In this document: positions 1 to 43,932 of the stretch, piece after piece
Numbering within the stretch: the stretch's first letter is position 1
How the letters are laid out: the number at the start of each line of letters is the position of its first letter
Origin: Chitinophagaceae bacterium
GTDB lineage: Bacteria > Bacteroidota > Bacteroidia > Chitinophagales > Chitinophagaceae
Assembly: GCA_025359725.1 (NCBI GenBank)
Contig: JANYEX010000042.1
Span: forward strand, 1 to 43,932
DNA: 43,932 bases
Direction: 5' to 3'
Notes under the pieces: generated by a model
The model's input: the letters and a program-made list of their open reading frames with translations, nothing else
The model's database searches: none
Told to the model about the DNA's origin: nothing
Translations under genes and position numbers: made by a program

Positions 1-85
1 TTGTTAAGTATATTAAGCCCTTTGGATAGTTTGAATTTAGAAATATAAATTCCCTCAGATTTGTATTTGTGCTATTGGAACACGA

Positions 86-140
86 CCGCGTATATTTGGT
101 TAGACTTTTAATAATCAACAGTTTATTAAAATATACGCGG
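86..140. repeat. Inverted repeat, 12-bp perfect arms CCGCGTATATTT / AAATATACGCGG, 31-nt loop
   Basis: Arms read at 86-97 and 129-140, exact reverse complements. Confidence 0.85.
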
Positions 141-171
141 TAAAGAAAAAGAAACTAGTAGCGCATATTTC

Positions 172-212
172 ATATACGAATATCACCAACATGATATACG
201 AATATCAATTTC
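172..212. repeat. Short 22-bp-period repeat (about 2 units), same family as 17892-18033
   Basis: atatacgaatatc at 172 and again at 194 (22 bp apart); TATCACCAACATGATATACG at 181-200 is identical to 17893-17912. Confidence 0.8.
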
Positions 213-345
213 CGCACCCCAAGAGAGTATCCTGTCAAGCACAATCAACGATTATTGATGCTAGAGGCATTTTGCCTTATAAAGACACGTTAAGAGGTGT
301 CTCTACATTTGGATACCTAGTATTCCTCTGAAAAAGATGTATATA

Positions 346-437
346 GGGTGCATAAAAGTTTTTCGCTTTCAAGACGCATTAATATGCGTCTCTACATTGG
401 TCATCTAATTTATAAACCGAAAAACTTTTATGCACCC
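346..437. repeat. Nested palindromic (MITE/REP-like) element with 20-bp terminal inverted repeats
   Basis: GGGTGCATAAAAGTTTTTCG (346-365) and its exact reverse complement (418-437), enclosing AGACGCAT-TAAT-ATGCGTCT (372-391). Confidence 0.85.
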
Positions 438-488
438 ATGTATGTAACCCGTAGGTTTTTATTACCTCAATAATTTATCTTCGCTGCT

Positions 489-1370
489 ATGATACTATTA
501 GACGGAAAGGTGGCATCGGCTGCTGTAAAAGAAACTATCAAAAAAGAAACTACTGCTTTATTAGAAAATAATAAAAGAGCACCCCACCTAGCCGCTATCC
601 TTGTGGGCAATAATGGTGCAAGCGAAACTTATGTAGCTAGTAAGGTGAAGAACTGTGAAGAAGTGGGTTTCATTTCTTCACTTATTCGTTTTGATAGTAA
701 CATTGACGAAAAAATATTGCTGGAGAAAATAATTGAATTGAATAATGATGCTTCTGTTGATGGCATTTTGGTTCAATTGCCCTTGCCAAAGCATATTAGC
801 GAGGCTAAGGTGATAGAAACCATCTCCCCTAATAAAGATGTTGATGGCTTCCATCCTATTAATGCGGGAAAACTAGTGCAAGGGCTTCCTTCATTTATTC
901 CTGCAACTCCTTATGGTATCATGCTTATGCTAGAGCATTTTAATATTCAGACTAAAGGAACGCATGCGGTGGTTATTGGTCGTAGTAATATTGTAGGCAG
1001 ACCAATGAGTATCCTTTTAAGCAGTAATATTCTTTATGGCAATTGTACGGTAACGATATGTCATTCGCATACGCCAAACCTAAATGAAATTTGTTTGCAA
1101 GGCGATATACTTGTTGCGGCATTGGGTAAGCCTGAATTTGTGAAGGAAGATATGGTTAAACAAGGTGCAGTAATAATAGATGTTGGCATTACGAGGGTTG
1201 CGGATGCTACTGCTAAAAAAGGATTCAGGATAAAAGGCGATGTAGCTTTTAGTGAAGTGTCACCTAAGGCTTCTGCTATCACCCCTGTTCCGGGTGGTGT
1301 GGGACTTATGACTATTGCAGGTTTATTGAAAAATACATTGCAGGCCTACAAGAATAGTTATGAGTTATGA
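489..1370 (+). CDS. folD: Bifunctional methylenetetrahydrofolate dehydrogenase/methenyltetrahydrofolate cyclohydrolase
   Basis: FolD motifs DGILVQLPLPKH, VDGFHPINAGKL, VVIGRSNIVGRPM, ITPVPGGVGLMTIAGLL. Confidence 0.97.
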   Translation: MILLDGKVASAAVKETIKKETTALLENNKRAPHLAAILVGNNGASETYVASKVKNCEEVGFISSLIRFDSNIDEKILLEKIIELNNDASVDGILVQLPLPKHISEAKVIETISPNKDVDGFHPINAGKLVQGLPSFIPATPYGIMLMLEHFNIQTKGTHAVVIGRSNIVGRPMSILLSSNILYGNCTVTICHSHTPNLNEICLQGDILVAALGKPEFVKEDMVKQGAVIIDVGITRVADATAKKGFRIKGDVAFSEVSPKASAITPVPGGVGLMTIAGLLKNTLQAYKNSYEL

Positions 1371-1395
1371 AATATGAAATATGAGTTAGGAGTTA

Positions 1396-3504
1396 TTAGC
1401 TTTCTGCTTCTATAATCTTTTCTACTGCTACTAAATCGCTGAGTTCTACGTTCATGGGTAACATCCCTATTTGTACAATGGCTCGTTTTCCTCGTATCTC
1501 TTTAACCTCACCTACTTGATAGTTCTTTTTTAGCTTTACCAAGGTGCCAATAGAAATAGTAGTTTTAGTCTCTTTGAATTTAGTATCTACCTTCTTGGCA
1601 AGTTTATTTACTACTATCTTCTCAGGACTTTTAAATAATAATGTCTGTAAGTTTTTAATGACAGTATTCTTATCCTCCGCCTTCTTCCAATCAAGCACTA
1701 TTTGCTTAAGCTTACGTTCCATATCTTTTAGGTAAGTTAGCCGTTCCTCTGTTACTTGATTCTGCTGTTTTAGGGTTTCTACTTGTTGACGGTGGCGTTC
1801 TTTGTCCATTACCACCTCCATTTCTTTTTTCAGTTTCTCGTTTTCCCTAATCAGCTTGTGCAAATCTTTCTTTTCAATATCTAGTTGCTGCAAGTCCTGC
1901 TCAGTACGGTTCAAAAGTTTATCTAGCTTAAAATGGTCTTCATCAACCAAATTTCTAGCACGGTTTATCAGGTTCTTTGGCAAGCCAATACGTTCAGCAA
2001 TGGCAAAGGTATAACTACTACCTGGCTTCCCAACCAACAACTTGTACATAGGTAAAAGATGGACTTCATCAAATTGCATTGCCCCATTGATGATACCTTG
2101 TGTTCGATTAGCCATAACCTTCAGGTTAAGATAATGGGTAGTGACAATACCAAAAGCATGACGACGACCAAGTTCCTCCATAATAACTTCCGCAAATGCA
2201 CCACCCAAATTAGGATCGCTACCACTACCCAACTCGTCAATAAAAAATAAGGTCTTTCCATTCGCCACCTCAATAAAGTGTTTCATGTGTTGCAGATGTG
2301 AAGAATAAGTGCTTAGTTCAAATTCTATACTCTGGGTATCGCCAATATGAATGAATAACTGTTTAAATATACCCATTTGTGAGATGGGACTAACGGGAAC
2401 AAGCAATCCGCTTTGAAGCATTACCTGATTGAGTCCAATGGTTTTCATAGTGACGGTTTTACCTCCAGCATTAGGTCCACTGATAACCAATATCCTACTC
2501 TGATCATCAAGGGTAAGTGTAACGGGAATGGTAGTTTTTCCACTTGACTTATTATATAAATATAACAGTGGGTGATAAGCATCTTTCAATTCTAGATGTG
2601 CTTTATCCAACAGGTTAGGTAGGTTGGCATTCATGTCTAAGGCTAGTTTTGCTTTTGCCTTAATAAAATCGAACTCACCAATTAATTCTAGATAACCCAT
2701 CAAAAGGGATGAATAAACAGAAAGTTTTGCGGTTAATGCTCGCAAGATTCGATGCACCTCTCTAATTTCATCATTCTCTAAGGAAAATACTTCATTGTTT
2801 AAAGGGATAGTTTCTTCAGGCTCAATAAATGCAGTCTTCCGGCTATCACTTTCCCCATGCAATATCCCTTTTACATGACGCTTATGTTCGGCAAATACAG
2901 CTACCACTCTCCTACCATTACTAAATCCCTCATCTATCTCAGCTGAATAGCCAGCTTTGTTGAGCTTTGCAACCACCTTTTCGAACATACGGCGCAAATC
3001 ATTTCTACGTTTGTAGAGAGCCATTCTTATACGAGAAAGGTCTTCGCTGGCATTATCTTTTACATTACCAGTTTCATCAATTACTTCATTAATTAATTCA
3101 ATAATTACTTTCTCATAGTACGTGTTTTCAATAACCCTAGCTAATGCTGGATACGCCAAACGCCTTTCCCCATCAAACCAACGAAATATATTATTTGCTT
3201 CTTCTGTCAACCGCCTTAAATGAATCCACTGTTCACTAACAAGCATAGCCCCGGGAATTCCCAGAAGCTTTACGTCCTTTTGTATATTTAAGGTGAAGTC
3301 GTTAGGGAAATACATTGACTGCTGTAAGAGCAATTTATACTCCTGTGTTTGATTTAGCTCAAGCTCTATGTATTCCTTTTTGGTATGTATGCGCAAATTG
3401 GCAGCTTTCTGTTGGGCGAAAACTGTTTTGCAGTGGGTAACTAACAAGCTTTTCACTTTATCAAACTCTAGTTGGTTAGCTGCCGATTCAGGGTACAAAC
3501 GCAT
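1396..3504 (-). CDS. mutS2: MutS2-family DNA mismatch repair/recombination ATPase
   Basis: Walker A GPNAGGKTVTMKTIGL, FIDELGSGSDPNLGGAFAEVI, MutS2-type coiled coil; ends without a recognisable Smr domain. Confidence 0.92.
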   Translation of the reverse strand: MRLYPESAANQLEFDKVKSLLVTHCKTVFAQQKAANLRIHTKKEYIELELNQTQEYKLLLQQSMYFPNDFTLNIQKDVKLLGIPGAMLVSEQWIHLRRLTEEANNIFRWFDGERRLAYPALARVIENTYYEKVIIELINEVIDETGNVKDNASEDLSRIRMALYKRRNDLRRMFEKVVAKLNKAGYSAEIDEGFSNGRRVVAVFAEHKRHVKGILHGESDSRKTAFIEPEETIPLNNEVFSLENDEIREVHRILRALTAKLSVYSSLLMGYLELIGEFDFIKAKAKLALDMNANLPNLLDKAHLELKDAYHPLLYLYNKSSGKTTIPVTLTLDDQSRILVISGPNAGGKTVTMKTIGLNQVMLQSGLLVPVSPISQMGIFKQLFIHIGDTQSIEFELSTYSSHLQHMKHFIEVANGKTLFFIDELGSGSDPNLGGAFAEVIMEELGRRHAFGIVTTHYLNLKVMANRTQGIINGAMQFDEVHLLPMYKLLVGKPGSSYTFAIAERIGLPKNLINRARNLVDEDHFKLDKLLNRTEQDLQQLDIEKKDLHKLIRENEKLKKEMEVVMDKERHRQQVETLKQQNQVTEERLTYLKDMERKLKQIVLDWKKAEDKNTVIKNLQTLLFKSPEKIVVNKLAKKVDTKFKETKTTISIGTLVKLKKNYQVGEVKEIRGKRAIVQIGMLPMNVELSDLVAVEKIIEAES

Positions 3505-3580
3505 ATTATGAGTAACTCATTATTTTATTGAGTGCGCGAAGTTATACCAATGATTGATTGATTTCAATGAAAAAATGATT

Positions 3581-3605
3581 GAAGCCCGCAACATTAGTGG
3601 GTTTC
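3581..3605 (-). terminator. Probable terminator hairpin downstream of map
   Basis: Minus-strand GAAACCCAC-taatgtt-GCGGGCTTC stem with G-U pairs, followed by a T-rich stretch. Confidence 0.5.
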
Positions 3606-3672
3606 ATATATTTTTCTTTTCGTAAACAAACTTCTTTTGGTATAAAGAAATGACTAATAAAGAATTGCATCT

Positions 3673-4503
3673 TTAGAAGCTAATAACTGGTGAGGCAGTT
3701 AGGTTACTATTTGCTTGTTCCGCAGCTTCTATAATACTATAATCAGAAAGAATGAGCGCCTTATTACGCTTAACACACACATCATGTTCAAAATGGACAG
3801 AAGGTTTACCATCTTTAGTTCTAACAGTCCAACCATCACTATCCGTAAAAACATCTTTTGTTCCCAAGTTAATCATAGGCTCAATGGCTAGAACCAAGTT
3901 CTCTTTAAGCTTCATTCCGTTACCCCGTGTACCAAAATTAGGCATCTGAGGATCCTCATGAAGACTCTTTCCAAGCCCATGACCAACTAATTCTCTCACC
4001 ACACCATACTTGTGCTTTCTTTCGGTATGTTCTTGTATTGCAAAAGCAATATCACCTATACGATTGTTGACAACAGCTTTTTCAATTCCTTTATACAAAC
4101 TTTCTTTAGTGACTTTTACTAGCTGTCTAATATCGTCGGTTGTTTCGCCAATAACAAAAGTATAAGCATGATCCCCATGCCATCCATTTAGTATAACACC
4201 TATATCTATACTTACTATGTCGCCGTCTTTAAGAGGAACATCATTTGGAAAACCGTGAACAACTACATCATTCACACTAGCGCAAATGTTGTGAGGATAG
4301 CCTCTATAATTATAAAAGGAAGGAACCGCTTTATGAGCTTTTATAAAATCAGCACATAGTGCATCAATTTGTAAGGTAGTCATTCCAGCCTTTAAGACTT
4401 TGGCAACTTCTGTAAGCGTCTTACTAACAAGAACAGCAGCCTCTTTCATCAGACCAATTTCATAATCTGTCTTATAATAAATAAGATTTTTACCGTGACT
4501 CAT
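3673..4503 (-). CDS. map: Type I methionyl aminopeptidase
   Basis: Motifs YPHNICASVNDVVVHGFP, VSIDIGVILNGWHGDHAYTF, GHGLGKSLHEDPQMPNFG, LAIEPMI. Confidence 0.97.
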   Translation of the reverse strand: MSHGKNLIYYKTDYEIGLMKEAAVLVSKTLTEVAKVLKAGMTTLQIDALCADFIKAHKAVPSFYNYRGYPHNICASVNDVVVHGFPNDVPLKDGDIVSIDIGVILNGWHGDHAYTFVIGETTDDIRQLVKVTKESLYKGIEKAVVNNRIGDIAFAIQEHTERKHKYGVVRELVGHGLGKSLHEDPQMPNFGTRGNGMKLKENLVLAIEPMINLGTKDVFTDSDGWTVRTKDGKPSVHFEHDVCVKRNKALILSDYSIIEAAEQANSNLTASPVISF

Positions 4504-4521
4504 GTTGCAATAAGTTTAAAT

Positions 4522-4551
4522 AAAAACACCTGTCAGTACTACTAACAGGTG
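4522..4551 (-). terminator. Terminator/attenuator-like hairpin between secY and map
   Basis: Minus strand CACCTGT...ACAGGTG followed by TTTTTATTT. Confidence 0.6.
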
Positions 4552-4579
4552 CTTTATATCAAAAAAAGGTTTGAATTAA

Positions 4580-5962
4580 TTAGATTGTAGTAGTTGGCGT
4601 ACTGATGCTTTGTTGTCTCCCTTGAACGCGACCGCTAGACATTAAACCATCATATTGACGCATTAATAGATAAGTTTCAATTTGTTGTAGTGTATCTAAT
4701 ACAACACCAACCATGATTAATAAGCTTGTGCCACCAAAAAATGTACTGAAAGATTGAGTAACACCCAAACGTTGTGCAAATCCTGGCATAATACCTACGA
4801 TAGCTAAAAATATAGCACCAGGCAGTGTAATCTTATCCATTATCGCACCGATATAATCAGCGGTAGGCTCACCAGGCTTAACACCAGGGACAAAACCATT
4901 ATTACGCTTTAAATCTTCAGCAATTTGCTTGGGATTAAATATCAAGGCAGTATAGAGGAATGTAAATCCTATAACCATGACAGAATAAATAACCATGTAC
5001 CAAGGGTTGCTATGGTCGCTAAATATCCTTACAAAACCTTTGGCAGAATCCAAATTGGTAAAAGAAACAAGCGTAGGTAGGAACATTATGGCCTGAGCAA
5101 AGATGATTGGCATTACACCCGCACTATTCACCTTTACAGGCAAAAATTGTCTAGCACCACCAAATTGTCTATTGCCAATTATTTGCTTCGCATAATTAAC
5201 AGGTATTTTACGGACACCTTGTACTAAAATAATCAATCCCATTATGATTGTAACCAAAATAGCTACTTCTATTAGGAATATGAGCAAACCACCACCACCT
5301 TTTTCACTCTTTGCTGTAAACTCTTGCAGGATAGATTGAGGTAAACGAGCTAAGATACCTACCATGATGATTATAGAAGTACCATTGCCAAGTCCTTTAT
5401 CTTGAATCTTTTCTCCTAGCCACATTACAAACAATGTTCCAGCAGAAAGAGTAATTATTGTTGAAAATGCAAAAAATGGTTGATATGAAGGTATAAGAGC
5501 TTCCGCATAACCAGGGCTTTTTAGATATGCAACGTAGGCACCAGCTTGAAACATTGTAACTACGATAGTTAAATACCTAGTCCATTGATTAATCTTCTTT
5601 CTGCCGCTTTCACCTTCCTTTTGAACTTTCTGCAATTGAGGAATTAGAATTGTCATTAGCTGCATAAAAATAGATGCAGATATATAAGGCATTATACCTA
5701 ACGCCAAGATTGATGCCTGCGAAAAGGCACCACCAGCAAATGTATCAAAAAGACCCAACAAACCATTTTTAGAGCTACCAGCTTTCGCAGCTTCGAGTAA
5801 ATTTGGATTTATTCCTGGTAGAGTAATTTGAGTACCTAACCTGTATGTTAGGACGAAAGCAAGCGTCACGATAATTTTATTACGTAACTCTTCTATCGTC
5901 CAAATATTTTTTAAAGTATCTATAAATTTTTTCACTTTAATCGCTTGATATGAATAATACAC
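4580..5962 (-). CDS. secY: Preprotein translocase subunit SecY (alternative GTG start at 5935)
   Basis: SecY core LPGINPN, LGIMPYISASIFMQLM, GNGTSIIIMVGI; VKKFIDTLKNIW suggests the internal GTG start. Confidence 0.97.
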   Translation of the reverse strand: MYYSYQAIKVKKFIDTLKNIWTIEELRNKIIVTLAFVLTYRLGTQITLPGINPNLLEAAKAGSSKNGLLGLFDTFAGGAFSQASILALGIMPYISASIFMQLMTILIPQLQKVQKEGESGRKKINQWTRYLTIVVTMFQAGAYVAYLKSPGYAEALIPSYQPFFAFSTIITLSAGTLFVMWLGEKIQDKGLGNGTSIIIMVGILARLPQSILQEFTAKSEKGGGGLLIFLIEVAILVTIIMGLIILVQGVRKIPVNYAKQIIGNRQFGGARQFLPVKVNSAGVMPIIFAQAIMFLPTLVSFTNLDSAKGFVRIFSDHSNPWYMVIYSVMVIGFTFLYTALIFNPKQIAEDLKRNNGFVPGVKPGEPTADYIGAIMDKITLPGAIFLAIVGIMPGFAQRLGVTQSFSTFFGGTSLLIMVGVVLDTLQQIETYLLMRQYDGLMSSGRVQGRQQSISTPTTTI

Positions 5963-5974
5963 CTTAAATACAAA

Positions 5975-6001
5975 GGACGCATCATATTATTTGATGCGCC
6001 C
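5975..6001 (-). terminator. Hairpin between rplO and secY (terminator/attenuator candidate)
   Basis: Minus strand GGGCGCATCA-aataata-TGATGCGTCC then TTTGTATTT; 10-bp stem with one G-U. Confidence 0.5.
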
Positions 6002-6016
6002 TGCAAAGTAAGTAAA

Positions 6017-6466
6017 TCAATTTAAAATTTCGACACTTCCACCTAAAGATTCAATTGTCTCTTTGGCTTTTGCACTTATAGCGTTTACTTTGAATAAAAG
6101 TTTAGATTTTAATTCACCATTTCCTAATACCTTGACTTTATCAGTTTTCGAAATTAAGCCGTTGGAATACAGACTTTCTATAGAAAATTCAGCAAAAGCA
6201 TACTTTTCATTTAGTTGCTCAATTTGTCCTAAATTGAAAACATTATATTCTAACCTATCTGGATTTTTGAAACCACGCTTTGGTATACGACGTTGAATTG
6301 GCATCTGACCACCTTCATGCGCATTTTTTCTTTGATACCCTGCTCTTTGTTGGCTACCTTTATTACCTTTCGTAGATGTACCACCCTTTCCACTTGCTTC
6401 ACCACGACCTAATCTCTTCTCTTTATGTGTGGATCCTTCTGCTGGTTTTAATGTATGTAATTTCAT
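6017..6466 (-). CDS. rplO: 50S ribosomal protein L15 (start trimmed to the ATG at 6466)
   Basis: MKLHTLKPAEGSTHKEKRLGRGEASGKGGTSTKGNKG... Confidence 0.97.
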   Translation of the reverse strand: MKLHTLKPAEGSTHKEKRLGRGEASGKGGTSTKGNKGSQQRAGYQRKNAHEGGQMPIQRRIPKRGFKNPDRLEYNVFNLGQIEQLNEKYAFAEFSIESLYSNGLISKTDKVKVLGNGELKSKLLFKVNAISAKAKETIESLGGSVEILN

Positions 6467-6512
6467 ATTAGTGATTTTGTACTTACGGGGTATCACCCCT
6501 CGCTAATTAATA

Positions 6513-6815
6513 TTAAAGTTCTTGACTTGGCTCTTCTGTTGTATTTATATCAACAATAGTTTCTACTTTAGGAGTCTTCTTCTTTTTTTCAGAAATAGTT
6601 ACCTCGTCAGGGACAACAATGGATTCAATAATTTTATCTTCAATAACGTCTACTTTAAGTAAATGAGAAACCTTCTTAACCATTCCCAGTATCTGCGGAG
6701 TAGCTTCCAGTTCTCTATGAGCGTTAAGTTTTTTTAAACCTAGTGCAACAAGAGTTCTCTTTTGTCTTTCTGACCTATCAATACCACTCTTAATTTGCGT
6801 TATTTTTATATTCAT
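6513..6815 (-). CDS. rpmD: 50S ribosomal protein L30 with C-terminal extension
   Basis: IKITQIKSGIDRSERQKRTLVALGLKKLNA...; position between rpsE and rplO; about 35-residue acidic/basic tail. Confidence 0.95.
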   Translation of the reverse strand: MNIKITQIKSGIDRSERQKRTLVALGLKKLNAHRELEATPQILGMVKKVSHLLKVDVIEDKIIESIVVPDEVTISEKKKKTPKVETIVDINTTEEPSQEL

Positions 6816-6848
6816 GATTAGCTATTTAAAAATAAATCACTATTAATT

Positions 6849-7370
6849 TTAACCGTTAAATACTTTGCTCAACTTGATACTACGAGTTTTAGAAATCTCA
6901 ATTGGTTCACGAAGCATTGAAAGAGCCTTAATAGTTGCTTTGACAACATTATGAGGATTTGCAGAACCCAAATTTTTAGCCAACACGTCGGTAATACCTG
7001 CACTTTCAAGAACTGCTCTCATACTACCACCAGCAATTACACCAGCACCATGAGCAGCAGGCTTGATTAAAACTTTAGCAGCCCCTGCTTTTGCAAGCTG
7101 TTCATGAGGAATTGTACCGTGTGAAATTGGAACCTTAACAAGGTTTTTCTTGGCATCTTCAACTCCTTTGATTATGGCTTCTTGAACTTCCTTGGCTTTT
7201 CCTAAACCATGTCCTACAATCCCAGCATCATTACCAACAACAACTAAAGCAGAAAAACTAAAAGTACGACCACCTTTGGTTGTTTTAACTACACGGTTAA
7301 TAGCAACAACTTTATCTTTTAGTTCTAACTCACCTCCAGCTTTTACCTTCAAATCAATTGGCTTAGACAT
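6849..7370 (-). CDS. rpsE: 30S ribosomal protein S5
   Basis: [31 protein letters not shown]. Confidence 0.98.
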
Positions 7371-7394
7371 AAACCTCTAATATTATTTAATTAA

Positions 7395-7748
7395 TTAAAA
7401 TTGTAATCCACCTTCTCTTGCACCATCTGCAACAGCTTTTATTCGACCATGATATAAATTACCACCTCTATCGAATACGCAAACCTCAATTCCAAATTCT
7501 TTCGCTTTTAATGCAATTGAAGCACCAACCAGCTTAGACTTTTCAATTTTTGGAATCTTTTGAGCAACAATATCTTTTTCACGAGAAGAAGATGCAGCTA
7601 TAGTAACTCCATTCTCGTCATCGATAAGTTGAGCATATATGTCAGAATTACTTCTAAAGACAGATAAACGAGGTTTGATTGAAGTTCCAGAAACCTTTTT
7701 TCTGATACGAAACCTAATCTTTTGTCTTTGTTCTAACTTAGTGTTCAT
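7395..7748 (-). CDS. rplR: 50S ribosomal protein L18
   Basis: RLSVFRSNSDIYAQLIDD, FDRGGNLYHGRIKAVADGAREGGLQF. Confidence 0.97.
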   Translation of the reverse strand: MNTKLEQRQKIRFRIRKKVSGTSIKPRLSVFRSNSDIYAQLIDDENGVTIAASSSREKDIVAQKIPKIEKSKLVGASIALKAKEFGIEVCVFDRGGNLYHGRIKAVADGAREGGLQF

Positions 7749-7776
7749 TATATATATATTTTATAATACAGTATTA

Positions 7777-8331
7777 TTATTTACCAGCAGCCTTACCAGC
7801 TTTTCTTCTCAATACTTCACCAACATACTTAACACCCTTACCCTTATACGGCTCTGGTTTACGTAAACTTCTTAATTTGGCTGCTACCTGACCAATCAAT
7901 TGCTTATCTATACCTTCAAGAGCAATAACTGGATTTTTACCTTTTTCAGTGACTGTAGTTACTTTAATTTCATTAGGAATTTCGAAAATTATGTTATGCG
8001 AATACCCTAAAGCTAAGTCAATTATATTACCAACATTTGATGCTTTATAACCAACACCAACTAATTCTAATTCTCTTTTATAACCAGTAGTAACACCAGT
8101 AACTAAATTATTAATTAGAGCTCTGTAAAGACCATGCATAGCACGGTGACGAATCTGGTCAGTAGGACGAGTGATAATTAACTCATTACCTACAATTTCA
8201 GGTTTAATATCCCTATCAATTGTCTGCTTCAGAACACCTTTTGGTCCCTTTACAGATACTGTGTTATCATTTGCAACCTCAATTGTTACTCCAGATGGAA
8301 TTAAAATGGGTTTTTTTCCTATACGAGACAT
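7777..8331 (-). CDS. rplF: 50S ribosomal protein L6
   Basis: MSRIGKKPILIPSGVTI, EPYKGKGVKYVGEVLRRKAGKAAGK. Confidence 0.98.
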   Translation of the reverse strand: MSRIGKKPILIPSGVTIEVANDNTVSVKGPKGVLKQTIDRDIKPEIVGNELIITRPTDQIRHRAMHGLYRALINNLVTGVTTGYKRELELVGVGYKASNVGNIIDLALGYSHNIIFEIPNEIKVTTVTEKGKNPVIALEGIDKQLIGQVAAKLRSLRKPEPYKGKGVKYVGEVLRRKAGKAAGK

Positions 8332-8393
8332 AGTAACTAATTTATTATTGAACTACTCAATTTTATTTTAAATACAAATGAGCTTAAAGTAAT

Positions 8394-8792
8394 TTAGCTA
8401 ATGTAGCAAAGTACTTCACCACCTACATTTTGTGCTTTTGCTTGCTTATCTGTTAGAACACCTTTAGATGTACTAACAATCGCAACACCTAAACCATTTA
8501 TAACACGCTTAATTTCAGTAGGCTTTGCATATTGCCTTAAACCTGGTCTGCTTACACGCTCCAAGGTACGAATTGCAGGCTGTTTGCTTGTAGGATCGTA
8601 TTTAAGCGCAATCTTGATTAAACCTTGCTTTGAATCATCCTCAAATTTATATTTCAGGATATAACCTTGTTCGTATAATATCTCTGTTATACGCTTCTTT
8701 AAATTAGAAGCAGGTATTTCAACAATTCTATGACCAGCCATTTGAGCATTACGAATCCTCGTTAGAAAATCGGCGATAGGATCAGTTACCAT
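8394..8792 (-). CDS. rpsH: 30S ribosomal protein S8
   Basis: DPIADFLTRIRNAQMAGH; ISTSKGVLTDKQAKAQNVGGEVLCYIS-type C-terminus. Confidence 0.98.
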   Translation of the reverse strand: MVTDPIADFLTRIRNAQMAGHRIVEIPASNLKKRITEILYEQGYILKYKFEDDSKQGLIKIALKYDPTSKQPAIRTLERVSRPGLRQYAKPTEIKRVINGLGVAIVSTSKGVLTDKQAKAQNVGGEVLCYIS

Positions 8793-8838
8793 ATATATAT
8801 ATTAATCTATTAAAAAAATCTTGTAATTATAATAAATA

Positions 8839-9108
8839 CTACCAGCTTGCCTTTTTAATTCCTGGTATTTTACCATTCAAAGCCATATCTCTAAATATAA
8901 CTCGGGATATGCCAAAATATCTCATATATCCTTTGGGACGACCAGTCAATTGACAACGATTTTTCAATCTAACAGGAGAAGAATTTTTTGGAAGTAAATC
9001 CAATCCAGCATAGTCACCAGCAGCTTTTAAGGTTTCTCTTTTTTTTGCAAACTTTTCGACCATTTTTTCACGCTTTCTTTGTCTAGCCTTAATTGATTCT
9101 TTTGCCAT
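8839..9108 (-). CDS. rpsN: 30S ribosomal protein S14 (zinc-independent form)
   Basis: [40 protein letters not shown], 89 aa. Confidence 0.97.
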
Positions 9109-9120
9109 TTTATTTAATTT

Positions 9121-9696
9121 TTAAGCGTTATCTTTTTTGATGTTTTTGAAAGGCATTCCTAATTCCTTAAGCAATTCATAAGCTTCCTCGTTAGTAGTTG
9201 CAGTGGTAACAAAAGTTATATCCAAACCTGTAATTCTATTAACTTTATCAATATCAATTTCAGGGAAGATAATTTGTTCAATAACGCCTAGTGTATAATT
9301 ACCTCTACCATCAAAAGCCTTATCACTTATGCCTTTAAAATCACGAACACGAGGAAGAGCTACAGATACCAAACGATCTAAAAACTCAAACATTTTCTCA
9401 CCTCTTAAAGTAACTCTCGCACCAATGGGCATTCCTTTTCTAAGCTTAAAATTTGAAATATCTTTTTTTGAAAACGTAGCAACTGGTTTTTGACCTGTTA
9501 TGATAGAAAGCTCTTCTAGAGAAACATCAACAAGCTTTTTGTCAGTAACTGCACCATTAACACCTCTGTTAATACAGATTTTTTGGAGCTTTGGAGCTTG
9601 CATTACACTCTTGTACTCGAACTTTTTCATTAAAGCAGGGACAACCTCTTTAGAGTATTTATCTGCTAATCTGGGAATATACTTTGTTGTTTCCAT
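9121..9696 (-). CDS. rplE: 50S ribosomal protein L5
   Basis: [52 protein letters not shown]. Confidence 0.98.
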
Positions 9697-10034
9697 TATT
9701 TAATTAATTCTCCTGATTTTTTTGAAATACGTACCAATTTACCAACAATTCTTTCGCGCTTAATCTTAGTGGCGGACTTCATCTTTGCATCCCATAACAT
9801 TACATTCGAGATATTAATTTCAGCCTCCTGCTTTTCTATTCCACCTTTAGTATTTTGTGCAGTAGGCTTAATATGCTTTGTAGCCAAAGCAACACCTTCA
9901 ACTAATACTTTACCCTTTTCAATATTAACCTCCAAAACTGTTCTTGGCTTCTTTAAATCTTTGTCATCACCAGCAATAACTACAACAGTGTCGCCTTTTT
10001 TGATGTTGAATTTAGCTTTGAATCTAGTACTCAT
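9696..10034 (-). CDS. rplX: 50S ribosomal protein L24
   Basis: [31 protein letters not shown] motif. Confidence 0.97.
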
Positions 10035-10095
10035 CTTTTTACTTTTAATTTATATTCTCACTAAAGGAATTAATGTAAATAGGTATTATAATAAT

Positions 10096-10464
10096 TTATA
10101 AAACCTCTGGCGCTAGTGATATAATCTTCATGTAGCCTTTATCACGTAACTCTCTTGCTACTGGCCCAAAAATACGAGTACCTCTTGGGTCATCTGCATT
10201 ATTTAGAAGAACGACTGCATTATCATCAAATCTTATGTAAGAACCATCTTTTCTACGCAGTTTATTCTTTGTACGAACAATTACAGCTTTAGAAACAGTA
10301 CCTTTCTTTATTCCACCCGCTGGAATGGCATCTTTTACAGTTACCACAATTTTATCACCGATTTTCGCATAATCTTGTCCACTATTACCAAGTACTTTAA
10401 TACAAAGTACTTCTTTAGCACCACTGTTATCTGCTACATTTAATCTGCTCTCTTGCTGAATCAT
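10096..10464 (-). CDS. rplN: 50S ribosomal protein L14
   Basis: [26 protein letters not shown]. Confidence 0.98.
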
Positions 10465-10525
10465 TTTTAAGCTTTTATCTTTTTTTAGAACTTAAAAAGC
10501 AACACAAAACTGAATTTCCGTCAGC

Positions 10526-10792
10526 TTATTTTGCTTTTTCTATTACTTCCACTAACCTCCACCTTTTCGTTTTACTTAAAGGTCTAGTTTCCATAATTTT
10601 TACTAAATCCCCTAGAGTACACTCATCTTTTTCGTCATGAGCATGAAACTTAGTGGTCTTTTTAACGAATTTACCGTAAAGAGGGTGTTTCACATTTCTT
10701 TCAACAGCAACAGTAATAGTTTTTGCCATTTTATTGCTAGTTACTACACCTATTCTTGTTTTACGTAAATTTCTATCAAGTACTGCTTCCAT
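10526..10792 (-). CDS. rpsQ: 30S ribosomal protein S17
   Basis: [27 protein letters not shown]. Confidence 0.98.
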
Positions 10793-10814
10793 TGTATAAA
10801 CTTTAATTAAACTA

Positions 10815-11012
10815 CTATCTATTTTTGAATTCAGTTTTTAAACGCGCTACATCCCTTCTAAGGGTACGAATGCTTACAGGATTCTCTAAGGGTGAAATTG
10901 CATGAGCAAATGACAATTTTTTTAAGCGCAAAGTATCTTCCTGAATACGAGCTTTTAAGTCAATTTCAGATATACTTTTAAGTTCATTATTGAATTGTAC
11001 TTTCTTAACCAT
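10815..11012 (-). CDS. rpmC: 50S ribosomal protein L29
   Basis: Position between rpsQ and rpl[33 protein letters not shown]. Confidence 0.95.
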
Positions 11013-11065
11013 TTTGTTTTTTTTAAAGTAGTATAATATTAAAGAGAGAATTAAATACTACAGAA

Positions 11066-11488
11066 TTATGCTTGTTGTAAATCTCTTCTAACGATAAATT
11101 TTGTAGCGATAGGTAATTTTTGAGAAGCTAATAACATAGCTTGCTTAGCAGTTTCTTCGCTTACACCATCACATTCAAATATAATTCTACCTGGTTCAAC
11201 TACAGCGGCCCAATATTCTGGATTACCTTTACCCTTACCCATTCTCACTTCAGCAGGTTTATGGGTAATAATTTTATCAGGGAAAATTCTAATCCATACA
11301 TTTCCTTCCCTTTTCATTGCACGTGTCATTGACTGACGAGCAGCTTCAAGTTGACGATTTGTTAACCAAATTGGCTCTAGTGCTTTCAAAGCAAAAGATC
11401 CAAAGGCAATATACGATCCACGCTTTGCAACTTCACGAATTCTTCCTTTCTGTTGCTTTCTGTGTTTACTTCTCTTTGGTTGTAACAT
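11066..11488 (-). CDS. rplP: 50S ribosomal protein L16
   Basis: [44 protein letters not shown]. Confidence 0.98.
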
Positions 11489-11528
11489 TGTCTATATTTT
11501 ACCAGTATAAATTAGTAAATAAAATTTA

Positions 11529-12338
11529 TTAGTTTCTCCTCTGTCCACCACCAGAATTGGCGTTATTACCTCTTCTTTCAGCATAACCGCCTCTACCACG
11601 TTCACCAGAGTTTCTTCTATCATCTCCACCTCTGTTATTGTTTCTGTCTTCCCTTCTTTCGCTCATATCATTCTTTCCACCAACAAAATTTGGATTCAAT
11701 TCTCTCTTTCCTAAAACTTCACCCTTACAAATCCAAACCTTTATTCCAATCTTACCGTAAACAGTTTGCGCGAATACACTAGCATAGTCAATGTCCATAC
11801 GGAAAGTATGTAACGGTGTTCTTCCTTGCTTAATTTCTTCAGAACGAGCAATTTCAGCACCACCCAAACGACCACTAACCCTTACTTTAATTCCTTCAGC
11901 ACCCATACGAAGCGTGGAAGCAATTGCCATTTTGATAGCCCTTTTAAAATTAATCCTATTTTCAATTTGTCTAGCAATGGTGTCACCTACAATAGTAGCA
12001 TCCAATTCAGGTCTTCTTATTTCAAGAATATTTATTTGAACATCCTCTTTTTTGGTAAGCTTCTTTAGCTCTTCTTTAATACTATCAACTTCCCCACCAC
12101 CTTTACCGATAATTATACCAGGCTTACTAGTGTGGATAGTAACTATCAATTTACCTAAGGTACGTTCTATTACTATTCTAGCTATACCACCCTTACTGAT
12201 ACGAGCATTTAAGTAAGTTCTTATTTTATCATCTTCAATTAATTTACCAGCGTAATCATTTTTACTGGCGTACCAATTACTTTCCCATCCACGGATGATA
12301 CCTAACCTATTGCCAATCGGATTTGCTTTCTGACCCAT
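11529..12338 (-). CDS. rpsC: 30S ribosomal protein S3 with RGG/Asn-rich C-terminal extension
   Basis: [26 protein letters not shown] region [13 protein letters not shown]; low-complexity tail. Confidence 0.98.
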
Positions 12339-12350
12339 ATATGGTATGTA

Positions 12351-12695
12351 TTAATTTTTTGAATCTACAATAATTGTTACATGATTACTACGCTTACGTA
12401 GCTTATATCCTCTGCCTTGTGGAGCAGGAAGCATTCTCTTGATTACCATCCCACCATCAACAAATATTCTTTTCACAACAAGGTTGTTATCTGCAGCACT
12501 AAGTCCTTCGTTCTTTTGTTCCCAATTATTAATTGCACTTTTAAGCAATTTTGATAGAGGAATTGCATTATGTTGTGGGTGGAATTCTAAAATAGCCAAA
12601 GCCTTTTCTACTTCCATACCACGAACCACATCAGCAATCAAACGCATTTTGCGTGGACCTGTTGGGTAATTATTTAATTTAGCGATTGATTCCAT
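12351..12695 (-). CDS. rplV: 50S ribosomal protein L22
   Basis: [45 protein letters not shown]. Confidence 0.97.
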
Positions 12696-12750
12696 TTTGC
12701 TATTCTTATTTTCAGTTATTTAACTAACTGATTCTTAAGGTTGATAATAT

Positions 12751-13020
12751 TTATTTTTTTGAACCTGAGTGACCTCTAAAATTTCTAGTAGGGGAAAACT
12801 CGCCCAACTTATGACCTACCATAAACTCTGTAACATAGACAGGAATAAATTTATTCCCATTATGAACCGCAAATGTGTGCCCTACAAAATCAGGAGTTAT
12901 TGTACTTCTCCTACTCCAAGTTTTAATTACACCTTTTTTGCTTTTACCTTCATTTATGTTAAGCACCTTTACATCAAGATTAGCATCAACATAAGGACCT
13001 TTTTTTATTGAACGACCCAT
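12751..13020 (-). CDS. rpsS: 30S ribosomal protein S19
   Basis: [30 protein letters not shown]. Confidence 0.98.
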
Positions 13021-13053
13021 ATTAGAGTTTTATATTACTATATAAATAATCAA

Positions 13054-13893
13054 TTACTTCGCAAGCTTCTTACCATCTCTACGTTGGATAATTAATTTGC
13101 TACTTCCCTTAGTTCTAGATCTTGTCTTCTCACCCTTAGCATACTTTCCAGTTCTACTTCTTGGATGTCCACCTGAAGCACGACCTTCACCACCACCCAT
13201 CGGGTGATCTACTGGGTTCATTGCAACACCTCTTGTTCTAGGTGTAATACCTTTCCAACGATTTACACCAGCTTTACCTGCCTTTTCTAGGTTATGATCA
13301 CTATTTGAAACAACTCCAATTGTAGCAAAAGAATTAATCAAAAGCTTACGTAACTCGCCACTAGGCATTTTAAGTACTGCGTATTTTTCTTCTTTATTCG
13401 CCAACTGTGCAGAAGTACCAGCACTTCTAACCAATTTTCCACCCTGACCAGGTTGCAATTCAATGTTGTGAATCATAGTACCCAAAGGCATATTTTTCAT
13501 TTGTAATGCATTACCAATTTCAGGTGCTACTTGATTTCCAGAGATGACTTTAGCTCCAACTTGTAAACCTTGTGGTGCTATTATATATCTCTTTTCGCCA
13601 TCAGTGTATTGCAAAAGTGCAATAAAAGCAGTTCTATTTGGATCATATTCTATAGAAAGAACCGTTGCTTCGATATCAAACTTATTACGTTTGAAATCAA
13701 TAATACGATATTGCTTTTTGTGACCACCACCAATGTATCTCATTGAACGACGACCTTGAGCATTACGACCACCAGTCTTCTTGATTGGTTCTAACAAACT
13801 CTTTTCTGGTTTATTAGTTGTAATCTCAGCATAAGCATTTCCAATTCTCCAGCGTGTTCCAGCTGTCATTGGTTTGTATTTCTTTAATGCCAT
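13054..13893 (-). CDS. rplB: 50S ribosomal protein L2
   Basis: [46 protein letters not shown]. Confidence 0.98.
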
Positions 13894-13937
13894 TTTTTAT
13901 TAGTCTTTAAACGAGTTTATCAGCCTCGGCGCTATAA

Positions 13938-14237
13938 TTAAATATTTGTGTATAAATCTATTCTTTCACCTTCAGCAACAGTAACAAAAGCTTTTTTATA
14001 AGAAGGCTTAATTCCTTTTATATATTTTCCTTTTACTTGTCTGCCTTTGTTCTTACCAGGTGCTACAGCAGTGTTAACTTCTGTTACTTTTACTCCGTAA
14101 AATTCTTCAACAGCCTTCTTTATTTCCAATTTATTTGATTGCTTATCAACTTTGAAAGCATAAGTACGCAATTTATCTTGCTGTAAATTTGCTTTTTCCG
14201 TTAAAATTGGTTTTACCAAAACATCTGTAAGTTTCAT
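13938..14237 (-). CDS. rplW: 50S ribosomal protein L23
   Basis: LVKPILTEKANLQQDKLRTYAFKVDKQSNKLEIKKAVEEFYGVKV. Confidence 0.97.
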   Translation of the reverse strand: MKLTDVLVKPILTEKANLQQDKLRTYAFKVDKQSNKLEIKKAVEEFYGVKVTEVNTAVAPGKNKGRQVKGKYIKGIKPSYKKAFVTVAEGERIDLYTNI

Positions 14238-14265
14238 GCTATGTTATTATTGAAACGTTTTTAAA

Positions 14266-14904
14266 TTAAGCTTCTGCTACAACTTCCTCATCTGCAAATA
14301 TTCCTACCGCACTTTCAGTAAATACTAATACATCGGCATTCATGATTTCGTAAGTATTAATGTCAGCCAACAAAGTAGTAGTAATATTTGGAATATTACG
14401 TGTACTTAGATATAAACTATCGTTGTACTCAGAGAGAACTACAATTGTTTTTTTGTCAGCAACACTTAAGTTTGCTAATATGCTAAATAACTGCTTAGTC
14501 TTAGGTGTTTCCAAATTAATATCCTCAACAACTACGATAGCTTCGTCTTTTGCTTTATAACTTAATGCAGAAATCTTTGCCAAATCCTTAACCTTACGGT
14601 TAAGTTTAATATCATATTTGTGTGGTTTTGGACCGAAAATAGTACCACCACCCTTATATAAAGGGTTACGAATATTACCCTTACGAGCACCACCTGTTCC
14701 TTTTTGTTTGTGCAACTTTCTACTTGAACCCTTTACTTCAGCACGAGTTTTTACCTTGTGTGTTCCAGCCCTTCCAGCAGCTAAATATTGCTTAACAGCT
14801 AAGTATATAACGTGATTATTAGGTTCAATACCAAAAATATCTTGTGGTAATTCTACTGAACGTCCTGTTTTTTGACCTTCTATATTTAATACATCAACTT
14901 GCAT
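14266..14904 (-). CDS. rplD: 50S ribosomal protein L4
   Basis: GSSRKLHKQKGTGGARKGNIRNPLYKGGGTIFGPKPHKY. Confidence 0.97.
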   Translation of the reverse strand: MQVDVLNIEGQKTGRSVELPQDIFGIEPNNHVIYLAVKQYLAAGRAGTHKVKTRAEVKGSSRKLHKQKGTGGARKGNIRNPLYKGGGTIFGPKPHKYDIKLNRKVKDLAKISALSYKAKDEAIVVVEDINLETPKTKQLFSILANLSVADKKTIVVLSEYNDSLYLSTRNIPNITTTLLADINTYEIMNADVLVFTESAVGIFADEEVVAEA

Positions 14905-14925
14905 TCTTCAGAAAATTAAGAGTAA

Positions 14926-15543
14926 TTACTTTTGGATTAATACGATTGAACCGTTGTGACCAGGTACAGACCCACTAACCAAGATATAGTTCTTTTCAGG
15001 GAAGATTTTAACAACCTTCAAACCTTTCATTTTAACCCTATCACCACCCATACGACCAGCCATTCTAAGACCTTTGAACACACGTGATGGGTAAGAAGAT
15101 CCACCTAGAGAACCTGGCGCTCTCGAACGGTCATGTTGACCGTGGGTAGCTTCACCAACACCTGAGAAACCGTGTCTTTTAACAACACCTTGAAATCCCT
15201 TTCCTTTGGTTGTACCTACTATCTTGACAGTATCACCTTCGGAAAATATATCTAATGATATAGTTTCACCGATGTCTTTCTTTATTGAATAATTGCGGAA
15301 TTCTTTTACAAATCTTTTGGGCGTGGTCTGAGCTTTTGCGTAGTGGTTAAGCTCTGCCTTGGTAGTGTGTTTTTCTTTCTTATCAACAACGGCAAGTTGA
15401 AGAGCAATGTAACCATCTGTTTCGGTAGTTTTAACTTGAGTAACCGTGTTTGGTTCGGCTTCGATAATGGTGCATGCAGTTTGCTTGCCATCAGCAGCAA
15501 AGACGCTAGTCATCCCGATTTTTTTACCAATAATACCTTTCAT
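14926..15543 (-). CDS. rplC: 50S ribosomal protein L3
   Basis: [59 protein letters not shown]. Confidence 0.98.
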
Positions 15544-15549
15544 GTTTTT

Positions 15550-15720
15550 GCGGTTATGCCCCGCTTAAGGTGTGAAGGACATGTCGAAAATAATTTCGGA
15601 ATTCTATCCTCTGTTTGCTACTGACCTTTTCCTTTATTTTCCTTTTGGGAAGCGGAAGTACCAGCAGTAAACAAACCTCGAAGGGCCTGTTCATATGTCG
15701 TCCTCAATTTTACTTGAGGA
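15550..15720 (-). promoter_or_regulatory. Structured rpsJ-rplC spacer (candidate RNA regulatory region)
   Basis: 258-nt gap in an otherwise compact block; hairpins TCCTCAA-TTGAGGA (15701-15720) and GCGG-CCGC (15550-15564) just upstream of the rplC start. Confidence 0.35.
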
Positions 15721-15801
15721 AGTTTCTTTAAATTTTCAGCGCTCTTTTCTTTGTTAGTACAAATTGAGAGATGATTATTATTTTATGTAAGAACTAAGTA
15801 C

Positions 15802-16107
15802 TTATGCTTTAATCTCAACTTCAACACCAGATGGCAAATCTAATTTACTTAGAGCGTCAACAGTTTTAGAAGAGGAAGTATAGATATCAAGTAATCTTTT
15901 GTGCGTTGCCAATTGAAACTGTTCGCGACTCTTTTTGTTAACATGCGGGGAACGCAAAACAGTAAAAATTCTTTTGTGCGTAGGCAAGGGAATAGGCCCA
16001 GTTACAACAGCACCTGTACTACGGACTGTCTTAACGATTTTCTCAGCAGACTTGTCCACCAAGTTGTGATCGTATGATTGTAATTTAATTCTAATTCTCT
16101 GTGACAT
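15802..16107 (-). CDS. rpsJ: 30S ribosomal protein S10 (start trimmed to the ATG at 16107)
   Basis: [45 protein letters not shown]. Confidence 0.97.
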
Positions 16108-16266
16108 ATTCAATACCCGTTTTTCAAATTGGGAGTGCAAATGTAGGGGTATGATTTGGAATAGCAAGCACTTAATTAAAATATTTTTTATTTTTTTCCC
16201 TTTTGACACTTTATTTCCAATACTTCACCCATTTATTTGATATTGCACAACTATAAGTGAACGTTT

Positions 16267-17310
16267 ATGAGAAATTGCTACTGCTTCTTTTTTCCCCTTT
16301 TAATAGTCTTACTTTTTGTCCAACCTTTGCACGCCCAAAATAGTTCCTTTAGTGTGGGGGTTGTTATGTGCGGGGCAGAATTTGGCGAAAGACAACTACC
16401 AGGCAAACTATTAACAGACTATATATATCCTACCCAAGAAGAGATAGCCTACTTTGCCGCAAAGGGTTTTACCCGTGTAACCCTTCCCTTTAAATGGGAA
16501 AGGGTTCAACGGAAAATAGGCGGCGAGTTAGACTCTAACGAGATAAACAGAATGAAACAATTTATCAGAACCTGCGATACTGCACATATACCTGTAATCC
16601 TCACCCTGCAAAACTTTGCCGTTTATACCGCTAATTCCGAGGATTATGCCTTGGGAAGCCGCCACCTTAGCTTTGATAACTACAAAGATTTCTGGAAGAA
16701 GATGGCTCTTACTTTTTCCGACTGCCCTAATATTTATGGCTTCGATATAATGAATGAACCACGGGGCATCTTTGGTAGGCATTGGTTAAAAGCTGCCCAA
16801 CATGCTATTGATGGCATAAGGGAAGCAGACAACAACACCTATGTAATAGTAGATGGGCAAAACAGCTCTTTTAGTGCCGACTGGAAGGCTGAAAACAATA
16901 AACTACGGAAGCTAAAGGATAAATCGGACAAGATAATTTATGATGCACACTGCTATTTCGACTATAACCATTCGGGCCGGTATGATGGGTTGTATGAGGG
17001 CAGGATAAGTAAGTATGTGGGGGTTGATAGGGTTAAACCATTTGTAAAATGGCTTGCCCGACATAATAAAAAGGGTATGATTGGTGAATTTGGCGTTCCG
17101 GCAGATAAAAAATGGATGGAAGCGATGGATAACTTTTTGGCTTACAGCAAAGAAAAAGGACTAACCGTTAGCTATTGGGCTGCGGGCCCTTGGTGGAATG
17201 ATTATCCGTTATCCATTGAGCCATCCTACGAAACCGACAAACCCCAGATGAAAATATTGGCTAAATACCTACCTCAACCAAGTGATTCTCTTTCTAAGCA
17301 GAATCGATAA
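16267..17310 (+). CDS. Secreted glycoside hydrolase family 5 (cellulase-like)
   Basis: N-terminal signal peptide ending near LHAQ; GH5 motifs FDIMNEPRG (acid/base) and MIGEFGV (nucleophile). Confidence 0.88.
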   Translation: MRNCYCFFFPLLIVLLFVQPLHAQNSSFSVGVVMCGAEFGERQLPGKLLTDYIYPTQEEIAYFAAKGFTRVTLPFKWERVQRKIGGELDSNEINRMKQFIRTCDTAHIPVILTLQNFAVYTANSEDYALGSRHLSFDNYKDFWKKMALTFSDCPNIYGFDIMNEPRGIFGRHWLKAAQHAIDGIREADNNTYVIVDGQNSSFSADWKAENNKLRKLKDKSDKIIYDAHCYFDYNHSGRYDGLYEGRISKYVGVDRVKPFVKWLARHNKKGMIGEFGVPADKKWMEAMDNFLAYSKEKGLTVSYWAAGPWWNDYPLSIEPSYETDKPQMKILAKYLPQPSDSLSKQNR

Positions 17311-17539
17311 ATTCTTTTTACGCAGGGTTGCCAATCCGTTTTTTTAGGTCATAAGTAAGGATAAAGGGGTAACCCACAAATTTGTTTTTTTCCATAAAGT
17401 AATTGCTTTTACCTTATTAGGGAACCTCTAAAAACCAATTTTTAATAAATTCCGTGTTGAATTTATGTATAAATTAACCATGTTGATGAAAAATTCAAAT
17501 CACAAGAACAGTCATTTGCATTTAAGATAGCAGAATAAA

Positions 17540-17626
17540 ATGATGAAGGCGATGTATATCACCAGTTTTATTCAAATTATATGTATCATCAGTGGGTTAA
17601 TGGCTTTGGTTAAGTTTATGAAATAG
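17540..17626 (+). CDS. Candidate 28-aa hydrophobic mini-protein MMKAMYITSFIQIICIISGLMALVKFMK
   Basis: ATG-to-TAG frame read directly; single predicted TM segment; below the ORF-track length cutoff; no homology evidence. Confidence 0.25.
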   Translation: MMKAMYITSFIQIICIISGLMALVKFMK

Positions 17627-17838
17627 CTACGTTAGAATAGTAAATAAGGTTTTGATTATTCAAAATACCTATAGAGTTCAAAAGCTTTATAGGTCTTTTT
17701 TCTAGGGTACAATTTGAGATGAATATAAACCGCCGTAAAACATTCGTCATCCTATCTTACGCTTGCCACATTAGGTTTATGCCTATCTTACAGCAAAAAG
17801 AAACAAGGGATAATTTATTGTAAAGTATCATTTTAATA

Positions 17839-17869
17839 GAGGCTGCCCCGTTTGTGGGTAGCCTTTTTT
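17839..17869 (+). terminator. Intrinsic terminator in the GH5-rng convergent gap
   Basis: GGCTGCCCC-gtttgt-GGGTAGCC followed by TTTTTT. Confidence 0.7.
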
Positions 17870-17891
17870 GTATCTTTTATACAACAAATTT

Positions 17892-18033
17892 CTATCACCA
17901 ACATGATATACGGCTATCATCAACATGATAGGCAGCTATCACCAACATGATAGGCGGCTATCATCAACATGATAAGCGGCTATCATCAACATGATAGGCG
18001 GCTATCACCAACATGATAGGCGGCTATCATCTT
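17892..18033. repeat. 22-bp tandem repeat array, about 6.5 units of CTATCAYCAACATGATAGGCGG
   Basis: CTATCA starts at 17892, 17914, 17936, 17958, 17980, 18002 and a truncated 18024; each full unit contains a TATCA/TGATA dyad. Confidence 0.95.
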
Positions 18034-18282
18034 CTGCATCCTCCCAGTGGCTATTTTACACCCAATATATCACTATAGTCAAGTACTACCAAACCAGTTC
18101 ATAAGAAGCAATGAGTAGTATACGCACAAGTAAATGATTACTGAAACTAACAGAATAGTGAAAAGAAAATTTGGGTATTAGCAACTGTGAGCGTATGACA
18201 GAGAATCCGCCAGCATTAGTGATTACAGCAAGTGGCGAGTATCCTGTAGGAGATGCCCGCTTTTTTTGTAATTAATAAAAAC

Positions 18283-18320
18283 AACAAAGGCTATCACGAC
18301 AAAATGTGATAGCCTTTGTT
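18283..18320. terminator. 15-bp perfect stem-loop downstream of rng
   Basis: AACAAAGGCTATCAC (18283-18297) / GTGATAGCCTTTGTT (18306-18320), 8-nt loop. Confidence 0.7.
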
Positions 18321-18357
18321 TATAAAAAGGTGCAGTGTAAAATATGTTTCACAGCTT

Positions 18358-19971
18358 TTAGAACTTTATTTCCTCATTGTGTTCATCAAAAAACCTGAAT
18401 TCTACTAGATGGAAACCGTTGTTCTCTTTAATTTTAAGTTTTGTTTTATAAGTGCGCTTCCAACGCTTTGCAATGGAAGAAAAAATGCCTTTTGTAAGGT
18501 GCGAATAAACGATTGGGTGTACAAATAACGCAAGATGTTTGTGGGAATGGCTAACAAGATAATTTAATCTCTTCTCTATTTCGTCTTCTAACAATAGGCT
18601 AGCAGTAATTTTTCCAGTACCATGACAAACAGGACACTCCTCGGAAGTGTTGATGTTCATCTCTGGTTTCATCCGTTGTCTGGTAACTTGCAAAAGTCCA
18701 AACTTAGATATAGGCAGCACAGCGTGTTTTGCCCTATCGCCCTCCATGAAGCCTTCCATTGCTTCCTGCAACTTTCTCTTATTGTCGGGCAACTTCATGT
18801 CGATAAAATCTACCACTATTATTCCGCCAATATCACGTAGCCTCAACTGTCTGGCAATTTCTTCTGCTGCTTCCAGATTGGTTTGCAGTGCATTCTCTTC
18901 CTGACTATTACTTACACTTTTATAGCCACTGTTTACGTCTATTACGTGCAACGCTTCCGTGTGTTCTATTACCAAATAAGCACCACTAGGAAGATTTACC
19001 GTTTTTCCGAAAGCACTTTTAACCTGTTTAGTAATATTATATGAATCGAAAAGAGGAACGCCGTTGCTGTAAAAGCTAACAATATCAAGCTTGTCTGGGG
19101 CAATACGCTGAAGGTAATTTCTGGTGTCGGTATAAGTATTCTTATCGTTTACTACAATCTTATTAAAATCGGCAGAAAGCAAATCGCGCAAAATACTAGT
19201 TGTTTTATTCTGCTCGCTCAATATTTTAATAGGAGCTTCTGCACCCTTTAAACTAGTCTGGATAGTTTTCCAAGTATTAACCAACGATGTTAAGTCTTGC
19301 TCTAGTTCTTCCTTGCTCTTCCCTTCGGCAGCAGTTCTTACTATCACACCAAAGCCTTTTGGCTTCATAGATTCTACAATCTTTTGAAGTCTTTTTCTTT
19401 CATCGCTAGAATGTATCTTTTTGGAAACTGCTACTACTTCGTTGAAGGGAGTAATTACTACAAAACGACCAGGAAGGCTAATTTCGCAACTAAGTCTGGG
19501 ACCTTTGGCAGCAATAGGTTCTTTTAATATCTGAACAAGAATGCTTGGCTTGCCATTAAGTACTTCATTTATCTTACCAGTTTTTACAATCTCTGGTTCT
19601 ATAGAAAAGTTAGCAATTTCAAATCCATTTTCACTCTTGTCAACCATCGACATTTGAGTAAATTTTAAAAGCGATTTTGCGTAAGGGGAAAGATCCGTAT
19701 AGTGCAGAAAAGCGTCTTTTTCAAAGCCTACATCTACAAAAGCAGCGTTGAGACCAGGAATTAGTTTCTTTACCTTTCCCAAATACAAATCTCCAACGGC
19801 AAAACTTGCATTGTTACTCTCGCTGTGTAATTCTACGAGTTTCTTATCTTCCAATAAGGCTATCTCCACACCATTTGGAGTAGAATTTATGATTAATTCT
19901 TTATTCACAAAATTCGAAACTTTAAAATAAACAACAAAAGCATCCTTTCGAGGGGATGAATTAATAAACAC
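18358..19971 (-). CDS. rng: Ribonuclease G/E family endoribonuclease (likely GTG start at 19908)
   Basis: NKELIINSTPNGVEIALLEDKKLVELH, LGKVKKLIPGLNAAFVDVGFEKDAFLHY, DIGGIIVVDFIDM, ECPVCHGTG. Confidence 0.95.
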   Translation of the reverse strand: MFINSSPRKDAFVVYFKVSNFVNKELIINSTPNGVEIALLEDKKLVELHSESNNASFAVGDLYLGKVKKLIPGLNAAFVDVGFEKDAFLHYTDLSPYAKSLLKFTQMSMVDKSENGFEIANFSIEPEIVKTGKINEVLNGKPSILVQILKEPIAAKGPRLSCEISLPGRFVVITPFNEVVAVSKKIHSSDERKRLQKIVESMKPKGFGVIVRTAAEGKSKEELEQDLTSLVNTWKTIQTSLKGAEAPIKILSEQNKTTSILRDLLSADFNKIVVNDKNTYTDTRNYLQRIAPDKLDIVSFYSNGVPLFDSYNITKQVKSAFGKTVNLPSGAYLVIEHTEALHVIDVNSGYKSVSNSQEENALQTNLEAAEEIARQLRLRDIGGIIVVDFIDMKLPDNKRKLQEAMEGFMEGDRAKHAVLPISKFGLLQVTRQRMKPEMNINTSEECPVCHGTGKITASLLLEDEIEKRLNYLVSHSHKHLALFVHPIVYSHLTKGIFSSIAKRWKRTYKTKLKIKENNGFHLVEFRFFDEHNEEIKF

Positions 19972-20066
19972 AACATCATTTATCTTGTTTTTCTGTGATT
20001 GTAGAGTACTAGAGTTAAAGGTGCTGTGGTCTATAGAAGAAACAAAGGGAAATATGCAATCAAATT

Positions 20067-20108
20067 AAATGCTGCAAGAACTTGTTGAAACAAGTAATTG
20101 CAGCATTT
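20067..20108. terminator. Long stem-loop between the 29-aa ORF and rng
   Basis: AAATGCTGCAA (20067-20077) / TTGCAGCATTT (20098-20108), with inner CTTGTT/AACAAG stem. Confidence 0.6.
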
Positions 20109-20127
20109 TCTATTCAACCGAAAAAAA

Positions 20128-20217
20128 TTATTTCTTTTTGTGACGGTTATTTCTTAAACGTTTCTTTCTTTTGTGAGTTGCAATTTTATGACGTTTTCTC
20201 TTTTTACCACAAGGCAT
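20128..20217 (-). CDS. 29-aa highly basic protein MPCGKKRKRHKIATHKRKKRLRNNRHKKK; mS38/AURKAIP1-COX24 (bS22-like) candidate
   Basis: Complete ATG-TAA frame read from the minus strand; Arg/Lys/His-rich composition and KKRKRH-KxxTHKRKKRLR pattern; absent from the ORF track because of length. Confidence 0.8.
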   Translation of the reverse strand: MPCGKKRKRHKIATHKRKKRLRNNRHKKK

Positions 20218-20274
20218 ACTTAGTTCTTTTTAATCAGTTAAAAATTATTGTTGTTATACTGAATAGCCGTTAAG

Positions 20275-21120
20275 CTATTGTTTTAAAATATTTATTCTGT
20301 CTGTCAGTTCTTTTAAAGCATTGGGGTTTTTAACCTTTTCCTTAACCTTAGTGTACCATTCTACTGCATTCTGTTTGTCACTCTTTAGGTCGTAACACTC
20401 TGCCAAATGCAAATCAATTTCTATGTTATCAGGTTCTGACTTATTGATAATTAAAAAACGCTCAATTGCTTTATCAAACTGACCACTTTTCTTTCCTCCC
20501 AAAGCGAGTATGTACTGCGCATATAAGTTATTAGGGTCTTTCTGCGCTATTTCTCTTACTGGTAGTATTCCTTGCATCGGATTGTCCGAAATACCACCCA
20601 AAATATAACAAGCACCTAAGCCAATTTTACTACTATCGTTTGCGGGATTTATCTGTAAAGCCTGCTCTAAAAGAACTTTTGCATTAGTCGCTAACCAGTT
20701 CTGCATAGCTGGGTCGCCCTCTACCAACAACCTCTCTAAAAATTGTTGGGCGGCAAATGTCAGGGTTTTTTCTGAACTTTCCAACTTTGCTGCTTCACCA
20801 TTATAAAAAGCATAAGGTTCAAACAGATGTATGCTGTCTTTCCAGAAGCTTGCAAGCTGTTTGTAAGCACTTATTTGCTGCTCCTTTACATCGCCACGAG
20901 TAACACTATTTTCCATCCGTATTACCCTGTCCGATTGTTCAGGAGTCAGCCTCTGCTTAGCTTTCATCAACAAATCCTTAAACTGTAAAGTGGGTTTTGC
21001 GGTGGCAGTAGCCATCATTGGTGGAGGATCTTTCTTAGGAGGGATTGTATTTCCAAAAAAAAATAATACAATAACTAATAAAAGTCCAGATACAGTTAAA
21101 ATAAGTTGAGAACGATTCAC
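20275..21120 (-). CDS. Membrane-anchored tetratricopeptide repeat protein
   Basis: N-terminal TM (LILTVSGLLLVIVLFFFG) and TPR-like repeats (NLYAQYILALGGKKSGQFDKAIERFLIINKSEPDN...). Confidence 0.85.
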   Translation of the reverse strand: MNRSQLILTVSGLLLVIVLFFFGNTIPPKKDPPPMMATATAKPTLQFKDLLMKAKQRLTPEQSDRVIRMENSVTRGDVKEQQISAYKQLASFWKDSIHLFEPYAFYNGEAAKLESSEKTLTFAAQQFLERLLVEGDPAMQNWLATNAKVLLEQALQINPANDSSKIGLGACYILGGISDNPMQGILPVREIAQKDPNNLYAQYILALGGKKSGQFDKAIERFLIINKSEPDNIEIDLHLAECYDLKSDKQNAVEWYTKVKEKVKNPNALKELTDRINILKQ

Positions 21121-21149
21121 TAAAAATAATTTTCGGCAAAACTAACCCT

Positions 21150-21443
21150 TTACAGAGGTTTTTTGCATTTGGTCTTTACATCTTTCCCAAACACTTTTCC
21201 TGGTTTAAAGCCAGCTATGTACATTGCTGGAATATTTATAGCTATGTTTTTTTTTACAATCCTACCTACTTTGGCTGCCCTTTTTTTAGGAAAGAAAGTT
21301 CCAAATCCACGTAGATAAACACCCTCGCCTTCAATAACACAGTTCTTAATTTCCTTAAAAAGGGCATCTACGGTAATAAGAACATCTACTTTGGGAATAC
21401 CTGTTTTGTCGCCGATAATTGTTATAAGTTCAGATTTACGCAT
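21150..21443 (-). CDS. HU/IHF-family DNA-binding protein
   Basis: RKSELITIIGDKTGIPKVDVLITVDALFKEIK, LRGFGTFFPKKRAAKVGR, PAMYIAGFKPGKVF. Confidence 0.93.
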   Translation of the reverse strand: MRKSELITIIGDKTGIPKVDVLITVDALFKEIKNCVIEGEGVYLRGFGTFFPKKRAAKVGRIVKKNIAINIPAMYIAGFKPGKVFGKDVKTKCKKPL

Positions 21444-21605
21444 ACTTATTTTGTTGATTATTAATAATTAAGGTATAAAAATAGGTGAATTTATTTGATA
21501 ATCATCTCTAACTTTTAATATTTTTAAATGTTTACACAACACCCTGTTACGAATAAATAATTTGTTGCGGTTATATAGGGGTGTTTAATTCATATATTTA
21601 TCTTA

Positions 21606-22658
21606 ATGAAAGAAAAAGTTACGGCTTTATTGATGGATTGGCATTCTAAATTTAATAACCGACAAATGCCTTGGAAAGAAGTCAAAGATCCTTACAAAAT
21701 ATGGCTAAGCGAGGTGATATTACAACAAACAAGGGTAGAGCAGGGGATGTCGTATTACGAAAAATTCGTTCTTACTTTCCCTACAATACAAGATTTGGCG
21801 GCTGCAGAAGACGAAACAGTCTTTAAGCTTTGGGAGGGTTTGGGTTATTACAACCGTTGTAAAAATCTTTTGCATACCGCCCGCTTTATCACCAATAATT
21901 TAGGAGGTATTTTCCCGACTTCTTACGAAGAAATTGTTTTATTAAAGGGAATTGGTCCTTACACAGCAGCTGCCATCGCTTCTTTTGCTTTTAATAAACC
22001 TTTTGCAGTGGTGGATGGCAATGTTTTCAGGGTGCTTTCCAGGTTATTTGCCATAGATACCCCTATTGATAGTACTGAGGGAAAAAATCTGTTCGCAAAC
22101 CTTGCTCAAAAGGTGTTGGATAAAGAAAATGCTGGGTTGTATAACCAAGCAATTATGGACTTTGGTGCTACCGTTTGCAAGCCAGCAAACCCACAATGTA
22201 GTAGTTGTTATTTGCAGGAAGTATGTATGGCGTACAATAAAGGAATTGTAAATAAACTGCCCGTAAAAGAGAAAGTTTTATTGAAAAAAAGTAGGTGGTT
22301 TTATTATTTTATCATTCAATATAAAGATACTGTTCTGGTAGAGAAAAGAATAACTAGAGACATTTGGGAGAATTTGTATGAGTTTTATTTAATGGAATCA
22401 AACGAACAATTAACTTGGGATGATGCAACAGTAAAGCAGTGGTTATATCAGCAATTTGGTGTAGATGAGGCAAAATTGGTTAGTATTTCAGCCCTTCAAA
22501 AGCAACAATTAACGCATCAATTGATAAAGGGACAATTTATTGCTGTAACTATAAGTTCAATTCCAAAAAACCTTTTGCAGGCACAATGGCAGCCTATTAG
22601 TAGCTTGAAAACTTTAGCCTTTCCGAAGTTTATTAATCAGTTTTTGGATGAAAATTGA
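21606..22658 (+). CDS. mutY: A/G-specific adenine glycosylase
   Basis: PWKEVKDPYKIWLSEVILQQTRV, HhH LKGIGPYTAAAIASFAF, Fe-S motif CKPANPQCSSCYLQEVC. Confidence 0.96.
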   Translation: MKEKVTALLMDWHSKFNNRQMPWKEVKDPYKIWLSEVILQQTRVEQGMSYYEKFVLTFPTIQDLAAAEDETVFKLWEGLGYYNRCKNLLHTARFITNNLGGIFPTSYEEIVLLKGIGPYTAAAIASFAFNKPFAVVDGNVFRVLSRLFAIDTPIDSTEGKNLFANLAQKVLDKENAGLYNQAIMDFGATVCKPANPQCSSCYLQEVCMAYNKGIVNKLPVKEKVLLKKSRWFYYFIIQYKDTVLVEKRITRDIWENLYEFYLMESNEQLTWDDATVKQWLYQQFGVDEAKLVSISALQKQQLTHQLIKGQFIAVTISSIPKNLLQAQWQPISSLKTLAFPKFINQFLDEN

Positions 22659-22706
22659 ACGAATATGTTACAATAAGGTAAAAATAGACTTCAATTTAAA
22701 ACCAAT

Positions 22707-22811
22707 AGATCTAAAGTTTTTATGAATACATTCAAAGTTTCTGCCAGTACATCTAAAGCTATTTCCATTACACTTCAAGCTACTGACAAAAACTTTAGAT
22801 CTGGCGGGTTG
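22707..22811. repeat. Degenerate 21-bp-period repeats bracketed by a 15-bp perfect inverted repeat
   Basis: AGATCTAAAGTTTTT (22707-22721) / AAAAACTTTAGATCT (22788-22802); related units at 22707, 22728, 22749, 22770. Confidence 0.8.
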
Positions 22812-22943
22812 AAATTAAAAGTTATTTCCATAATAACTTTATCAAAACCCAGTGATACTATCTTAAAAGTGGTGATATTTATAAATAAAAACTAACTAAA
22901 CCATTTCTCCCAATTGATGTTTTAAGTCTCATAAATTACAACA

Positions 22944-24251
22944 ATGAACACGGTAAATATTTTTTGGTATAGAAGGGATTTAAGGCTAACGGATAATGCC
23001 GCTTTGTATCATGCCCTCAAAAGCGAAAACCCAGTGCTGCCTATTTTTATTTTTGATAGAAATATTTTAGATCAACTGGAGGAAAAAGCTGACAGACGTG
23101 TTGAGTTTATTCATGCCGCTCTTGAGGAAGTACAACAACAATTGGTAGGGAGGGGCAGTACGCTTGAGGTCTTTTACTCCACTCCTTTGGAAGCTTTTAA
23201 AGAAATTATTACCAAATATAAAATAGGAAAAGTCTTTACCAACCACGATTACGAGCAGTACGCCATAGATAGGGATAAGCAAATTGCCGACTTTTTGCAA
23301 GAGCATAACGCTTCGTTACATACCTACAAAGATCAGGTAATTCTTGAAAAAGATGAGGTATTAAAAGATGACGGCAAGCCCTACACCGTTTTTACACCGT
23401 ACAGTAATAAATGGAAAAGTAAGCTTGACGCCTTTCATTTGAAGGCTTATCCCACGGAAAAATATTTTGATAACTTTTATAAACAAATAAAAAAAACAGT
23501 TCAAAGTTTGGAGAGTATGGGGTTTGTGGCTGTAGATAAACCTTTTCCCTCTAAAGAACTAGATTTGGCGTTGGTAACTAAATATCAGGAACAAAGAAAT
23601 TTTCCGGCGATAAGAGGAACATCACATTTGGGGGTGCATTTACGTTTTGGAACGGTGAGTGTTCGGGCTCTTGGGCAGCAAAGTAAAGACCTTAGCAATA
23701 CCTTTTTTAATGAATTGATATGGAGAGATTTTTATCATAGCATCCTTTGGCATTTTCCGCACGTACGCCGAGAAGAGGCTTTTAAAAAAGAATATGAACA
23801 GATAGAATGGGTAAATAACGAGGCCGACTTTGAGAAATGGTGTGCCGGTAAAACTGGCTACCCAATTGTTGATGCTGGCATGAGAGAGCTAAACGCCACA
23901 GGGTTTATGCACAACAGGGTTAGGATGATTGTAGCGTCTTTTCTTACAAAGCATTTATTGATAGATTGGCGTTGGGGTGAACTTTATTTTGCACAGAAAT
24001 TACTCGATTTTGATTATGCTGCAAACAATGGGGGGTGGCAATGGGCGGCGGGTTGTGGTTGCGATGCTGCACCTTACTTCAGGGTTTTTAATCCTACTTT
24101 ACAAACAGAAAAGTTTGATAAAGACTTAAAATATATTCGCAAATGGGTACCCGAGTTGGACAGTTTCGATTATCCTCAACCAATAGTTGCTCATAATTTT
24201 GCGAGAAACCGTGCATTAGAAACTTATGGAAAAGCATTGAAGAGCAAGTAA
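22944..24251 (+). CDS. phrB: Deoxyribodipyrimidine photolyase (cryptochrome/photolyase family)
   Basis: NIFWYRRDLRLTDNAALYHAL; FAD-binding region ELIWRDFYHSIL, GYPIVDAGMRELNATGFMHNRVRMIVASFLTKHLLIDWRWGE. Confidence 0.95.
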   Translation: MNTVNIFWYRRDLRLTDNAALYHALKSENPVLPIFIFDRNILDQLEEKADRRVEFIHAALEEVQQQLVGRGSTLEVFYSTPLEAFKEIITKYKIGKVFTNHDYEQYAIDRDKQIADFLQEHNASLHTYKDQVILEKDEVLKDDGKPYTVFTPYSNKWKSKLDAFHLKAYPTEKYFDNFYKQIKKTVQSLESMGFVAVDKPFPSKELDLALVTKYQEQRNFPAIRGTSHLGVHLRFGTVSVRALGQQSKDLSNTFFNELIWRDFYHSILWHFPHVRREEAFKKEYEQIEWVNNEADFEKWCAGKTGYPIVDAGMRELNATGFMHNRVRMIVASFLTKHLLIDWRWGELYFAQKLLDFDYAANNGGWQWAAGCGCDAAPYFRVFNPTLQTEKFDKDLKYIRKWVPELDSFDYPQPIVAHNFARNRALETYGKALKSK

Positions 24252-24485
24252 AACTGCGTCATTATGAATCGTTTAACCCTTTATCTATCTTAAAACAGTT
24301 AATTTCTTTCTTTCCTTCACTGATACACCGATTAATCTAGGGATCAGTTTGAGAACCTTTATATTTGTAGTGGTTTTTTGTACTATCAATTTGATGCCCC
24401 ACGCTTTGGTTATATAGTTTGTACTCTGAACCCTTAAAAAGTTTTTGTAGAAATTTATTTTAATTGGGGTTAACATTTCATTGTC

Positions 24486-24872
24486 ATGGGTCTTTTAAAC
24501 AAATTGTTTCCTGCCAGTGATGGAGAAGAAACATTTCAATTGGCTTTTGAAGAAGAAACAAAGTATAACAACTTTGAGAAGGCATTAAAACTATATGAAA
24601 AAGCAGCTAATCAACAATTGGCAAAGGCACAATATTATTGCGGGTTCATGTACCTAAAGGGGCGCGGAACTAGAAGAAACTATGAAAAGGCATTGGAATT
24701 AGTACAAAAATCAGCAAACCAAAACTACCCTCACGGACAATTTCTTTTAGCACAGATGTATTTGAGTGGTGAAGGAGTTCCTAAAAATGAACAACTCGGT
24801 AACCAATGGCTTGACAAATTTAAAGAACACGATTTGCCAAACGGAGTTGTTCTTCATTTTCATAATTATTAA
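24486..24872 (+). CDS. Sel1-like repeat protein
   Basis: AKAQYYCGFMYLKGRGTRRNYEKALELVQKSANQNYPHGQFLLAQMYLSGEGVPKN. Confidence 0.88.
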   Translation: MGLLNKLFPASDGEETFQLAFEEETKYNNFEKALKLYEKAANQQLAKAQYYCGFMYLKGRGTRRNYEKALELVQKSANQNYPHGQFLLAQMYLSGEGVPKNEQLGNQWLDKFKEHDLPNGVVLHFHNY

Positions 24873-24981
24873 TTTATTGAATTGGATTTAGTTTATCAAA
24901 CAACTAGTAAAAAGCCAAACGAATAATCTTTTTAGCTACTTTCAGCATTTCAATTATTTTTGGGTGCTCAATTAAATTTTA

Positions 24982-25006
24982 GTGTCAAAAATCTTGCTTT
25001 TGACAC
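24982..25006. promoter_or_regulatory. Dyad upstream of the GH106 gene (operator or hairpin candidate)
   Basis: GTGTCAAAA-atcttgc-TTTTGACAC, perfect 9-bp arms 35 nt before the ATG. Confidence 0.4.
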
Positions 25007-25041
25007 ATTAAACGTTTTCGTAAGAAACAAGTCTTTTAAAA

Positions 25042-28000
25042 ATGAAAAGAAAAATACCAATTCTAGCCGTGCTCATCTTTATAATGCCAGCACTTTTATT
25101 TGCCCAATCTAAAGTTTCTAAAGAATCTGACGAATTGGAGCAACGGTTTTTAAACCCTCCAACAAGTTCAAAACCTTATGTATGGTGGCACTGGATGGGT
25201 AGTAATTTCTCAAAATATGGCATTACCAAAGACCTCGAAGCGATGAAAGCAGCAGGCATTGGCGGTGCAACTATTTTTAACCTCACTTCCGCTGTGCAAG
25301 AATCGGCAGCACCCACAGAAAACTTACCTTGGCCTGAACAAACCTACCGCAGCGCTGCTTATTGGGAAGCTGTTAGGTTTGCTGCTTCCGAAGCAGAAAG
25401 ATTGGGTTTAGAAATTGGATTGCACAATTCAGTTGGCTATTCTACAACAGGCGGTCCTTGGGTAAAACAAGAGCAAGGGATGCAGAAATTAGTGTGGGAT
25501 AGCAAGATGGTAGAAGGGGGTAAAAAAGTATCCATTACAGTTAATAAGCCTATATTGCCTAAGGAAGAATACAACTACAGTGAACCGCAAAGGAAAGCAA
25601 ACTATTATAAGGATATAGTAATATTAGCTGTACCCAAAGCAGATAGTTTTGGATTGAAAGATGTGGTGAACCTTACCAATCTCGCTGATAATGAAGGGAA
25701 CATCAATTGGAGTGTACCTTCAGGAAGCTGGACCATCTACCGTTTTGGGAATAAACCAACTATGAAAGAACCCCATCCAATACCAGATGAACTAATCGGT
25801 AAAACGCTGGAGGTTGATAAAATGGATGCCACAGCAAATGAATATCACTGGCATGTGGTGATAGATTCTATAAAAGAACACCTTGGTGAATACGTTGGTA
25901 AAAGTTTTAAACACCTTTTGATAGATAGTTACGAATCGGGTTATCAAAACTGGACGGCTACTTTTAGAGCAGAATTTATTAAACGAAAAGGATACGATCC
26001 GTTGCCTTGGTTGGTGAGTTTTAGCAAGTCTGTAACAGGGGCAAAGGACAACAATGGAATGAAGATAATTAATTCTGAAATAGAAACAAAACGTTTTGAT
26101 TGGGATTATACAGACATGATCAATCGTTTATACAATGATAACGGATGGCAAATTGGTAAAAAAATATGTAACGAAAACAACCTTAAACTGCAATGGGAAC
26201 CTTATTCTGGGCCATTTGATATTGTAGAAGGTGCTGGTTTGCCAGATTTACCCATGGGCGAGTTTTGGAATCACGGAAAAGGGGGTATCAGCGCGGCCAT
26301 TCCTGCTGCTGCCCGTGCCGCTGGCAAAACAGTTGTTGGAGCAGAGTCTTTTACGGGTTGGCCTATAAATTCTAAGTTTACCGAAGACCCTGCTTTCCTA
26401 AAAGCTTCTGCTGAAGGAACTTATGCTTCGGGTGTTAACAGACTTGTGCTGCATCATTGGGTGCATCAACCTTTTGACGATAAATATCAACCTGGGATGG
26501 GGATGGGATGGTGGGGAACACACTTTAGCAGGTACCAAACATGGTTAGAACCAGGAAAAGCATTCTTTAGTTATTTGGGTAGGACGCAGGCGTTGTTACA
26601 ATATGGCGAACAAAGTGCTGATTATCTGTGTGTGGATAAACAAGATGGGTTTAGTGATTTGATTGCAACAAACGATTTTATAGTTAAAGATATAAGGGTA
26701 GAGAACCATCAAATAATATTGCCTTCAGGAAGAAAGTATGCTTTTGTTGTATTCCCTACTGGGGTAACAATGCTGCCTATAGTAGCAGAAAAAATAAAGA
26801 AATTGGTGGCTTATGGGGCTTATGTAGTTTCTCCGAAGCCTGTTGCTTCGCCAAGTTTACAAGATTATCCAATTGCAGACGCTAATGTAAAAGCAATTGG
26901 TGATGAAATTTGGGGAAATGGAGTAGAGAACAACTATCAAAAAGGTTGGGTAACTACAAACATTAAAAATGCCATTGCAAAATGTAACATCACCCCCGAT
27001 TGTATCATTGAAAAAGCTAATTCGGAAAAAGATATAAAGTACGTGCATCGCCAAAAAGACAATACCCACCTTTTCTATGTTACGAATACAGATAACAATC
27101 CAGAAAAGGTAATCCTTTCTTTTAAAGTAACAGGCTTACAACCAGAACTATGGCAAGCAGAAGATGCAAGTATCTCGTTAGCACCTGTTTGGAAAGAAGA
27201 AAATGGCAGAACGTTCGTTCAACTGTTCCTTAAAGGGGTTCAATCTGTTTTTGTTGTCTTCAGGAAACCTTCTATTTCAACGAAACACGTTACTGCAGTT
27301 GCTTATGATGATTCTGTTGGGGATAGTAAACTCATTTTTGCTGAGGGGAAATCAAAACTACTTGTTTACAATAAAGTTTCGGGTACTGCTACACTTTCTG
27401 ATGGCAAAAGACATTCTTATGAAGCTAAACCAGCCGAACCTAAAATTATTGAAGGTGGGTGGCATATTGATTTTAATCCAAAAATGAATAAACCTTTCTC
27501 TTTAGATTTTTCTAGTTTAATAGATTTTAGTAATCATAGTAACCCTGAGGTTAAATATTTTTCAGGAACTGCTCATTATATTAAAATGATAAATATTACT
27601 GCCAATGAACTAGTCGAAGGCAAACGAGTAATGTTGGATTTAGGAACAGTGAATGATATTGTTCAGGTGAGTGTCAACCAAAAAGATTTGGGTGTTCTTT
27701 GGTATCCACCTTATAAAATAGATATTACTAATGCCTTAAAAGTTGGTGATAACAACCTCGATATTGCGGTTACAAACAATTGGGCAAACCGATTGATAGG
27801 CGATGAGCAAGAGCCAGCAGATTTTGTTTTAGGAAAGAATCAAGTGATGAGAGGAGTAGATGTTGGTAGTCCACTAAAAGCTTATCCCGATTGGTTTATC
27901 AAAAATCAGCCACGTCCATCTCAGGGGAGGAAAGCATTTACCAATTGGTATTATTACAAAAAGGATAGCCCACTTCAACCTGCTGGTTTGGCTGGTCCTG

Positions 28001-28044
28001 TAAGATTACAATATGGAGAAGCTATAGATTTGAATGCTGAGTGA
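25042..28044 (+). CDS. GH106-family (alpha-L-rhamnosidase-like) secreted glycoside hydrolase
   Basis: Signal peptide; RFLNPPTSSKPYVWWHWMGSNFSKYGITKDLEAMKAAGIGGATIFN, DSYESGYQNWTATFRAEF, C-terminal beta-sandwich. Confidence 0.85.
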   Translation: MKRKIPILAVLIFIMPALLFAQSKVSKESDELEQRFLNPPTSSKPYVWWHWMGSNFSKYGITKDLEAMKAAGIGGATIFNLTSAVQESAAPTENLPWPEQTYRSAAYWEAVRFAASEAERLGLEIGLHNSVGYSTTGGPWVKQEQGMQKLVWDSKMVEGGKKVSITVNKPILPKEEYNYSEPQRKANYYKDIVILAVPKADSFGLKDVVNLTNLADNEGNINWSVPSGSWTIYRFGNKPTMKEPHPIPDELIGKTLEVDKMDATANEYHWHVVIDSIKEHLGEYVGKSFKHLLIDSYESGYQNWTATFRAEFIKRKGYDPLPWLVSFSKSVTGAKDNNGMKIINSEIETKRFDWDYTDMINRLYNDNGWQIGKKICNENNLKLQWEPYSGPFDIVEGAGLPDLPMGEFWNHGKGGISAAIPAAARAAGKTVVGAESFTGWPINSKFTEDPAFLKASAEGTYASGVNRLVLHHWVHQPFDDKYQPGMGMGWWGTHFSRYQTWLEPGKAFFSYLGRTQALLQYGEQSADYLCVDKQDGFSDLIATNDFIVKDIRVENHQIILPSGRKYAFVVFPTGVTMLPIVAEKIKKLVAYGAYVVSPKPVASPSLQDYPIADANVKAIGDEIWGNGVENNYQKGWVTTNIKNAIAKCNITPDCIIEKANSEKDIKYVHRQKDNTHLFYVTNTDNNPEKVILSFKVTGLQPELWQAEDASISLAPVWKEENGRTFVQLFLKGVQSVFVVFRKPSISTKHVTAVAYDDSVGDSKLIFAEGKSKLLVYNKVSGTATLSDGKRHSYEAKPAEPKIIEGGWHIDFNPKMNKPFSLDFSSLIDFSNHSNPEVKYFSGTAHYIKMINITANELVEGKRVMLDLGTVNDIVQVSVNQKDLGVLWYPPYKIDITNALKVGDNNLDIAVTNNWANRLIGDEQEPADFVLGKNQVMRGVDVGSPLKAYPDWFIKNQPRPSQGRKAFTNWYYYKKDSPLQPAGLAGPVRLQYGEAIDLNAE

Positions 28045-28069
28045 TTTAATTACTAAGAAAATATCATCA

Positions 28070-28112
28070 AAAAATTAGATAGTTCTTTTTCAAAAAGAAC
28101 TATCTAATTTTT
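28070..28112. terminator. Perfect palindromic stem (21-bp arms), terminator-like
   Basis: AAAAATTAGATAGTTCTTTTT (28070-28090), C, AAAAAGAACTATCTAATTTTT (28092-28112). Confidence 0.85.
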
Positions 28113-28280
28113 GACGGAGAGGTACTTCCCTGACACGGAGATGTATAAACGTGTGACAAAAAGATACTTTTATTAGACGGAGGTATATAAACTTGAGACG
28201 GAGAGGTACTTCCCTGACGCGGAGATATATAAACGTTGGACGAAGAGATACTTTTATGAAACGGAAGTATATAAACCCCA
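28113..28280. repeat. Two-copy 84-bp higher-order repeat, each copy four subunits of about 21 bp (19+23+21+21)
   Basis: Subunit starts 28113, 28132, 28155, 28176 repeated at 28197, 28216, 28239, 28260. Confidence 0.88.
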
Positions 28281-28433
28281 GAACATCAATTCTAGCCACA
28301 GAATATTCTCTATTCAATGCTATAAATTGCAGGGTATCACTTGCATCATAAATAGGGTTTAGTCTAATTTTTGAATAGTCTATCTTAAAAGCCATATTTG
28401 GCTTACTTTTATTCCTACATAAATTTTATTTAC

Positions 28434-30581
28434 ATGAAATATTTACTCAAAATAACCCTTGTATTGTGTATGACAGCGGCTTTATCTAGTTTTCAAAATG
28501 GTAATCCAAAGCCTTCGGCAAATAAAAATAAAGTGGCTAGTACTAATCCTTTTTTTAAATTGAGTAAGCTTCCTTATGGGGTGCCAGACTTTAGCAAGAT
28601 TAATGATTCGGACTATAGACCTGCCCTTGAGGCAGGAATTAAGCAACAACTGAGCGAGATAAAACAGATAGCTAACAGCTCTGCTGCGCCCACATTTGCC
28701 AATACTTTAGTAGCTTTGGAAAAGACAGGGCAGTTGTTGACTAGGGTAAATAACGCTTTCTCTTTGGTGTCTGGGGCTAACACTAACCCTACTTTGCAGC
28801 AACTGCAAGAGGATATTGCACCCAAACTAACAGCCCTTAATGATGCGCTATACCTCAATACAAAACTGTTTAAAAAGGTAGAAACATTGCACAAAAACAA
28901 GGCTACAGTAGGTTTGGATAAAGAGTCTGCAAGGTTGTTAGATTATTACTACCAGCAGTTTATAAAAGCGGGGGCGCAACTATCAGAAGCAGATAAGTCT
29001 ACGCTAAAAAAGCTGAATGAAGAAGAAGCTTCTTTGGAAGCAAAGTACGGAAACCAACTGTTAGCCGCAGCCAAAGCAGGAGGGTTGGTAGTAAGCGATT
29101 CATCAGAATTAGCAGGATTATCTGCCGCTACCAAAGAGGCTTACGCCCAAAGTGCTAAGGCAAAGAATTTGGATGGCAAATGGATTATCTCATTGAAAAA
29201 TACGACCCAGCAACCACCTTTGTCCTCATTATCGAATAGGGCAACAAGACAAAAGTTATTTGAAGCCTCATGGACACGTGCCGAAAAAGGAGACTCGAAT
29301 GATACCCGAGCAACCATAACTAGGATAGCTATATTGAGAGCCCAGAAAGCAAAATTGTTAGGCTTTAAAAGCTATGCAGCCTGGAACTTACAAGATCAGA
29401 TGGCTGAAACGCCCGAAGCTGTGGAAGCATTCTTTGCCAAACTAGTACCTTCTGCCATCGGAAAAGCAAAGGAAGAAGCAAAAGATATTCAGGCTTTGAT
29501 AAACAAACAAAATGGTGGTTTCGAGTTGCAACCTTGGGATTGGGACTACTACTCAGAACAGGTTCGTAAGGAAAAATACAACCTAGATGAGAGCGAGATA
29601 ACACCCTATTTTGAGTTAGATAAAGTATTGGAAAAAGGTGTGTTCTATGCAGCTAACCAATTATACGGTTTAACCTTCAAGGAACGCCACGACATACCGA
29701 TTTATCAATCGGATGTTAGGGTTTTTGAAGTGTATGATAAGGACGGAAAACCTTTTGCCTTGTTCTATTGCGACTACTTTAAAAGGGATAATAAAAACGG
29801 TGGAGCATGGATGAGTAACCTAATGGGACAATCGACTTTGTTGGGCACAAAACCTGTTATCTATAACATCTGCAACTTTACTAAGCCCGCTGCTGGTCAG
29901 CCTGCCTTGATAAGTTTTGACGATGTAACCACTATGTTCCATGAGTTCGGACATGGCTTGCATGGCTTATTTGCCAGTCAGCAATATCCTACCCTTTCAG
30001 GCACTAGTGTGGCTAGAGATTATGTAGAGTTTCCTTCTCAATTTAATGAACATTGGGCTTTATATCCTAAGGTATTAAAGCATTATGCGCTGCATTATAA
30101 AACAGGCGAACCAATCCCTCAAACGCTGATTGACAAGATAAAGAAAGCTAATTCTTTTAATAAAGGATATAGCCAAACAGAGGTATTGGCGGCTGCAACT
30201 TTAGATTTAAAATGGCATAACCTTACCGCCACCGATGAAATAAAAGACGTTGATGAGTTTGAAAAGAATGCCTTACAAAGTGCAGGGTTTGATTTTGCCC
30301 CAGTGCCTTCTCGCTATCGTTCTACTTACTTTTTACATATTTGGGGCAATGGATATGCAGCAGGTTATTATGCTTACGAATGGACAAAGATGTTAGAAGA
30401 AGATGCTTTCTCTTGGTTTCAAGAACATGGTGGACTTACAAGAACCAATGGGCAATACTTTAGGGATAGGATACTATCCAAAGGAAACACAGAGGATTAT
30501 AATACTATGTTCAAGGCTTTCCGTGGGCGCAAACCAGATATTAAACCAATGGAAAGAGACCTTGGCTTACCCATAAAGTAA
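28434..30581 (+). CDS. M3-family (Dcp/oligopeptidase) zinc metallopeptidase, probable lipoprotein/secreted (start trimmed)
   Basis: MKYLLKITLVLCMTAALSSFQ signal; zinc site FHEFGHGLHGLF; NGYAAGYYAYEWTKMLEEDAF. Confidence 0.93.
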   Translation: MKYLLKITLVLCMTAALSSFQNGNPKPSANKNKVASTNPFFKLSKLPYGVPDFSKINDSDYRPALEAGIKQQLSEIKQIANSSAAPTFANTLVALEKTGQLLTRVNNAFSLVSGANTNPTLQQLQEDIAPKLTALNDALYLNTKLFKKVETLHKNKATVGLDKESARLLDYYYQQFIKAGAQLSEADKSTLKKLNEEEASLEAKYGNQLLAAAKAGGLVVSDSSELAGLSAATKEAYAQSAKAKNLDGKWIISLKNTTQQPPLSSLSNRATRQKLFEASWTRAEKGDSNDTRATITRIAILRAQKAKLLGFKSYAAWNLQDQMAETPEAVEAFFAKLVPSAIGKAKEEAKDIQALINKQNGGFELQPWDWDYYSEQVRKEKYNLDESEITPYFELDKVLEKGVFYAANQLYGLTFKERHDIPIYQSDVRVFEVYDKDGKPFALFYCDYFKRDNKNGGAWMSNLMGQSTLLGTKPVIYNICNFTKPAAGQPALISFDDVTTMFHEFGHGLHGLFASQQYPTLSGTSVARDYVEFPSQFNEHWALYPKVLKHYALHYKTGEPIPQTLIDKIKKANSFNKGYSQTEVLAAATLDLKWHNLTATDEIKDVDEFEKNALQSAGFDFAPVPSRYRSTYFLHIWGNGYAAGYYAYEWTKMLEEDAFSWFQEHGGLTRTNGQYFRDRILSKGNTEDYNTMFKAFRGRKPDIKPMERDLGLPIK

Positions 30582-30728
30582 GAAAGAGTTTAAAATTGTA
30601 CTGGGAAGTTTTAAAGTTAATACGCTTTCATTAAAGAGAATACTGCTTTATATAAGAAGTAACCTGACGAACAAAACAACATCGGAATAGGTTAAGCATT
30701 TCTTTTATTAGCCATACACATTTTAATA

Positions 30729-30736
30729 TAGTTTTG
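30729..30736 (+). promoter_or_regulatory. Possible Bacteroidota -7 element (TAnnTTTG) next to a start codon
   Basis: TAGTTTTG ends 4 nt before ATG at 30741; no convincing -33 TTTG. Confidence 0.25.
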
Positions 30737-30740
30737 CGCT

Positions 30741-31706
30741 ATGCATAGTTTCCAAGAGTTGGCAAAGAAGTTTATTAATCGTTTTGATGTACCTCATTTT
30801 CCAAAACACCCCGCCACCCTTTACGAACCCGGCGATTACTTTTTAACCATTGGTGGCAAACGTATCAGACCTGTTATGTGCCTGATGGGCAATGAACTCT
30901 TTGGCGACATTACCGAAGATGCCTACAGCGTAGCAATAGCCATAGAGCTGTTTCATAACTTTACTTTGGTACATGATGATATTATGGATGCTGCTCCTTT
31001 GCGCCGTGGTATGGAAACTGTACACACCAAATATGGCCCTAGCGTGGCACTGCTTTGTGGCGATGTAATGATTATAAAAGCTTATGATTACATCAATAAA
31101 ATAAACATAGAACATATCCGGGCGGTGATGGAGTTGTTCAACAAGACCGCTACCGAAGTGTGCGAAGGGCAACAACTAGATATGGATTTCGAGAAGCAGG
31201 AAACAGTTTCCTTTGATGAATACCTGCACATGATTTCCCTTAAAACATCTGTGTTATTGGCTGCCTCATTAAAGCTTGGTGCCATAATAGGTGGTGCTGG
31301 CGAGGCTAATTGCAACAACATCTACAACTTCGGTCTTAACCTAGGACTAGCTTTTCAGATTCAGGATGATTATTTAGATGCCTTCGGCGATCCTGCCAAG
31401 TTTGGTAAGGATGTAGGTGGCGATATCCGTCAGAATAAAAAGACTTTTCTTCTATTACATGCCCTAGAGGTCGCTACCCCCCAGCAGTTGACTACCATAA
31501 AAGAACTATTAAACACTGATAGTGCCGATAAGGTAGAAAGGATGCTCGAGATATTCAAGGCATGTAACGTAGCCGCATGGGCAAATCAATTAAAGGAACA
31601 ATACCTTGCAAAAGCATATAAATACTTGGATGACATCGCCGTTACTGCTACCCGCAAACACGAACTAGCCAAGCTTGCAGAGTACCTAATTCAACGCCAG
31701 TCGTAA
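30741..31706 (+). CDS. Polyprenyl (isoprenyl) diphosphate synthase
   Basis: Aspartate motifs LVHDDIMDAAPLRRG and FQIQDDYLDAFGDP. Confidence 0.95.
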   Translation: MHSFQELAKKFINRFDVPHFPKHPATLYEPGDYFLTIGGKRIRPVMCLMGNELFGDITEDAYSVAIAIELFHNFTLVHDDIMDAAPLRRGMETVHTKYGPSVALLCGDVMIIKAYDYINKINIEHIRAVMELFNKTATEVCEGQQLDMDFEKQETVSFDEYLHMISLKTSVLLAASLKLGAIIGGAGEANCNNIYNFGLNLGLAFQIQDDYLDAFGDPAKFGKDVGGDIRQNKKTFLLLHALEVATPQQLTTIKELLNTDSADKVERMLEIFKACNVAAWANQLKEQYLAKAYKYLDDIAVTATRKHELAKLAEYLIQRQS

Positions 31707-31762
31707 ATCATAAATTGTAATTCGTAAGTTGTGTGTATTACTTACAACTAATCACTTACTAC

Positions 31763-32635
31763 TTACGACTCTCTTCTCGCTGCTTCCCAACCAATTATTG
31801 CCATCTTTCTTTCTGTTCCCCAGCGGTATTCGCCAATGCCTCCCACACTTTTTATTACCCTATGGCAAGGGATAATAAACCCCACAGGGTTAGATCCTAT
31901 GGCACTACCCACGGCTCTTTGTGCAGTAGGATTCTGTATATCCTCGGCTATGTTGCTATAAGATTTAAGCCCTCCTTCAGGTATCTTCAACAAGGCTTCC
32001 CACACTTTCAACTGAAACGGCGTTCCCTTCAGGTGCAGTTTTATCTGCGCAGCATCGTCTATCTTATGCCCAAAGAATTGTTTTATCAATTGATGATAGC
32101 CCGTCTCTTCCTCCACAATGGTGGCATTAACCCACAATTGCTTCAGTTCCTCCAACGATTCTTTGCTCGATTCATTATAAAAAAACAAATTACATATCCC
32201 CACCTCCGTCGAAGCAACTAAGTAATTACCAAAGGCACTCTCCCCATAGCTATACTTGATAATCAGGTTCTTACCCCCGTTCTTGTATTCGCCCGGCGTC
32301 ATCCCTTCTATTTTCACAAACAGATCGTGCAGCCTTCCCGTGCCAGACAACCCCGTTTCGTAGGCGGCATCATACACCGAAGTGCCGCTAGTTTTCAATA
32401 CTTCCTTGGCATATTCCACACTTAGGTAATGCAGAAATTTCTTAGGGCCAACCCCCGCCCAATCCGTAAACATCCGCTGAAAATGGAAGGGGCTAATATG
32501 CACCGCCACCGCCACTTCCTCCAGCGAAGGCTGCTGCTGCATGTTATCTTTTATGTACGTAAGCGCATCCGCTATCCTATCATAATCTTGCATACCAATC
32601 TGTTTAATCGAGTAAAGTTGCGCTGTATCCGCCAA
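31763..32635 (-). CDS. AraC-type HTH fused to methylated-DNA-[protein]-cysteine S-methyltransferase (Ada-like)
   Basis: AraC HTH (SLEEVAVAVHISPFHFQRMF) then OGT active site VGFIIPCHRVIKSVGGIGEYRWG. Confidence 0.93.
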   Translation of the reverse strand: MADTAQLYSIKQIGMQDYDRIADALTYIKDNMQQQPSLEEVAVAVHISPFHFQRMFTDWAGVGPKKFLHYLSVEYAKEVLKTSGTSVYDAAYETGLSGTGRLHDLFVKIEGMTPGEYKNGGKNLIIKYSYGESAFGNYLVASTEVGICNLFFYNESSKESLEELKQLWVNATIVEEETGYHQLIKQFFGHKIDDAAQIKLHLKGTPFQLKVWEALLKIPEGGLKSYSNIAEDIQNPTAQRAVGSAIGSNPVGFIIPCHRVIKSVGGIGEYRWGTERKMAIIGWEAARRES

Positions 32636-32785
32636 TTAAAAAACCCGATTCTTGCTTTATCCCCCCTCATCCCTTTATTCCGCAACAGCAATATCAACAC
32701 TGGTTTTAATCACAAACCCCCTCATTTACACTCTTCCAACAAAGCCAAAATATTTCATACTTTATATTTTATATTTCTCTTTTGG

Positions 32786-32880
32786 GCGTATCCCTTCGGG
32801 TCGGGCTTTTCGTTCCAATCTTTTTGCCCCCAGAAAAAAAAGGGGGACAAAAAGTATTTCCACTACAATCCCTTACGCAG
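32786..32880. repeat. Palindromic intergenic element with CTTTTTGCCCCC / GGGGGACAAAAAG core
   Basis: Imperfect inverted core plus flanking ttccaatc / ctacaatccc; resembles dispersed intergenic elements of Bacteroidota. Confidence 0.5.
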
Positions 32881-33037
32881 CAGGCAAACAGGTTTACAAT
32901 AAACAGTCAGCGTTTATAACAATCCCCGTCATATCGAGGCACGAGATATCTAACCGAATAATATTGGCAATACAAAATTGATGCAATCAAATTTCTCATG
33001 CCTTACAACAACGTGAATTAAAGGCGTCTCTTATTTG

Positions 33038-33056
33038 CCAACTTTTCAGAAGTTGG
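33038..33056. repeat. Small perfect inverted repeat CCAACTT-ttcag-AAGTTGG
   Basis: Arms 33038-33044 and 33050-33056. Confidence 0.75.
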
Positions 33057-33337
33057 TAAATCTACAGAAACACATTCTTTACGCAAGATTTGGCACCCAC
33101 CGTCATTCCCATTTTTTTCTGGTGCGACAGATGAACCATTCGAAAAGACGGCAATGAATTTTGCCTTTGTTAGTGTTCCCAACTCGCCATTGTTGTGTCT
33201 TTTGACCAACAACAATCAATAAAAATCCAATTGATAATTTCTAAACGAATATATACGAAACCACCTTATTAGTTGTCGGTTAGAAGAAAGAGTGTCAACC
33301 ATAAAACCTTAATAGAAGGGTATTGCTACTTTAAAGC

Positions 33338-33620
33338 TTTCCATTGCACTGGAAAACTTTTCTGTTGTACTAGAAAACATTTCCGTTGCACTGGAAAACA
33401 TTTCTGTTGTACTGGAAAACATTTCCGTTGCACTGGAAAACATTTCCGTTGCACTGGAAAACATTTCCGTTGCACTGGAAAACATTTCCGTTGCACTGGA
33501 AAACATTTCCGTTGCACTGGAAAATATTTCCGTTGCACTGGAAAACATTTCCGTTGCACTGGAAAACATTTCCGTTGCACTGGAAAACATTTCCGTTGCA
33601 CTGGAAAATATTTCCGTGGT
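33338..33620. repeat. 21-bp tandem repeat array, 13 full units plus a partial, consensus TTTCCGTTGCACTGGAAAACA
   Basis: Unit starts every 21 bp from 33338 to 33590, partial at 33611; most units carry a TTTCC/GGAAA dyad. Confidence 0.98.
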
Positions 33621-33766
33621 AATAACCCAAATGATTTTAACAATTGACAGGCTAAAGAAAGGTAGAATTTAACATTGAAAGTAGTCTATTTTAAAACGGC
33701 ACAAATTGCTGGGATATACTTTACAACCTATTCGATAAAGTTTTCATTCTATTTTAGCTTACAATC

Positions 33767-34645
33767 CTATACCCTTCGCACATCTACCGAAACAGAAAGC
33801 CTATGTGGGCCGCTACTAAGGATAACGCCTTTTAGTGGGGTAATGTCAAAATAATCCCTGCCCCAACCAATAGTAATGTGTTGCTCGGTGGGTACGGTAT
33901 TGTTGGTTGGGTCGAAATCGAGCCAGCCAATATTGGGAACGTAAACAGAAAACCAAGCATGGGAAGCATCTACGCCAACCAATTTTTCTACACCTGGCGG
34001 GGGAAGCGTTTCTATATATCCGCTTACATAACGAGCGGGCAACCCAACAGAACGAAGGCACGCAATGCCCACATGGGCAAAATCCTGACACACTCCCTTA
34101 CGCGTTTTCATCACCTCTGATATGGGCGTAGCAACGGTGGTAAAACCGGGTTTGAACTGAAAGTCTTTGTAAATACGTTCCATCAAGTTATAGATGGCTT
34201 CGTAAACTGGCCTGCCTGGGGTAAAAGATTGCAAGGCATAAGTAGTAATACCCGCCTCGAAAGTGGTCGCTTCTGTTTCGGGAACATACTGGCGAGCATC
34301 AATATGGTCTAACAGTGGCTGGTATAATTGCAACCTCGCATCCTCCCACGAAATCTTTCCGTAGGTATCTATAGCCTGTTTTTGTTCAACAGCTTTTCTT
34401 TCTATCTCAGAAGAAACAGTTACGGTTAGGGATTTATGTTCGTGCTGAATGGCAAAATAGATAACCTTATTACCAAAGAAATCTTCAAACTCATTAATTA
34501 CATCAGGCACAGGATCTATTACGATGGTAGATTTCTTACACACCTGCCCATTGGCATTTCGGGGAATTAACCGCGCCATGTTATGGCACAAACTGATGGG
34601 TTCGTAATAGATGTATTGTGTTTTATGAACAATTTTATAATTCAT
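33767..34645 (-). CDS. Transglutaminase-like cysteine protease-fold protein
   Basis: KGVCQDFAHVGIACLRSVGLPARYVSGYIET, DASHAWFSVYVPNIGWLDFDPTN (Cys-His-Asp). Confidence 0.92.
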   Translation of the reverse strand: MNYKIVHKTQYIYYEPISLCHNMARLIPRNANGQVCKKSTIVIDPVPDVINEFEDFFGNKVIYFAIQHEHKSLTVTVSSEIERKAVEQKQAIDTYGKISWEDARLQLYQPLLDHIDARQYVPETEATTFEAGITTYALQSFTPGRPVYEAIYNLMERIYKDFQFKPGFTTVATPISEVMKTRKGVCQDFAHVGIACLRSVGLPARYVSGYIETLPPPGVEKLVGVDASHAWFSVYVPNIGWLDFDPTNNTVPTEQHITIGWGRDYFDITPLKGVILSSGPHRLSVSVDVRRV

Positions 34646-34656
34646 GGTAGTATCTA

Positions 34657-37281
34657 TTATCCCGCAGTAAATAATTGCCTATGCGGCTGGGTATGTTTGA
34701 AATAAGTTTTAGAAATAGCATTGGGGATGGTAGCCAGATAAGAATACATATCTGCCAGGAAGTTATCCAAGTTTTCGTAAGTAGCCATCGTATCATCTAG
34801 TGTTGAAAGAAAATCTTTATCCGCATTCTTCAACTGATTGTACAGTTCGGTGGTAAGGCGCACATGTTCAGGAACGCTACCTGTGTTCTGTGTATTCGGC
34901 ATACTTTCAAGATAAGTTTTAATCCTCACCACCTGATAAATAAGCGAACGAGGGTTATCGGGGTCAAGTAACATCAACTCCAAAACGAGGGGCAACTGTA
35001 GATGAACCTTATATTTATAACGATAGTTTACTAAAGAATCATTGCTGCGCAATACGGCTTCCTGCAGATTGTAGGCAACTTCCTCGTCGTGTTTATTTAC
35101 CAAAGTAGCCCTCAGCATGTTTACCAAAAGGATACTAGACTCTAGCTTACGACCCGTATTTAATAAAGACCAGCCTTGCTCTCTAGAGATACTTTCTCGG
35201 TTTAGTCCAATAAATGCAACCATCAAAGTGATGAGGTCATCCATCATGGTAATCATCTTAAAATGGGTAAGGTGTGTAGTAGATGCCTCTACCCAAAGCT
35301 CTTCCATACTGCGTAACACCCGCCAAGTATCTGTACTCCAGTGGTCACGCACGGCATTAACCGCCCTACTAAACAAGGCAAAGTTGTAAGTGAGCCCCCC
35401 ATTTTTATTAGGATCGAACATCATTTCTGACAACTCCTTCCACGGGTTATCGAGCTTTGCCTTACCTGTTTCACCAATAAAACCAGGATAGGTAAACGTG
35501 TAATGGGTTAATGCCATCAAGAGGGTATGTTCTGTTTCTCGATTAGAGTCTAACTGAATACGATTCCCTTCGGTGATGGCTTGCATGACGGTACGCTGAA
35601 ACCGCGCATTACCCAAAAACCTATCGGCATAACGCCCCACCCAAAACAAGTTTTCGGCAGTATGACTAGGCAATACATTCTTATAATTGAGAACATGGGC
35701 TACCTGTAGCTGCTGACTTTGCAGTTGTAACCTCGATTGAAACTGAGACTGTGACTGGGATTGCGATTGTATGCCAAAAGAATTTTTAGTCAGTTGTTGT
35801 ATCTGGTCAGTTTCGTTAGACTCTGGATTAATAATCCATGTGTCCTTGCTCAATCCCCCCAACTGATTAGAAATAACCATGTTGGAAGAATCGCTAGAGG
35901 TTCGGGTAAGTCCGCCCTTCATTACGGTATAGCTATCTTTATTACTCACCAGAAAACTTCTGAACAAAGCATTCTTAGGTTCTACTTTCGTATCTACAAA
36001 TGAGGGCGTAGAAGAAAACGTAACCTTCTCTTGACCAACGTATAAATAGGGGTGTGTTTTAATTTGCTCCTTTAGTTCCTCAATTCTTTTGGCAGAAATA
36101 GTAGAGCCATCAATAGAAGTACTGACAGATGAATCGCGATATATCTTCTTAATTACCAAGGTAGAAATATTCTCCAGTACATATTTCATTTCGCTTGGTT
36201 GCCCACACCACCATGAGGCGATGTTGGGAAGTATGAGTGGTTTATCGAAATAATACTTAGCAATAGCAGGTAAGAAAGGCATGATACCAGGGTTCTCCAA
36301 TATGCCACTACCCAATGGGTTTGCAATCCTTACATTTCCACTACGAACCGCTTGCAACAAACCTGCTACGCCTAATTGCGAATCTTCTTTTAGTTCCAAG
36401 GGGTCACAATAATTATCATCCACACGTCGCAAAATCACATCCACTCTTTCCAATCCGCCTACCGTTTTAAGCCATACATAATTATCTATTACCATAAGGT
36501 CATCGCCCTGCACAAGGGTATAACCGAGGTAGGAAGAAAGGTATGAATGCTCAAAATAAGTTTCGTTTCTAGGCCCAGGAGTAAGTATCACAATACGAGG
36601 TTGATCTTGCCGTGGCATCATTTCCGTAAGAGCATTCCGTAGGTCGGTAAAGTAGGGAGAGAGCTGTTTTACCTTCAATCCTTCAAAAAACTCTGGCAGA
36701 ATACGCGCCATTGCCATCCTGTTTTCCAAAGCATATCCCGAACCAGAAGGGGCTTGTGTTCTATCGTTCAACACCCATATCTTCCCATCGGGACTACGAG
36801 CAATATCCGCAGAATATAAAACCAATTGATGGTTACCAGTAAGTTGTATGCCCGCGCACTGCCTAAGGAAGCCTGGGTGGTTGTACACCAATTCTATAGG
36901 TAGTAATCCATTCTTTATCAGCTGTTGTGCGCCGTAAATATCTTTTAAAATCAGGTTAAATAACTCTGCACGCTGTATCAATCCAGCTTCTATAGTTGTC
37001 CATTCCTGCTTGCTTATCAAAAAAGGAATTACATCTAAGTTCCATGGGCGGTTAAGTCCCAATGGGTCACCATAAATGTTGTAGGTAACTCCATTTTCCT
37101 TTAAAAATCTGAGTATTGCATGCCTTCTTTCTTGTAATTCTTCGGAACCAAGCTGTCCAAATGATTGAAAAAAGGTTTGCCAATAAGGTCGCAGGTTGCC
37201 ATCATCGCCTAATAATTCATTGTATGAATAATTAGAACTGAAATAATTTTGAAAAAGAGATGCCTGCCGGGTAGCTATCAT
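34657..37281 (-). CDS. Fused circularly permuted ATP-grasp (type 2) + alpha-E (DUF403) protein
   Basis: N-terminal DGNLRPYW...VTYNIYGDPLGLNRPWNLDVIPFLI, ILTPGPRNETYFEHSYLSSYLGYTLVQGDDL; C-terminal SHTAENLFWVGRYADR; SQ-rich linker. Confidence 0.92.
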   Translation of the reverse strand: MIATRQASLFQNYFSSNYSYNELLGDDGNLRPYWQTFFQSFGQLGSEELQERRHAILRFLKENGVTYNIYGDPLGLNRPWNLDVIPFLISKQEWTTIEAGLIQRAELFNLILKDIYGAQQLIKNGLLPIELVYNHPGFLRQCAGIQLTGNHQLVLYSADIARSPDGKIWVLNDRTQAPSGSGYALENRMAMARILPEFFEGLKVKQLSPYFTDLRNALTEMMPRQDQPRIVILTPGPRNETYFEHSYLSSYLGYTLVQGDDLMVIDNYVWLKTVGGLERVDVILRRVDDNYCDPLELKEDSQLGVAGLLQAVRSGNVRIANPLGSGILENPGIMPFLPAIAKYYFDKPLILPNIASWWCGQPSEMKYVLENISTLVIKKIYRDSSVSTSIDGSTISAKRIEELKEQIKTHPYLYVGQEKVTFSSTPSFVDTKVEPKNALFRSFLVSNKDSYTVMKGGLTRTSSDSSNMVISNQLGGLSKDTWIINPESNETDQIQQLTKNSFGIQSQSQSQSQFQSRLQLQSQQLQVAHVLNYKNVLPSHTAENLFWVGRYADRFLGNARFQRTVMQAITEGNRIQLDSNRETEHTLLMALTHYTFTYPGFIGETGKAKLDNPWKELSEMMFDPNKNGGLTYNFALFSRAVNAVRDHWSTDTWRVLRSMEELWVEASTTHLTHFKMITMMDDLITLMVAFIGLNRESISREQGWSLLNTGRKLESSILLVNMLRATLVNKHDEEVAYNLQEAVLRSNDSLVNYRYKYKVHLQLPLVLELMLLDPDNPRSLIYQVVRIKTYLESMPNTQNTGSVPEHVRLTTELYNQLKNADKDFLSTLDDTMATYENLDNFLADMYSYLATIPNAISKTYFKHTQPHRQLFTAG

Positions 37282-37442
37282 TAAAATAGTTCTAAGTAAA
37301 ACAAAAGCAAATATTCGGGTTGCTCGGAAAATTTAAAAATAGGGAATAATAGGTAAAAAAAGCTTTTTGTTATTGATTTTTCTTGTAAAAAGTTACTGTT
37401 GTATAGAAAGTATTCAATTTATTGAATAGATTTTATTCAATC

Positions 37443-37505
37443 TAGCAGACCAGCAACAGGACTTTGCATACCTGCAATTGGAAGTTGCAAACCTGCGTTG
37501 TATCA
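37443..37505. repeat. Degenerate 21-bp tandem repeat, 3 units
   Basis: Units at 37443, 37464, 37485 (tagcagaccagcaacaggact / ttgcatacctgcaattggaag / ttgcaaacctgcgttgtatca). Confidence 0.7.
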
Positions 37506-37560
37506 TACATAGTAAATCGTTGGCTGAGAATTATATGTTCTTATCAGTTTCACAATATTT

Positions 37561-37589
37561 ATTGTCAATTACCACAGCGAGTATATTTG
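37561..37589 (+). promoter_or_regulatory. Candidate Bacteroidota-type promoter upstream of the LptF/G-like gene
   Basis: ATTG-N17-TATATTTG, resembling TTTG-N19-TAnnTTTG, 14 nt before the ATG. Confidence 0.4.
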
Positions 37590-37602
37590 TAGCCATTTAA
37601 AG

Positions 37603-38697
37603 ATGAAAAAACTCGACTGGTTCATAATAAAAAAATTTCTTAGCACCTTCTTCTTTGCTATTCTATTGTTCACGGTTATTGCTATCGTGATAGATTTAAG
37701 CGAGAAGACGGACAATTTTGTTAGGTCTGGGTTAGGCTTTGTAAACATCATAAAGCAATACTATTACGGTTTTGTTCCTTACATCATAGCCCTAATGTTT
37801 CCCCTATTCGTCTATATCTCGGTTATCTTTTTTACCTCTAAGATGGCCAATAACACCGAGATAATACCGATACTAGCCAGTGGCGTTTCTTACAATCGGT
37901 GGCTAAGACCTTATATTATGGGTGGGGCATTTTTGGGAATGATACTATGGACGTCTAACCTTTATGTAATCCCTCGTGCCAACCAGATTAGAAGCACTTT
38001 TGAGGCGCGATATGTAGATAGGGATAACTCTTACGAACAACTTGTTGCCAACACAAACACCAATATTTATTTTAAGGTAGATTCTTTTACGTATGCTGGC
38101 ATCATGAATTACGACACCCTGTATAAGCGTGGCGGAACTTTCTTTATGCATCATATAGAAAAGAATAAGCTTACGGTAAATACGCGCGCCGATGATATAT
38201 TGTACGATACTGCCTTAAAGAAATGGCGTTTGGAAAATGTAATTACCAGAACATTACACCCTCTTAATGAAACCGTTACCATGCAGCCAACGCTGGTTGC
38301 CAATTTTAATTTTAAGCCACAAGATTTGATGAGGGACAAGTTTACTAAAGATAAACTGACTTCTAAGGAGCTAGAAAGGTTTATAAAGCTGCAAGAAGAA
38401 AGGGGTTCGGAAGGAATTAATGATTTGAAAGTAGAATTGTACAGACGAAGTGCAACGCCCGTAACCGTGTTTCTGCTTACCATGATAGGTGCAATAGTGG
38501 CAGGGAGAAAAGTGCGTGGAGGTAGCGGGGCGCATCTGGCTTATGGTTTTATTACCGCAGCAGCATTTATTATTACCGATAGGTTTTCTACCATATTCTC
38601 TACTAAAGGCAACCTTCCTCCCATCATTGCCGCCTGGATTCCTAATGGCATCTTTGTTTTTGTTGCCTTGTATTTGCATAAGAAAGCTCCTAAGTAA
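37603..38697 (+). CDS. LptF/LptG-family (YjgP/YjgQ) lipopolysaccharide export permease
   Basis: DWFIIKKFLSTFFFAILLFTVIAIVIDLSEKTDNF; C-terminal permease segment KVRGGSGAHLAYGFITAAAFIITDRFSTIFSTKGNLPPIIAAWIPNGIF. Confidence 0.93.
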   Translation: MKKLDWFIIKKFLSTFFFAILLFTVIAIVIDLSEKTDNFVRSGLGFVNIIKQYYYGFVPYIIALMFPLFVYISVIFFTSKMANNTEIIPILASGVSYNRWLRPYIMGGAFLGMILWTSNLYVIPRANQIRSTFEARYVDRDNSYEQLVANTNTNIYFKVDSFTYAGIMNYDTLYKRGGTFFMHHIEKNKLTVNTRADDILYDTALKKWRLENVITRTLHPLNETVTMQPTLVANFNFKPQDLMRDKFTKDKLTSKELERFIKLQEERGSEGINDLKVELYRRSATPVTVFLLTMIGAIVAGRKVRGGSGAHLAYGFITAAAFIITDRFSTIFSTKGNLPPIIAAWIPNGIFVFVALYLHKKAPK

Positions 38698-38841
38698 CTT
38701 ATATTTTTGTACAGAAGGGTATTTGTTTTATGCCACTATGTATTCAAATTTATAACTTAAACCCTGTCTCTTTATTTAAAACGATTGCTACAAATGGTTT
38801 TATTACTTTTGCGCATCTCAAACATAGTTGATTAACATAGC

Positions 38842-39603
38842 ATGGATTCATTAATCTCCCAAATAGACATAAATAGATTACCCAAACATATTGCTATCAT
38901 CATGGATGGCAATGGACGCTGGGCTGCAGAACAAGGTAAAGAACGGTTGTACGGGCATTATCACGGGGTGGAAAGCGTTAGAAATATTGTAGAAGGCTCT
39001 TCGGAATTGGGTATTGGCTGCCTCACTCTCTATGCTTTTAGTACAGAAAACTGGGACAGGCCTCAACAGGAAGTTAGTGGTTTGATGGCTTTACTGGCAG
39101 ATACGGTAAGAAAAGAGGTGCCGCTACTGAATAAAAATAATATTAAACTACACGTTATTGGCGATATGAGTATGATGCCTCCTTTTGCTGTAAAGGCTCT
39201 GGAAGAATCGATGTTTCTTACTAGCCAGAACAATGGATTGAATCTTATTATGGCGTTGAGTTATAGTAGCCGCTGGGAAATTACCAACGCGGTAAAGAAT
39301 ATTGCTCAGGATGTTATTGCCGGCAAGGTTAACGCCGATGAGATAAACCAAGATACCGTTCACCAGTATCTTGCCACTGGTAAATTTCCAGACCCTGAAC
39401 TGATGATTCGCACAAGTGGCGAATTTAGGATTAGTAACTTCTTACTATACCAATTGGCTTACGCCGAATTATATTTTACAGATACCCGTTGGCCAGATTT
39501 CAGAAAAGAGAATCTATACGAGGCAATAATAGATTTTCAAAATAGAGAAAGACGCTTCGGAAAAACAGGCGCACAAATTCAACAAGAAGAGGCAATTGCG
39601 TAG
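38842..39603 (+). CDS. uppS: Isoprenyl transferase (undecaprenyl diphosphate synthase family)
   Basis: HIAIIMDGNGRWA, TLYAFSTENWDRP, LMIRTSGEFRISNFLLYQLAYAELYFTDTRWPDF. Confidence 0.96.
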   Translation: MDSLISQIDINRLPKHIAIIMDGNGRWAAEQGKERLYGHYHGVESVRNIVEGSSELGIGCLTLYAFSTENWDRPQQEVSGLMALLADTVRKEVPLLNKNNIKLHVIGDMSMMPPFAVKALEESMFLTSQNNGLNLIMALSYSSRWEITNAVKNIAQDVIAGKVNADEINQDTVHQYLATGKFPDPELMIRTSGEFRISNFLLYQLAYAELYFTDTRWPDFRKENLYEAIIDFQNRERRFGKTGAQIQQEEAIA

Positions 39604-39751
39604 CTCTAATCCCAAAGCTCCATTGTTTAACTTCTTATTTAACAAAGACTTTTAAAATATGCCTTTAATTTGCCACTTTTAAGCAAACTGATAATTTTTG
39701 GAAGCTTTCTTTTTTAATCTGCCTTCAGGTAATATACAAACACCCAAACGG

Positions 39752-42496
39752 ATGCATCTATTTTACAGATTCTTACTCTTAGCTTTCATAACTTCTTTTG
39801 TTTCAGTTGCTGTAAGAGCTCAGGATAATACCCCCACCGCTGATACTTCTATTACCTCAATAGATGCTGATTTGGTTAATATCTTTAATCAGAAGGTTCC
39901 TAAGAAATATAAAATTGCTGCTATTAAAGTAGTAGGAAATCATTTTTTTGATGAAAACCTTCTTGTCTCTATCTCTACCCTTAGTGTTGGTGATGAATTA
40001 ACAATTCCTGGTGGCGATAACTTTTCTAAGGCAATCACTAAGCTCTGGTCACAGAATTATTTTAGCAATATAGCTATCAACATAACAAACCTAGAAGGAA
40101 AGAATATTACCCTAGAGATAGCTGTTACCGAAAGACCTCGTTTGGCTAAGTTTTTCTTTACTGGGGTATCTAAAGGTGATGCTGATGACTTAAAAACTAA
40201 ATCAGGGTTGGTAGTTGGGCGTGTGGTTACCGAAAATATGAAGCGTTCTACCATCGATGCTATTACTAAGTTCTATGCTGAGAAAGGTTTTCAGGATGTA
40301 AAGATTAGGGTAGCAGAACAAAAAGATAAGAGCCTTCAAAATTCACTTCAAATAGATTTTGTCATAGACAAGGGTTTTAAAACGAGAATTAACAATATCA
40401 ACTTTATTGGCAACACGATAGACGCTTATAAGTTAAAAGCAAAACTAAAAGATACAAAAGAGCAGTCTCGTTTTACATTATATCCTCCAGATAATAGTGG
40501 TGGTTTTATTTCACCTAAGTTCTACACTTTTCAGGATTACTTGGCTGACCACGGATACCTTACCTATTCTTTAACTAAGAAAGTATTAGATCCCTATGTG
40601 CGTCTCAAGTTATTTACGTCTGCCAAGTTCAATGCAAAGAAATATGCCGACGACAAAGAAAAGCTGATAGATTACTACAACAGCTTGGGTTACAGAGACG
40701 CTGCCATTGATAAGGACAAAGTATTTAAAAACTCTAAAGGCTCTTTAAATATTGACATAAAGGTAAACGAAGGGCATAAGTATTATTTTGGAAATATTGC
40801 ATGGAGAGGGAACACAAAATACAATGATTCTTTGCTTTCCGTTATCCTTGGAATACATAAAGGAGATATTTATAACCTAGATATTCTTAATAAACGTTTA
40901 GGAAAGGGTGCGCCAGAAGGAACCGATATTGGAACTTTGTATCAAGATGATGGATATTTATTCTTCCGTTCAGACCCTGTTGAGGTCGCTGTTTATAATG
41001 ATACGATAGATTATGAAATTAGAATAGTTGAAGGGCCACAAGCAACAATTAAAAATGTAAGAATCTCTGGGAATGAGAAAACAAAGGAATATGTTATCAG
41101 ACGTGAAATAAGAACTATTCCGGGTGATAAGTTCAGTAAAACAAACTTAATACGTTCTCAGCGCGAAATTGCACAATTGAATTTCTTTAATCCTGAGAAA
41201 ATTGGTATCAACCCTATTCCTAATCCAGATGATGGAACGGTTGATATAAATTATACAGTAGAAGAAAAATCAAGCGACCAATTAGAATTGAGTGCTGGCT
41301 GGGGTGGCAATATCGGGTTGACAGGTACATTGGGTGTTACTTTCAATAATTTTTCTATCAATAACATCTTGCACAGAAAATCTTGGGATCCTTTGCCAAT
41401 TGGTGATGGGCAAAAGCTTAGTCTGAGGGTACAAAGTAATGGTCGTGCATTCCGTTCTTACAACTTTTCATTTACTGAACCTTGGCTTGGCGGAAAGAAA
41501 AGAAATTCATTGACCGTTTCTGTTTTTGATACTAAATATGCCAACTCTTATAATCCTACTACAGGAACTTATTCAAATAGTGCGGCAAATGCTTCATATA
41601 TCCGTACCACAGGTGCAGGTGTAAACTTTGGTAAACAGTTGACATGGCCTGATGACTATTTCTCTTTCTCAGCAGGAATTAACTTCTCTCGTTACAAACT
41701 GAATAATTATTATATTGATAGAGTAAATTTGCCTGGTTACAATAATGGTCTTTCTCACAACTTAAACATCAAGTTTGCATTGCAAAGAAATTCTGTTAAC
41801 CAACCAACTTTTCCTAGTACAGGTTCTAACATGTTGCTGACCTTAGCTTTGACCCCGCCGTATTCATTAATTTGGCCGGACGTTGCTGGTCAAGCTAATC
41901 CATACAAATGGATTGAATACTACAAATGGCGTTTTAATGGCGAATGGTATGTTCCTCTGAGCAAGCCAACCGGTGCCGACAGAAATCAAATGTTTGTACT
42001 AAAGGCGGCTGCCAAATATGGTTTCTTGGGTAGGTATAACCCAGCATTAAGCATTTCACCTTTCGAACGCTTTCAGGTGGGTGATGCTGGATTGGCTAAT
42101 CAGTTCGCGTTGTTAGGATATGATATCATTGCGCAAAGAGGTTATCCTGTTTATCAATCTTCAAATCCAACAGTAAACCCAGATCAATCTGGTGCAACAG
42201 AGTATTTTACAATATTTAATAAATACACCCTTGAGGTAAGATATCCGCTTAGTCTTAGTGCTAGTAGTACTATTTATGGACTTACATTCTTTGAAGCAGC
42301 AAATGGTTGGTATAATATTCAAGATTATAATCCTTTTCAATTACGTAGGTCTGTTGGTGTGGGAATGCGATTCTTTTTACCTATGTTTGGACTGCTGGGC
42401 TTCGATTATGGTGTAGGTCTGGATAGGATAACGCCTGGAGGTGGCTTGAAAGGTGCATCTAGGTTTACCTTCATGCTAGGATATGAGCCAGAATAG
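39752..42496 (+). CDS. bamA: Outer membrane protein assembly factor BamA (start trimmed to MHLFYRF)
   Basis: Signal peptide, POTRA repeats, Omp85 barrel; position between uppS and skp genes. Confidence 0.95.
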   Translation: MHLFYRFLLLAFITSFVSVAVRAQDNTPTADTSITSIDADLVNIFNQKVPKKYKIAAIKVVGNHFFDENLLVSISTLSVGDELTIPGGDNFSKAITKLWSQNYFSNIAINITNLEGKNITLEIAVTERPRLAKFFFTGVSKGDADDLKTKSGLVVGRVVTENMKRSTIDAITKFYAEKGFQDVKIRVAEQKDKSLQNSLQIDFVIDKGFKTRINNINFIGNTIDAYKLKAKLKDTKEQSRFTLYPPDNSGGFISPKFYTFQDYLADHGYLTYSLTKKVLDPYVRLKLFTSAKFNAKKYADDKEKLIDYYNSLGYRDAAIDKDKVFKNSKGSLNIDIKVNEGHKYYFGNIAWRGNTKYNDSLLSVILGIHKGDIYNLDILNKRLGKGAPEGTDIGTLYQDDGYLFFRSDPVEVAVYNDTIDYEIRIVEGPQATIKNVRISGNEKTKEYVIRREIRTIPGDKFSKTNLIRSQREIAQLNFFNPEKIGINPIPNPDDGTVDINYTVEEKSSDQLELSAGWGGNIGLTGTLGVTFNNFSINNILHRKSWDPLPIGDGQKLSLRVQSNGRAFRSYNFSFTEPWLGGKKRNSLTVSVFDTKYANSYNPTTGTYSNSAANASYIRTTGAGVNFGKQLTWPDDYFSFSAGINFSRYKLNNYYIDRVNLPGYNNGLSHNLNIKFALQRNSVNQPTFPSTGSNMLLTLALTPPYSLIWPDVAGQANPYKWIEYYKWRFNGEWYVPLSKPTGADRNQMFVLKAAAKYGFLGRYNPALSISPFERFQVGDAGLANQFALLGYDIIAQRGYPVYQSSNPTVNPDQSGATEYFTIFNKYTLEVRYPLSLSASSTIYGLTFFEAANGWYNIQDYNPFQLRRSVGVGMRFFLPMFGLLGFDYGVGLDRITPGGGLKGASRFTFMLGYEPE

Positions 42497-42535
42497 TACA
42501 TTATTGGTGGTATTCATTCATTAAATCAAAAGGTT

Positions 42536-43057
42536 ATGAATAAGTTTCTTCTTATTGTGGTTGCCTTTTTTTTGCTTTCACTAAAAGTAAACGCACAACG
42601 GTATGCAATTATTGATACCAAATACATACTCAGCAATATACCTGAGTATAAAACTTTGGATAAAAGAATTCAGCTAATAAGCGAAGAGTGGCAAAAGGAA
42701 ATCGATACCAAGCAAGCTGTTTTGGATAGGATGTATAAAAACTATGATGCAGAACAGTATATGCTTACTGACGACTTGAAAAAAAGTAGGCAAAAAGAAA
42801 TATTGGATAAGGAGAAAGATATTCGTGAGCTTCAAAAGAAACGCTTCGGTTATCAGGGAGATCTTTTTAAAACACGCCAGAATATGGTAAAACCTATTCA
42901 GGATAAGGTTTACAACGCAATACAGAAGCTGGCAGTAGCAAGAAGTTACGATTTCATACTAGATAAAAGTGAGGGCATTACTGTTATATTTGCCGACCCT
43001 AAGTTGGATAAAAGTGATGATGTTTTGAGAGAATTAGGCATTAAATCAAATAATTAA
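42536..43057 (+). CDS. OmpH/Skp-family periplasmic chaperone (copy 1)
   Basis: Signal peptide; RYAIIDTKYILSNIPEYKTLDKRIQ; helical Skp-like body. Confidence 0.92.
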   Translation: MNKFLLIVVAFFLLSLKVNAQRYAIIDTKYILSNIPEYKTLDKRIQLISEEWQKEIDTKQAVLDRMYKNYDAEQYMLTDDLKKSRQKEILDKEKDIRELQKKRFGYQGDLFKTRQNMVKPIQDKVYNAIQKLAVARSYDFILDKSEGITVIFADPKLDKSDDVLRELGIKSNN

Positions 43058-43099
43058 AAATAGTTTTACAATTAAATCAACAAAATAAAAAAACAAGCA

Positions 43100-43723
43100 A
43101 TGAAAAAATGTTTAGTAGGATGTATGGTATTGGCGATGAGTTTATTCATAAATTCAAAATCTGATGCTCAAATCAAAATTGGCACTTTCGATGAGCAAAG
43201 TGTATTGGGCTTAATGCCAGGTATTCAAAAAGTAGATACTGCTTTGCAAAAGTATGTGAACGACTCTTTAAAGCCAGAGTATGATTACGAAATGAGCGAA
43301 TTGATGCGTTTGGACAGTACTTTCAAGAAAGATTCTGCAGCTATGCAACCTAGCACTCGTGGCATTGTTCAAAAAGAATTGAATCAACACAAATACAAGA
43401 TTGTAAACTGGCAGCAGTATCAAAACCAAATGGTGCAACAAAAGGAAGAAGAGTTGTTGTTCCCGTACAAGCAAAAAGTTTATGCTTCTTTGGAAAAGAT
43501 AATAAAGGAACAAAAATATACGCACGTATTTAAGGGCGATCAACTGTTAGTAGCTCCGCCTTCTGATAACCTAGTTATTAAAGTTGCGTTGGATTTGCAC
43601 TTGAAATTTCCTAAAGATGTAGAAGATCAATTGAGAGCACAAGGATTATTGGATAGCGGCCCCGCTGGTTCTTCAGCTCCTAAAACAATAAAACCAGCTG
43701 CAAAGCCCAAGCCAGCTAATTAA
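43100..43723 (+). CDS. OmpH/Skp-family periplasmic chaperone (copy 2, Pro/Ala/Lys-rich tail)
   Basis: Signal peptide; IKIGTFDEQSVLGLMPGIQKVDTALQKY; tail GPAGSSAPKTIKPAAKPKPAN. Confidence 0.9.
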   Translation: MKKCLVGCMVLAMSLFINSKSDAQIKIGTFDEQSVLGLMPGIQKVDTALQKYVNDSLKPEYDYEMSELMRLDSTFKKDSAAMQPSTRGIVQKELNQHKYKIVNWQQYQNQMVQQKEEELLFPYKQKVYASLEKIIKEQKYTHVFKGDQLLVAPPSDNLVIKVALDLHLKFPKDVEDQLRAQGLLDSGPAGSSAPKTIKPAAKPKPAN

Positions 43724-43747
43724 TTAATACTTACACATTAATATACT

Positions 43748-43783
43748 TTAAAAAAGGCTGTCTCGAAAGGGGCAGCCTTTTTT
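43748..43783 (+). terminator. Intrinsic terminator after the skp pair
   Basis: AAAAAGGCTG-tctcgaaaggggg-like loop-CAGCCTTTTTT followed by T-rich sequence. Confidence 0.8.
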
Positions 43784-43932
43784 GTTTTAGTAAATAAAAC
43801 TTCCACTATCAAAAACAATCGCTAATATGTGCTTCGACAGAGGGGATAGGTTACTAAAAAACAACCCCCTCCCGATTGCGAAACCTTTGGTACCACTCAC
43901 TTTTGCCAGCTTCTTAAAATATTAGGGGAGCT

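Follow-up and report, generated by a model that had tools for sequence, protein, structure and literature searches.

The BrickBuilt MITE of Porphyromonas gingivalis contains a 23-nt direct tandem repeat together with a leader, a tail and short inverted ends, and is scattered over 19 loci with 1 to 22.8 repeats (PMC4596501). In the Bacteroidetes, RAYT subclass 2.6 is characterized by atypical secondary structures that flank the gene and have copies elsewhere in the genome (PMC6006769). The Borg repeats of archaea are perfect, variable in unit length and enriched in A, and about half of them lie in genes (PMC9879509). A survey of prokaryotic satellites (Subirana and Messeguer; PMC6749651), in the accessible part of its text, traces lengths that are multiples of three to genes and describes families of 12-16 nt; this part makes no mention of arrays that share a 21-bp length but not their unit sequence, and a literature search, mostly outside subscription papers, returned no description of such a class. 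In the usual tandem-repeat families, the sequence is common by descent and the unit length differs, whereas in the arrays reported here the length is common and the sequence is not.

The window (the whole stretch of DNA that was analysed, 43,932 nucleotides) is contig 224 of a 3.36-Mb draft genome in 334 contigs; the RNase G relatives at 89-93% identity were all from metagenome-assembled genomes of the Chitinophagaceae. An earlier note on this DNA had listed six gaps with short repeats of a 21/22-bp period. These repeats are real, three of them strong and three weak, and all exceed shuffled sequence. When all 22 window gaps were shuffled, a mean of 0.08 arrays with a period of 20-23 resulted, whereas the real gaps hold three (22 bp at 17892; 21 bp at 22701 and 33338) and a weak one of 20 bp at 30611. 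Beyond this period range, the window has a 42/84-bp array at 28113, built on 21 bp. The strong arrays, all on the plus strand, are a 22-bp array with the unit CTATCAYCAACATGATAGGCGG (17892-18031; 6.3 copies, 91% in Tandem Repeats Finder, higher-order period 66 bp), a 21-bp array with higher-order periods of 42/84 bp (28113-28280; called at 28113-28276, with the 21-bp sub-unit visible), and a 21-bp array with the unit TTTCCGTTGCACTGGAAAACA (33338-33617; 13.3 copies, 94% in Tandem Repeats Finder). A near-perfect 43-bp hairpin (28070-28112) directly precedes the second of these, to which an array at L024:18546-18669 is related (70%), and the unit of the third is also arrayed on six further contigs. 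The weak repeats were compared with dinucleotide-preserving shuffles of each array's own gap. A diverged 21-bp array of 2.8 units (22701-22811, plus strand, 67%) and a 21-bp repeat of about 2.4 units (37443-37505, plus strand), i.e., the arrays near 22707 and 37443, exceeded them with p=0.003 (lag 21/22) and 0.016 (any lag 8-59), and the repeat at 172-212 did so with p=0.003 (lag 21/22) and 0.05 (any lag 8-59); the any-lag excess is marginal in all three. A weak 20-bp pair at 30611-30649 had been absent from the earlier list. Two ORFs that lie over arrays (28090-28395 and 33273-33647) were not treated as genes; ORFs can run across such arrays because 21 is divisible by three.

The repeat at 172-212 is no independent array: it belongs to the same unit family as the array at 17892, termed here the TATCA family, a kinship that the earlier reader had overlooked. 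It is part of an element remnant (172-244, plus strand) with about 1.5 22-bp units (TATCACCAACATGATATACGAA) and a right flank, which matches the array end and right flank of another copy (L027:13068-13139) at 84.9% over 73 bp. The element around the 17892 array has a left module (17485-17891, plus strand), 76% identical to G000:C167:12476-12876, which likewise runs into a TATCA array; within the left module are a 28-codon ORF (17540-17626) and two hairpins that resemble terminators. To its left lies a dispersed intergenic repeat (17418-17499, no strand assigned) with nine other genome copies (81-90%). The right module (18032-18240, plus strand) is 92% identical to a sequence in L025, to the right of an 11-copy TATCA array. 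The unit is arrayed on four other contigs in 4-11 copies, and the presence of 6 versus 11 units despite a 92% identical right flank indicates that paralogous copies differ by whole units.

The period was then surveyed in six species of the window's own genus, a freshwater genus of Chitinophagaceae (G000, G003, G005, G006, G010 and G012; 1.08 Mb, sampled as stretches not picked for repeats). Stretches from further genera of this family were sampled as well. The excess at 21-22 bp that the earlier note had expected was found as a sharp peak at 21 bp, the period of 50 among 122 non-coding arrays, with five arrays at 22 bp and none at 20 or 23 bp. Periods of 41/42 bp accounted for 17 of the 122 (42 bp in 11, 41 bp in 6), and the next classes were 14 bp (n=19) and 7 bp (n=12); one-turn (10/11) and three-turn (31/32) periods did not occur. 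The 21-bp length lock is thus genus-wide and extends beyond one window. The arrays are restricted to gaps: those of period 20-23 number 55 in 0.19 Mb of non-coding DNA versus 11 in about 0.89 Mb of coding DNA (about 23 times denser in the former), so that the proposed difference between intergenic and coding sequence was borne out. Arrays occur at about 70 per Mb and fill about 5-9% of the non-coding DNA of the six species; when multiples are included, their density is 189-493 per Mb non-coding across the species and about 390 per Mb overall. In other genera of the family it is about 57 per Mb non-coding overall (72 in the set of 74 loci) and zero in the sampled non-coding DNA of G014, G015 and G017, and the pooled numbers put the genus approximately seven-fold above the remaining members of the family. 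Arrays occupy tandem, divergent and convergent gaps in proportion to gap length; a promoter or terminator role was rejected on gene context, as neither promoters nor divergent gaps are favoured. The 21-bp excess and the confinement to gaps both support the suggestion that a common length without a common sequence reflects a common process.

Grouped by BLAST, the units of 54 sampled arrays fell into 48 unrelated families. The internal dyads that had been noted in several units are in excess across the set: against column-shuffled units, a dyad reaches p<0.05 in 31 of 56 arrays (15 of 56 from the consensus letters alone), and in 41 of 56 conservation is higher in columns with complementary consensus letters on the two sides of the dyad than in the other columns. 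The dyads in the units at 17892 and 33338 are visible but individually non-significant (p=0.11 and 0.12); the excess belongs to the whole array set and not to single units. A CRISPR array was rejected as an identity for these repeats, as the units are contiguous and there are no unique spacers of constant size.

Dispersed modules that flank arrays with different units (REP/REPIN, MITE ends, and a common tail) had been overlooked by the earlier reader. Left of the 33338 array lie module A, a dispersed REP-like sequence that in many copies reads GTCATTCCC...GGACGGGAAT (33101-33162, plus strand), and module B, a REP sequence (33153-33225, plus strand), whose full copies have a 21-, 41-, 42- or 63-bp array on the downstream side; together (33095-33225) they have 39 matches in the genome. 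In G000, all ten full copies of module B (nine loci, which are related and hence not fully independent) are followed by a downstream array at a distance of 9-374 bp, and none has one upstream within 500 bp. The arrays beside these ten copies have periods of 21, 41 or 63 bp and represent about seven unit families. Of 25 full copies in other species, 13 are followed by an array within 500 bp downstream and 2 have one upstream, against a background rate of 5-17% per side. Short inverted copies of module B lie between module B and the array, forming an inverted pair (REPIN), and in G003 a module B REP pair lies after a transposase gene of the REP-associated tyrosine type (NF047646, scoring 87 bits; cut-off 80). 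A short palindrome in inverted pairs and an adjoining RAYT gene, the features that define REP/REPINs, were found for module B only and not for the arrays. On the other side, the 33338 array abuts a tail module (33618-33674, minus strand) with seven copies in G000, all of which adjoin 21-bp repeats whose units differ. The tail abuts the TTTCC array in the window and a TTTCTCCGCCCTCTAAGAAAC array in L178 (L178:12494-12750); in L266 and L268 it lies beside divergent repeats (the L268 one recognized by eye only). Some of these units, sharing GAAA..TTTC cores, may be distantly related, and with this possible kinship the tail would indicate fast turnover of units rather than fully independent units.

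Arrays of one unit often have hundreds of bases of flank in common. The clearest dispersed non-coding element bounded by terminal inverted repeats (TIR) is one of about 704 bp in G005, with the termini TTAATTCTACTTTGACAGATT, an internal 21-bp GACTCA array and about 40 copies; L153/L163 perhaps represent another. One copy has CTA on both sides, a possible target-site duplication, and the others have none, the copies being diverged. Among the matches listed for this draft assembly, none formed a pair of inward-facing TIRs 1-5 kb apart that might represent an autonomous partner. A flanking inverted repeat above the 95% null was detected in 7 of 57 arrays and none significant in the other 50, and the notion that every array is a MITE was rejected on this count. 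Among 34 unbiased G000 arrays, three lie within 500 bp of module B and two of module A, and neither module was found within 500 bp of arrays in the other sampled stretches. The association with mobile elements is seen for a part of the arrays, a minority of them lying near known modules. The arrays with the unit CCAGAAATCATTTCTGG in G003 and G006 were considered as syntenic and rejected: their flanks are common, but the neighbouring genes have no blastp match. No empty site beside rng was readable, since relatives match only the first ~60 bp and the neighbours differ.

We tentatively prefer the explanation that the arrays form one class of length-locked, dyad-bearing intergenic minisatellite associated with miniature elements of the REP/MITE type. 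The unit would be held at 21 bp (sometimes at 22 bp, or at 41/42 bp as an alternating pair), its sequence being free except for the dyad tendency, and part of the arrays would be carried in or beside REP/REPINs of a Y1 (HUH) REP-associated transposase, MITE-like elements with TIRs, or other dispersed modules. Arrays may expand and homogenize in place via slippage or unequal exchange of whole units, and the elements probably spread together with their array. Two helical turns of DNA correspond to 21 bp and four turns to 42 bp; two turns combined with dyads suggest a dimeric activity at the DNA level. The 21-bp step might accordingly be set by a dyad-recognizing protein covering about two turns, and not by RNA structure, and the simplest candidate would be a mobile-element protein that processes strands or binds DNA.

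An unlikely rival explanation is that these are ordinary slippage minisatellites, in which 21 bp reflects a mutational bias of the genus and the link to mobile elements reflects shared large gaps. The higher-order periods of 42, 63, 66 and 84 bp are consistent with slippage or unequal exchange, as are the differences in copy number; the weaker excesses at 7, 14 and 21 bp in other genera of the family and the absence of an indel deficit (see below) also agree with it. However, we know of no reason why slippage should prefer exactly 21 bp over 20, 23 or 18, and this preference is left unaccounted for. In the 21-bp arrays, mean self-identity reaches 0.66 for a lag of 21 and 0.73 for one of 42 (background 0.25), with only 0.28-0.29 at lags 7 and 14 and nothing at 10 or 11; an origin from 7-bp microsatellites was rejected, as there is no clear 7/14 sub-period. 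Slippage also leaves the dyads and the fixed side of the REP unexplained.

Hardly different in probability, and thus also doubtful, is the proposal that each array is a phased set of palindromic operators, bound on one helix face by a nucleoid protein or another dimeric DNA-binding protein, and that the arrays regulate genes or organize the chromosome. The step of two and four turns and the enrichment of dyads are in line with this proposal, and so is the stronger conservation of the dyad columns relative to linkers: some cores (GGGAACAYGTTCC, GACTCAGGTGAGTC and GTACAACGTTGTAC) vary little, while the linkers vary. However, 48 unrelated units would require many proteins or one without sequence preference. 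When 45 arrays were aligned on their dyad centres, neither a strong consensus nor a shared half-site emerged, so that one common protein site for all arrays was rejected, and the neutral use of gap types does not point to operators. The two-turn spacing for a nucleoid protein that the earlier note had suggested is possible; against it stand the missing one- and three-turn periods, the lack of a common motif and the lack of an indel deficit. The arrays contain about 242 indel bases versus 2460 mismatches, a proportion no lower than in the alignment of the G005 element, with its 0.045 gap events per substitution (a rough comparison, in which the element regions were not separated), and therefore selection on spacing is not claimed.

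A further mechanism is conceivable, which we regard as rather improbable: a dedicated length-setting process in this genus, in which a HUH (REP-associated) enzyme, or another DNA-processing one, might nick REP-like or dyad sequences and copy two-turn steps to one side, thereby turning unrelated local sequences into 21-bp dyad arrays. An array made of dyads is without polarity, and therefore it must be the REP that imposes the fixed side; a transposase nicking at the REP and copying to one side would, speculatively, account for the polarity. If this were true, fixed-step copying would constitute a mechanism by which bacteria make minisatellites.

A recurring RNA hairpin had also been proposed, i.e., that the repeats are transcribed and form hairpins of conserved size, either in each unit or across an entire array. 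The inverted symmetry inside the units would fit, as would the terminator-like hairpins near some arrays and a long-range symmetry, with the whole array forming an inverted repeat beyond shuffled unit order in 16 of 67 arrays (p<=0.05). This proposal did not hold up and is now very doubtful: changes at both paired positions (29 vs 21.7 and 71 vs 68.5 expected) are about as frequent as under independence, and the symmetry is therefore unlike that of RNA stems. G.T and A.C oppositions are equal (510 vs 504), with no strand asymmetry of G.U versus A.C, and no Rfam family matches the arrays. That the pattern is an artefact, due to the assembly of metagenomes or to a search directed at repeat-bearing places, is extremely improbable: the six genomes are all drafts and many arrays lie at contig ends, but the same peak occurs in six separate genomes on contigs not selected for repeats, shuffles lack it, and a position at contig ends leads to under-estimated, not invented, lengths.

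For the class of length-locked minisatellites that we prefer, the closest relative among described systems is the BrickBuilt MITE, also an intergenic, roughly two-turn direct tandem repeat of the Bacteroidota, which lies inside a miniature element as a part of the present arrays does. BrickBuilt has a single 23-nt unit in one species, whereas the 21-bp arrays comprise 48 families among 54 arrays at about 70 per Mb, with a period of 21, and mostly have no detectable terminal inverted repeats. Module B resembles REP/REPINs and their RAYT (TnpA-REP) in being intergenic, dispersed, an inverted doublet and adjacent to a transposase gene (PMC3116915, PMC3733652, PMC6006769), and it fits the description of RAYT subclass 2.6; the arrays themselves differ in being head-to-tail direct repeats, with many units that share no REP sequence. 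Like Borg repeats, the arrays are pervasive, with unrelated sequences and independent origins, in one kind of genome (PMC9879509), but they are imperfect, length-locked, dyad-bearing and intergenic. With the prokaryotic satellites of Subirana and Messeguer, as described in the accessible part of that survey (PMC6749651), they share an organization as intergenic families scattered through some bacterial genomes. The arrays single out the determination of unit length in minisatellites as a question that can be tested in bacteria, and they join the minisatellites in MITEs of Bacteroidota and the REPs with their transposases in one architecture of fixed polarity.

Within the TATCA element, which consists of a 22-bp array (17892-18031) and its left and right modules, an ORF of 28 codons (MMKAMYITSFIQIICIISGLMALVKFMK; 17540-17626, + strand) has a paralogue at L027:12539 in which the start, the stop and the hydrophobic pattern are all retained, and the two differ by 5/2/11 substitutions at the first, second and third codon positions. 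This ORF looks like a real gene for a small membrane peptide, with terminator-like hairpins after it. One such hairpin precedes the array at 17892; likewise, a near-perfect one of 43 bp (28070-28112) ends exactly at the start of the array at 28113. Elsewhere, a possible ORF of 60 codons, beginning MAKDQFEISDSLFNILVN, adjoins an array (L178, ~12890-13090, + strand). In three relatives, the RNase G gene is preceded at a distance of ~165-190 bp by a 15-bp repeat, AAGAAAGAAACGTCAT (L070:9791-9830, L073:2314-2389 and L074:9786-9825), which is possibly a conserved 5' leader.

Across the whole family, in this genus as in other Chitinophagaceae, repeats of 7 and 14 bp (e.g., TCATATT and TAATCAC) show a weaker excess in non-coding DNA.

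A 63-bp array at L364:1259-1386 has as its unit the REP of module B itself (33153-33225), and therefore the REP sequence is amplifiable in steps of 3 x 21 bp. A 105-bp dispersed repeat (87-94% identity; ~687-793 of the G003/G002 loci L314-L318) is related to the leader of the ~704-bp G005 element, and the L316 copy has a 22-bp array 155 bp downstream of it. Just left of the REP-like module A (33101-33162), a match to the Flavo-1 RNA (RF01705; 32795-32890, - strand, 59 bits) overlaps an unassigned ORF at 32429-32902.
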